From Crambe crambe (lineage: Eukaryota > Porifera > Demospongiae > Poecilosclerida > Crambeidae): a stretch of 64,000 nt of DNA. The notes under the pieces are model-generated. The model made no database searches. It saw nothing but the letters and a program-made list of their open reading frames with translations, and had not been told where the DNA came from. Location: assembly GCA_963924555.1 (NCBI GenBank), contig OZ004583.1, forward strand, positions 6,834,582 to 6,898,581, given 5' to 3'. The position numbers were made by a program, and so were the translations under genes. Below are positions 1 through 64,000 of the stretch, one piece after another (positions within the stretch are counted from its first letter, which is position 1; each line of letters opens with the position of its first letter).

Positions 1-2599
1 ATTTTGAATCACATGTGTCTACAAATAATTAATTAGCATAAACGTACCTATAAATGAATCTTTCTTTCTAAACTATTGTTTTTATCCAGCTACGTATGTA
101 TGAATGTTATTCTAACTTATCTGTGGTTCCACTACAACACCGACTGCAATCCATAAACAAATAGACACCAACCACAAAAATACTGGCAAAATGACAAGTG
201 ACAACACAATCCACACATGTTTATCACCTGAAACAATTATTAATAACAAAGAACTAATAATTAGAATTTAAGTTATATCTCTATAAATTGTGACTTACTT
301 GCTCTATCACACTTTCGAAATAGTGGTATCCACACAAGGAAAATAAGAATGCCTAATATCAGAAAAAGTAAGCCAATAATCAAAAGCCCAATGTTGGCAT
401 CAGTCAGACGAGTGGCAACTGTAAGGAAGAAATCATTCCATAATCATTATAAGCAAGAGCACCACGGATGTAATTTTACATTCTCCAGTCATAAAACTTA
501 TTCTTGAGATGTAGATAGTCAAGTTTACTCTCACTTCAACATGGAAGTAGTATTGAGTCAAAGCATCCATCAGTGGCAGGGGAGAGGGTGAGTTCAAGGA
601 CACATTCAGGTGGTTGTTAAAGTTTTCATAGGAGGAGTCCAGGCCATATTGGATAATACAAGGTTCTTCAGCCAGGACAGAGGAGCAGAGAAGAGTAGTA
701 ACACAATCTTCAAATGTCAGCAACCTCCATTTGTAGTGAATTTTCTGTGATAGAATAATGAACTTAAAAATCATAGTCATTTGTAAATTAATGTTGTACC
801 TATAGCAACTGATTCTGCAGTATTAGATCGTCCAAAAGCATTGACAGCATAGATTGAGACAAGATGGCTTTGATTAGAGGAGGACAAGATGTCAAAGGAG
901 GTGGAACAGAGATTATTGCAGCTATCAGAGTTAACCACCCTCTCTTCCAACCTCCCCCCTCTGCTGTCATTCAGGAATATTGAATAGTTGAGAGATTTGT
1001 CAAAGAAACAAACATCAGATATAAGCTGAAGGAAATTTATCAGTAGAGATGACAGAAAATTATGATCATGTACTTACATACCTTTACTTGCCAAGTCACT
1101 GTCACTTGACTTAGTTGATTTTCATTGTTATATGTAGGAAATACTACAATCTCAGGAATCAGTGGAACTGAAAAAATAGTCAGATAGGTTACTCATTAAT
1201 ATTGGTTTATTATATTTTGTAGTTGGTTAGTGAAGGTGAGTCTCTGGGTCCCACAGTTGATGATGCTGACATTAAAGGATTATCAATTAGACAGAATACT
1301 ATCATGTTGCTATGTATGATAATTATGATTTAATTAGACTGATAGTATTAATTAATTTTACCTATGTATTGAAAATTTAATGCAATAGCACTCTTTGTGC
1401 CTGTGCTTCCACAACTGATGTTGTTTCCTCCAAGTATTACTAAGACAGACAAGTTGGTGGTTAGAGTAGAGTAGAAGTTTGCTCTATCACGACTGCTGTC
1501 ACTGTATGAGGCCTCCACTATCTGAATCATCACCACATCTCTCCAGGGGGGTGATGCTAGTGTCTCATTGTATGGAAACTGGTGGGTAGGGATGTATGGA
1601 TAAGCAGCTATTGTGTCATCATTGATGAACCATCTCAGTGTTGCGGATGATAGGTCCACAGCAGCACAGTTAAATGTCACTTGAGGACAAATCCCAGATG
1701 ATGTATTAGGAGATAATTGAACAGAAGCTAAGAAAATTGATAAAAATTATTCAATATCAGAAGTTTTTCTTCCACGATATAAATTATGGCATGTGGAAGC
1801 ATAATAGTGTATATGTTATTATGATTATAATTACCTTGATTCTGCAATTTTCTATTCATTTGGAAATAGCTATAGCTACAGTAAGCTAGTTTCCTACCTA
1901 TAGCTAGCTTTATATATATTTTTGTTGTCATTAATTTGGTCCTGTAGGTAATGGTTGACAAAACATCGATAGTTGTGTAGAAAAGCTACAGATCTTGCTA
2001 CAGATCTTGCTGCAAAAATTGACGCAATTTAAACACTAGGAGGGAGAGTATTGCCTATAGACATGGTTGAGCTGATCACTATTGGCTTGGAGTTGATGTA
2101 CAGACAGATACATAGACACGACTGAGTAGTTTGTACTGACTATGAAAAATTTAAAGGGAGAAGTGTTTTGAGTGCATGGGTATACGTATAAGTTATTCCA
2201 CAACAATGAAGGCTGCATGGTTTATATTGCTAAAGCCTGAGGGCGAGAGGAATGTAAACCATACATGGTATAACCTATTTATAGCCTTATTTGGGCATTG
2301 TTATGGTGATTTTTGATATCACCCTCACCTACTTCCTAGGTTGTATTGTGGTTGTGAATTTCAACCAAGTACACAAGTAGGCTATAGATACATGCAATTC
2401 TAACAAGCCATACCACAAGTAAAACATACACTCAAAGTGCACTCTTCAAAATTAATTTTACATTTTATTATACTTTCAGCTAATATAAGTGAAGAAACCA
2501 TAATTATTTATTTTGAAACTACTACCTACAGTACAACTGAAACTTACATTTTACAATCCGTGAGTTTATAATCACAATCACGATAGAGAGTATAAACAT
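1..2599 (-). CDS. Receptor gene A, Ig/FN3 three-pass membrane protein (5' part, possibly decaying)
   Basis: This is the third copy of the tandem receptor family; it runs off the left edge. Exons in transcription order: signal peptide 2548-2599 (begins MFILSIVIVIINS); Ig-like 1362-1727 (122 codons, Cys...LRWF...Cys); FN3 part 1082-1167 and 800-1025; membrane-proximal FN3-like 480-744; TM1 299-418; TM2 117-227; TM3 starts at 18 and continues outside. Border phases match paralogs B and C. Two faults stand out. The separate first FN3 exon seen in B and C is reduced to a remnant of about 55 bases near 1225-1280. The exon at 480-744 is 11 bases shorter than the 276-base paralog exons, which shifts the frame to an early TGA unless an AG further into the exon is used as acceptor. 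The gene may be a pseudogene or a shortened isoform-only locus. The cytoplasmic tail is not in the window. Confidence 0.75.
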
Positions 2600-2720
2600 C
2601 AGATTCTATGTTGATAATCATAATGATAGCCAGCACATAGCTACTGAATATGATATGTAAACACTGTGGGGCAAGTATAAACAGAACCAAACACATACCT
2701 GAAGACTATCAGATTTCAAA
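2600..2720 (-). promoter_or_regulatory. Upstream block of gene A conserved with gene B
   Basis: The bases just upstream of the signal-peptide ATG resemble those upstream of gene B (22,378-22,500). Both contain a shared stretch around ATATGTAAACACTGTGGGGC (2649-2668; 22,446-22,465, one base different) and the same AACATCAGATTCTATG at the start codon. Such conservation between paralogs fits a 5' UTR exon or core promoter, but could simply mark recent duplication. No TATA box or initiator was assigned. Confidence 0.35.
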
Positions 2721-4190
2721 TACAGCATTATACATGAAAACTAAGACTTAGAGTTAATTTTGATAATCACTTGTCTATTAATAACTTTGATCTCATGAGT
2801 ACATAGCACATGCACAACACATGTGCTGACTAAGGATAATGAATATGATAGATAGCAATGAATATGAGTATTTACTTAGGGAGTTGACTGACAACAGGTA
2901 TAAGTCAATAGATCATTGCATGTGTGGTAAACTAAAGGAGTATAACAATAGTGCCATTTTCCCAATTTCTATCTGATGAGAGTTATTATTTCAACAAAGT
3001 ACACGTGGCTACCCCTACATATCTAGAGATCACTGCTGGGATTTCCCCTACCAAGAAAAAGTCCAAAGAACTGTTATCTGATTTCATTAAAATTTTTACT
3101 TCCTTAAGATAGTTCTTCAACCGAAAAGTAGGTGTGGACTCAAAATGGGTGTGGCTATAGGTAAAAATGTTTCGTGTGCTATCATGCAGGGTCACCTCTG
3201 TATGAAAACCTGTCACTATACTTGACTCTCCTGGTTAGGTAGGAATCACACATGGGCAAAGGGATGGAGCAAAAGCCATTTAAATAGCTGGTAGATTACT
3301 ATGCATGCATGAATACATGATTACTTTCCAACAGTAGTTCTGCTAAAAACAAGGTAGTATTTCAATACTGACACATCACAATCATTGCCTGCCCACTCAA
3401 TAAAGAGGCTGAAGGCATACATCCTAAGGCAATACCAAGTCAATTATTAGTTTCTGGTTCATTGTCCACCTGCTAATTGCGCTCGCGTGAATTTGAGGAC
3501 TATAATGATATTCATGATTGGTCACGTGCAAATACTTTCAGATCATGTGATCTTAACTGGGGAGGCAGTAGCAAAATAAGTAGAAAACAGAGGACCTCGT
3601 GCGCTGCTGTGAATGCTAATGCTCTACTAGTTAGCTCGACCAGCCATGCCTTTGATCAATGTACGTAACTGTTATCTCTGAACATTGTATCCTTCTCCCA
3701 TGGAAGATTGCGAACGGCAGTGCCCAATCAGCTGTAGCAAAATGAAACACCAGTAATAGGCAAGATGTAAGGATTACTACTTCATGTACACCAAAAATCG
3801 TAATGCAACTTCAGAGGAGACTACCATTGGAAATTATTTTGAAGTGACCGTCACAGCCTCAGGTACTGATTATTATAGGGTCATATCATCTCTCTAAGGC
3901 ATATTTTGGGCTGATTTTTTTTTCAAGAGTCGACCACATACCAAGTATAAAAAAACAGGCAATAAGTCTTTATAATGTATGCTTTTTTTACATTACAGAC
4001 GTGTCACCGAGAGAAGCTGTCAAGGCAATAATTATTTTGTTAACAGGTGAAAGGTCAGGAAGCATAACTCTACTCTCTCACTACTGTCAATTATTGAAGC
4101 TGGAAGGCCATAACCTGATAGAAGATAGGAAACATTTCCATAATACAAGCAGTTGATTATGACCTAACTGCTTTTTTGTCAGCTGATGAT
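2721..4190. other. Intergenic, no gene recognised
   Basis: AT-rich spacer between genes A and B. The only structure noted is a ~50-base segment at about 3216-3265 that recurs at about 9605-9655 (CTTGACTCTCCTGGTTAGGT core), a short interspersed repeat. The small open frames here show no recognisable domain. Confidence 0.5.
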
Positions 4191-4197
4191 AGTTAAA

Positions 4198-4545
4198 GCT
4201 GACTAGATACTCACCTGAACTACATAATGCCTGTACACGAGTCTGCAATCAAGGCTTGCCACTACAGGAGAAAGCTAAAGAACTCTGCTTGCATGTGTTC
4301 TTAGATTGCATGGTAAAGATCGTCAACTTGGAGACAGTAGTACAATTACCGATGATAGTAGGCCTAAAGTTGACTAGATACTCACCTGAACCACATAATA
4401 CCTGTACACACTGCTGCTTAGCAGAGTCTCATCTCTGTCTGCAATCAAGGCTTGCTGCTATTACAGGATAAAGCTAAAGAACTCTGCTTGCACATGTTCT
4501 TAAATTGTATGGTAAAGATTGTCAACATGGAGATGGTAGTACGAT
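4198..4545. repeat. Imperfect direct duplication, ~175-bp unit
   Basis: The segment starting GACTAGATACTCACCTGAAC at about 4200 is repeated from about 4372. Both copies continue through a CAATCAAGGCTTGC core and the same AAAGCTAAAGAACTCTGCTTGC run before diverging after TGGTAAAGAT. The second copy has an extra ~30 bases. Origin unknown; it may be an old duplication of a coding remnant. Confidence 0.65.
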
Positions 4546-4680
4546 TTCTGACCTGATGCGCAGTCCAAAACGAAGTAGAGTTAGGCGCTCTAAGTTAATA
4601 GCATGAAGAAGAACGAAGTTGCTTTAGAGATCCGTGATGGCAATGAAGCGCTGAGGTACTCAGGGAAGAAACGCGCTTTG

Positions 4681-4682
<2 letters not shown>

Positions 4683-4712
<30 letters not shown>

Positions 4713-4713
4713 G
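4683..4713. repeat. (ATTT)n microsatellite
   Basis: About eight tandem TTTA/ATTT units. They follow a short GC-richer segment (4560-4680) and could be the tail of an old retroposon. Confidence 0.8.
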
Positions 4714-4857
4714 ATTACATTACGTATTTCCTTTTTTTTTCTCTACTTGGTATGTAATTGCAGCGAGCGAGCTGACTCTCAGGTCATGACTCATTGAAAT
4801 TTAAAATATATATATATATCTAGGTCTACACTCCAAAATGCCCCAGGCGTATGTACA

Positions 4858-5974
4858 TGTAATAGTTATTAACCAAGCGCTAGGTTTGTAGTCGAATTAT
4901 AAGCACGAGGCCTGAGGGCGAAGCCTGAGGGGCGAGTGCTTATAATTCACTACAAACCGCACGCGCGCGGTTAATAACTATTTTATAGCCCGCGCGAGTG
5001 TACTACGCATGCTCAGTGCTTCTGTCTCTATAGCGATGTAGCTACTTTTTTGGCTGCTTACAAGAATATGGCCATCCCACTTCAACGTCGTGACTCATAA
5101 GATACCGAACCAAGGGGGGTCGGACAAGCTTTTCGCGAAATTGGCTCTCAAAGCTTTGCAAGAATAGACGCACAGTAAAGAATGGTTGGAATGTAATTAA
5201 CCTGATGTTTGGTAGGCTGTTTCTCCAGCTTTAAGCGTTTGTAGATGATTTTACCTTGGCACAAGAAAGATCTAGTAAGCTAGTTGCTAGAAAGCAAACC
5301 AGTTTTAGCTGGGCTTTGAAATTCAGTTAGCAATTAACCTTTTTCTGAATCTCCAAAACAGGACGGGGATGGATTAGGTTCAGTCGATTTTCAGAAATCT
5401 ACCTGTTAGATCTATCTACAGTCCAATTCAAGTTCATTCAAAGCGTACATATCTCGAGGAATAGCAACTTCCAAAAATATAAAAATGTATTGAAATTCTA
5501 TGTGAATAAAAAGTGCCTACTCAGCAATAATTGACCTTGTCCGGACCCCCCTGATACCAACTATCTTTCAGTCTATAACCTGCCCACTCACTGTGCTTTA
5601 ACTTGCTCACGTAAGGTAGGGCAAGTAGGGCAGCTAGTGCAGAATACCAGCCATGCTGTTACACAGCTTGCAAGTTCTGCCTTTTATGCTGGCTACTCTC
5701 TGAAAAGCTCGTTGGGTTTGAAATGTGGAATGTGGTCAATGAATATATTATTAAATTCCATGACAAGCTTTTCTGAGAGTAGTTAGTATAAGGACAGAAC
5801 TCTATACTGTCACATACTCACCTTTCAGTCTGGTCACAACTCCTTAAAGTGCAAAGTGCAATATCAATTTTGCAGAATCTATATCTAACTTTTCCCTGTA
5901 AACACCACCCCAGGCTACAATTACATGCACTGTATCACATTTATAAATCCATGTAAATCGGTCCGTTGCCATGG
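4858..5974. repeat. Interspersed repeat family R1, copy 1
   Basis: Starts at AATAGTTATTAACCAAGCGC and ends near CGGTCCGTTGCCATGGCA. Near the start is a hairpin (4886-4970) in which GGTTTGTAGTCGAATTATAAG pairs with CTTATAATTCACTACAAACC around a GC-rich CCTGAGGGCGAAGCCTGAGG loop. The same order of blocks is found in copy 2 (5975 on) and copy 3 (61,719 on). It is interrupted by another element at 5111-5552. No coding capacity is convincing. Non-autonomous mobile element by inference. Confidence 0.7.
5111..5552. mobile_element. hAT-like MITE inserted in R1 copy 1
   Basis: The ends are inverted repeats: CAAGGGGGGTCGGACAAG at the left, and CTTGTCCGGACCCCCCTG at the right, which reads CAGGGGGGTCCGGACAAG on the other strand. 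Flanks GATACCGAAC and GATACCAAC look like a slightly diverged 8-9 bp target duplication. Comparison with R1 copies 2 and 3, which lack this block, shows a clean insertion. The CAGGGG terminus and 8-bp class duplication fit hAT. No transposase. Confidence 0.65.
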
Positions 5975-7755
5975 CAGGTTTGTAGTCGAATTATAAGCAC
6001 GAGGCCCGAGGGCGAAGCCCGAGGGGCGAGTGCTTATAATTCACTACAAACCGCACGCGCGCGGTTACGCATGCTCAGTGCTTCTATCTCTATAGCGATG
6101 TAGCTACTTTTTGGCTGCTTACAAGAATATGGCCATCCCACTTCAACTTCGTGATTCATACGGTACCGAACTATCTTTCACTCTATAACCCACCCACTCG
6201 CTGTGCTTTAACTTGCTCACGTAAGGTAGGGGCACAGCGTCATAATTATGGTTGGACGCTGAATGGCAAGTAGGGCAGCTAGTGCAGAATACCAGCCACG
6301 CTGTTACAAAGCTCGCAAGTTCTGCCTTTTATGCTGGCTACTTTCTGAAAAGCTTGTTGGGTTTGAAATGTGGAATGTGGTCAATGAATATCATTATAGC
6401 GTGCGCACCGTGTTCAATGATAAAATTCTTTTCTGAGAGTAGTTAGTATAAGGACAGAACTCTATACTGTCACATACTCACCTTTCAGTCTAGTCACAAC
6501 TCCTTAAAAGTGCAATATCAACTTTGCAGAATCTATATCTAACTTTTCCCTGTAAACACCACCCCAGGCTATGATTACATCATAGATATAAGATGTTTAC
6601 GGGATTGGAAACGGATCACGTGCTCTTGTTAGCAACTAACAACCGAGGCGCGTTGACAGCTGAATGACATAGCACTTTTGTCAAAGTTGCTGTTCTGACA
6701 AGATCCGTGAGGTAAGACTTATGCCAATGATACTATAATACACTAGGGCATAGATTTACTGTATGAAATAAATTTCAGCTCAGATTTTCAAGTTTATTCC
6801 TACAAATACTACTGTAGTGGTTAATGGGACTGTAATCCCTCTCACGCTTGATGGAATCAATTGCTGTTGCCCATTTTCTGATCAAAAGGCATGTAAACTT
6901 TAGCTACATGGAATAGTAATGTTGGTTTTTGTATTAGCTGACATATATTGTCTCTAGCATTTGCAAGTGGTGTTAAAACTGTAATCCCTCTCCCAAGAAA
7001 TAGATTAACAATATTGAAACTGTATTAGTTATTTCAGGGAAAGGATAGAACAGTAAATGGAATTGGTGCATTCGTTTTCTATACAATAGTCATCCTATGG
7101 AGATGGCAAGCTTACTATATTTCCCCCCTAATATCCATAGGGTCCACAGGACAGCTGACTGAGCCGAATTCTTGAGGTGGATGGTGTCAAAACCCAACAG
7201 CCAAAAGCTGGAAGTATTGCAATAATATTGATGAGGGAGAACTGAGCAGAAACTGGCCGATAACTTTGGGGCAAAATTATCTAGCTATAATAATGATGAA
7301 TTTATGTCTAATTTTAATACCAAAAGTCATTCTGGCCTTTCTTTCAAATCAATCACATAAAATTAATGTATAATGAGCAATGATAGGTACTCATAGTTAT
7401 AATTACAAGGAAAAAAGTTATGAATAATTAATAACTTCCTTCCTCAGACTCTCCAACTTCAACTCTCTGACTCTTCACTTCTTCAATACCTTCCCCTTAG
7501 CTTACTTGTACTATTCTGTGAGCTGTAGGGGCAGAATATCACTTTAACTGCCTTGAAAGGAGTGAATATTGATCTCTTTTCACAACGATTAATATAATTA
7601 ATGCTGCATGCGCGTGCGCATCTGTCAACGCGCCACGGTTGTGCAGTTCATTGGGCGTTTCCAATCCCGTAAAACCTCTTATATCTATGATTACATGCAC
7701 TGTATCACATTTATAAATCCATGTAAATCGGCCCGTTACCATGGCAACGGGCTAT
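5975..7755. repeat. Interspersed repeat family R1, copy 2 (interrupted)
   Basis: Follows copy 1 directly, with the same hairpin start (TTTGTAGTCGAATTATAAGC) and the same body and CCATGGCAACGGGCTATAA end. It is split by the DNA transposon at 6581-7689. It contains a 64-codon frame (6252-6446) that is also seen in copy 3; because it tracks the repeat and has no domain, I do not call it a gene. Confidence 0.7.
6581..7689. mobile_element. Non-autonomous DNA transposon with ~33-bp TIRs
   Basis: The terminal inverted repeats CATAGATATAAGATGTTTAC... (6581-6613) and ...CCTCTTATATCTATG (7656-7689) match apart from two or three changes. It is flanked by the direct repeat ATTACAT on both sides (6574-6580 and 7690-7696), and the empty site is visible in R1 copy 3 (ATTACATGCACTG). 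No transposase was found. A patch at about 6770-6890 reads open on the plus strand after a TTTCAG, but shows no domain. Superfamily not assigned; a 7-bp duplication is unusual. Confidence 0.75.
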
Positions 7756-8070
7756 AAATATAGTGTGTAGTAGCGCCTGCGTGCATAATACGCAATTGTA
7801 ATTGTTTTCTACAGCCTTTTGTCAAAGAGGCTGCTAGGCTTACCAAAGTGAATTGTAGGCACTTGGCTTATCTAAGTGCTTGTGGTAAGTATTTACAGCT
7901 CCCGTTGCCATGGCAACAGGTTATAAATATAGTGTGTAGTAGCGCCTGCGTGCATAATACGCAATTGTAATTGTTTTCTACAGCCTTTTGTCAAAGAGGC
8001 TGCTAGGCTTACCAAAGTGAATTGTAGGCACTTGGCTTATCTAAGTGCTTGTGGTAAGTATTTACAGCTT
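7753..8070. repeat. Tandem duplication, 169-bp period
   Basis: The block starting TATAAATATAGTGTGTAGTA at 7753 recurs at 7922 and runs almost identically for ~149 bases up to GTATTTACAGCT. The copies are joined by a ~20-bp linker containing the palindrome GTTGCCATGGCAAC. The near-identity suggests a recent duplication at the end of R1 copy 2. Confidence 0.85.
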
Positions 8071-8193
8071 TTGTTGCGTGGAGCTTTTTGGTTACTTACA
8101 TGACTCTTGTCTCTGAAGCACTGGAGCCTATCATGCTCACTTGCTCACTGTCTAAAGCTAAAATAGTAGTTGTCGCTTATCTAATACATATAA

Positions 8194-8931
8194 CAGGGGT
8201 GTATCCACAGAATTTTGAGTGGCCCGGGTGTGGTGTGCTTGTGCGTGGGATCACCATGCCCACTTTATCCTTTAAATGTAGGTTAAAGAGTAGGTTTAAC
8301 CAAGGTTAAGGGATTGTCAGGCAGGCTACTGCACTGCAGTAAGTAGTATTGATAGTAACAGGAAGTACCACATAGTCTCTGGGCATGCTCAGTAGGGTGC
8401 TGTACCTCATGGGCTACAGCTGCTTTATCTAGAAAGTTTCACAAGCTAAAGCTAATTTCCCCTCCCTGTCTCTCCCACCCTTGTTTTATGTCATAGCTAG
8501 CACTTATCCAGGGGATGTATTAGTCTCCATCCCCTGTGAAGGGTCTGGGTATAGTGGAAGGCTCCTCCCACAATAGTCCCCCAAGTTATGCTAATTGCTG
8601 CTAAGGAATATTGGGAATTCAGAGGGAGGAGCTATTGGCAGGTAATCTCATTATTAAGCTATAATGGGGCTATACCCAGAGCCCCAAACCACCAGATCTC
8701 TGGTCAGTGGTGAGCTCTGGTGATGACAATCGGGTCAATAATTCTGCTACAGACAATCAATCTTATTAACCCACTTATCACAAGGATGCTAATGTGATCA
8801 TGATTCTTGAAGGTTCATATAATCACTTAGCTAACTCTGCAGGCATGGGATGAAATTATAATTATTAATTGGATAATAAAAGTGGTCTGGTGAAAACCGG
8901 ACCAACCAGAGTGGTGGATACACCCTGATCT
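8194..8931. mobile_element. hAT-like non-autonomous element
   Basis: The left end CAGGGGTGTATCCAC and the right end GTGGATACACCCTG are inverted copies. The adjoining inner sequence is GTGGCCCGGGTGTGG on the left and ACCGGACCAACCAGAG on the right. Length is about 740 bp, with no transposase. No clear target duplication was seen. The CAGGG terminus suggests hAT. Confidence 0.5.
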
Positions 8932-10489
8932 TCTAAAGAGTTGTAGCACTAAAGAATGCTTGCTCGCTCGCTGTCAACTGAATCTTGAACATTGCCCTAG
9001 TATGTAATTTGCATTTATAGCTAGTGCATTTCCAGTCTCTCACTGTCAGTTTCATCTTTATAGATTATATATTATATTCAAACAGTATGTTTTTGTTACT
9101 CAAACAATGTTTTTGTTAACTTTATTATTATGTGTGCCTAGTGCATTTATGATTTCTAGTGCATTTCTGGTCTTTTAGTTTCAGCTTTTAAAAAATATAT
9201 ATATTTATATGAAAATTGTTGCATTTCCTCCCCTGTGGTTTCGGCTGCCTGCCCGCATGTTAACTGAAAAGGGGAAGGAAGACTTGGTGTGGCCTAAAGC
9301 ATGCTGTACTGTAGAAATGAAAGTGTACACTGCACACCTAGTGTGTGTATATCTAGTGTGCATCTAATGGGACATTTTAGTGTGCATGGCCTTTAAAACT
9401 TCTAGAATAAACAAGTTAGTAAATTATCATGCCAAGCACCAATCATAACATGTGGTTTTCCACAAACCACGCTTACTCAATAAGCTATACACACTAAGTA
9501 TTATTCCCCAGGAATCCTGGGGAAATCGGGACGAGTCATGTACAGGCAAGACCCTTTCCTTCCCTTGCAGTTGGTAAAGGGTCGGCGTACAAGATTAAGT
9601 CTTATCCTTGACTCTCCTGGTTAGGTAGGAATCACACATGGGGAAAGGGTTGGATTCACCTACTGCGTGCTTGCATGATTACAACACATGAATACATGCC
9701 TACCTACCCGATGTCTGCCTGTTATTTTTAGCTCTGTGTGTGTGTATAGCAACTATTAGCTATAATTATTACACACCTAGTGTGTGCGTATTGGGACATT
9801 TAGTGTTTTTTTTTTTTTTTTTTGAATGAATTTTTTTTTTTTATTTTTTTTTTTTTTTTGGAATTAGATTATACACAGACAAACAAACAAGTCCAAGTCA
9901 TGGCACTCCGTCTAGAGAGGGGGGGAGAGTTGGGAGGCGATGTAGCCATAAACAGGCGTTGCCACGCCACAGGGCGATGGCTAGTCGACCAAAGAGGTGC
10001 TTGGAAGAGTTGGAGGAATCTGTAGTACCCACTCTGTCTGCGATGGCCTTGCCAATGGAGCGAACAGTTTGAATTGTGTCGTCAGCAAGGCCCCCTAATT
10101 TAGTGTGCAGTGGTACAGAACAAGACTTGTACATTTACATTTAAGTGTACATTTAGTGTGCAGTGGTACAGATCCAACAGAGCCAAAATATCTGTCTGAA
10201 TAATAACAAGTTATACAGTTATCTCAAATAAAGCTTGCATGGTTTAGATCTTGGTACCGGTACCGGTGATTAGCATAAGCTTACCTTAAAAGTAATCCTG
10301 CCCATGATTATAGATAGTCTGGCGTAGCGGCGAAAAAACTGCAGTCTTGTTTGCTAGACGACGAAAGGCTAAGTGGCCACGCCTCCACCACACGTGATCA
10401 CATCCACAATTAAGGTCGATCAAAAGCGCCCGGCCAAAAAAATGGGATGCATTATGAAATCGCGATGGCTTTTCTCTTCATTATACTTG
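8932..10489. other. Intergenic, simple repeats only
   Basis: No gene recognised. It holds T-rich tracts (9807-9860), the second copy of the CTTGACTCTCCTGG repeat (about 9605-9655) and a segment near 9540-9600 that resembles, inverted, the one at about 24,060-24,130. Reading frames across the poly-T tract are compositional artefacts. Confidence 0.5.
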
Positions 10490-10570
10490 GATCACTGCTT
10501 TATAGCTACTTCTGACAGTGGAAATCACTGCTTTCGCTATGTTAGCTGCTTTCACGATCACTGCCTTCAC
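10490..10570. repeat. CACTG-rich degenerate tandem repeat, left part
   Basis: Repeats of the type ATCACTGCTTTCACTGTGATC. The tract is split by the LINE insertion and resumes at 11,913. The last 14 bases (ATCACTGCCTTCAC, 10,557-10,570) form the target duplication of the LINE. Confidence 0.75.
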
Positions 10571-11912
10571 GATCCTAGACTTTTGCAAGGCTTTCGACAG
10601 TGTACCACACAACGAGCTCCTCTTAAAACTCCACAATCTCGGTGTATCCGGTGACTTATGGCTTTGGCTACAATGTTACTTGGAGGGCAGGTCGCAATGT
10701 GTATGCATTGATGGTTCTAGATATTCTTTCTTGCCTGTGATTTCCGGTGTCCCTCAGGGTAGCATCCTAGGTCCATTGTTATTCCTAGTGTATGTTAATG
10801 ACTTACCTGATTGCGTTCTAAAGTCATCCTTATATATGTTTGCTGATGATGCCAAATGTGCCTATCCCATACGCTGTACTACTGATAGTACTATGCTCCA
10901 GGATGACCTTGATTTAATGTGCAAATGGTCTAGCATGTGGAAACTTTCATTCAAGGAGAGTAAATGTGTTCATCTTCGTTGTCGATGTAAAGATGGTGGG
11001 TTTGACTCTGCATACTCTCTAAATGGCGTGAATCTTGCTACCCATAACACCTATAAAGACCTTGGAATCATTATATCATCCGGTCTGTCATTCAACGAGC
11101 AGTAACAGGTACATCACAGCTCGAGCCTTTCGTGTGTTAGGTCTTCTTAGAACTTTTTCAAAATCTATGAACATTCGTGAGAAAAAACTATTGTATATAA
11201 GTCTGGTACGTTCACAGCTGCTTTATTGTTCGGTTTTGTGGAGACCTCATCTAGTTAAAGATATAGAAATGCTGGAACGTGTGCAGAGACATGCCACCAA
11301 ATACATACTCAATGACTTCAAATCCGACTATAAGAGTTGCCTGTTGGCACTGAATATGCTTCCTCTTATGTATGTGTTTGAGCTTCAGGACATCCTCTTT
11401 GCAGTATCCAATTTCAAATCCGTCAACAAGGATTTTGACCTGCTCAGTTTTCAGTTCAGTACAAGGGGAACCAGGTCGTCCACGGGACTAAAACTATCTC
11501 ATGTGTATGCTCAAACCAACAGATCCAGACACTTTTTCTTTAACAGAATACCCAGACTTTGGAACTCTCTCCCTCCTTTCAATCTTGAATTGTCAATTGC
11601 CACCATTAGGCATAATCTAGTGAACTTTTTATGGAACCACTTCAGGGATAATTTTCTCTCTTCATCAGCCTGTAGCTATCATTACTTGTGTCCATGTTCA
11701 AATGTTATCAAGTATTTCACAGTCCAACTTTTTAACTCCTGTGTACTCTTTTCTATTCTATTTTACTTGCATTTCATGGCTGTTCATTCAGACCATCAGT
11801 ATGGTAACAGTTAACTATATATATATTGTTTTTTTTCCTCCTCGCTTGCCATTTACTATACTGTAAAGCATTATAGCTATAAAAATAAAATAAAATAAAA
11901 ATAAAAATAAAA
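10571..11912 (+). mobile_element. 5'-truncated non-LTR retrotransposon (Jockey/CR1-like)
   Basis: Encodes the C-terminal part of a LINE reverse transcriptase. The fingers/palm motif is LDFCKAFDSVPH, followed by SGVPQGSILGPLLFLVYVND and the catalytic MFADDAK. After this comes the C-terminal region with LLYCSVLWRP and RIPRLWNSLPP typical of CR1/Jockey elements. The coding is in two overlapping frames (to 11,105 and from 11,035), so there is one frameshift near 11,090-11,105. No endonuclease or ORF1 is present; the element starts inside the RT. It ends in an A-rich AAAAT-type tail (11,878-11,912). The flanking 14-bp direct repeats ATCACTGCCTTCAC (10,557-10,570; 11,913-11,926) are a target-site duplication, so this is a dead-on-arrival insertion. 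Confidence 0.9.
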
Positions 11913-12145
11913 ATCACTGCCTTCACTGTGTTCACTGATCACTACCCTCACTGGGATCACTGCTTTCACTGTGATCTAGTCTTGTGACTGTGATCTAGTC
12001 TTGTCACTTGTCACTTGTCACTGTGATCGCACTCTTTAATTAACTTTTTTCATTGGAGTCACCGCTTTCACTGTCAGTGTGTTCACCTTTCACTGGGGTC
12101 ACTGTGTTCACTACTTTTACTGATTCATGGAGTTTACTTGCACTG
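11913..12145. repeat. CACTG-rich degenerate tandem repeat, right part
   Basis: Irregular units built from TCACTGCTTTCACTGTGATC and CTTGTCACTGTGATC. Continuation of the tract at 10,490-10,570 after the LINE. Confidence 0.75.
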
Positions 12146-12710
12146 TGAGCCCCCCTCCCCCCTGATAATTATTATCTAATAATTATGTATCACTCTTGTT
12201 ATTATCTTGTATCATTAACATGCTATGATGTAATAAATAGACATGCTCATGTATGTAGATACTGGAAAAGAATCCATTATAATCCATAGAATTGGAATAC
12301 TACACCAATACAAGAAGCTTTATAGTTAATGATTATTGCTTGCTGACTCAGCATACTAGCTATAATGTAAAATTGTGACATGCTAGTTAGAAAACAATAA
12401 CTCTAATAGATACAGTACACAAGCTATAACACAGAGCCTATAAGTATATATCTATTGTGTAATTTAGCTATAGCTATGTATACGGTTGGTTACACATTTG
12501 TTCCCTCCCTAGATTCCATATGAAGATCACCTATGAAAGACAATGTGATATAGCTAGGATCATATTAGCTATGGAACCTCTAATAAAGAACCCTCAGAAA
12601 TAATGGCACCTTGGGGTATTAGCTATCATACCTCGCTCTTGTTCATCCCCCCAGTTTATGCGATCCTTTAGATAAAACTGCATGCAGCTATGACTTAGCA
12701 ATGTCTTTAG
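12146..12710. other. 3' flank of gene B, no gene recognised
   Basis: AT-rich sequence downstream of the last coding exon found for gene B. It probably includes that gene's 3' UTR. No polyadenylation signal was assigned. Confidence 0.4.
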
Positions 12711-14687
12711 TTAACCTTTCTTTTGGTGGCAGTGAGGACAAAGCATCATGTTATTTTCTGAACATTGAAAGTGAGTCTTGCATTTTTCACAAACCTACAG
12801 AGTGAGTTGGTTTAGCATAATAACTCTAAAGAGAACAAATTAGGTCAATTTAAAGCCTACTTGCAGTGCTACCACTCTATATGCCATACAGCAGATTTGT
12901 TGTTTACATAAGGAGCCAACAAGGGAGGAGTGAGGTACTATTCTCAATTGCAAGTGTTAAAAACTTGCTCAATAACATACAGTTTGAGACTTTGTAGTGG
13001 AATCATTCTGAGGAGTAAGTTTGAGTGACTCAAAATCAGCAAGAGTACTAACTGGATCTTGTTGGGAAGGATGATACACTTTCATTCCTATGTAGGAAAA
13101 TAACCAAGTCAATTATACTATTCAGGTTCATTTTCACAACAAACATACTCCCTATAACCTATTAGCTGTATCCATGGTAACAAGGTGTGGCTGCGAAAGT
13201 GGGCAAGGTCAGATAAAATCCCCCGGATAAAACGATAAAATTTCTAAATGAAACTTAAACTCAGTTATCAAAAATTGCATAAAATTCTAGCATTAAATTA
13301 CATGATAAAAATGTGGAGAGAATTATTGGTAGAGACAATTGATATTATTGTAGCTACTTACTAATAGATGTATACTATAGCTACACACATGAAAGGTACT
13401 ATGGTTGTAAACATCAGAGAGAATAAAATCTAGATAGCTACTGCCTGAGCACCAAACACTCTGATCATAGCTATAGCTAGTTGGCTTTGTCAGAATGGTA
13501 GCTAGCTATATTGAGCAGAATCTTACGCTGTCACAGTTCAAAGGTAAGCACATGCATGCATGTCACTCATTGCATGACAACAAGTAAGGGCAGAGCTTGA
13601 TGTGCCCAAGTGTTTTAGCTTTGAGCTATTTGCTGGACTCAACATCGAACCCGAGTCCAACAAAAAGGATTAACAAAAAGAGAGACAGAGAAGTATGGTT
13701 CAAAGGTCAATCACTACAGAGAGAGCAACAAACAAGGCACCAGAGACTGAAGTAAGCCTAACTAGCCTGACATCATGACAAAGACAGAAGTATAGGCTGG
13801 CGAAGGGAGCAACATGCAAGGAGCCAGAGACTGCCTAATTAACAAGCAAGGTGCTGATATAGCATGCAGTTACAGATACATGCTGGTGCAGGCTAGTAAC
13901 TACATAATATTTTTTACAATGGATTTTGCTGTAGATGAGTCTGAAAGACAAGTGTAGTGATCACTTACCTTTTTCGATGCGTTCTTTGCAACAAGAATGA
14001 CACACTCTTTGCTTCATTTTCAAATCGGCTTTAAAGACCGTGCAGACTGAACAGAAACACTGTAAAATAATGATTAGCTAAAGGTCTTATTATTACCCTG
14101 AAGAAGGCGCTATGGTACAGAGTAACTCCATAATTATGGGGAATTGTCCTACTGCAAAATTCATAATTGAAACTTGCTTGATTGTAATTCATAATTTGGA
14201 GTTTCCAAGATAGGTGTCAAAGAAACACTTGTCATTCTAATAAGCATGCATCGTTTGCATAGTTAAATTTGTGACAGTACTTGGGAAAAGGTACCTTTTC
14301 GTGTAAAACATGTAAAACATTAAAAGCTGTTAAATGCTTATAAAATATTTACAAGCTACAATAATTATAAGATGTAAGATTCAATTAAGTATAACTCAGG
14401 AACAAAATGGAGTATTAATTTGATTTAAAAGCCATGTAAATCTCCAGATTAAGAGCTTTAGAATGATACCAATAACTCCGTTTTGAATTTCTGCGTGAAA
14501 AGGTACCTTTTTTCCCCAAGTACTGTCACGTTTTATAATTAATGTATGGCTAGTTCACCTTGCTACATGCACTGCAGCGGTAAAATTCATTGAGTTTCCA
14601 TGGAACTATAGAGAATTCTGATCCACACTGCTGACATTTATTAGCTTTTTCTTCACTAGGTTTGGAATGTCTGACTTCATCATCTGG
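12711..14687 (-). CDS. Gene B distal cassette: second FYVE, proline-rich exon, half FYVE
   Basis: The second FYVE finger is split into 14559-14687 (PDDEVRH..., CQQC, CSACSK) and 13969-14059 (CSVC, then QRVCHSCCKE). The break after C-x-x-C-S-K falls at the same place as in every other copy. Next is a Pro/Ser/Thr-rich exon, 12981-13087, ending KSQT like the proline-rich exon of gene C. The last exon, 12711-12794 (CEKC ... MLCPHCHQKKG, stop), is only the second half of a FYVE. Phases are 0-0, 0-1, 1-0 and 0-stop, so the set joins cleanly to the rest of gene B. The canonical basic RHHC patch is absent, so PI3P binding is doubtful. Confidence 0.65.
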
Positions 14688-17600
14688 CTGCAAAAGAATA
14701 AACATGCTTATTGCATTCAGGGGCACTGGGCATGTCCTGAGTTGTGGGTTTGAAGCCTATTTAATCGAGACCATAGCATAGCAAATTTTCAGTGGATATA
14801 GTTTCCATAGGAAGCTTGAGGTTAAATTGAGTGGGATCAAGAGAAGACTATTGCAGCAGCTTGTACATGCACCACTATGTATTTTGGCACATAATAGATT
14901 TGCATTATCAGTTCGGTTGACAGTTAACACTGTCTAAGGAGTTTGTACTGAAGATCTGAAAATGCATGTCAACGTATCAATCCTGCTAGCTAGCTAAGTT
15001 ATAAAAACTAGGTGGTAATGCCATGGTCACAGTTAAATATGACAGTATGCCTTTGTTCTTTGTTGGCTCTCCTCAAATGACCATTAATTCACCTGCTTCG
15101 TAGCCTCTGCTCTCACTGTTTAAGATCTCTAGTCTTTTTACCTTTTCAAGCTACGTAACACATACGTAGCTACTTGCTACATACCTGAGCTGTAGTATAA
15201 GGTCATAAAGGATGCATATAACTAGCTATATTATTCTAACTATGTATAATAGACAAGTAGGAATGGCTGTGGCATTATCTCCTGATTTTTATAACCACAC
15301 CCATAAGCTACTTTACTCCCCATGAGAGGCCATGGCTCAACAGGAGCACTCATGGGGAGTGAAGTAGCTTAGGTAGCTTAAGTAGTTAGGTTCCCATTTT
15401 TGGTTATGTGGATTATTAGCCTCGTCCCCGGCTCTCGCATGCGCAAGGCTAGTGGATCATGTGATCTCGCTTAAAGCCATGCTATATTATACTCGAGAAA
15501 TAAGTACCACTGAAACTTACCCAATGATGGCATGATATCTCAATTGAAACACAACATTCACATGAATATGAATGCATTCAACTTCAATGTATTTCACTAA
15601 GTATGTACGTAAGTGACCTCTATAAGTGAAGTTTTGATAAGCAGTTTTTTTGATGTCTAGGTGAATAGAATACTAGAAAGTTGCTACTGACCATCTATTT
15701 TACGTACTTATAGGATAAAAGACCAGATGAGAGTGGAAACCAAAAACAAACAACTCTAGGAGTACTTATTGAATGATTCTTATGTGCATGCATCCAGGGG
15801 GAAAAGGGGGGGGGGGGGTTCAAACAAACTATATTAGATCCACCACTAGCAACTGCAACTATTATCAACCCTTAGACACGCCCTTCATTTTCTACGTGGT
15901 TTGTGATTGAAGTGACATGATGTTTACACATGATACTAGCTATAGGTCATCTATAGTTTAAATAGGCGGTGCTACGTGGTTCGTTGAGTGCCTGGCCTTA
16001 ATTGCACTGAAAAGTGATTATTGTACTCAAGCATAATAGGCATTGCTTGAGCAACACTATATTATACCGTTCTCCGTCAATCCCATGAAACTGCTAGAAA
16101 AGTCTTTCTGTCACTCTGTTACTACGTGCGCAGGCCTACAGTTTCCTATGGATAAGCAGCTCCTACAATCCATTATCAAGTTTGTGCATGCACAATATGC
16201 ATGTGCAGGGTGCTACTAATCAGGATAATTATTGCATGAGGGGTAACTTGATCGTATAATAATTATTGAGAGATTCTATATTTTCAGTAAAATGTAACTT
16301 ACTTTTTGTTCATTTGCTCCATCTTGATTGTCAGATGTGCCACTAGGTCCATTGGTACTTAGATTGGGTGGGTCCTACATATATTAAATAGAATGTATGA
16401 TGTCATAGCTATGTAGAGTTTCACCACAGCTGCATCTAGCTACATAGCTACGTAGATTTCAATGAAACTAGATAGGTACGTTTAAAGTACAGCTAGATTT
16501 TTTTTTTGAAATTGAATGCAATTGCTAGAGTGTATACACCTCATGCATGAATAGTTGACATGACTGTAGCAATGTGTGCTTAACTATACAGCTATGACAT
16601 ACTATGCATAGCCTGTATGGAGTGTTATTAGCACATCAATAAAAAATGCACAAAAGTAACACAAAATGTCTGTATCACACCACTAGAAAGAAGAAGAACT
16701 AAACAGAGCTTAGAACAAGAGGAATAGAGGTAGCTAGCTAGTTATGTAAAACAAGGAATGGGTGGTAATCTTCACTGTAACAACAGTACTCATTACGCTG
16801 TAGAAGGCCACAAAGTTAATGTTAAGATGAGTAGTCGCCCACAAATGCTTTCTTGTTTGCACTACTTCCACCATGACTGATGAGATCGTACACATGTTCA
16901 GCTTCCACCATAGAGTAGTTAGGGTTATTAAATTGCATAGCAGTTGATGTCTAATAATAAAATTTTACAACTTTTAACAAGAAAATACTTAGTCTTTGAA
17001 GTGCTTGGAATGGAATAAAGGAATCAGGAATTTTTATCAGTCTCTCACCCATGAATATCTGACACCGATATATAGTTGAAGCTAATATTATGGCTGTAAT
17101 GCTGAAAGGATTGTAGCCTATGATACGCATTCATTTAAGGAAAGAGACCACTCTTATTTTGAATGCTTAACAGAATGAAAGTGTTCCCTTTCCAAGATCC
17201 AGTCACATTATGTCATTGATGTATGCACATGTTAAATATGTAGTCGCACTCACAGTGAATGGCTTTCAGTGCATAAATAGTACAGAGACCTACCTCATCA
17301 TTTTGCATTGCAAAAGGTATAGCTACCACATGTAATACATACAGGCTTTGTAGTGGAACCAGTCTTTGAAGAAGAATGTTGAGTAGAAGTAACTGAAGCT
17401 GGTTGAGAAGAAGCTGGTTGATAAAATTGACAGGGAGGTCGAACACCAGGACCACACACTGCTATTCCTGTGGGGAGGGAGGGAGAACTTAGTAATATTT
17501 CTCCCTCTCCCTCTGAGGGAGAGGGAGAAATATTACTAAGGCTATAACATCATCACACAAAAATTATAAGAAATCTTCCAAGAGTCCTCTAAGCATTCGG

Positions 17601-20600
17601 ACCCGATAATTTTTTGATCCCCTATAGCTAACTGTTAAATCTGGCTGGACTGTATTTTCTAGCTATAGCTGCATAAGAAATCCTTACTTCAAGGTTTACA
17701 AAAATTAATCTTGATAGCTAGAATTATAATAGTTGAAAATCCATGTCATTTCTTTTAAAAAGATGTCCACATGCAGTTTATTGTTGTCCATTTTTTGCTT
17801 TGGAAACTCATGCATGTAGAGATCACTTACCTTTTTTTTTACATTCTTCATAACAAGTATCACACACTCTTCTTTTTTGGAAGAAGAAATTCTTTGAATA
17901 AGGAAGTTCAGCTTTATTGGTAGTGCACAACGAACAGTAACTCTGTAAAAATTAGTAATCATTGTATTCTGAACAAGGTAGAGGAAAGTAATGTACGGAT
18001 GACTTACTGTAGATGGTAAAGAGTAAGAATAAGAGGTTTAGAATAATTATACAAGGACTAAATCAAGTGAAGTTAGTGTGTAGATCCCTTGGTCTCAGTG
18101 TCTAACATAGAAATCAATCAGTTGCCTTGGAAATTATGACTGTGCGCATGCTCAGTACAGAGTGAGATAACTCTATGAGATATAATGGGCAGATAGATGC
18201 TTGGCCTATGGCAAGATACTATTGTAACTATATCAAGTATAAATAATATCGCCACTATCCAAGTGAGTGAAGCATTTGCCCAGGCTCTTAGTCTCTACTC
18301 TTGGAATCTAGTTAGGATACATGTACATAGGCTACTTATAGCTAGTATGAAATCAGTATATCCTCTGCTACGAATGACTTGAAGGTGCTTTCATAAGTGA
18401 CTGCCACTGTACTCACCAATAACTGTTAGCCTCGGCCCCAGGCACTCTTTTGCGACCTGTCTAAAAGAGAGCCTGGTATCAGTTGTGTGCCCAAAATTCT
18501 GAGGTTCCGTATATTCTTGGTACACTCCCCGTAAATGGATTTCATTGAAAAAATAATCTGAGTACCAAACAATAAAACCAGCCTAAAGCCTTGTCCCCAG
18601 GCTCTATTGAAAATAGAGCCTGGTATCAATAATTGTTTGCGCATGTCCAGTTTTTCCATGTGCATGTTCAGTTTTTCTGTACCATTCACTACTGCAGGAC
18701 TGTGCTACAACATGCACAGAATTGATGTTAATTTTTGACGGCTCTAGAGAGTCTATGGTGCTGTTTTTGAAGATGAGGAGTTTTGATACAGCTTTTAAAC
18801 CACTATGTTGTTAAGCTAAGTGAATGATTACTCTGATTAGCTACATTCTGATCTGTCAATATCCAGTGTGGATCTCTGGAGCATCTGAAACAGGTATTTG
18901 ATCAGTTTCAAGGGATTGGGTGAAGCACATCCTCAGAAATACGGGTTTGCATACCCTGAGGTTCCATTCCATTGGACACATACTGAATATTTAATTTGTC
19001 TATTAATTGGCTTGGTTTAAAAATAAAATCTTGCTACTAGAACTAGGGCTAGGGCTAAATTAGCTACTGTAATAATTACTGTACTTCACCTTGCCACATG
19101 CATCACAGTAGTGATGTGGATTCCAAAAAAAAGATAATTCTGATTGACACTGCTGACATTCGGAAGCTTTCTTCTTGTTTGGTTCATTATGTCCAAAGTC
19201 ATCTTTGATTGGCTACAAAAGAACAAACATGCTTATTTCATTCAGAGGTTTCACTATGATAATTGTATGACTCCAGAGTTATATGTTTATAGCTAGCCTA
19301 GCAATTCAATAGCTGATTTAGTGGAAAGTGTGTGTTTATAGGAGTACTGCAAGTTGAGAAGGCCCGTGGGCCCAAGGTCACATACCAAGGTGTATAGGCC
19401 CTAAATGCATGGCAATTATATTAATTGGTCCAACCTCTCCAGGAGGTGGATATATGATTCATCAACTTCGAATACATGGTCCAAATTTCTTCATTTTTGA
19501 TTTTAATAGTTAGCTAGTGCTATTTACCTGTTGATCCATTTTGTCTCTTTTTTGAGCTTGTTTAACCTGAAAGAGTATGCCGTATAGCCAGAAATATTGA
19601 TAAAGATTTAATTTGACGCTTTGGTGGTTTAAGCATCATATTATGAAAAATAAAACCGTTGAAATGTAGCGCAGTTTAATTAAGTTCACAATACGTACTT
19701 GTGTGCATATTGTTTGCCATTAATTGCACACCACTACATGCAGCTGCCACTCTACTGAAGTATATTCTACCAATCCAGTGCTTAGCTCTTTATCTTGTGA
19801 AGATTTAAAGCATAGAAAATCAAAGAATGTTTGGAATCTATGATAGCACAACAAATTGAAGAGCCATTGCATCCATCACTGTAAAGAAAGAGAGAACAAG
19901 TGGCTGAAATTCTTTGAGCAATGTGTTTAACGATTGCAGCCATCTTAAGAACAACAACACGTCATTCATATTTTTTATGAGGACTGTCAATATTTCCAGC
20001 TGTATGGTACTGTTGGTAATTAGAAATAACAACAATAACAAATATCCACAAACATTAACTCTGCATGCTGACAACTGCAAAATTATCATTATACATACCT
20101 CATTACAGATGGCCACAAGAATAACAGCAACAAATAGAAGGGAAATGAAGGAGAGGATAAATGCTGCAATAATGAGGTTGTCTCTGTTGGACTGCCATTT
20201 TGAATCACATGTGTCTATGAATACTAAGTTTAAATAATTATAACATTTTGAATATCATCCTTACTTTTTTGTGGTCCCACTACACCACCAACTGCAATCC
20301 ATAAACAAAGAGACACCAACCACAAGAAAACAGCTACTAGCAAGAGGACAAGTGATGCAATCCACACACGTTTAGTGCCTGAATACCAAAAAAATAAATG
20401 ATTAGCTTATAGGTCTGGAAAATCATGACTTACTTGCAGTGTTAGATTTTATAAAAAGTGGTATCCACACAATTACAATGATAATGCCTAATATCAGAAA
20501 CATCACACCCACAATCAAAAGCCCAATGTTGGTATCAGTCAGATGAGTGGCAACTATAAGGAAGAAATCATCTTTATAATAATAAACAGGAACACAATAA

Positions 20601-22377
20601 ATGTGAACTTTACATTCTTCAGTCATGAAACTTCTTCTTGACCTGTAGAAAGTGGAATTTACCCTCACTTCAACCTGAAAGTAGTACTGAGTTGAAGCAT
20701 GCATCAGTGGCAGGGGAGAGGGTGAGTTCAAAGACACATTCAGGTGGTTGTCAAAGTTCTCATAGGAGGAGTCCTGGCCATATTGGATGACACAAGGTCC
20801 TTCAGCCAGGATAGAGGAGCAGAGAAGAGTAGTAACACACTCTTCAAATGTTAGTGCAAGACTTAAAACTTCTGATTGAAGTGAGTTGCCTGTGATAGAA
20901 TGATTTACTTGAATAAGAATAATAATCGATATTTGTAAATGTACAATACCTATTGAAATTGAATCTGCACTATTGGATTGTCCAAAAGCATTGACAGCAT
21001 AGATGGAGACAAGATAGCTTTGATTTGAGGAGGAGGTGGTGAAGGAGGTGGAACAGAGATTATTATTGCAGCTATCAGAGTTAACCACCCTCTCTTCCAA
21101 CCTCCCCCCTCCACTATCATCCAGAAATATTGAGTAGTTGAGAGAGTTGTCAAAGGAACAAACATCAGATAAGGACAAATGCTGAAGAAATATGAAAATA
21201 GAGGTGAAGGTATATACCTAAAAATGATCGTTATAATTACCTTTACTTGCCAAGTTACTGTCAGCTGACTTAGCGAATTTTCTTCAATATACATAGGAAT
21301 TAGTACAATCTCAGGAATCAGTGGAACTGAAAATGACAGCCAAGACAGGTTATTGGCATTAAACCTTGTGAGTTTATTAAGTATGTACCTTGTGGGTGGA
21401 CTGTGATAGTACTCTCAGCCCCTTCTTGATTCCCACAGTTGATAGCACTGACTGTGTAGGAGTAGAGTGTCTCCAGGACCAGTCCAGAGCAGTTGTAATT
21501 CTCATTGGGACACACCAGCTGGTCACTGAGACAGGAGGAGGGGGTGGGGGTTACTACTACATGGTAGTTGGTCACATTATTCCCAGAGGAAAAGGAGTCG
21601 AAAGACACTATTATACTTTCAGGAGATGTGATAAGGGAACATTCCAACAAAGGACGTGTGGGAGGTGCTGTGTAGAAGATACATACATTGTTATGTTCAG
21701 AACATGCAATTATTGTAGTTTACCTATGTATTGGAAATCTATTCCAGTGGTATTTCTGGTGCCTAGACTCCCACATCTGATATTATTTCCTCCAAACATT
21801 TTTATAGCAGACAAGTTAGCAGTTAGAGTAGAGTAGAAGTTTGCTCTATCAAATGTGGCATCACTGTAGGAAGCATTCACAATCAGAATTGTCACCATAT
21901 CTCTCCAGGGGGATGATGCTAATGTCTCATTGTAGGGAAACTGATGGTTAGGATCATAAGGATAAGCCGCTATCACATCATCATTGATGAACCATCTCAG
22001 TGTTGTGGATGGTAGGTCCACAGCAGTGCAGTCAAATGTCACTTGAGGACAAATTCCAGAAGATAAGGTGACATTAGGAGATAACAGAACAGAAGCTGTG
22101 AAAATAATCATGTCATTACCTACTTCTCCCATGATAATAATTGCATGTGGATCACATCTAGCTAGTTATATTAGGTTTGTTTCTTTTACATATTTTCTCT
22201 CTCTTCAAATTTTGAGCTAATGCCAGTAACTTCAATAATAAATATAGTGGAATGGAATCCATGGTCCATTCAATATTTATGCAGTAGTACTGCAATCATA
22301 TACAGTAGCTATCTTGAAAACTTACATTTTACTGCCCTTGAGTTTATAATAAAGATCATGGTAGAGAGTACAAACAT
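12711..22377 (-). CDS. Receptor gene B, Ig/FN3 ectodomain, three membrane passes, FYVE tail
   Basis: Exons in transcription order: signal peptide 22326-22377 (MFVLSTMIFIINS); Ig-like 21724-22095; FN3-1 21389-21667; FN3-2 21241-21326 plus 20950-21181; membrane-proximal FN3-like 20614-20889; TM1 20434-20553; TM2 20265-20378; TM3 20099-20214; charged linker 19528-19566; FYVE-1 halves 19090-19212 and 17831-17942; proline-rich 17343-17467; terminal 16822-16950. These sum to 2,175 bases, 724 residues. Three hydrophobic segments follow the ectodomain (about residues 432-549), which puts the FYVE tail in the cytosol. Exons at 16303-16374, 14559-14687, 13969-14059, 12981-13087 and 12711-12794 are in compatible phase. 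Replacing the terminal exon with them gives an 842-residue form ending in a partial third FYVE. The first half of that third FYVE was not found; a decayed match may lie near 12,840-12,890. Splice sites are read by eye. Ligand unknown. Confidence 0.8.
15300..15385. repeat. Hairpin repeat in gene B intron
   Basis: AAGCTACTTTACTCCCCATGA pairs with TCATGGGGAGTGAAGTAGCTT across a ~20-base loop. A related TACTTCACTCCC / GGGAGTGAAGTA pair sits inside the large palindrome at 45,442-45,739, so this is a short foldback family. Confidence 0.7.
16822..16950 (-). CDS. Gene B terminal exon with NPNY tail
   Basis: 43 codons including the stop; reads TSTAMQFNNPNYSMV then EAEHVYDLI and ends GDYSS. NPNY fits the NPxY consensus for PTB-domain binding and clathrin-mediated uptake. 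YSMV-x5-YDLI is ITAM-like but with shorter spacing than the usual 6-8. Homologous exons are at 53,009-53,149 and 35,934-36,086. Sequence after the stop is also conserved among the three, which supports a true 3' end. Confidence 0.8.
   Translation of the reverse strand, partial: TSTAMQFNNPNYSMVEAEHVYDLISHGGSSANKKAFVGDYSS
17343..17467 (-). CDS. Gene B proline-rich exon
   Basis: Encodes a [17 protein letters not shown]-type segment followed by a Ser/Thr-rich stretch. Paralogous exons lie at 53,862-53,995 and 37,231-37,409. The PxxP-like GVRPP stretch could serve as an SH3 or WW ligand (inference). Phase 1 to 0. Confidence 0.75.
17488..17540. repeat. 53-bp near-perfect palindrome
   Basis: CTTAGTAATATTTCTCCCTC... 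is followed at once by its exact complement, ending ...GAAATATTACTAAG, with arms of 26 bases. It lies 20 bases upstream (transcription sense) of the acceptor of the proline-rich exon, so it spans that exon's polypyrimidine tract region. In gene C only one arm equivalent is present (about 54,000-54,040). Confidence 0.9.
17831..19212 (-). CDS. Gene B first FYVE finger (two exons)
   Basis: The first half, 19090-19212, carries CQQC and HHYCDACGK; the second half, 17831-17942, carries YCSLC, LPYSK and RRVCDTCYEECKKK. Together they give eight cysteines in the C-x2-C, C-x2-C, C-x2-C, C-x2-C pattern and the RVCDxCY motif of FYVE domains. The basic R-H-H-C-R-x-C-G patch is reduced to HHYCDACG, and the WxxD motif is not clear. 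The fold is probably kept, with altered PI3P affinity. Confidence 0.75.
18426..18689. repeat. GAGCCTGGTATCA-type short repeats
   Basis: Two units, each with an inverted pair CCAGGC(A/T)CT / AGAGCCTGG followed by TATCA, at about 18,430-18,480 and 18,590-18,630. The same motif appears at about 62,785-62,800 and 63,575-63,635. The 87-codon frame across it has no domain and is not called a gene. Confidence 0.6.
20099..22377 (-). CDS. Gene B ectodomain and membrane block (signal to TM3)
   Basis: The signal peptide is followed by an Ig-like domain of about 124 residues with [16 protein letters not shown] and NNIRCGS, i.e. Cys-Trp-Cys. Next come an FN3 domain ending [19 protein letters not shown], a second FN3 ending VSIYAVNAFGQSN and a Cys-containing membrane-proximal domain. 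Many N-x-S/T sites fit a glycosylated ectodomain. TM1 is the [20 protein letters not shown] stretch, TM2 follows [20 protein letters not shown], and TM3 is NLIIAAFILSFISLLFVAVI. Odd membrane-pass number and a lysine-rich stretch after TM3 place the C-terminus inside. Confidence 0.85.
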
Positions 22378-22500
22378 CAGATTCTATGTTTAAATACAAA
22401 TCAGCTCTGATAATAATAATAAATAACTACAATATTCACCCCAGATATGTAAACAGTGTGGGGCAAGTACAAACAAAGAGATGAAAATAATAGCAGTCTA
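22378..22500 (-). promoter_or_regulatory. Upstream block of gene B conserved with gene A
   Basis: Matches the block upstream of gene A, including ATATGTAAACAGTGTGGGGC at 22,446-22,465. It may be a 5' UTR or promoter. The corresponding place in gene C keeps only the TTCTATGTTTAAA and CAGCT.TGATAATAAT parts (about 62,503-62,545). Confidence 0.35.
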
Positions 22501-25500
22501 AATGATCCATTTAAAAAAACATTTAGCTATAATTATGACTGTAAAAATGTATATCTGTCATGTATAATGATCTATTCTGCCCTCAAAAAAATCTTAAAGT
22601 GTAGGGATAGAGCTATCCCAGGCCAGTTGTAGAGGAATGTACGAAGTATGTTGCTGTCTAATAACCATGCAGTTGCAAGAGTTTCATCATGCAACCATGA
22701 TTGTTGGAAATTGGGATATGCTGACACCATTATGAAGAAAACTGAAAGGCAGTAGCTACATGTAAAAAGTGAACAGGATAAAAAGTTTAGTGGGTTAACC
22801 TTTTTGCTAAAGTGAAAGTAAATGCACCAGTTCCCAAAATTACCAAGTTATCATAACAAAACCATTGTCATGATATAGCATCAATATCAAGCTGCTATGT
22901 AGCAACAGCTAGTTAGCTAGGCTGAACAAGATGCATGAGCACTAGCCTGTGACATCTATGAATATACTTGGCATAAACATTGATTTCATAATTACAGTGC
23001 ATCATGCAGTATAATACATAAACCAATAATGCTGACAGTTAGATAACTGGCATAATTTTATGAATCCCGATAATTATGTTTCCTTCACCAAGATCTAGGA
23101 ATCTACAAACCCAAGGGCCCCGAAACGAGGGTGCTACTATGGGCCAAAGGGTTTCTAAACACTGTAGATCCTGTGCCTAACTATTTTAGACTATAGCCAA
23201 TCACATCATCAATTCACTGTACACATCCAGTCCTTAATTAATAGTTTCTGTAAGACGTAGCTACTGCTCAGCCAGCTACACATTGGTGAGGGTGTGGAAT
23301 GCGAGACCAACTTGACCTCAACATGACACTGACTTAGGCAGCTACATAGCTCGGCAGTCAGTGCAGAATGCCAGCGCAAAATGTCTTTTATGGCACTAGC
23401 TATACTCTCAGAGTGTTTCTAACTGGAGTGCAGATAATAATTATCATGATTGTTCAAATGGCTATGGAAATGGTGCATGGTAAGTCCATAATAAGCGTTT
23501 CTAAACCTGAGAGAGACTGTGGCATTCTGTGGAAAAAGGCTTAGCACTACACTACTATAAATATTGTACATGTTATAGCACTAACATTTCTGCTGTTTCC
23601 GTCATTAATTTTATCACCTTTTCTCCCTGAGAATAGATTTACTGGTGTTCTAAGTGAACAGGTATACAGGTTCTACTGATTAAAATATTGGATCAGGTGA
23701 TAGTCTAAGGATAGTGAATATTCTAAATAATAGTTAGACAATGAGACCAAGGGATCTACGGTCTATTTAGAAACCTGAGAGCCCTGGGCTGTAGCGTCCC
23801 GAGCGCAGCGAGGGCGCTACTAAGGGCCCGAAGGTTTCTAAACAGACCGTAGATCCCGTTGGTCGAGGTGTCTAACTCATTTAGACTATAGCCAATCACT
23901 GGAGTTGTTTAATTTACCTCAACCATAGTTGCCAACTTCTGGAAATGGAATATAGGGATAGCCTGTGCGTGTGTGAAATTTTCTAGACCACGCCCACTTT
24001 TTAATTAAACACGCCCATTTTGATAAACTTGACCTTTAAACTTGGGACCGGGAATAGACCTTAGTCTCGCGTAGCCAACCCTTACCAACTGCGAGGGAAG
24101 GGAGACTATCTCGCGGGGCAGACTTGGTTCTTTCCTTGGCCTGCGAGACTACCCTGTAGCTCTATCTGTCGGGACAAGTCATTGTTAAAGCACTATGTCG
24201 GGCGGGACCGGGACAAGAGCTATAATATCGTGAGTGTCCCGGCCAAATTGGGACAGTTGGCAACTATGCTCAACACGCACTTAGAAACAATAACCATGGT
24301 TTTTAAATGCAACAAACATGAATCAGAGCGCACCTAGAAACAATAACCGTGGCCACCGTGATGCATTGCTAGAATTGAACCAATTGGAATGACCATCTTT
24401 ACCGGGTTTACCTAAGGCAAGTGAATTCTAAGTGCTATAAGGCGTGATTCTAAGTGCCATAAGGCGTGATTCTAAGTGAATAGAGTTCACCAAATGGACC
24501 AATGAGATTCCTTGATTATGACTAGCTATAGTCTAATGAATATCAAAATGATATTCACTAGTAATTTGGTACTGGAACCTATTAGCTATTCCTGGAAAAG
24601 ATAATTAAGGACTTGAATGATTCATAGCTTCACATCACGTGGTTTTACTATAGACAAACACACATTGTTATTAATGCGGTGTGCTGGGATTTAGCTATAG
24701 CCATGGACCTAAATTGTCAACCACCTCCCTGTCTTATATGGCTTAGCTACTCAGCTATTGGGCAAGCTGTCTGTCACAGTTTCTTCATTTACCCAATACA
24801 GTATCTGATGATGCTTTCAACAAAACACATCCCTACTTAGAGAACTACTGCTCTCTCTGTCTCTTATTTAGTGTTGATGGATTAGGCATGCCTTTGTTAT
24901 TTCAACTTCTTTTAATATAAAGTTATGCTAACAGTGGCTATTTTGGTGCACAATCTCTATAGAGCATAATACAAATTATGCACCAAAATGGCCATTACAA
25001 ACGCTCTATTGGGTGGGAAGGCAAAGGGAGAAGAAAAGGATTGTGTGCATCTTGTGTGACACATGATTTATAAACTAACTATTGTTCCCAGCAGAGTTTT
25101 TAAAAATCCATGTATTCATGCATGGTAATTTTAACAAACACAGCAATTAGCTAGTCAATGACTTCTGCCTCTGTTATGTTGTTAGCACCCACTCTGAATA
25201 TAGTTAGCTATCTCAATAGCAACTACTGTAGCTAGCCATTTAAGCATTGTACCTTAGCATTAATCTTGTCCATACTGTGTTGTTGCAATTTATAGGATTC
25301 CTACTCGGCTTCACAATTCTGAAGGCTCGATTATCTAGCACTGGCCGGCCAAAGATCTCCGCTCCGCGCCACGCCTCTTAATCTTAATTCTATACTAGCA
25401 GAATAATTAGGCGCGCGGGCGGGTCTCCGTATTATGCACTGCGCGCGCTATGTAAGGTGGACTAGTAAAAATTTAATAGTTAACTGGTCAAGGAACAAGG

Positions 25501-26197
25501 ATGCGGACACACATCACCTATACTGCACCTGCTCAGAAATTGGTATTACTTATTACCTTGCAGTAGCCACCACTTAGCTACATGACTGTAGGAACTATAA
25601 TGCTCACCACAAGCACCAATGGCCATGCAAGTGCCTACAAAAGCCCAGTGCCTACTGTGCAATTATAGCTAATTGGAGAATGCTGCACAGTATATGCACA
25701 GTCATGACCTAAGAGTCATGCTCGCTCTCTGAATTATATTGCATCAGTTGTACCTTACACAGTGTGTGTCTATTATCTATGTCCCCTGTGATCCAACATG
25801 AAAGACCCGTATAGCTATTTCTGATCCCTAGTGCAGTTTTCCATAATATAACTAGCTATGTCCTAACTTTATGGTAAGTTTTGCTGACTCAGCTTACTAT
25901 AATTCATAATTATTGTGCACATACACAATCATATGTACCTGCAATTAGCTAATAGTCTGTATAGCTACATACACACAGCCTAGCAATACTGTTATACAGT
26001 TGTTTCTTCTGCATTAGATTTCAGGTCAATCACCTATGAAAGATATTAAGATAAGTGATAAATCCGGAATAATAACTACAGTATGTGAAGTAATTATAAA
26101 GGAACCTCTAATGATGATCACCCTGAAAAAAGGGCACCGTGGTCACACTTCCACTCTTATTCAGCACCCCAATCAATTGATTATTGCTCATGCGGCA
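22501..26197. other. Intergenic between genes B and C, hairpin repeats
   Basis: No gene recognised. It contains two related hairpins (about 23,085-23,175 and 23,755-23,875) in which ..TAGAAACC.. pairs with GGTTTCTAAAC.. around a GC-rich CCC-GAG loop and AGATCC flanks. There is a short tandem repeat TTCTAAGTGCTATAAGGCGTGA at about 24,425-24,475, a segment near 24,060-24,130 related to 9,540-9,600, and a GC-richer, CpG-containing patch at 25,335-25,455. Confidence 0.5.
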
Positions 26198-26534
26198 TTA
26201 ATAACCTTTCTTTTCGGACTCCTTGTGGCAGTGAGGACAAACCATTACAGTGTTTCCAATGTATTGAAGATGGGCCTTGTTTTTAGAACATTCATTGCAA
26301 ACAACCTACAGAATGAGTTGGTACAGTTGTTGCTATAATGATTATTATCTCTAAAGGAAATCCAAAATACAAAAGATTTCAGAGAATGTGGTAGCTAACT
26401 ATGGTCAAACTCACCTTACCACATGCCCGGCAGTTATTACGAGATTCAATGATTGCATTGCAAGCATAACACTTTTCACTTTCGATGTCCCACTCAGGTT
26501 CTTTGGCTCCAAATATTGCTGGAGAAGCTCTCAT
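26198..26534 (-). CDS. Gene C fourth FYVE finger and long-form stop
   Basis: The first half, 26415-26534, carries [14 protein letters not shown] and NNCRACGK. The second half, 26198-26305, carries [14 protein letters not shown] and [10 protein letters not shown]. The W-D-I-E part resembles the WxxD motif of FYVE domains and CRACGK is canonical, but the basic residues before it are lost (SRNNC in place of RRHHC). Reading on after EKK gives G-Y-stop, so this exon can end the protein. Gene B's last exon ends the same way (HQKKG-stop). Confidence 0.65.
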
Positions 26535-29500
26535 CTTTATAAGTAAGTACATAATAGTGTCACTATATTAACATTGACTAGCTGCTACGTAGCTACCATA
26601 TAGCACTTAATTTTTGAGGGATTTAGCTATATTTCATGAAAGGAGAGTACATTCGTGAAAATTGCAATCTTCAAAAAAAGATCTGCAGAATGAGGTAAGG
26701 TGTGACCAGCTAGCTAGTCTAATGATGCACGTGAGTGTGGAGAGGCGTGGCCTGATACTCACCTAACTAAAATTAATTGCTAGTTGCTAATTTAGCTAGC
26801 GCTCCATTCTTCAAGCAAGTTTAGCACATCTCAAGGCCTAGTAACTACAAGCTAGAAGTAAGTTAGTAGGGCCAAGCAAACTTGATTATTAGTTTCTCAA
26901 CTCATTTCTTGTTAAACAGGATGCGGGCGGGCGGTTATTATTCATTATTTCATTATACTTCCTGTCTTGAAAAATTATTACAACAAGAAAGAAAATATGA
27001 ATATAAAAGCAGTGAAAAGCATGTTGTGGCCATCCACAAGTTCAGATACAGTTCCACAATAGATACAACATCCTCATACCAGATAAATTTGACATGCTGG
27101 CCAAACAACTTGCAGACATCATCCAAGATCAGTTTCTTGTCCACAACACTGACTGGCCGACTAGCACCTTCTCCAGGCTAGTCTTATCATTGGGTGAGAT
27201 CCACCAATAGCTTTGCAAGGACCTCAGAGAAAGTTAGCCCATGTTTCAACAGGCTTTCGATTGTTACTAGGTTTATCAGAGTCATGCTAGGATCACGATT
27301 CTGTAGCTAAATTCAGCAGGTAGATAAGATGGCATACACTATCTCTAGCTTACATGTACACAGCTGAACAATCCACAGGGAGAGGGGAGAGAGACTCAGA
27401 GAGCTAGAGAGACTCTGCTGTGCTGCTGCACACCGTGCGCACTGCGCCGCCAGAGTATGTAGCGCTCACGTGACAAAATTGAATAATGAATAATTTAGGA
27501 AGTTCAGGAAAAGGATGCGGGCGGTGACGAGAAACTAATAATCAAGTTTGCTTCTGTGAATTCAGAAACCAATAGATGATGGATGGCAGGGGAAGAGGGC
27601 AGGGCAGGGCAGGAAGACTGGCTGATAGGTGTGGTGTTAGATTCTACCAAAAGAAAATTGGACCCAATTCATGAAAATATGAATCCCTCGAAAATTAAGT
27701 GCTATACGGTATTAGTAAACTACCGTAATTTGGGAAATTTTCGACTCTAAGATTTTTCGTGTGTTTTATTTTCGTGTTGAAAATTTTTCGTTGTTGTTGA
27801 CTCCACCCACGAAAATTATATCACGTGCTATAGCACGCTTATACACTTAACTTACGCTTGAAGCCATGGCACTAGAGACTTGTGAAAGACCCTTGTGCAT
27901 TAGAGGCTACCACATCTACAAAGAGATCTGGACAGCAGCCATAGGAGAAGTCCTTCCCTGTGAAAGAGAACCCACAAACCCTGAGGATAGGTATGCTGTG
28001 GCTGTCAAGAAGGATGATATAAGGCCACTATTTATAGAATGATTGTTTCCTGTCCACCGCCCGCGTATTGAAAATGTCACCGCATCAAAAAATATTATTA
28101 CTGCCTAGCGCCTGCCATTGCTCATGCGCGCAGTAGAGCGCGCACATTTGGCTTCACATGCAGCTCTTTTTGGGAAAGCCCGTGGTGAATGACTAGTCTC
28201 GCGGGCCGCAAGACTAGTGAATGATGAAGACAGGACCCTTGAGATAAACAACGAAGCAGTAATAGAATAATTATAATAACCGCCCGCCCGCAGCACTTGT
28301 GGATGTTTTCTTGGACAGGAAACTAGGATTCTATAAATAGTGGCCTAATAGTTGGCCATCTACCAAGGAAAGTATCTCGCATATGCACACTTTTCTTAAG
28401 GAGAGGAGGCTCTATTACCTGCACAGTTGCTGGAAGCCGGAGATACTCTCAAGATTTACCCCAGGGAGGCTTGGAGATTCCATGTGATGTTAAATTTGAA
28501 GGCAAGTCCAAGGAAATTCAAAAAGTCAAACATTTATTTAAGAAGACTAAAGTAAAATCATTGTAAATCATGAATTAGCTAAGTAAATTACAACGTATCA
28601 AACAACATGGGAAATAATATTAAGCAGCAATAGGCTCAGTCTTCATCATTAGAACTTGCTGTGACTTCTTCAGGATCACTGTCACTGGCTGAGTCAGAAA
28701 ACTCTGATAGAGAATGAAATTCTGCATCTTCTGGCTCTTGTTCATCCAGAGCATGGCTGATTCCAGAACAAATGAATCCACTGGTAATAAATTGAGGGTT
28801 GTCGCTGATGTAGTGAAACATTTCAACAAGCCATTCTGCTCCAAGCTCCTTCAAAAGTGGTAGTCCAAGATTGATTGGTTCAAGATCACCTTCATCATCA
28901 AGTTGTTCTATAACCTTATCAGCATACCAGTTTTCAAATTTCTTCTTGATAAATTCCTTACCTGGCTTATTTACAGTAAGGTCCATAGGCTGTAGGAGGT
29001 CGGTGGTGTTTGGGGGAAGAAGACACACATGGATATTATTGGAATCTAAAAGCTGGTTAACAGAATCAGTGACCTGTCCTTCGAAGTTGTCCATTATAAC
29101 AATTGCTGCCTTCTCATCCTCATCCTCCTCCTCCCTCAGTTCTTGTCGTTTCGTCTTGATATATGGTATAATAATCTCTTCGATGTACTCCAGCATCGTT
29201 GTTTCCGTGGACCAGTGTTTTGGAGAGTGAGTAATGTTCCAGTCTGATGGAAACTTGTATCGAGGGTGACAGCGAGCTGTTTTGCCTTTATAAATCAATT
29301 GTACTGGAAGAAAATCACCAACTAAGCTTCCACAAAAGACACCTGTTATTTGTCTTTTATCATTTGTGCCAATCATCTCCACTCTTCTTGCTCCCTGCTG
29401 ATCCATTGTCCATGGAGAACAGGGCACAATCCGGATACCTGTCTGATCCCAGTTAAGTATCAGTTCAGGTGGGACTTCTTCCATAGTAGCAACAGTAACG

Positions 29501-30781
29501 ACCTCATCAAGGAATGATTTTTTCACCCGATCAAAATCATCCACGGTGTATTTGCTCTTCGCCGTTGTTGCCTTCCTTCGTACAAACTTCATGCGATTCA
29601 AAAGAGCATAAGCCCAGTGCCTACTAAGATGCACAGGCCCACCAAACTCATCCAGGCTCATCCTATTATACTTCAGCAGTAGCCCTCTAGCTGCTGCTAT
29701 GGCTATACCAGCTGACACTGTCCCTCCTGCTTCCCGTACTTTTCTTAGGTAAAGCTGTACCTTCTCATCCAGAGCATCTCCCAGTAGAAGTGGTCTGCCA
29801 CGCTTCTTCTCAGGAAGAGCTTCTATGTCTTCTAAATCTTCAACTCTTTTCCTTTTAGCTTCAATCAGGTAGCTATCTCGAATTGATCGAGCCGTACTTT
29901 CACTCACTTTCTTCTTTAACTTCCTTGAGAAGTGCCTCGCTGTTGCTGCTACTCCATGATAGCTGGCATACTTTCCTATTTCAGCTCGAAGCTCCGCGCT
30001 AAACTTATTGTATTTTCCACGTTTCTTCTCCTTGGGTTTAAGTACCTCCTGCACTTCTTTGTTGGCTTGAGCGATTGCTATACTCGACATGGATGATGAC
30101 AGTGAACCTCTAGGATTTGGAAGTCCATCCTTAGGACGTAAATAGCGCCTCAGAGACATTCAAACCAGGAGAGCTGCTTCATTTTGACATAGATATCGTG
30201 GTATACCGTATAGTTCAATTTATCTAATAATTCGTCGTTTAATAATTTTCATTGGGAAATATTTTCATTGTAGATTTATTTTCAAGGGAAAAAAATTCGT
30301 TGATACAAGTGCCCCACGAAAAAAATTTAACAGCGAAAATTTCCCAAATTACGGTATATTATTCAATTATCAACTGTCAATAAGTGGGGGCAGTTTACAA
30401 TTCTTGTACAGTTTATATGTACTTGTACTGTACAAGAATTAATGCAATAATACATTCATTGGCATATGGATACAATTAAGATTCTATACGTACAGTGAAA
30501 CCTGTCTAATCAGACTATACCCTTAATTAATGAGACCTGCCACTCCATCCTACAAACAGCACCTATAACAGCTATTTTGATCTCGGCTTTTCACCACTTC
30601 CCTATTAAGGCCGTTCTTTGGCCCACCATAAACACACTCAATGAATTGTGTAGCTAAAAGATGGTCTGCAAAACACACACAAACAACAAAACAAACAAAC
30701 AAGCATACATTCATACATACATGCTCATCAGCTTCCTCGAAAATAGGATTATCCACATTCATTGCAACTGAACCCTAAGGA

Positions 30782-30849
<68 letters not shown>

Positions 30850-33800
30850 CATTATTTACAAGTGGGTGGGTAAGGAATAGCTATGAAGCTATGAATATCA
30901 TTAGTTTACTGGTTAGTAATTGTGACTTGTGGGTCATTAGTACACCAGGATAGACCCCCCCCCCCCCCCCCCCCCCCCCCCCATATGGCATATAGAAACC
31001 AGACATATGAGGTTGTACCGATTTTCAACATTCTTCTTATAATCTTGGAAAACGAATATTACAGCAACATATGTAATTATATGTAGCCACTTCTATAGTA
31101 GATTTTATATCTTGTCATTCTAACATATTAGAGCCCAATAGTAGAGAAAGGTGAGTCATGCATGTTTATAACATTACACTTAGTGTGCAGCATATTAGGC
31201 CTTAGTTACCATAAATTCGCTATAATGAGAACCCGCAACCTTAAGGCAGTACCTTGATTAATACTATTCATGTCATATAGTAATTTGTCAGATTGTCTGA
31301 TTATTATTGTATACCTGGGATGCCTGGCTTTTATTGCCACTTCCACTGAATCTACTCTTGAATTTATCAATTAGTCCTTGATTTTTTGGTTCTTGGTCTC
31401 TTCTCTCATTTGGCTTCATACCATTCTACATAAGCAAAATAATGTGTGGGCTAAAGATGAGAACAAAGTTTGAACTCTATCCTTGGTAGTGCTAAGCCAA
31501 ACTATAACTATATTGGGATGTTAATTTATTTTTATAGTCATGTTCAACAATGAAAATTAATTACCTTGTACAAAATAGTGTAAGGGCGAGCAAAGCAACA
31601 CAGTTTGCATTTAATTTTTTGGAGTTGCATGCTCTCTCATTATAAAATCTATAAGCCCTATCCCTTAAATCAAGCCTTGACTGTCTTTGTTCCGCTGATT
31701 CAGAGCTTCTTCTGGCTCTATCCTTCGCATTCCTTCGGTCTAACCTTGCTCTTTTTTTGGTGCTCAGTTTCGGAGCAGTGTTCATTCGCTTCACTTTCCA
31801 TCGTTATAACTAGCTATTAAAAAGTTAGCTATTTTGCGCATGCGCAGTATTTTACCCTCAGAGCTTGATCGCCACTATCCAGTTTGTATACCATAGAGAG
31901 TGGCTCACTTCGCTCGTGTTTTAGTAGCTAAGCTATAACAATGAATGGAACAAAAATTTCCCAACTTTTTTGTTTTTAGTGTGTGTATTGGGACAATTTA
32001 GTGTGCAGTACACACTTTCGTTTTACAGTGATGCATTTGCATGCTCACATTTCCTTAAAGTATGAGTGCAAAAAATTTCTTCTAAATGAAAATTGAAGTA
32101 GGGATAGCCATAAAATTTAGCTGCATTCCTATCACTCCTAGCCGTCCTAATTTCAATAACCACACCTATATATATCACCCAACTTAAATCCCTACTTTTC
32201 ACTCCCCCTTCAGCAATAAGTGAGTCAAGTAACCCTTTCTTAAAGTATACATACACATAGTTTCATGAATTGATTGAATGTGAGGTTCTAGCTAACTCAC
32301 CTCTTGGGGTTCCTCTATAGTGGTTCCTCCATCTTGAGTGCTTTCCACTGGGTGAGGATTATTAAGATCACCATCATTGTCACAAGATGTTTCCTGAATA
32401 AAATGGTTATAATCATAAGGGGATGGCTGGGGCGGATCCAGGAAATATTCTGACTAGTTTCTTAGCAAATTAGTGATATACTTATGCGTGCGCAAAAATT
32501 TTGAAACCACACCCACTTCTGATTAACCACACCCTCATTCCAGTAGCAGACAATAAGGCTTGCCCGTGCGTGGGCCATGGTTAACCAGCAAAGTCAGCTC
32601 AGATTATAGATAGTGTACGTGCGTATTTTCAAGTGTGCAGACTGTGTGGTTTGAACTCAATAGACTAAACTAACTAGTCTGAACTTTGACCAGTTTCCAG
32701 AAACCTTAGAAACCCCCCTGGATCTGCTACTGGATCACGATGGCCAGTAGATTTCTCATTGATACAAGTGAGGGCCATATTAATATTAAAATGAGAGGTA
32801 TTAGATTCTATATTTCGAGCAGCTCACCTCTGTGATTTCATTTTGAGTTTTTGTCTTAGAGTGAGGTGGGTTTGCAGATGCTTGATCCTGGACAAATATG
32901 AATGTGCATGGTATCATGCTAGCTACGTATCAGTTAATAGTGTAGCCCCTCACTTAGCTAACCTTGAAGCTGCTGCTGTCTGCTAACTATACAAGTGAAA
33001 GGAAAAAAATTATGCTAAATAAAAAGGCCATGTAGGGTTAGTCTGTAGCTACTTTTACATATAGCTAGCAGTTTCTGTAAGCAAACATCAAAATTATGCT
33101 GCGATCACTGCCTCCCACCAAGCTGCTTTAATTGTTCATGTGAGTGTAAAAGATTCGCTTGGTTTAGGCAGTGATGTAGGGATTATTATTGAAGGCAGCA
33201 TAATTTTGATGTTTGTTCACAGAAACTGCTATAGGTAAAAGTACAGACTAACCCTACATGGCCTGTTTATTTAGCATAAAATTTTTTTTCCTTTGTTACT
33301 TTTTATATGACCTTCTCAACTCATTTTTTATTTAGAGAGGCTAGCTAGCTAGCTAGGTACTGGTTGGCACGCACGTACATGCATGTGATTGTGACAGATG
33401 CTCACGCGTGACAAATGACATCATTAATATCAAAATGGCTGACATAATATCATTTATAATGAAAAGTCGTTCAATATGACTGATTATTTTGAAAACTGTG
33501 TGGATAATGATTGTAAAAGCACATTGTGTGATTAGCTATAACTCCTATGAATTTGATTGAAAGGATCATGGAGTTACAACCATCAAAGAAGATGATGAAT
33601 GAATCATAGATTTAGACAGCGGCTGGTGCCGATTGTTGATGCTGTTCTGGAGGAGTCATATCATCATCTTCTGCATTGTTTTCAAGATGTAAGAAGTTTA
33701 GCTGAGCCTGTAGCAAGAATAGAAGAGATACAGAGAGTGCTACTGCACTCTCTGATACACTTTCAGAGGCTGAAACTAGCTATATAGCTACATTCTGTCC

Positions 33801-36800
33801 AAGGCAATGGAGACATGGAGACAGTCTGACAGCAGGTAGCACTCTCTACGTAGGGTTAGTCCGGAATGGATGTGGCTTCTCTCATTAGAACAATACAAAC
33901 AAGACTCTCTGTTATCTCTTCTATTCTTGATACAGGCTCAACTAAACTGCTTACATCTGGAAAACAATGCAGAAGATGATGATATGTCCGCTCAATCTCC
34001 TCCAGAACAGCATCAACTACCGGCACCAGCCCCTGTTTAAATCATTCATCATCATCATCAGATTCATCTTCTTAGCAGGCTGTAACTTCATGATCCTTTC
34101 ACATACGACAATTAAATTCATATCAACTTGTACAGTTATAACCACACAGTTTTCCTCCAGAATAATCATTCATATCAAACAACTTTACATCATAAACGAT
34201 ACTATGTCAGCCATTTTTAAAAAAATTATGACATCATTTGCACGCATGTCTGTCACGATTATGTGCAAGCCATATCATGGTCATATAAAAAGTAAATAAA
34301 CAAGTGAAGGGAAAAAAATCTAAGAAGGCCATGTAGGGTTAGTCTGTATTTTTACCTATAGCAGTTTATGTGAACAAACATCTGCCCTCAATAATAATCC
34401 CTACACCACTCCCTAAACCAAGCAGAACACTTTTACACTGAAATGAACAGCTTGGTGGGAGGCAGTAATGTAGGGATTATTATTGAAGGCAGCATAATTT
34501 TGATGTTTGTTTACAGAAACTGCTATAGGTAAAAGTACAGACTAACCCTGCATGGCCTTTTTATTTAGCATAAAATTTTTTCCCTTCGTAATAATATATA
34601 TAATTACCTTGGGTGTAGTAATTCCAATTAATGTTTTCTTTATTTTCTTGATTACTCCTTGTTCATGGTTTCCACTCTTATCAGGTCCTTCATCCTAAAT
34701 ATAATACAGGAGGTCAGGGTGAAAGATGAAGCCAAACTACAAATTTTAAAGTTAAAGTAGCTATAATAATTATTAATCATAATAATTATGATTGTGGTAT
34801 AGGTATAACTAGCTTATTAATCATGCTATGATAATAACACAATTAATAGTATTCTTTTTAGAGGGCTACTCCAACTTGTGCTTAATTCTTATCAATGAGA
34901 TCATGTGCTTTGGCTGAAAAGTTTGAATAGCTATACATAGCTGTGCAGTTAGATTTACAAAACTATAGCTTATGTTCTAATGTTATATGTCAAGATTTAG
35001 AAATATTATATAAAGTAGGCTACCATTATTATTGGGAAAATGCAAGCATTGTGGAGCGAGTGCAAATGCTCAGTTTACCCAACCTTAGTCATGTAAAGAA
35101 GGCTCGATCCCAATGTTCACACACTAGTACAATTAATGTTAGCTCCTTACATGTACCTTCTGTTCAAGCAATCTACACTCATCGGATTGATCTTCAGTTG
35201 CACCTTCATTCAATTTCTATAGTGATAATTATCAAATATCAATAACTTATCCTGTGTGGCAATATCAAGCTAGTTATATTGTATGGATTGATATTGAGAA
35301 TGATAAAAATTAGTATGAGACTTCTATTTTTGGTTTCTAGCTAGCTATTATTTAATGTTTAACTCACTTTTTGTTGGAGTTGCTCAGTTGGTCCATCTTG
35401 ATTGTGAGGTATGCCATCAGGTCCGATGGGACCATTATTTGGTAGATTGGATTGGTCTTGGGAAGCTCCCTATATTAAATAGAATGCCAAGCTATATAGC
35501 TAGAGTTTCACCACAGCTGTATCTAGGAATTATAATACGTAAGTTAGTTCCTGAATTCACACACCATGCAATACAGGCCTAGAGATAGCATCTCACCATA
35601 GCTGTACCTACAGGAATTATTAGATAGCTAATTTGTTAAACTGTTATAGATTTTTTTTTGAAATTGAAGCAAAACTAGAAGTGAATTCACACTCCATGCC
35701 ATACAGTCTAGATTTCTAGACTGTGAGGTTCTGATGTACATTGCCACAGCCATAACTTCCATGCCATATGGAGTGAAGTGGACTGTCATAATTTTGTCAT
35801 TAGCACATCAATAATGCACAAAAATAACACGAAATATATGTAGCAAGTATATAGACACAGCTTAGAACTGAGGAATCTAATTTTGGATACTAGAAGAAAT
35901 GTTATCTCCACTGTATATTGAGTATAGAAGGCTTTAATTGAATGTTTTCAAAGATGAGTAGTCACTCTTATTTGAAGGATTATAATATGTAGCTTTCTTG
36001 TTTGGACTATGGCTGGTATGAGCATACACATGTTCCAGTTCCATCGTGGAGTAGTTAGGGTTATCAAATTGTATAGCAGTTGAGTTCTATAGAACATACA
36101 AACCATAACTTTTTGTAACCTTTCATATAATACATGGTCTTTACTGTGATCGATGACTCAGAGAATATGAACCTGCTCTATATTAATCTCTCACCCATGC
36201 ATCTTATTAGCTATGCTGTGTTTGGTTGACCATGCTCATGCATGCATTAAACTAGAGAATCTAGGACAAGGAGAAAAAAATCCTCTTTAGAATGTAAATT
36301 CATGGTACTACAAATTGTTTGTTACATTGATTTAGACTTAACAGGTGTGCCTATAAAGTGCTTCTTTTTTCATATGTAGATCCATCACCTATGGTCTCTA
36401 AACTCATAAATACGTGAGGTTGGCCTGTTATAAGTTATGCGTATTGAAACTATGGTCACGTGAGATTAGTGGTATAACCAAAGCATTGCTCCCAATTTAT
36501 ATATGAAAGGTTAGGTCAATTACAGTTATACACTGATAGTACCTGTTCAGTGTGACCACTTGATCCATCTTTCTCTCTATCTATATTTACATATCCTTCA
36601 GGAGTATCTTCAATCTACAATAAAAGGAAGTCAGTAGTTTTATAATTAAAAGTTGTGAAACCTAATGCCCAACAACAAATTTGGAGTGAACCATGGTGCT
36701 TATTTTTAATAAAAGGAACTAAATGCATACAAACAAGACATAGCTACCACTATTTTGGTTATACTTTCCAACATAACCTGGCCACTCTAAAATTGTAGTA

Positions 36801-39800
36801 TTTCGTTTTATTTCTGCAATTCATTCTCTCAAGTCTTGCAAGTTACATAAAAGTTTCCAATCAGAGTGTAAGTTGCACTAGCTACCAGCTAAGAATTGAT
36901 TGTGATGTTAGCTAACTGTAATGAAATTTCTCCCCCAGAGTAGAGGATGGCTCATATGATAATTATCTCTTAATCGTACACCGAAGGCTATAGGGCTGAG
37001 GCTGTGTAAATAGCATAGAGACTGTAAACACCAAGAAGGCCACAGGCATAGTTATCAACTGCTTTAATCAGCAGTCCTAGCATTGTCCAGGAGAGCAATC
37101 TGATTGGTGAGCTCGGCAAAGATGAAATTATTAAATGCGTGGTCTAATGAGCCTGAAGGACTCAGTGAATAATTTACTACATCAGCTAGCTACATTGAAA
37201 ACGAAACTGCTGATTTTCACATACATGCACAGTTAGTGATTTCGTAGTGGAACCATTCTTGGTACTTGTAGTAATGATCACAGCCTGTGGAGTAGAATTG
37301 AGTGGTTGAGGATCATTCACTTGAGGGGAAGTAACTGGAGCTAGTTGAGAAGAAGCTGGTTGATAAAAATGTGATGGAGGTCGAACACCAGGACCATACA
37401 CCTGTATACCTGGGAGAAGGAAGGAGGGAGAGAGATGTTACTTTTTAAGTCTATAATGAACACATCACACAATCAGTCCTTTTAATATAAACCCATAACC
37501 TGGTGACCCTTTACCCACTCAGCACTCCTCATAACCCTATCATTTAGTAAGCATTAGGTGATCTTTAAATGTATCAATTGGAACTCTTATCTCTTATACA
37601 TACCACAGACTAATACAATGGGTACATTACTTAACTAGGGTATGTTTGTGTAACATAATTATTCAGTTGGCAAGCGAAGCAGTTGGTTAAAGTCATTTGT
37701 ACTTCAACTTCTTAGGCTAAGATATTGCAGGCTAAGATATTGCAGTGGTGGTGGCAGCTGCATACACAGAAAGCTGTACTAGGGCAATGTACAACATTTG
37801 AATCACAGTGAGTGACAAATACCTCACAGAATCATGTGGTATTCTACAAAAATTGCTACCTGGTGATGTTTTGGTGGACCGTGGCTTTGACATAATATCA
37901 GATAGTGTGGGGATGATGCAGGCTAGGCTGCATATTCCAGCTTTTACCAGGGGGGAAAGCCAGCTGGATGCATTGGAGGTGGAAAATACCTGCACAATTG
38001 CAAATGTGCGGATACACGTGGAACGTGTTATTGGGTGTAGTGTGTCAGAAATACAGTATTTTAAGAGGAACATTACCTATAGAATTTGTGTCTAAGAAAC
38101 CTAATCAAGATTATCCCCATATTGACAAGATTATTTGTGTGTGTTGCTGTCTTTGTAATGTGTGTGATTCTGTACAATGATATTATAATCAATAAGTGTG
38201 ATTCATAGTATTATTATTATAACTGATCACTTTGTTTCTTGACTCCTCGTGTGCACCCTCGTTTAAATTCTGGCAATAAACGACAGGTTGGGCAGTACCA
38301 GCAAACTTCACCACTCTCCTTGCATATCATCCAGCAACTCAATGGCGTTTCATTGGACTTCTGGGAATGCCGCACCTACATCAAAATGCTTGGGTGCACT
38401 CACTACAAAGAAATGGTAGCTATAACTTACTCTTCCAGTAACAATGATCCCCCCCTCCTTACTCCAAGCTTGCACATCCTTCACCCAACCATTCACAAAC
38501 TGATTATATGCCTCCAAGGACTTATAAGCCTTGTATTGCTTAGTGGTGAGGAAGCTAGTCTGCAGCACCAAGTAAGCCACAATGTCACTGGCTTCAACAT
38601 TTAATGATTAGGCAGGTTTACTGCAATAGCCAGACCTCTGCCTTGGCTAGTTGGGAGCAGGAAGGGATCAATATGAGAGTGTGAGTGGGGTCATACAGTC
38701 AATTAGTGAGAGAGAGTCTCAGATTTTTGTCTGGTGTGGAGCTGGAGGAGATGTGTGGTGTCCCTTGGCACAGAATGTAGTGTGAAACCCATCATAGCTC
38801 TCCTTAGTCACGGAAGAGAAAATACTTGGCTATCAATAGTGAGAATTATCACTAGTTTTCTCAAGTTTATGCATGGTCATAATTATTATACTCTTATCTT
38901 TACAAAGCGGCATGCTTAGCTATACTCAATTGTGGCACCATAAGGAAGTTAGCTCTTTCCTTGTTTGCAGCAATCTAAAAATGGAGCTATCGGAACATTG
39001 GAACTTGTTGCCGAAGCTTGTTCTCTGCTCTGACATGAAAAGCCCATGTATACCTCCAGTTGGCTGGCATAATAATAATGGAGACCAAGGGCAGGATATG
39101 AATGGCGATGAGTAATTAAGAATATAATTATTTCCTGATTCAGGATAATACATATTACACATAGCTATACATATCTAGAAAACAATCTACAGAGAACAAA
39201 AAATTTACAATAGTCTAGGTCAATAACACAGCCTATAGTCATTGCATAGCTATTATACTGTACTATTACAGTGTTGTTTCCTTCTTAGAAGAATCACCTA
39301 TGAAATTAAGATAGTGTGATAAGGATATTAGCTTGGCTCTAAGTATAAGGGCACCTTGGGGTCCTTATCATTACTTCAATTAACTCTCATAGCTACCTAT
39401 TGCTCATTATTATCCTAGCACGTAATTATAACTATGAGCTATAGCTAATACAGTTATAGTATAACCTTTCTTTATAGACTCCTTGTGGCAGTTAGGACAA
39501 ACCATTACAGTGCTTGCATAATATTGAAGATAGGCCTCATTTTTAGAGCATTTCTTGCAAACAACCTACAGAATGAGTTGTTTATACAATGATAAAACCA
39601 ATGAGTTGTTTATTATGTATAGCTAGTGATAAAAACAATGTACAGAATGAGTTGTTTGCACTATGATAACTCTAGCCAAAGGGAAGCCCCATAATGATAT
39701 AGCAAAGATTTCAGAAAATGTGGTACCAACCATGGATTATATAGGGTCTCAGCAAAACTCACCTTGCCACAAGCCCGACAGTACTCACGAGAAGTGACCT

Positions 39801-42800
39801 TTTTTTTGCAAGCATGACACACATTAGGACTATGTATATCCAGCTCTGGTGCTTCTGCTCCAAATGATACTGGAGTAGCTGTGGTCTAGAAATTAATGTA
39901 ACACTATTAGTTAGCTGCTGGATTACTAAGTATTGTAGCTCACACTCACAATATTGATACACACTACAATTCATATCCATAGCATCAAATGCAGTATTGA
40001 TAGGGTAAAATAATGTAAGACATAGACAGTGTCATTCCTGCCACCAAATTTCCCTGGGACCCCACATCAAGGTGCAACTGAATTAGGGGTCATTTCACTT
40101 ATACAATTCATAAATGCAAATCACCTCTTGTTGAGATTTCTCATTTTGACTGTTTGCCACAGATCTTGTGTCAGTGACTTCTACCTGATTGGTGTCATGG
40201 GGTGTTTCCTGCATAAAAATGAATGATTACTAAGCTACAGTCATGCTGAATCATAATCCTTTTTGAAAGTGCATGCATATACATACATACATACATACAA
40301 CATACATACATACCGTAGGGATAACTTTTGGTGGGGATAAAATTTTGGTAATTTGGTAATCAGTCTAACTATCAAAAAAATTTCTATTGAGATAAATTAA
40401 GCCACCATTTAGCTAGCTACTTGTAGAGATTGTTATTTTTGTTCATACATTCAACGTTAAGGCGCTTTAACTTCTGGTTCACTTTAGACTCCATCAATTT
40501 AAAAATCGCCACAATCGCGAAGAGGGCTATACCTGAAGCAAGTAGCTATGCAAACCAAGTGAAAATGGTTCAGCAGCTGTAAAGTCTGTAGATATTGTTG
40601 CACATGCGGAAAATATAATTGTACCATACCACCATAATTCTTCATCTGTATTGTCCTTTGGTGATTAACGAAAATAATTATTTTATCTCTGAATTCACTA
40701 TAAAAAATTAACAGTAGGCTTAAGTACAATTGTAGTGTTTCCCCAATAGGGGTTACCAAAATTTTATTGGCAAGCAAAATAACTCCCTTCCTACTAAGCT
40801 TGGACATCATTCTTGCAAACTGAAATAACTAAGCCACACTGACTAAAGGTTTTAAAAGAAATTTATTACTAGATGCAGTTCAAGGAAGTAGTTACTGAAT
40901 TATAAAGAGCTACGTGTCATACTATGAGAGAAAAAACATTGAAAGAGTGATTTAGGCTTGAGTACATGACTATAAAAAGTATGGAAACAAGGTGGGGTAG
41001 CTTGCTGGCTACTGCTAACTGTCACTGCATTTATGCTCTGCTAACTGTCATAAAATTGACATTAACCCTACATTGCTGCAAGGTGTAGATAATATGGCAG
41101 CAGCGATGTAGGGTTTATGTCAATTTTATGACAGTTAGCAGAGCATAAATAGTCCATGTAGCGATGTAGGATTTGTCAATTCTGTGACAGTTAGCAGAAC
41201 AAATGCCAGCAAGCTACCCACCTTGTTTTCATACTTTTTAGTCGTGTACTCAAGCCTACATCACTCTTTCATTTAGAAGAAATATTTTTCCTCTCATTAT
41301 TATTATTAGTAATGAGCATGCACGGGTATTTTGCATGTCAAGCCTAGTGCTACTGCACTCTCTGATAATTATTCTGTACCTTGGGTGTATTACCACTTTC
41401 TCCTTGAATTTTTTGTTCTTGTTTTTCGCTCTCCTTAGGCCCTCCATCCTACATAGGTTAAGAGGGGGGGTGGGTTCCTCCATAATACCCTTGATGATAA
41501 GCCTAACTATAACATAGTGCATCTAGCTTATTAATATTTAATCCTCGGCACGCATGCGCGAGCGAGGATTACGGTAGTCGTTCTGTCTGTGAGTGTCTGT
41601 CTGTTACCGCTTAATAAGCGAAGTAGTTTGTCTTGAGATCGAAACTAAAGTACCAACACGACTTAAATAGCATATTCTTTGAAACAAATGTGTGAAATTT
41701 ATGAAAATCCTTGGTTCACAGTATGTCGTTTTTTATACTTACACTAAGCTGTAGGATCTTTGTCAATTCGAACAGGTGTCATATACACGAGAACACGCAC
41801 AGAAAGATACTGGTAGGTTACTTTACACGAGCTATTATAGCAAGATTAAAGCAACAAAGCCTCGAGCTAGCTCTAGCTCTATGATGCATGGTGGGCAGAG
41901 CTTCCTACGTATATGCAGCGCGGCGCGGCACAGCGCAGGCGGGGCCGGCTGGTGTGCGCATGTACACACACTGAATTCTTAATACAGGGTAAGTCTGAAT
42001 ACCTGAGGTTACTTCAAAAGGAAGAGGAGTTTCAAGCTCAAACTTGATACACATAAACTACTCCTATTGCTCTACAACTCTTGAAGATCAAGCTTGAGGT
42101 TAGCTAACTCTGAATAATACCCTTGATTTTGTAACTTCCTAAAACTTACTGGAGATTGTCAGCAGAATCAGACAATGATGAGCGATTGATCTAGCCCTCT
42201 GAAGGTGGCACTAGGGATGAAGTTTTGAAAAGCAAGTTGTAAGGCTAAGCAGCTTTATGCTTTGTGTGGCCACAACAATCATTCGGAATCACCTCAACCC
42301 ACCAATTTTTGAGTGCCTTTATTCTTAGCTCTATAATAAATTATCCACAATAATGAAACTTTCACTGCTAGTTAGAGAAAAGATTCAATATTTATCTGCA
42401 CTTTATAGCGTGTTTCTATCTGCTCCCAGTCAGAAATAAGAACCATTTTCCTGAAAAAGTATTCAGAATTACCCTGACTTACCTTACTAGACTATGTAGT
42501 CTAGTATACCTGGATACCATGCATCGTGATTGCTACTGAGAGGAGTTTGACTGCTAGCTGGTTTAACTGTGAGTTTTGGTTTCAAATCAGACCCAGAAAT
42601 CCATGAGATGCGATATCTCACAGAGAAGATTATCTTGTGACAAGTCTGATCCATCATTTAGCTCATCTTACTTGCAACAAGGCTAACTCATTCATTGCAC
42701 CATCACCGGCACCCATTATTTTGTGATCATCTTGTGACAAGTGTGACCTTTTTACCATTACTCATTATTCACCCATTCACTTATCACCATTACCCATTAT

Positions 42801-45800
42801 GTTGTTGATCATCTTGTGACAAGTCTGACCTTGTCACCGTTACTCATTATTCATTAATTTTTGCTCCATGTAATGTGCAATAAATTATGTGATGTAATGA
42901 TAACGCCGAGGATTCAGCACTACTGTGCTTTCATTTTCTTAGTAGTTAGTTAATGACAGTTAAACACTATGCCCATGTTCCAACTTTGTGCATTTGAGAT
43001 TATGTTCACTGATGTGGCATACTGAAATGGGTGAGCAAAGCATTAATTTCGCTGAAATAATTAGCAGCTTACGCTAACTAAGTGAGAAATAAAATGGAGC
43101 AAGCTTGTGCTGGCAAAAAAATGCAGCAGTGATTGACCTTTGACCCTAGTGCAGAAATGCTGTTTGTGTATGCTCAAATCTGTCAATGTAGCTCATATGA
43201 CATGCAATTGTTACATGCTCCTGAGATATGTTAAGTCAACAGAACAACGTGATTGGAAGAAAATGTGCATTTGATTCCAATAGCTACTATCCTGAAGCAG
43301 CACAGTATTTTAAAAAGAGTCCTGATTAAAAAGTTGTCTTATAAATGTTTTAATAACTTCATTAAGAATTCAATAGAACACGTTCTTATATAGCTACGCT
43401 TGTTATCTAGACAACGCACATGCATACACCTATGGATATGCATGTGTGTTGTCTAGATAGCTATATAAGAACGTTTCTGTGTGCATTTTTGTATCACGTT
43501 GATGTAAGCTAATTTTATTTCTGTGTGCATTTTTGTATCACCCTGATGAAGGCTAGAGTATTCTGGTTGAAACGTTGGTGGTTTGTTTCATAAGCTAATT
43601 TTATGAGAACTAATTCTATTGAATTTTTATCATGTTAGCTGAGAAAAATAAGCAGAACTTCAATAAGCATGCATTGAATGGATAGAGAATGTGAAGTATA
43701 AGAGATTCATAGAAACTCACCTTTTGAGGTTGCTTAGTGGTGGTAGATCTTGCGGGGCCACTACCTGTTGATTCAGAACTGGGTGGGTCATGGGGTACTT
43801 TCTGAATAAAAAAATGATGTCACGCTAACCATATCCATGGCAAATCATATTGACACAAATGGGAGTGAAGTAAGGATAGTTAGTTGGGTGATGTGGGTGT
43901 GGTGATTGAAAAGTAATAACTCTATTCATGAACCCTACACACCGCTATCTACTTGTTTTTCGTTTCAAATAATTTTCCCTTTACAGTGGCTGTGTGGGGA
44001 CATCAAGATGACCACTAGGTTTAGTTACCATAGGATTCTCAGATCTTGTGCCACTATCTGTTGGATTGGGTGGGTCATGGGGTACTTCCTGTATGCTAGC
44101 CATATCCACCATGCCAAAAATCAAATCATAATGTGTCTGCTGAATCAAATCTTAATGCTGTTTATAAAAAGGGTAGCTCTATAGTAATTAGTTTGTACTT
44201 CATGATCACATAGTATACTATATTTATCCCTAAACTCTAATAGTGCACTGCTATAAGGGGAACATTTTAAAAGTTATGCCCACAATAACCAGTTATGTTG
44301 ATTACTGAAAAGGTAATGACATACTTCTTTAGTCTCGGACTCTTCAGTCACAGTGTTAGGAACTATTTTGATACCTGCATATGGAATGGCAGAACAATAG
44401 CCAGCTAGCTAGAAAGTTGTCATTTTACCTTGATTCTTGCAAATATCATAACAGAGATAACAGACCCTCTGTGCTTTCTTTGGTTCATATGGAAGGTAGG
44501 CCTCATTTCGAGAGCATGGTGAGCAAACACACTATGAAAATACGTAAAGTGAAAGAAGCACATAATTATAGTTAGCACTGATATTATTATTTCAATACTT
44601 TGCCTGTACAGATAGATGTCTGCAGCCATCATGCATCTGGATCTCAGTCATCAGTTTTCTTATGAAAGAGAGGCTTTCTCAAAGATGGAACAATGAGAGA
44701 AGTCTTCAGATGATCAGAGAGAGGTTAAGGTCAAAATTGCATGTCCAAAGAAGCTCAAATTTCAGTATTACCTTTGGATGCTATTGGCTATTCAGAATTT
44801 GTATAGCTAGAAAACTACGAGATCCAGACTAATGGCAGGGCCAATCATATAACAAGTAGACATTACTGTACAACTAGCAAGTAGGTAAAACTTAAATTAT
44901 CAATAGTAATAAGGGTGCCGATACATCCTACCCACAGTTGCTATGGAAACTAACTTTAGAGACGTTTCTCATACTAAAATAGTATTACACATGCCTGCCT
45001 CATATACCAACTTTCATAGAGAGATTAAAAACAAGACTTACCTTGCCACATGCCCGGCAGTGATGACGTTTGAACTTTCTAATTGGATTTTTCTTACAGA
45101 CCTCACACACTTCAGTATCTGAATTCCATGTAGGTTCTTCAGTTGCGAATTTTTTTTCAGTAATCTACAACAAAATTAATAGAGTGAATTATAATAATTA
45201 TAGGCACATGCATTACTGTGGTGTGCTTCAATTGAATTACAATAATTTCATTCTGGGTGGGCATTATACAAACATGGAGGATTATAGCAGGCAGTGATGT
45301 AGGGATTATTATTGAAGGCAGCATAATTTTGATGTTTTTCATAGAAACTGCTATAGGTAAAAAAAATACAGACTAACACTACATGGCCTTTTACATATTT
45401 TTTCCCTTCACTTGTGTGTACATAAATACATAAAGGATTTATTCTTAAATAAAAAGAAAAGTAGGGATGGCTGTGTGCGGTTCAAAAAAGTTCAGCAACA
45501 AGAGAGTGAACTTCAGTCAAGTAACTCCTTACCTATCACCAATATTACCAAGCTACGAGCTACTTCACTCCCTTTATATCTCATCTTGGCCTGTCATGGG
45601 AGTGAAGTAGGAATAGTTAGCTCATAGTTTGGTAATATTGGTGATGGGTAAGGGGTTACTTGACTGAAGTTCACTCTCTTGTTGCTGAATTTTTTGAACC
45701 GCACACAGCCATCCCTACTTTTCTTTTTTATTTAAGAATAAATATTTTTCCTTTATTTGTTCATCATCTTTTTGATATTATTTTATTATAGGCAACTGGA

Positions 45801-48800
45801 TGTTGTGATCCTGCTCTATTATTTTATTATAGGCACATTTTTTTCTGGATCGATCGATCGTGTAATCCTAAAGTTCATGTATTGTAGCTATGTAGTTCAG
45901 TGGAGGTTTCATCATAATATTGTATGAGCTGAAATGAATCTGATCTGGAAGGACTAATGCTATCTATACAGTTTATAATAAGATTGCCATTGACCTAATT
46001 TGTATATAGCCTTTACTGATATGTACCTGATATTCTGTTGCATCAAGGTTTGATTCATAACCAGACTAGTAGTACCTAGGGTTTACGTTTTGAGCATCGA
46101 GAGCTCACCAACATCAAGAGAGAAAGCTAATTCAGTTGCGAGGTCAAGGTCCAAGAATCACATGTACGGGGGTGGGGCATAAAAATGTCTGCATCGTTGT
46201 AGGTTGAAAGCTAACAAGTTGGAAAATGACTTGCTGTTTTTGAATATGTCAAGTTAAAGGTAAAGGATTATAGCGCATCCCTACATCTTTTTCATTTAAC
46301 GAAATGCTTTTTCCCTTACTTGTTCCTGGTCTTTTTTCCCTCTCTTTTATGGTTTTAGCTATGTATAGAGTTCATTCTTCTGTGTATGCAGGGACAGATG
46401 AAAGAAGAGTAGTTCTCCAATAGCATACAACGAGTCAAGGTGTTGTGTCATTGTTGAGCTATACTTGGAGGTCGAAGATGCTGAAATAGAGTCTACCGTG
46501 GTGAATCTAAATCCCCGAGTCGATACAGTAGTCTATCATCATTATCTAGAGCATAGATAATCTATACTAAGCTAGTTAGCTAGCTAGCTAGAGATAGCTG
46601 AGTAATATTATAATTTCGTGTGATGAACTCTGGACCTTGTATGTTCAACACCTCTGTTTGTATGTTTGTAACCTAATTATCATTTCTGTGTGTTAAGTTT
46701 AAAAATTGTATCATTCTCTGTGTGCTTGTGAATCTTTGTCTGTGTTAATCTGTAACTCTTTGATGTGTTCTAGAGTGGTAGTGACTTGGTATAAAAAGGA
46801 CAGATGTAGATGAATAGAGAGCTCTTGTTTCGTTTTTGTTTGTGTGTCATACTGAAACTCTACTTCTACTATTAATATTTTACTGATATTTGACTTCTGC
46901 ATCGCGTCCTGACAGGCGACTTTATCACACTTGGTGGCAGCGGTGGGATTAATCGAAGACAGTTGTTTGTCCGAGATCCACGAGAGAGAGGTGCATGTCG
47001 AAGACTAGGACAGGAAGAGTCTACAGAGCAGAGTCAGAAAACAGTGTTGAACAAGAAACAGAGAGTGGTGAAAGAGAAGATCTAGAAGTGATGGCTGAAA
47101 CAGGAGCTGGAATGACGGAGCTATACTACAGATGCTGTTGGAGGATCGTCGAAAGCGTGACGAGGAAGCAGCAGCGAGAGCTAGAGAGCGAGAAGAAGAG
47201 AATCGGAGACGAGAACGAGAGAGAACCGAAGAGCAGGAGCGTCGGGAGAGAGAGAACGAGCAGCGAGTGAGGCTAATGCAAGAACAGATCGAGATGATGA
47301 AGACTTGGATGGACCGAAGCCAGATTCAGGAGGAAGCGAGGACCAAGCAGGCAGAAGATCTACGACACTTGACGCTATCAAAGCTGACAGACACAGAAGA
47401 GATTGAGGCATATCTGACCACCTTTGAACGGATGATGAAAGCGTTTGAGGTCAAGAGGGAGAAGTGGGTCTTCAAGTTGGCTCCTCAGCTCACCGGGAAG
47501 GCACAGCAGGCCTTCGCAGCGATGAATCCAGAGAATACTGCCGACTACGCTGAGGTGAAGAAAGCCATTCTACGACGCTACGATATCAGCGAGGAAACCT
47601 ATCGTCAGCGCTTCCGGACTGCAAAGAAGGCAGAGGGGGAGGCATACTTGGAGCTGGCAACAAGACTGAGAGATCTACTTGAGAAGTGGACGGCTAGCTG
47701 TACCACACTATATAGAGGCACTCAAGGAGAAGATCGTGGTGGAACAATTGTTGGAGACGATGCCAAGGGACCTGAGGATATGGATCAACGACAGGAAGCC
47801 CACAACCGGAGAAGAAGCAGGAAAACTGGCAGACAGCTACATCCATTCCCGTCGACTAGAGTCCAAGGATCCATCAAGGGAGACAAATCGATCCAGTAGT
47901 GAGTCAGAAGTAACCAGAAGATGCCACTATTGCAAAAAGAAGGGTCATCTTGCCAAAGAATGCAGGAAGGCGATAGCTGACAAAGCCAATGAGAGTGGGG
48001 CCAGCAAGCTGAAGACAGAGAAGAGCAAAATCAGGTGCTACAACTGCCAGGAGATGGGACATATTGCAGCAAAATGCCCTAGCAAGCCAGCACTCTTTAC
48101 TGAAGTTGATGAAATCGTGTACATGAATGGAGATGTAGAAGCAAGTCAACCTGTGGATCCTAGGATCACAAGGTCCGGCACCATAGAAGGCAAGACCGTG
48201 GAAGACATCGTCCTTGACACTGGCTGTGCCCGAACGATGGTGAGGAGAGACCTTGTACCTCAGAAGACTGAAGTAGGCTGTGTTCGCATCCGATGTGCTC
48301 ATGGAGATACCAGAGAATACCCCCTTTCCAGTATTGAGATTGGAATCGGTGAAGCAAAATTTCAGGTGGAAGCAGCAGTCTCTAAGCAGCTTGCCAGAAC
48401 CAGTACTGCTTGGGCGGGATGTGCCAGGCCTGATCGACATGTTGCAGAGTCACCAGAAGGAGGACTTGACATTCCAGACAGAAGAAGCCCTTGCTGTAGT
48501 GACCAGATCACAAGCTAGGAGATTGGAAGAAGACAGATTGGAGCAGGAGAGGAAACAGCAGGAAGTAGGAGCCAAGCCAAACCCCATGGAATTCGAGACA
48601 GCTACAGATATGTCTGACCAGGAGATTGTCATGGACACACCTGTCAACCAGGAAATGGAGAAGCCAGTAGGTGCTGAGATGGATCCAGATCTCTTCATCA
48701 ATGTGAAGGAGCGTCCTCAGTTGTCTAGGAGAGAGAAACGTCAGCAGAGACATCAAATGGCCCAGGTGAACCAGACACACCCCCTTGACCTCTCAACCAG

Positions 48801-51800
48801 TGAACTCAGGAAAATGCAGCAAGAAGATGTGACCCTAGAGGATATCAGAGCAAAGGTCAGAAACCCTACCAAGATGACCAGGAGAGTCTTCTACGAGGAG
48901 AATGGTCTTCTCTACCAACAGTGGACACCACCTCAGGGTGACGAGAACACCACCATTCAGCAGCTAGTACTACCAGAACCATGTCGCAGTGTTGTGATGT
49001 CACTTGCTCATCACATTCCGATGGCCGGCCACATGGGTCAACGGAAGACAGTGGAACGAATCCTTCAACGATTCTATTGGCCAACAGTGTTTGAAGATGT
49101 GAAGCAGCTATGCCAGACGTGCAGTGAGTGCCAGAAGACAGCAGTGGGGAAGAAGCAGCGTGCACCAATGGTTCCTCTACCCATCATCTGGGAGCCCTTT
49201 GAACGCATCGCCATGGACATCGTGGGTCCCCTTCCTCGCAGTCAAGCTGGAAACAGGTACATACTTGTAATTTGTGACTACAGTACGAGGTACCCTGAAG
49301 CTATTCCATTACGAGCCATAGATGCTGAGCATGTGGCTAAAGAGCTTATGGTATTCTTTACGAGGGTAGGCATTCCCCGAGAGATCTTGACGGATCAGGG
49401 TGCAAATTTTACATCTGGCCTGTTAGCTGAACTCTATCGTCTGTTAAAGATCCAACCCATTAAGACCAGCCCCTACCACCCCCAAACTGATGGGTTGGTC
49501 GAGAGATTCAACCAAACTCTCAAGGCCATGTTGCGTAAGACAGCAACTGAGGAGGGAAAAGATTGGGACCAGTTAATTCCATACCTCTTATTTGCCTATC
49601 GGGAGGTTCCCCAAATGTCTACAGGGTTCTCCCCTTTTGAGTTGATGTATGGCAGGCAAGTGCGAGGGCCCTTAGACGTCCTCAAGGAGACATGGGAAGC
49701 CAGCAAGAAGTCCACCAAGAGTGTTGTGTCTTACGTTCTGACAATTCAAGAGAAGCTCACCAAGATGTCTGAGTTAGCCAGTGAGAACCTTGCAAGAGCT
49801 CAGTCAACCCAGAAGAAGTGGTATGACCGCAATGCACGAGAGAGGAAGCTACAAGTGGAAGATAATGTGTTAGTCCTCCTACCTTCCTCGACCAACAAGC
49901 TACTAGCAAAATGGCAGGGTCCGTACCCTGTGAAGAAAGTCATCTCACCAGTGACTTACGAGGTTGATATGTTTGACCACAAGAAGCGGCGAAGAGTATT
50001 CCACATCAACATGCTACAGAAATGGAACACTCCCACAGTTCGAAATCTCTGGGCGGAGGAGGAGACAGAGAGGGGAGGAGACACCACTGATGACATCCCA
50101 TTGTGGAAAGATAGTGAAGATTCCATGAAGGAAGTTGTACTGGATGAGCAGTTAAATGAAGAACAGCAACAAGACCTTCGTCAGTTGACAGCTGAATTCA
50201 CTGAAGTCATGAGTAACACACCAGGAAAGACTGATGTTATCGAGCATGACATTGAGACTGGAACAGCACGTCCAATCCGATTGCCACCTTACCGTCTATC
50301 ACATGCGTATCGAGATACAGTCAAGAAAGAGATCTCAGAAATGCTAGAACATGGTGTGATCGAACCATCTACTAGTGAGTGGTCTGCCCCGATTGTATTG
50401 GTGAAGAAAAAGGATGGTACCATTCGATTTTGTGTAGACTATTGACGACTGAATGGAATATCTGAAGCAGATGCATATCCGATGCCACGCATTGATGAGA
50501 TGATTGACCAGCTTGGACGAGCCAAATTCATCACCACTTTGGATCTGACCAAAGGGTACTGGCAGGTACCCCTCACCAAAGGAGCCCAGACAAAGTCAGC
50601 GTTTGCAACACCCTTCGGACTGTATCAATTCAAGGTCATGCCCTTTGGCCTTCAAGGAGCTCCAGCAACCTTTCAACGACTAATGGACCGGGTACTACAG
50701 GGACTGGAAGATTTCTCAGCTGCATATCTAGACGATGTTGTCATCTATAGTACCAGCTGGAAAGACCACCTCACACATCTACGACAGGTGCTAAAGCGAT
50801 TGCAAGATGCCGGCCTCACACTGAAGCTCCGGAAGTGTCAGTTTGGGATGGCCCATTGTGTGTACTTGGGTCATGTTGTTGGGAGCGGAGTGGTGAAACC
50901 AGAAGGAACCAAACTGGATGCAGTCAGCTCATTCCCAAGACCAGAAACCAAGAAGGAAGTTCGTTGTTTCCTGGGACTGACAGGTTATTACAGGAGATTC
51001 ATCAAAGACTTCGCTTCCACTGCAGCTCCTCTGTCAGATCTTACCCGCAAAAATGCACCATCCAATGTGGAATGGACACCAGCATGTGAAAAAGCCTTTC
51101 AGATGTTGAAGAAACAGATGTGCTCCCAGCCAGTGCTACACAACCCAGATTTTTCCAAGAGTTTCATCCTCCAAACAGATGCATCCAATCGAGGAGTGGG
51201 GGCAGTTCTCAGCCAAGTCGACGAGGGTGGAGATGAACATCCAATCGGATTCTTCAGTCGGAAACTTCTTCCCCGAGAAGAGCACTATTCAACGGTGGAG
51301 AAAGAGTGTCTGGCCATTAAGCTAGCTGTGGAAGCTTTTCGAGTCTACCTCTTAGGACGTCACTTTGTAATCCAGACAGACCATCACTCCTTGGAATGGA
51401 TGGAGCGGATGAAGGAGAATAACAACCGTCTGACCCGTTGGAGCTTGGCCTTACAGCCATTCAACTTTACCATTCGTTATCGGAAAGGCAAGGATAACCA
51501 AAATGCTGATGCCCTCTCACGTTTACCAATTCCGACATGAATGTCGCAGGGGAAGGGAAATCTGGACCTTGTATGTTCAACACCTCTGTTTGTATGTTTG
51601 TAACCTAATTATCATTTCTGTGTGTTAAGTTTAAAAATTGTATCATTCTCTGTGTGCTTGTGAATCTTTGTCTGTGTTAATCTGTAACTCTTTGATGTGT
51701 TCTAGAGTGGTAGTGACTTGGTATAAAAAGGACAGATGTAGATGAATAGAGAGCTCTTGTTTCGTTTTTGTTTGTGTGTCATACTGAAACTCTACTTCTA

Positions 51801-54800
51801 CTATTAATATTTTACTGATATTTGACTTCTGCATTGCGTCCTGACAGGTGACTTTATCACATTTCGAATAATTGGATATAAATTACATGCACATGCGTAT
51901 TATAGAAAAGATGGCTTCCTAATTGAATTAGTCGAGTGCTGTGCTCCGTAGTGTCTCCTTTTTCATTGAGTCTTTGGAGGATCAACGAGTAGAAAAGATC
52001 GTAGTTGGTAGAATTTGGGGTGGATTTATCCAGAAATCATAGCTGTAGCTTGAGTGGTTCGAGAGATGTGGTTGTCTAAGAATAATAATAATAATAATAA
52101 TAGAGAAGAAGAAGAATTCAGCGATTTACCTGCTTGCCGTATTTCTGAAACGGTAAGCTCCCTGGTCCTGAAACTTGGTCTGCACATTGTAGTAGGCTCT
52201 AGTAGGCTGGATAATCATTCACAGTAGCTTTTGTTAGGTCTAAGTGGGGGAACTAGAATTTCACTTTTGTATTAGTCTAATAGGCGGCGCGCGCGGCCGT
52301 CCGAGTCATCCCTACATAGAGAGTGCTACCGCACTCTCTGATATCTAGGTCTATACTCCAAAATGTCCCATGTAGGGGTATAGTAGCCCTGGCATTATAT
52401 GCATGCACAGTGCGCTATGTATGTAAACCTGGGGCATGACCTAGATATACATAAACTGAGAGTCAGCTCACTCACTTCACTCGCTGGCTGAATTGCAATA
52501 ATATGGGCTAGCTATATTTTCAGCTTCTAGCTATCTCATGTAACTCACTTTTTGTTGGGATTGCTCAGTTGCTCCATCTTGATTGTCAAGTCCCATACTT
52601 AATAGATTGGCTCGGTCATCCTATGATATTAAATATAATGCATGATGCCATGCTATTGCATTATAGCTAGAGTTTCACCAGCATATCTGCACCTATAGCT
52701 AGATTTTTATGAAACTAGCTGATTAAAAGTTAGTTCTTCTTACAATTGCTAGAGTGTATACACACCTCATGCATGAATGCATGACTGTATGTGTGCTGTC
52801 TATGCATGGAGTGGACTATTTTGTCATTTATCGATAAAAATGCACACAAAGTAAAGCAAAATGTCTATATCACACCACTATAATAGCAAGAAGCATTAAA
52901 CAGAGGTTAAAACTAGAGGAATAGAGGTGTAGCTAGCTAGTTATGTAAACATTTTAATAGGTGATAATCATCTATCTGTAGAAGGCCACAATTTGGAATA
53001 TGACAATGTTAAATTTCCAAAGATGAGTAGTCACCAACAAATACTTCCTCGTTTGCAATATTTCCACTGTGACTGGTATGAGCATACACATGTTCAGCTT
53101 CCACAATGGACTCGTAGTTAGGGTTATTAAGTTGCCTAGCAGTTGATATCTAATAAATCAGAGTATAACCTTTCATAGTTAACAAAAGAGTGCTTGAGTG
53201 CACATGGAATGACCCAGTGAAATGGAACAAAAGAATCAGGATTTCAGTCTCTCAGTGTACTGCTGAAAAGATCAAAGTACATACATAGTATGTTGAGGAA
53301 AAGGGACCACCACTATTCAAATGAAAGCACTGAATTCTTGGCACTGTTATTATCAACATGTCACATTGTTATCACACTGATGAATTGGTTTGTACCCAAC
53401 ACAAGCTTTGAAATTGCGGTATAGTACGTTCATTTCTAACAGCAGCCTCAATCGTTGGGTATAACTACACAATTGCTATGAGTGTGTACTTGTGTATAAG
53501 AACGCCTATTTGAACTAGCGACATTTTATTATGAACCAAGAATTTCACACAAAGAGCATGTAATTCATATCATGTTGGTACTTCAGTTTCGATCTCTAGA
53601 CAAATGCCTTTAGACAAACAGACACTGTAATCCTCGTTTGTGCATGCATGCTGAGGATTAATTAATCTAGAGATTTAGAATGATGGTGGCTTAACAGATT
53701 TGCTTAATGAAAGTTCTTCCTTTCCAACTATGCACATAATTATTATAACAATGGACACACCTATGTCCTTATGGGGCAGCTTATTCATATAGCTCTCGCA
53801 TTATATATAACCTACATACCATATCAATGCAGAAGCTACATCCCACCTATGTAATACATACAGTTTGTGAACTTGCAGTGGAGCCATTCTTTGCACTTGT
53901 AACAGTTTGAGCTTGTTGAGTAGAAGTAATTTGAGGAGAAGCTGGTTGATAAAATTTGGATGGCTGTCGAACACCAGGACCATGCACTGGTATCTCTGTG
54001 GGAAGGGAGGGAGGGATGGAGAAAGAGATTTTACTAAGGCTATTAACATCATCACACAAAAATCACACAAAATCTTTCTGACCGGCATTCACTCTATAAC
54101 TTTCTCGATTACTGACCAAATTTCAAATATCAAACACCAGCAGAGAGTGTAGATAATTAGCTCTCTCTGTTGATGCATTTTGGTTGGAATGATCAAGGTG
54201 CCAGGTGAATGCAACTTTAGTTATGACTCAGTGAGCATTATGCATCCTTTATAACTGCTACTGTATTTTCTGTCGCCGCCTCTATGCTATTTTAAGGTGA
54301 TGACAGTTAACTGCAGTGTATTGAGAACCTGCATGTTAAATGAATAGTCCTTCAACCTGGTGTTCCTGATATGATGATCTACAAGCTTAGAATTTTAAAA
54401 TTTAGACCTCTAGCAAATGGCATCAAAACATCCAAATACAGATACTCCCCAAGTGTCATTCCAAGATGTACAATATTATGCATCATGTACACACAGTTAA
54501 AGATTTTAAGCTTATTTCGATATAAGGAACCCATGTAGTGATCACTTACTTTTCTTAATACATTTTTTATAGCAAGAATCACACACTCTTCTTTTTTTGC
54601 CTCCGAATAAGAAGAAAGTATTCGAATAAGAAGGGAGTTCAGCTTTATTGACAGAGCACAACGAACAGTAACTCTGTAAAAATTAGTGTAATCATGAACA
54701 GAGGAAGGTGAAGTAGGGATAACTTACTACAGATCTATGGTGAAAAGAAAGAGTACATAACAAGGGATATGGTTTAGAATAATATTATACAAGGATAAAA

Positions 54801-57800
54801 TCAAGTGAAATTGTAGAGTGATGCATTTGCCCAGGCTCTTATAGTCTCTATAACTCTGATCAGTTGAAGCAGTTAAGTATACAGCTATCAAGCTCAAGAT
54901 CTAATTCTGAAGTCAAACATGAAAAAGTTTACAAACAAGAAGGGATGAGAGCAGCTGAAACTTATACTCAGCTAGATCTTGTGGCTAAGTCAATATAATG
55001 ATCTCAACTAAATATCAATATGCCATTGGTCCAATTGACTAATCTGAAGCAATTTACTGACCATCTTATTTATTGAATTGCATATGAAATAATCCTTCAT
55101 AAGATATTGATGTTTCAGTTGAGATACATTATACGTTATCATCGGGTAAGTTTCAACTGCACTCATTCTTTCTTGTTTGTAAACTTCACTTTTCATCCTA
55201 CATAAATTTTTATAAAAAAGAAAAAAAGAGAGAAAGAAGTTGCTTTGCTAGGAACAGTTCTTGGGTTGATGTTCCAGCAGTTTTCAATTAAAGATCTTGT
55301 GGCTAAATGAGATAACTAACATGAAGTACAAAGTTAAAGGTAAACATGGCAGCATTATAATTATGTCAGGAAGTAGCTTGTTCTAAGATAATTATGAGGT
55401 TTAGTGTATGTATAAAGCTACAGAATAAGCAGCTACAGCAGCTGGAAAACTCCAAATTTAGTATTTTGATGACACTATACTTTGCTGATACCCTTGAGTC
55501 TTCATGATTCTTCATTCAATAATTATAGTAGCTTTACTTCTCCATTGGTTTAAATTTGACTGTTAGAATTAGTGTGATTACTATTGTAATTTACCTTGCC
55601 ACATGCATCACAGCAGTAAAGTATATTTGTAAGAAAAGAATCTTCTGATCCACACTGCTGACATTTGGATGCTTTCTCCTGGCTTGGTTTGACAGATCCA
55701 AAGTCATCATCAATTGGCTGCAAAAGAACAAACATGCTTATTTCATTCAGAGGATCCACCATGCATGACAAAGCTGTGGGTTTATAGTCTAATGATTCTT
55801 ATTCCAATCTTTTAGTAGAAAATGCATGTCTATGGGAGCATTGCAGATTACATGAGAAGGCCCAAGAGAAACTTAAGTAGAAGTCATACTGTATGTCTCT
55901 ATTAAACACTCGAGGGTCATAGGCCGTCATGGCTATATATGACCTTTAACCCTTCTAGAAGATTCCTTTAGCATGTAGCTCTACACCTGTGTTCAAATTG
56001 AAGTAAAGCTCAAGTCCTAACTGTCAATTGCCATCCAAGTGCCTTCGTGGACGCTTGACAGCCATAACTCCTGACTGCTTCGTCCTATATCTATGATCTT
56101 GGTACCTTCTTGAAGCTCTACACCTGAGGTAAGGAATGGTATTGTTCAAATTGAAGTAAAGCTCAAATCCTAACTGTCAATTGCCATTTGAGTGCCTTCG
56201 TGGACCACAAATTATCGAATGCTTCATAGACAGCACAGTTAGTTTAGCTATACACTTCGTAGACTACGTAGACAACATTAGAATGCTTCGTAAACACAGT
56301 TATTTTATTCACTGTATATCACGAGTCTTGCTGAGTTGCAATTGTGGTGGGCGTGGTAAGCTTATTTGGTAAAGGGTTTTCTTGACTTGAAAAAAAGTGT
56401 GCAAACAAGAAATGAAAGAGTGATGTAGGCTTGAGTACATAACTATAAAAAGTACGGAAACAAGGGTGGGATAGCTTGCTAGCTATGTACTGTATTTGCT
56501 GTGCTAGAATTGACAAACCCTACATAGCTAGTTGCATGGACTGCATTTGTGCTCTGCTAACTGTCATAAAATTGACATAAACTCTACATCACTGCTGCCA
56601 TATTATTCTTTTTGGCAGCAATGTGATCAATTTTATGACATTTAGCAGAGCATAAATGCAGTCCACGCAGCTATGTAGGGTTTGTCTGTCAGTCAATTCT
56701 GTGACTGTTAGCAGAGCAAATGCACTGCAGAGCTGCTAGAAGCAATTCTGAGGTAGTCAGGCTAAATATGTGCATGTATGCACGTAAGCGCACGAAAATT
56801 TTTTATTGACCACACCCACCTATATTAACGGTTGAACACGTGGGCAATTTTTTAATGTTGACGACCACTACCAATGTTGTTTGATTGATGAGTGGTCCGG
56901 TTTTTGCCTGACCAGCCGGAGCGGTTCCGGCGGCTCTGGCTGCAGTAGCTACATAGCCAGCAAGCTACCCCACCTTGTTTCCGTACTTTTTACAGTCATG
57001 TACTCAAGCCTACATCACTCTTTCATTTTCCTCTCATAATTATTTAGAGTTATTTACCTGTTCTTCTGCTTTTAGTTCTTTAAGCTCAACCTGAAAGAGT
57101 ATAATAATTACAGCTAACTACTGTTGAGTCAGGGCACATTAGAAACAACAACAATGAATATCTATAGAAGGATTAGGCATTATTGTTATGAAAACTCTGG
57201 CAACTGTAAATTTATATACCTTAGATTCATGTAACTTCTTGAAACGACTTTTACAGATCACCACAAGAATAGCAGCAATATATAGTAGAAGGGAGATGAT
57301 GGAGAGGACAAATGCTGCTATAATGAGATTGTCTCTGTTGGACTGCCATTTTGAATCACATGTGTCTATGAATAATAAGTTTGAACATTAGCATAGCAAC
57401 CTCATTTCTAATATTATTGTGCATTATTTTTAGTTTTGTAATTTTTTTTGTTGTACTAATCAATATCATCCTTACTTCTCTGCGATCCCACTACAATACC
57501 AACTGCAATCCATAAACAAACAGATACCAACCACAAAAAAACAGCTACTAGCAGGAGGACAAGTGATGTAATCCACACATGTTTTTCAGTGTCTGAATAA
57601 TAAGAATAATGTCCAATAGTGAATGAGTTGAGCTCTGGAAAATCATGACTTACTTGCAGTGTTACATTTTATAAAAAGTGGTGTCCACACAATTATAATA
57701 ATAATGCCTAATATCAGAAAAATCACGCCCATAATCAAAAGCCCAATGTTGGTATCGGTCAGAGGAACGTCAACTATAAAAAAAAAATAATCATAAACAG

Positions 57801-60800
57801 GAACACAAACTACTAGCTAATAATTTACGTTCTCCAGTCATGAAACTTCTTCTTGACTGGTAGAAAGTGGAGTTTACCCTCACTTCAAAAAGAAAATAGT
57901 ACTGAGTTGAAGCATCCATCGGTGGCAGGGGAGAGGGTGAGTTCAAGGACACATTCAGGTGGTTGTCAAAGTTCTCATAGGAGGAGTCCTGGCCATATTG
58001 GACAACACAAGGTCCTTCAGCCAGGACAGAGGAGCAGAGAAGAGTAGTAACACAATCTTCAAATGTCAGTATAGGACTTAAAAACTCCATTTGTAGTGAG
58101 TTTTCTGTGATAGAATAATGAAATTGACTAAAAATCATAGTCAGTTGTAAATTAATATTTACCTATAGCAACTGATTCTGTAGTATTAGATCGTCCAAAA
58201 GGATTGACAGCATAGACAGAGATAAAATTAGATGAAGACAAGTTGGTAAAGGAAATGGAACATTTATTGCAGCTATCAGAGTTAACCACCCTCTCTTCCA
58301 ACGTCTCCCCTCTGCTATCACTCAGGAATATTGAGTAGTTGAGAGAGTTGTCAAAGGAACAAACATCAGATATGGATAAACGCTGGAATTATGAAAATAG
58401 AGGTGATTGTAGCTACATGTTATGATGTAGAACTTACCTTTACTTGCCAAATCACTGTCAGCTGACTTAGCGAATTTTCATCATATGTAGAAGTTACTAC
58501 AATTTCAGGAATCAGGGGAACTGAAAATAACAGTCATGCAGGATATACGAATAAATTGGCATCAATGCAACCACATATTTTACCTTGTGGGTGGACTATG
58601 ATAGTACTCTCAACCCCTTCTTGATTCCCACAATTGATGGCACTGACTGTGAAGGAGTAGCGTGTCCCAAAGACTAGTCCAGAGCAGCTGTAATTCTCAC
58701 TGGGACTTAACAGCTGTTCACTGGGACAGGAAGAGGGGGTGGAGCTTGCTACTACACGATAGTTGGTCACACTATTCTCAGAAGAAAAGGAGGAAGACAC
58801 TGTTACATTTCCAGGAGAGATGACAAGAGAGCATTCTGGCACAGGATGTCTGGGAGGCTCTATATACAACTCATTTTAACGGTCCATCATAATTATTAAA
58901 AAAATAGTTTACCTATATATTTGAGATTTATTGCACTATTATTACTTCTGGTTCCTGTGCTCCCACATCTGATGTTATTTCCTCCAAGCATTACTAAAGC
59001 AGACAAGTTAGTAGTTAGAGTAGAGTAGAAGTTTGCTTTATCAAAATCGTTTTCATTGTAGGAAGCATTCACTATCTGAATCATCACCACATCTGTCCAG
59101 GGGGATGATATTAATATTGTCTCATTGTATGGAAACTGGTGGGTAGGGATGTATGGATAAGATGCTATTATGTCATCATCAATGAACCATCTCAGTGTTG
59201 TGGATGGTAGGTCCACAGCAGTGCAGTCAAATGTCACTTGAGGGCAAATTCCAGATGATAAGGTGACATTAGGAGATAATTCAACTGAAGCTGTGGAAAA
59301 TTATTGATAAGCAGCTATTAATTAATTTTCAACCATGAGATCACAAATTCAGTACTGTATTTTATACAGTCAGTTTTTCAGATGCTTTGTTGGGTTTCAA
59401 CAGGAAGTAATAATTAAGCAATAATAATAACAATTAATTGTCCTATACAGATCAAGGGATCAATGGATTAAGGTTATAGTTATAGGATGAATATATCAGT
59501 TGTTATACTTATTGGATGGAATAGATAAGATCTAGTGTGTTTAACTTATGAAGAGCTTCTAGAGAATGATGGCTGGTACATTCTTTTATAAGTTGGTCAC
59601 TAAAATTTTGACGATAAAGAATAGTTGCACAGGTAACTTTACCAGAATGTCCAGTTTGTCGATCTTAAATTATACACATATCTGGTGGGCTATTATTTCT
59701 CCCTACTGGTTGCTTACCAAATCCAGAGCTAAAAATTAGGGTTCAGTGTTGCCAGGACAACTTGTCCTAGCAAAATGAGTGGTCATTTAGTAAAATTGGT
59801 CGGACATTATGCATAGCAAAAAAAAAGCAAAAAAAAAAGCCAGGACTGCGTGCGCTGTCCATGGCCACAGGCAGCATGCGCAGTGCGCTCACTACATTGA
59901 AGTGGGCGGAGTCTCGAACTAGAGTTAAGTTAGCTCTAGAGAGAAGTTAGTTTCTAGCCAGTGCCAACTGAAGCCTAGATAAGAGCAACAAGGTACTGAA
60001 GGTAGCGTAGAAAGCTTAGTTACTTCATATTTCCAAGCGCATAAGCTGGAAAGCTACCTTGGTTCAGCTGCTGGATGCACGAAGCTTTCATGGCTGACTA
60101 GCTAGCTTTAGCGCTTCATTTCTACTTTAGTCTAAGTTCCAAAACTTGGTTAGAAGTTTGTTCAAGGATCATTTTAGTCTGAAACTGTTGTTAGGACAGT
60201 GCAAACTGTGGTCAAATCTGATAATTGCTCAGAAAATGACCGATGTCCGCCTGTTATTTTAGCTGTGCAAATCTAGGTACACCAGAGATATCAGAAGGAA
60301 GTGGTCGAAAGTAGAAATTTCAATCACTGCTTGGAAGACTGAGAGGTGAAGTTTCATACCTTATTCTCAACTTTCATGTACTTGAGACCACCCCAATTTG
60401 TCTTGCTACCAAAGTCAGTATATTATACTCTAAGTACACACGTCCTTGCACGTCAACTTTCTTCTGATACTGTGCACATTTAAGGTTACGGTGTTCATCA
60501 TAGCTATGTAACTTTACAGTGTTCATCATAGCTATGTAACTTTGCAGTTGTACAGTATTGAGTAGAGCTTTAGAACTGTGTGTGCCAAACTGCCCACAAG
60601 ACCAGAGCAAGGCTTCTTCATCACGAGTGATAGGCTCAGCTTGTTTGGAAGTAGCGCCCAATCCCAATCCATGCAGGCACTTCATTTCTGTATCCAGAGT
60701 AGATCTAAAATTACCAAAAGTTGCATCCGTGGTATTCAAAGGATTGACAGTATGCTCTCCATTTTACTTGAAAAATCACTTGAAACAGAAGATTAAAGCA

Positions 60801-62503
60801 TACAATGACTTGGGTGGGTATTCGCTGCCATCAACTTTACGTACCTCAAGTACAAACTTCCCCATCTATAGGCAAGATCCTCTGGTGGCATTTGAAGTTG
60901 AGGGGTTGTCACATCAGCTCTAGCTCTATCAGTCTTAGTAACTCTAGAAGATGCCCAATCATTCCAAACCCGCATTCCCCACTCAGTAGTTTTTCCTGGG
61001 ATGGCATTCCCTCACAGCACAACTTCATCTGCGTCACTAACTGGAGAAGTAAACCTTTCAGTCATTGCTAGCTAGCTAGCTATACAATCGATTGCAGTGC
61101 TGCCGTTGGCATGATCTGATTGGCTGAAGGTCATGTGACTGGAACTAAAACGTTAAAACATTCTTATCCAGCTCATATATTTTAATGTGACACACTCAAA
61201 TGATGTAATAATGCTCTCGGTGATGTAATGCACTTACTTGCCTTCGGCTCATGCATTACATAACTTCAAACATTATTACGTCATTCTTGTGCAGGCACAT
61301 TAAAACACTTAGAGCTGCACCAAATATTGCATAATAATTATTATATTAGTGTCATTCATCAATCATCGACCACCTAAAGCAATATCATTTAGGTGGCAAT
61401 ATCATTTTTAAACTTAGTCTTTTTCATGATAGCTAGATGTACACTGTCCAGTTTTGCACCGATCTTGCTAAAATTGCTAAAAATAGAACAAATTGCTGTA
61501 ACCTTACAAAATTTGAAGAGAAATATTTGCTGCCTTATTAGCAATTTCTAAAAGCACAATAATAATTGGTAGGAATGAGGTGAACACCCCTCAGCTTTAT
61601 CCTTTGCTATAATTTATTATGCCTATGAAGTACACTAGCTATAGCAGTATCCCTCAAAGCCAATAAGCATAAACATTTTTGTGTGGATGCAGAAAGGATT
61701 AGTATATCACATTGTTATAAGTAATAGTTATTAACCAAGTGCTAGGTTTGTAGTCAATTATAGGCCCGAGTGCTTATAATTCACTACAAACCACATGGTT
61801 AATAACTATTTTATAGCCCGCGAGAGTGTACTACGCATGCTCAGTACTTCTGTCTCTATATAGAGATGTTACTTTTTGGCTGCTAACAAGAATAGGCCAT
61901 CCCACTTCAACATTGTGACTCATACAGTACTAACTATCTTTCAGTCTATAACCCACCCACTCACTGTGCTTTAACTTGCTCACGTAAGGTAGGGGCACAG
62001 CGTCATAATTATGGTTGGAGCTGAATGGCAAGTAGGGCAGCTAGTGCAGAATACCAGCCACGCTGTTACGCAGCTCGCAAGTTCTGCCTTTTATGCTGGC
62101 TACTCTCTGAAAAGCTTGTTGGGTTTGAAATGTGGAATGTGGTCAATGAATATCATTATAGCATGCGCACCGTGTTCAATGAATAATATTAAAATTCTTT
62201 TCTGAGAGTAGTTAGTATAAGGACAGAACTCTATACTGTCACATACTCATCTTTCAGTCTGGTCACAACTCCTTTAAAGTGCATTATCAACTTTGCAGAA
62301 TCTATATCTAACTTTTCCCTGTAAACACCACCCCAGGCTACAATTACATGCACTGTATCACATTTATAAATCCATGTAAATCGGTCCGTTACCATGGCAA
62401 CGGGCTATAATTATGGCTACAGTTTAAGGGTAACTGAAAACTTACCTTCTACAATCCTTGGGTTCATTATCACAGTCAAAATTATAGTGCAAAGTACAAA
62501 CAT
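26198..62503 (-). CDS. Receptor gene C, Ig/FN3 ectodomain, three membrane passes, up to four FYVE fingers
   Basis: First gene of the array. Exons of the short form: 62446-62503, 58913-59290, 58584-58859, 58438-58520, 58163-58382, 57829-58104, 57654-57773, 57476-57592, 57220-57365, 57058-57090, 55595-55717, 54550-54673, 53862-53995 and 53009-53149. They sum to 2,229 bases, 742 residues: signal 1-19, Ig to ~145, FN3-1 to ~237, FN3-2 to ~338, membrane-proximal domain to ~430, three TM segments to ~558, FYVE ~570-651, proline-rich to 696, NPNY tail to 742. Downstream exons (see cassettes) are all phase-compatible; skipping the two terminal exons would give ~1,294 residues ending at 26,198. Large introns hold the LTR element, pogo element, PIF/Harbinger remnant, Crypton remnant and MITEs. 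Assignment of the distal FYVE cassettes to this gene is inference, as no other start with a signal or TM exon exists between 26 and 53 kb. Confidence 0.7.
26594..27711. mobile_element. Non-autonomous DNA element, ~28-bp TIRs
   Basis: The left end TACCATATAGCACTTAATTTTTGAGGGA is an inverted match, with two changes, to the right end TCCCTCGAAAATTAAGTGCTATACGGTA. It contains a second element at 26,876-27,553. It lies 9 bases from the pogo-like element at 27,721. No transposase. Confidence 0.7.
26876..27553. mobile_element. Nested MITE with 24-25-bp TIRs
   Basis: AAGCAAACTTGATTATTAGT at the left (continuing TTCTC) is exactly mirrored at 27,529-27,553. The inner part has GGATGCGGGCGG and its inverse near both ends. 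A 63-99 codon open frame on either strand has no domain. GGGCGGGCGG-type blocks also occur in the element at 28,021-28,346, so the two may be related. Confidence 0.75.
27866..28566 (+). pseudogene. HIRAN-domain protein split by a MITE
   Basis: The first part, 27,866-28,020, reads [20 protein letters not shown] then [19 protein letters not shown]. After the inserted element the same frame type resumes at ~28,347 with [38 protein letters not shown] and LEIPC, ending at a TAA at 28,566. The spacing and motifs match HIRAN domains (N-x-x-D-x-x-A-V-x-V and V-G-(H/Y)-x-P), known from HLTF/Rad5 to bind 3' DNA ends and also found as stand-alone proteins. As it stands, reading into the MITE stops after 58 residues. 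Within TIRs of the transposon it looks like a passenger gene; its role is unknown. Confidence 0.65.
28021..28346. mobile_element. MITE inserted in the HIRAN frame
   Basis: The ends AGGCCACTATTTATAGAAT and ATTCTATAAATAGTGGCCT are inverted copies, with a further inverted GTTTCCTGTCCA / TGGACAGGAAAC just inside. Flanks suggest a short TA- or ATA-type target duplication. Removing the block would leave VAVKKDD directly followed by IVGHLPRK, as in intact HIRAN proteins. The 63-codon minus frame at 28,105-28,296 is internal and not a gene. Confidence 0.75.
28636..30159 (-). CDS. pogo-like DDE transposase, 507 aa, intact
   Basis: Single open frame starting [12 protein letters not shown]. Residues ~52-100 form a helix-turn-helix-like region ([20 protein letters not shown]). 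KKRGRP at ~118-123 is AT-hook-like. The DDE catalytic core has LNWDQTG (D238), IVIMDNFEG (D357) and [13 protein letters not shown] (D393), i.e. two aspartates 35 residues apart, as in the DD-x-D pogo/Tigger group. The tail is acidic and serine-rich ([12 protein letters not shown]). Length is normal for the family and there are no stops. It cuts and pastes the surrounding element at TA sites (family knowledge). The other frames overlapping it are shadows. Confidence 0.9.
   Translation of the reverse strand: MSLRRYLRPKDGLPNPRGSLSSSMSSIAIAQANKEVQEVLKPKEKKRGKYNKFSAELRAEIGKYASYHGVAATARHFSRKLKKKVSESTARSIRDSYLIEAKRKRVEDLEDIEALPEKKRGRPLLLGDALDEKVQLYLRKVREAGGTVSAGIAIAAARGLLLKYNRMSLDEFGGPVHLSRHWAYALLNRMKFVRRKATTAKSKYTVDDFDRVKKSFLDEVVTVATMEEVPPELILNWDQTGIRIVPCSPWTMDQQGARRVEMIGTNDKRQITGVFCGSLVGDFLPVQLIYKGKTARCHPRYKFPSDWNITHSPKHWSTETTMLEYIEEIIIPYIKTKRQELREEEDEDEKAAIVIMDNFEGQVTDSVNQLLDSNNIHVCLLPPNTTDLLQPMDLTVNKPGKEFIKKKFENWYADKVIEQLDDEGDLEPINLGLPLLKELGAEWLVEMFHYISDNPQFITSGFICSGISHALDEQEPEDAEFHSLSEFSDSASDSDPEEVTASSNDED
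30784..30845. repeat. (GA)n microsatellite, ~31 units
   Basis: Uninterrupted GA/AG dinucleotide run in an intron of gene C. The Arg-Glu frame through it is an artefact. Confidence 0.95.
30955..30982. repeat. Poly-C tract, 28 bases
   Basis: Uninterrupted C homopolymer on the plus strand (G on the sense strand of gene C). Length may be affected by sequencing error. Confidence 0.9.
31315..35469 (-). CDS. Gene C linker exons between third and fourth FYVE
   Basis: Five short exons, all phase 0-0, with good GT-AG borders: 35368-35469 ([19 protein letters not shown]...), 34608-34694 ([13 protein letters not shown]...), 32828-32887 ([15 protein letters not shown]...), 32301-32393 ([15 protein letters not shown]...) and 31315-31425 ([17 protein letters not shown]...). 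They encode hydrophilic, Asp/Glu/Gln/Asn/Pro-rich segments without a fold, probably a flexible spacer. 35368-35469 is the paralog of 52549-52620 and 16303-16374 (shared NQDGxxEQ). Their uniform phase means any can be skipped without shifting the frame. Confidence 0.6.
31561..31794 (-). other. Possible Helitron N-terminal fragment
   Basis: 77-codon frame rich in Arg/Ala/Glu: [20 protein letters not shown] then [15 protein letters not shown]. This resembles the RRA-x-R-x-x-ET-x-EQR-x-x-R-L repeats found at the N-terminus of many animal Helitron Rep-helicases. No Rep or helicase part follows. Weak call; it could be chance composition. Confidence 0.3.
32427..32733. mobile_element. hAT-like MITE
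   Basis: The left end CTGGGGCGGATCCAGG and the right end CCTGGATCTGCTACTGG are inverted matches to the common CAGTGGCGGATCCAG hAT-type terminus. About 305 bp, no coding. No convincing target duplication. Sits between gene C linker exons. Confidence 0.6.
33003..34588. repeat. Composite foldback: two ~290-bp MITEs around a ~1-kb inverted repeat
   Basis: 33,003-33,292 and 34,303-34,588 are copies of one foldback MITE (TAAATAAAAAGGCCATGTAG at one end, mirrored as GGCC(T)TTTTATTTAGCAT). A third, half copy is at about 45,290-45,405. Between them the arms at ~33,293-33,770 and ~33,865-34,297 are inverted repeats of each other (TTTTATATGACC / GGTCATATAAAA, GAGCCTGTAGCAAGAATAG / its complement). The open frames at 33,599-33,787 and 33,967-34,299 lie in the arms and are not genes. 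Confidence 0.8.
35934..37409 (-). CDS. Gene C third-cassette proline-rich, YVNI and NPNY terminal exons
   Basis: 37231-37409 is a longer copy of the proline-rich exon ([20 protein letters not shown], then Pro/Ser/Thr-rich). 36543-36614 encodes [20 protein letters not shown] fits the pYxN consensus for Grb2-type SH2 domains. 35934-36086 is a terminal exon ([20 protein letters not shown] then [17 protein letters not shown], stop), paralogous to 53,009-53,149 and 16,822-16,950. Phases are 1-0, 0-0 and 0-stop. If used as 3' end it would give a form with three FYVE fingers. Confidence 0.65.
37720..38180 (+). pseudogene. PIF/Harbinger (ISL2EU-like) transposase remnant
   Basis: [19 protein letters not shown] then [17 protein letters not shown] and [12 protein letters not shown] are the C-terminal part of the DDE_Tnp_4 family (D-R-G-F carrying a catalytic Asp, and R-x-H-V-E-R-V carrying the Glu). 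The next part, [20 protein letters not shown] and the Cys-rich [11 protein letters not shown], is in another frame, so a frameshift near 38,060-38,080 breaks it. The N-terminal half is missing. Lies in the gene C intron between 37,409 and 39,466. Confidence 0.7.
38232..38604 (-). pseudogene. Possible second ORF of the same ISL2EU-like element
   Basis: Minus frame with [20 protein letters not shown] and [10 protein letters not shown]. This resembles the K-A-Y-K-S-L-x-x-Y-x-x-F-V-x-G-W-V segment before the zinc-binding part of the YqaJ-type protein that ISL2EU elements carry as their second gene. It converges on the transposase remnant. The downstream zinc and nuclease parts are not recognisable. 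Moderate to weak. Confidence 0.4.
38605..39465. other. Intron of gene C, no feature recognised
   Basis: Contains only short open frames without domains on both strands. It may belong to the neighbouring transposon remnant. Confidence 0.4.
39466..39885 (-). CDS. Gene C third FYVE finger (two exons)
   Basis: The first half, 39763-39885, carries [17 protein letters not shown] and EYCRACGK. The second half, 39466-39565, carries [14 protein letters not shown] and [10 protein letters not shown]. All eight zinc-ligand cysteine positions are present, and CRACGK is canonical, but the basic motif reads SREYC instead of RRHHC. It is closest to the fourth finger (26,198-26,534), which suggests these two arose by duplication. 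Phases are 0-0 and 0-1, the latter fitting the proline-rich exon at 37,231. Confidence 0.7.
40125..44374 (-). CDS. Gene C linker exons between second and third FYVE
   Basis: 44325-44374 ([17 protein letters not shown], phase 1-0), 44029-44088 ([20 protein letters not shown]), 43721-43801 ([20 protein letters not shown]...), 41380-41448 ([20 protein letters not shown]...) and 40125-40208 ([20 protein letters not shown]...), the last four phase 0-0. A (V/T)PHDxx repeat opens three of them, so they look like tandem exon duplicates. Disordered, polar spacer by composition. GT-AG borders are present at each. Confidence 0.6.
40277..40312. repeat. (ATAC)n microsatellite
   Basis: About nine ACAT/ATAC units with one interruption. 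Confidence 0.85.
40925..41285. repeat. Foldback MITE F2, copy 1
   Basis: GAAAGAGTGATTTAGGCTTG at the left is mirrored by CAAGCCTACATCACTCTTTC at the right. Inside, GCTCTGCTAACTGTCATAAA is mirrored by TTTATGACAGTTAGCAGAGC. Copy 2 is at 56,415-57,030. No coding. Confidence 0.8.
41541..42915. repeat. Repeat-rich intron segment with ATCCTCGGC ends
   Basis: Begins ATTTAATCCTCGGCACGCATG with a small hairpin (ATCCTCG...CGAGGAT). The first ~200 bases recur inverted at about 53,500-53,665 (TGAACCAAGAATTTCACACA; ATCCTCG...TGAGGAT). GCCGAGGATT at 42,903-42,912 may be the other end of an element. Direct repeats of a CATCTTGTGACAAGTCTGACC type occur at 42,630-42,840. No gene. Confidence 0.4.
43368..43630. 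repeat. Foldback element
   Basis: The outer ends TTCAATAGAA / TTCTATTGAA enclose a strong hairpin at 43,381-43,472 (CGTTCTTATATAGCTA...TAGCTATATAAGAACG, with GTCTAGAC-type inner pairs) and a direct repeat of TTTCTGTGTGCATTTTTGTA. MITE-like. Confidence 0.7.
44429..45164 (-). CDS. Gene C second FYVE finger, canonical signature
   Basis: Two exons: 45042-45164 and 44429-44531. It reads [13 protein letters not shown], then [11 protein letters not shown], then [13 protein letters not shown] and [13 protein letters not shown]. All three FYVE hallmarks are present: W-x-x-D, the basic R-H-H-C-R-x-C-G patch and R-V-C, plus eight zinc-binding cysteines. This is the best PI3P-binding candidate in the window; the family is known for recruitment to early endosomes through this patch. 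Exon break and phases (0-0, 0-1) match the other fingers. It is separated from the first finger by a ~7.4-kb intron holding the LTR element. Confidence 0.8.
45290..45405. repeat. Partial copy of the 33.0/34.3-kb MITE
   Basis: GGCAGTGATGTAGGGATTAT through ACTACATGGCCTTTT matches one half of the foldback copies at 33,003 and 34,303. Confidence 0.75.
45442..45739. repeat. ~300-bp palindrome (foldback MITE)
   Basis: TTCTTAAATAAAAAGAAAAG at the left is mirrored by CTTTTCTTTTTTATTTAAGAA-type sequence at the right. The arms continue inward through GTAGGGATGGCTGTGTGCGG and AGTGAACTTCAGTCAAGTAA to a central TACTTCACTCCC / GGGAGTGAAGTA. Arm identity is high, implying recent origin. The frame at 45,412-45,627 is in the arm and is not a gene. 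Confidence 0.85.
46631..46929 (+). repeat. Left LTR
   Basis: TGGACCTTGTATG...TTTATCACA, 299 bp. Contains TATAAAA near 46,790, a possible promoter. Start uncertain by about a dozen bases. Confidence 0.85.
51563..51861 (+). repeat. Right LTR
   Basis: Same 299 bp as the left LTR apart from two transitions; preceded by a purine-rich tract. Confidence 0.85.
52315..52520. repeat. Hairpin repeat cluster
   Basis: Contains AGAGAGTGCTACCGCACTCTCT (also near 33,733 and, partly, 41,347). TATCTAGGTCTATACTCCAA is mirrored by a TGACCTAGATATA end; this segment resembles 4,740-4,860 of the window. No gene. Confidence 0.55.
52549..52620 (-). CDS. Gene C linker exon after first terminal exon
   Basis: 24 codons, phase 0-0: [20 protein letters not shown] then SQQK. 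Homologous to 16303-16374 (gene B) and 35368-35469. It lies about 390 bases past the stop of the terminal exon, with GT-AG borders. It can only be used if the terminal exon at 53,009-53,149 is skipped, in which case it keeps the frame from 53,862. Confidence 0.65.
53009..53995 (-). CDS. Gene C proline-rich exon and first NPNY terminal exon
   Basis: 53862-53995 encodes [20 protein letters not shown] and a Gln/Thr/Ser-rich end, phase 1-0. 53009-53149 encodes [30 protein letters not shown] and GDYSSLEI, then stop. NPNY fits the NPxY endocytosis/PTB consensus; YESI and YSSL fit YxxPhi adaptor signals. Bases after the stop (about 52,830-52,960) resemble those after the gene B and 36-kb stops, including an AATGCACA-type block, as expected of a shared 3' UTR. 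Confidence 0.8.
54550..55717 (-). CDS. Gene C first FYVE finger (two exons)
   Basis: The first half, 55595-55717, carries [18 protein letters not shown] then CQQC and CCDACGK. The second half, 54550-54673, carries [32 protein letters not shown]. Eight cysteines are in FYVE spacing with the RVCDSCY end. The basic patch is absent (LYCCDACG). Orthologous in position to the gene B finger at 17,831-19,212, with an extra few residues before RRVC. Confidence 0.75.
55976..56207. repeat. Imperfect direct duplication
   Basis: AGCTCTACACCTG..TTCAAATTGAAGTAAAGCTC..CCTAACTGTCAATTGCCAT..GAGTGCCTTCGTGGAC occurs twice, at ~55,978-56,050 and ~56,114-56,206, in the gene C intron upstream of the first FYVE. 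Confidence 0.75.
56415..57030. repeat. Foldback MITE F2, copy 2 with inner insertion
   Basis: Same ends as copy 1 (GAAAGAGTGATGTAGGCTTG / CAAGCCTACATCACTCTTTC) and the same GCTCTGCTAACTGTCATAAA core. Extra sequence at about 56,745-56,950 (CACACCCACC and CCGGAGCGG region) is absent from copy 1 and resembles a separate element. Confidence 0.75.
57058..62503 (-). CDS. Gene C ectodomain and membrane block
   Basis: The signal exon ([19 protein letters not shown]) lies 3.1 kb before the Ig exon. The Ig-like domain has [16 protein letters not shown] and NNIRCGS. FN3-1 ends [21 protein letters not shown]3-2 ends [13 protein letters not shown], and a membrane-proximal domain with [16 protein letters not shown] follows. 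Hydrophobic segments are [39 protein letters not shown] and [20 protein letters not shown]. After TM3 a basic [11 protein letters not shown] and a short Glu/Lys helix ([11 protein letters not shown]) follow, as expected for the cytosolic side. Exon lengths equal those of gene B or differ by multiples of three. Confidence 0.85.
59291..60373. other. Gene C first intron, part
   Basis: No gene recognised. AT-rich, with an A-rich tract near 59,816-59,840 and a GC-richer patch (59,845-59,910). It may include the 3' part of the Crypton element. Confidence 0.4.
60374..61066 (-). pseudogene. Crypton (tyrosine recombinase) N-terminal remnant
   Basis: Minus-strand pieces: [17 protein letters not shown] at 61,066 then a [20 protein letters not shown] to [13 protein letters not shown] (60,793-60,975); and [51 protein letters not shown] and [20 protein letters not shown] (60,374-60,754). 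The order matches the N-terminal and start-of-catalytic region of Crypton-type elements (DUF3504 relatives: NFR-x-x-LD-x-x-M-K-x-L, P-I-T-x-x-E-E-x-L-W, DEHR-N-L). It is broken by at least one stop and one frame change, and the C-terminal catalytic part is missing. Lies in gene C intron 1, same strand. Confidence 0.6.
61178..61310. repeat. Foldback repeat
   Basis: TTTTAATGTGACACACTCAA..GATGTAATAATG is mirrored by CATTATTACGTCATTC..GGCACATTAAAA around ATGTAATGCA / TGCATTACAT. MITE-like. Confidence 0.65.
61719..62412. repeat. Interspersed repeat family R1, copy 3
   Basis: Starts AATAGTTATTAACCAAGTGC and ends CCATGGCAACGGGCTATAA. Colinear with copies 1 and 2 but without their insertions and with a shortened hairpin loop. 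Its end lies about 34 bases from the gene C signal exon. Confidence 0.75.
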
Positions 62504-64000
62504 CTTCTATGTTTAAAATAATACATATCAGCTATGATAATAATCAGTACGTGATAATTGAAAAGAAACATTATGGACTACATACAAACACTGAAACTGA
62601 GGAAGGACAATGGGTCTATTGAGGTTAGTCTACATAATAACTTTTCTCTTTTATAAGAGTAAAGAATGGAAAAGTGTGAAGTGTTTAGAGTTAGCTGTAC
62701 ACGCAATATTATAATAAATCTCCTACTGTGCAGTTTCCATTTCAGGATGGTTGTCCATAAGGAATGAAAAATAGGTAGTGGCTTTCAAGAGCCTGGTATC
62801 CATTGTTTACATATGCGCCAATTTTTGAATCATGTAATTAATAAACATGCAAATTTTGACGAGAAGCGTTAAGTACGATATCGTAGAAATTTCAAGGGCA
62901 TCTCTCCACTTGGAAGTAACAAGGGCTTCATGGGCACAGAAGAGAAAACTATCTAATCTAACACTGGCAGATGTATAGCGAGGTATTCCTTAGCCACAGC
63001 ATCGATAAAAGTTATTTATGGAGCAGTTGCCTGCTCAAACTGGACTTTGGTAGTTTAGAAGGGTCAGATACAAGTCTACGCTGGACAGTCTCATCCAAAG
63101 TGATTCCAGCAGCTCTTATCAGTTCAGTATGGACCTTTGCCAGTGACGTGACCACCTGGATTCCTACTCCTCGAGTCTAGAGAGAGCACTCATGCTGTGA
63201 CTCTCGGGGTTGAATGGATGGGATAAATTATAGAGCAGTTAAATTAAGATCATTGATGGATGCTAATTTTGAAGAAGCCAGTATGGACTTGGAAGGTTAG
63301 GTTTTAGTGATCTCTCCTTAAAGGATGACCAGCGTCTGTCTATCAGAGCCATTTACGAAGGAAGTAGTGTATTCATGTGGCTACCTACATGGCTTTGGGA
63401 AGAGACTGTGCTATCAAATACCTGTATAACCAACTTGGCGATTCCAGAGCTGCACTGTGCTGGTAGTTTCTCCCCTCTTAGATAATCCATCTTTAATTGT
63501 AGCACATTGAAGCATCATCACGCGTCATATAATGCACCGGGTGGCAGAAGTCGCACGTGAAATTTATGATCAGTGTGTACCAGGCTCTCTTTCTTTCCCT
63601 CCCCTTCCGTGCATGTGTGAGAGCCTGGGAATGAGGCTAGGACTTTGGTTAATCATCAGAGCAATGAGTGGAGAGGTAACCAGCATCAATTAGACCAAAT
63701 TCATGGTCCATCACGAAGGGTAGCGTTAACCGGTTGGTAGATAAACTTCTCATTGTAGACTGTCTTGATAGCTATGTGTTGTTCCTTCTTCAAGGAAATG
63801 CCAAGTTTCTCCAAGGAGAAATGAAGAGCAGCAGCAAAACCAAGGAGAAATGAAGAGTAGCAGCAAAACTATCACTAGCAACAGACTGTACTCATTGTGA
63901 AATGCACGCCCATTTATTATGATGATTGTGTAGCAGAACTATGATTCTCACAAAATTGTATCCACCTATTCCCCAAACCTTCCTGACAAGCACCCTGCAA
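62504..64000. other. Upstream of gene C, no gene confidently recognised
   Basis: 62,504-62,550 keeps short matches to the upstream blocks of genes A and B. GAGCCTGG-type repeats occur at about 62,785-62,800 and 63,575-63,635. On the minus strand, 63,175-63,015 reads VVTSLAKVHTELIRAAGITL and 63,820-63,720 reads HFSLEKLGISLKKEQHIAIK. These look protein-like, but I cannot place them with confidence. A direct repeat CCAAGGAGAAATGAAGAG lies at 63,812-63,858. Confidence 0.3.

Follow-up and report, generated by a model that had tools for sequence, protein, structure and literature searches.

Do the FYVE zinc fingers encoded behind a family of Ig/FN3 receptors in the sponge Crambe crambe belong to the receptor proteins themselves? 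FYVE fingers are found mainly in intracellular proteins that handle swallowed cargo and are a hallmark of endosomal adaptors. Fused to a surface receptor, such a finger would couple recognition with endosomal sorting in a single molecule. The locus lies in a stretch of 64,000 nucleotides of chromosome 3 (C5:6834582-6898581), called here the window; features inside it are given by window position and those beyond it in C5 coordinates. The original prediction, made from the letters of the window, was of three minus-strand paralogs with a common exon order and with serial FYVE fingers in their tails. Our exon mapping covered 258 kb in 20 stretches and yielded eight receptor units, all on the minus strand: C, B, A1 (gene A) and A2 to A6.

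Genes C and B each comprise 14 phase-compatible exons, identical in order and phases, with AG and GT at every exon border (donor only for the first exon, acceptor only for the last). The predicted frame lengths, 2,229 bp for gene C and 2,175 bp for gene B, were recovered exactly, each as a single frame with a single stop. In gene C, exon 1 (62446-62503, minus strand, as are all receptor and FYVE exons below) encodes a signal peptide of 19 protein letters and begins some 3.2 kb upstream of the Ig domain. It is followed by exon 2 with the Ig domain (58913-59290, phase 1-1), exon 3 with FN3 no. 1 (58584-58859), exons 4 (58438-58520) and 5 (58163-58382), which share a second, intron-split FN3-like domain (58163-58520), exon 6, or E6, with the membrane-proximal domain (57829-58104), and exons 7 to 9 (57654-57773, 57476-57592 and 57220-57365) with three TM segments (57220-57773 in all). 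In gene B the signal exon (22326-22377) starts only about 0.28 kb upstream of the Ig domain; exons 2 to 6 (20614-22095) hold the Ig and three FN3 or FN3-like domains, and exons 7 to 9 (20099-20553) three TM segments. The gene B signal peptide falls below the hydropathy threshold that marked that of gene C and passes a looser screen.

The ectodomain had been described as a signal peptide, an Ig, two FN3 and a membrane-proximal domain, ahead of three TM segments. This order holds in genes C and B, but the membrane-proximal domain turned out to be a third FN3 fold. FN3 domains were assigned by profile match or by fold: FN3 no. 1 of gene C scores 22.9 bits against a Pfam cut-off of 25, its gene B copy passes, and the second FN3-like domain has no Pfam match of its own above the cut-off in either gene. 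A V-like type of Ig domain is weakly supported. The gene C and B models contain 12 and 11 N-glycosylation sequons, respectively, before TM1 and one each in the tail; with the three-TM topology judged by eye, we infer an N-terminus outside and a tail inside the cell.

Ig exons of the eight units fall into two types with about 30-36% identity between them, type 1 in C, B, A1 and A3 and type 2 in A2, A4, A5 and A6; the occurrence of both types on closely related stems suggests ectodomain exchange inside the cluster. Signal exons like those of genes C and B are also present for A1 and A3, and a search found none for A2, A4, A5 and A6. Splice sites and frames of 11 exons in each unit (exon 1, E10 and the NPNY exon excluded) were checked automatically. 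The frame was open throughout in C, B, A2 and A4, and likewise in A3 without FN3 no. 1. The check returned a lesion or an unresolved border in three of the eight units, in E6 of A1, at the E2 donor of A5 and in E8 of A6. FN3 no. 1 is absent from both A1 and A3, in the exon map as in the splice and frame check. The common exon order proposed for three paralogs is thus borne out for genes B and C, phases included, but not for gene A, which lies partly in the window (1-2599; exon 1 near 2548-2599, Ig near 1362-1728, then E4-E9). Gene A is probably broken, with one FN3 missing and E6 frameshifted by an 11-bp deletion. Elsewhere in the cluster, FYVE cassettes flank a second-type Ig exon (C5:6681912-6682259) that may be left over from a deletion; neither an FN3 nor a TM exon was found next to it.

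Behind the TM segments, the tails of genes C and B contain FYVE finger 1, a proline-rich exon and an NPNY exon in that order, as predicted. In gene C a 33-bp linker, exon 10 or E10 (57058-57090, phase 0-0), precedes the two halves of finger 1 in exons 11 (55595-55717) and 12 (54550-54673), the proline-rich exon 13 (53862-53995, phase 1-0) and a short-form terminal exon (53009-53149) with NPNY, EHVY, DYSSL and the stop. Further on lie the linker exon E14 (52549-52620, phase 0-0), which contains DRANLL, a possible acidic dileucine; finger C2, with WNSD and KRHHCRACG in its first half (45042-45164) and RVC in its second (44429-44531); finger C3 (39763-39867, start approximate, and 39464-39565, end approximate); a second proline-rich exon (37231-37410); a second NPNY terminal exon (35937-36086, start approximate); and finger C4 (26204-26525, halves 26415-26525 and 26204-26305, ends approximate). 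Gene B has its exon 10 linker at 19528-19566 (phase 0-0), the halves of finger 1 at 19090-19212, with an in-frame TAG directly upstream, and 17831-17942, a proline-rich exon at 17343-17467, the NPNY terminal exon with its stop at 16822-16950 and finger B2 at 13964-14687 (halves 14559-14687 and 13964-14059). No Pfam match to a kinase domain was obtained in the gene B or C model, and a look by eye for ITAM or ITIM motifs in the tails gave no clear consensus.

Mobile elements are interspersed with these exons. An LTR-retrotransposon coding region (47099-51540, plus strand), which we take to be Gmr1-like, lies between E14 and finger C2 on the strand opposite to gene C, and its integrase precedes the reverse transcriptase/RNase H, whereas Ty3/gypsy elements usually have them the other way round. 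A DDE_1 transposase with a 507-aa open frame (28639-30159, minus strand) lies past the second NPNY exon and ahead of finger C4. An RVT_1 fragment (10506-11814, plus strand) is overlapped by a 260-aa ORF with no Pfam match.

Half-domain profiles run on the 258 kb at i-E ≤ 0.01 gave 24 first halves and 26 second halves, all on the receptor strand; plus-strand matches were excluded from this count, and in the underlying list, on which the strand check rests, the best of them has an i-E of 0.17. Joined by position, the halves make 23 fingers in the eight units, with one to four complete fingers behind each receptor and on its strand. One first half (A1) and five short-type second halves were left unjoined, and the second halves of A4_4 and A5_2, which lay above the threshold, were added by hand. 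PF01363 matches 22 of the 23 joined fingers at E ≤ 1e-3, so that their identification as FYVE domains stands. The eight zinc cysteines (four CxxC pairs) are kept in 22 of 23, the exception, A5_3, having a shortened first half. When predicted proteins were submitted to Pfam, the whole gene B model passed the cut-offs for both fn3 and FYVE (37.9 bits for FYVE, cut-off 27.8), but gene C, at 24.5, stayed under the latter. Among solved structures, those closest to finger C2 are ZFYVE16 (E 7.6e-10), EEA1, RUFY1 and HRS, and the one closest to finger C1 is RUFY1 (6.3e-6). A Pfam search of the genome placed 6 of 40 FYVE matches within C5:6.70-6.86 Mb. An intron right after CGK was looked for at eight FYVE loci elsewhere in the genome; the match was readable at four, and none had the intron.

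The signature of PI3P binding comprises WxxD, R(R/K)HHCR and R(V/I)C, as given in the part of PMC3017826 consulted. In this strict form it occurs in none of the 23 fingers. WxxD is present in 5 of 23, [RK]HHCRxCG in 5 and [RK]VC in 19, and all three coincide in the same five fingers, C2, A3_2, A4_2, A4_4 and A5_2, each with one Arg-to-Lys change. None of these five is juxtamembrane, and among the seven complete juxtamembrane fingers not one keeps WxxD or RHHCR.

We propose, with a probability of about 0.5, that genes B and C encode tandem three-pass recognition receptors whose cytosolic tail carries at least one FYVE finger, and which would combine ligand-driven uptake with a hold on PI3P. A chain with a V-like Ig domain, three FN3 folds, three TM helices and a tail of FYVE, proline linker and tyrosine motifs (NPNY, EHVY, DYSS) is most likely an endocytic recognition receptor, with putative ligand and PI3P binding. 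The roles assigned here to NPNY, dileucine, proline-rich and FYVE elements are those usually ascribed to such motifs. The ectodomain would bind a ligand, and NPNY, together with DRANLL where E14 is used, would bring about endocytosis or phagocytosis. Where a form includes a distal finger with the PI3P signature, this finger would then engage PI3P on early endosomes or phagosomes and retain receptor and cargo there, a single chain taking over the task of the FYVE adaptors that serve other receptors. Having lost its PI3P signature, the juxtamembrane finger is more likely a zinc-stabilised protein-binding or dimer module, and PI3P reading is possible in long forms only.

The same single-protein receptor could also use its FYVE-derived modules as scaffolds for dimerisation or docking near the tyrosine motifs, in signalling or adhesion and with no PI3P reading. 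We regard this as possible but doubtful: it would account for fingers that keep their zinc ligands while 18 of 23, all seven complete juxtamembrane ones included, are without the three-motif signature, but it sits poorly with the five that hold WxxD, RHHCR and R/K-VC with a single Arg-to-Lys change.

Both of these readings place finger 1 in the receptor protein, and the eight copies bear on this directly. In an alignment read by eye, E9, which holds TM3, ends at a donor in phase 0 in each of the eight units (the automatic check chose another GT for E9 in six of the eight), and the first FYVE exon begins in phase 0 in all eight. In units B, A2 and A4 this exon, which lacks a Met, directly abuts an in-frame TAG and must therefore be spliced from an upstream exon. 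Only 315 bp separate E10 from the first FYVE exon in gene B, the same intron being 1.3 kb in gene C, and five of the seven conserved blocks in a C-versus-B comparison of the tails are the E9, Fa1, Fb1, proline and NPNY exons, colinear. On these four grounds a separate gene for finger 1 was rejected. The single Ig/FN3-TM-FYVE protein of the original prediction is thus well supported by the eight-copy comparison as far as finger 1, but weakly for the fingers behind it.

For fingers 2 onward, membership in the receptor protein is weakly suggested. The phases allow a long form in which E13 or E14 would be spliced to finger C2, all in phase 0, and the C2 first-half exon has an in-frame TAG directly before it and no Met inside. 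In unit A4, an NPNY exon was sought between the first cassette and the later fingers and none was found. In genes C and B the NPNY terminal exon brings a stop ahead of finger 2, and these genes may yield nothing but the short form. Serial FYVE tails therefore hold as a genome layout of one to four same-strand fingers per receptor, and only possibly as a joint protein. A receptor ending after TM3, or after finger 1 and NPNY, with the other FYVE exons as separate genes or ectodomain-less remnants, would agree with that stop, with the lone second-type Ig exon and with the transposable elements between cassettes. We consider it unlikely, given the TAG, the phase conserved in eight units and the short gene B intron at finger 1, and, for the later fingers, the TAG before the Met-less C2 exon and an A4 array with no NPNY exon found between its first cassette and the fingers behind it.

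Selection evidence for the FYVE tail is mixed. Pooled dN/dS over seven exon classes (pairs not independent, proline and NPNY exons outside the pool) was 0.70 for the first FYVE halves, Fa (173 usable of 276 pairs), 0.46 for the second halves, Fb (106 of 322), and 0.36-0.43 for five receptor exons. Between genes C and B, the first FYVE half-exon gave 1.3 and the proline exon 1.15, indicating no constraint. Nine recent Fa pairs (>85% identical) had 6.7 changes over 204 synonymous versus 29.3 over 852 nonsynonymous sites, approximately equal rates; constraint was evident in 14 recent Fb pairs, with 23.0 over 240 synonymous versus 33.0 over 1,122 nonsynonymous sites. That the cluster is functionless and mostly decayed is very improbable: lesions or unresolved borders in three of eight units, transposable elements and the loss of FN3 no. 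1 from two units point that way, but five of eight units are open through all checked exons present, and none of the seven classes tested has a pooled dN/dS as high as 1.

The family extends far beyond the mapped units. E6 has 111 matches in the genome, 109 of them at C5 6.639-8.149 Mb and 2 on C9; with one C5 exon listed twice, about 108 membrane-proximal exons occupy a complex of 1.5 Mb. Outside chromosome 3, E6-type matches occur only at C9:2.72 and 2.95 Mb, as two similar copies. The Ig exon has 84 matches, 80 on C5, 2 on C9 and 2 on C21, a few exons being in two pieces. Relatives were sampled in five other stretches of the complex, and no FYVE half was found among them, the best i-E in four of these stretches being 0.058, at chance level. 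In one stretch, the 30 kb at C5:6898001-6928000, paralogs sharing this ectodomain follow one another in tandem on the plus strand, with one TM and a long tail containing tyrosines (IPNYENN, LEHEYECT); the half-profile search found no FYVE there. The other stretches, at 8.136-8.144, 7.549-7.556, 6.660-6.670 and 6.632-6.640 Mb, hold receptors with three TM exons, the first two with a short tyrosine tail. In C5:8136001-8144000 these are close paralogs with an E6 84-90% identical to that of gene C, three TM exons and a two-tyrosine short tail, again with no FYVE half found. Two minus-strand receptors left of the eight units (C5:6660001-6670000 and 6632001-6640000) have E14-like linker exons, and no FYVE exon was found in the 6-8 kb behind the TM exons of the relatives near C5 6.638 and 6.668 Mb.

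With 109 of 111 E6 matches within one 1.5-Mb region, a recognition role for this clustered family, raised as speculation at the outset, gains weight. How sponges distinguish self from non-self and symbiont from food is a long-standing question, and the complex offers a concrete candidate region in which it can be tested. Only tentatively, and with doubt, would we go as far as animal surface receptors with built-in PI3P readers and alternative FYVE tails in a megabase candidate complex for allorecognition or microbe recognition. If confirmed by transcripts, such receptors would form an unusual link between surface recognition and intracellular sorting.

How do these models compare with known proteins? 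ZFYVE16/endofin, EEA1, RUFY1 and HRS are soluble cytosolic proteins. They resemble the sponge fingers in sequence, and finger C2 also in the PI3P signature, but the sponge fingers are apparently fused to a receptor. Sponges also have Ig-domain receptor tyrosine kinases. Like these, and like the Geodia adhesion molecule GSMS in the part of its description consulted, the proteins predicted here would present an Ig ectodomain in a sponge membrane protein; unlike the receptor tyrosine kinases, the gene B and C models have FYVE instead of a kinase domain. A protein database search at E ≤ 1e-3 gave no match among 7,988 candidates for gene C (742 aa, residues 1-740) or 7,991 for gene B (724 aa). Among the literature matches listed, as far as their openly accessible text was consulted, none described an Ig/FN3 receptor that carries FYVE fingers, and a term count on PMC2837644 found none of transmembrane, receptor, fibronectin or immunoglobulin.

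The nearest genomic parallel, compared by description, is the Alr family of the Hydractinia allorecognition complex, presented in the parts of PMC11999971 and PMC13119343 consulted as a clustered IgSF receptor family of 41 members with V-set Ig domains; the sponge family differs in being FN3-rich and in its three TM exons and FYVE tails. Among published concepts, the transmembrane membrane reader comes closest. Protrudin (ZFYVE27), an ER protein at endosome contacts, is the FYVE example of this class in the part of PMC9692390 consulted. It combines TM segments and a FYVE domain within one protein, much as a TM helix and a putative lipid-reading domain would be joined according to the gene B and C models. 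That part of PMC9692390 mentions no Ig/FN3 ectodomain for protrudin, whereas in the sponge one to four fingers follow what would be a receptor of the surface type.
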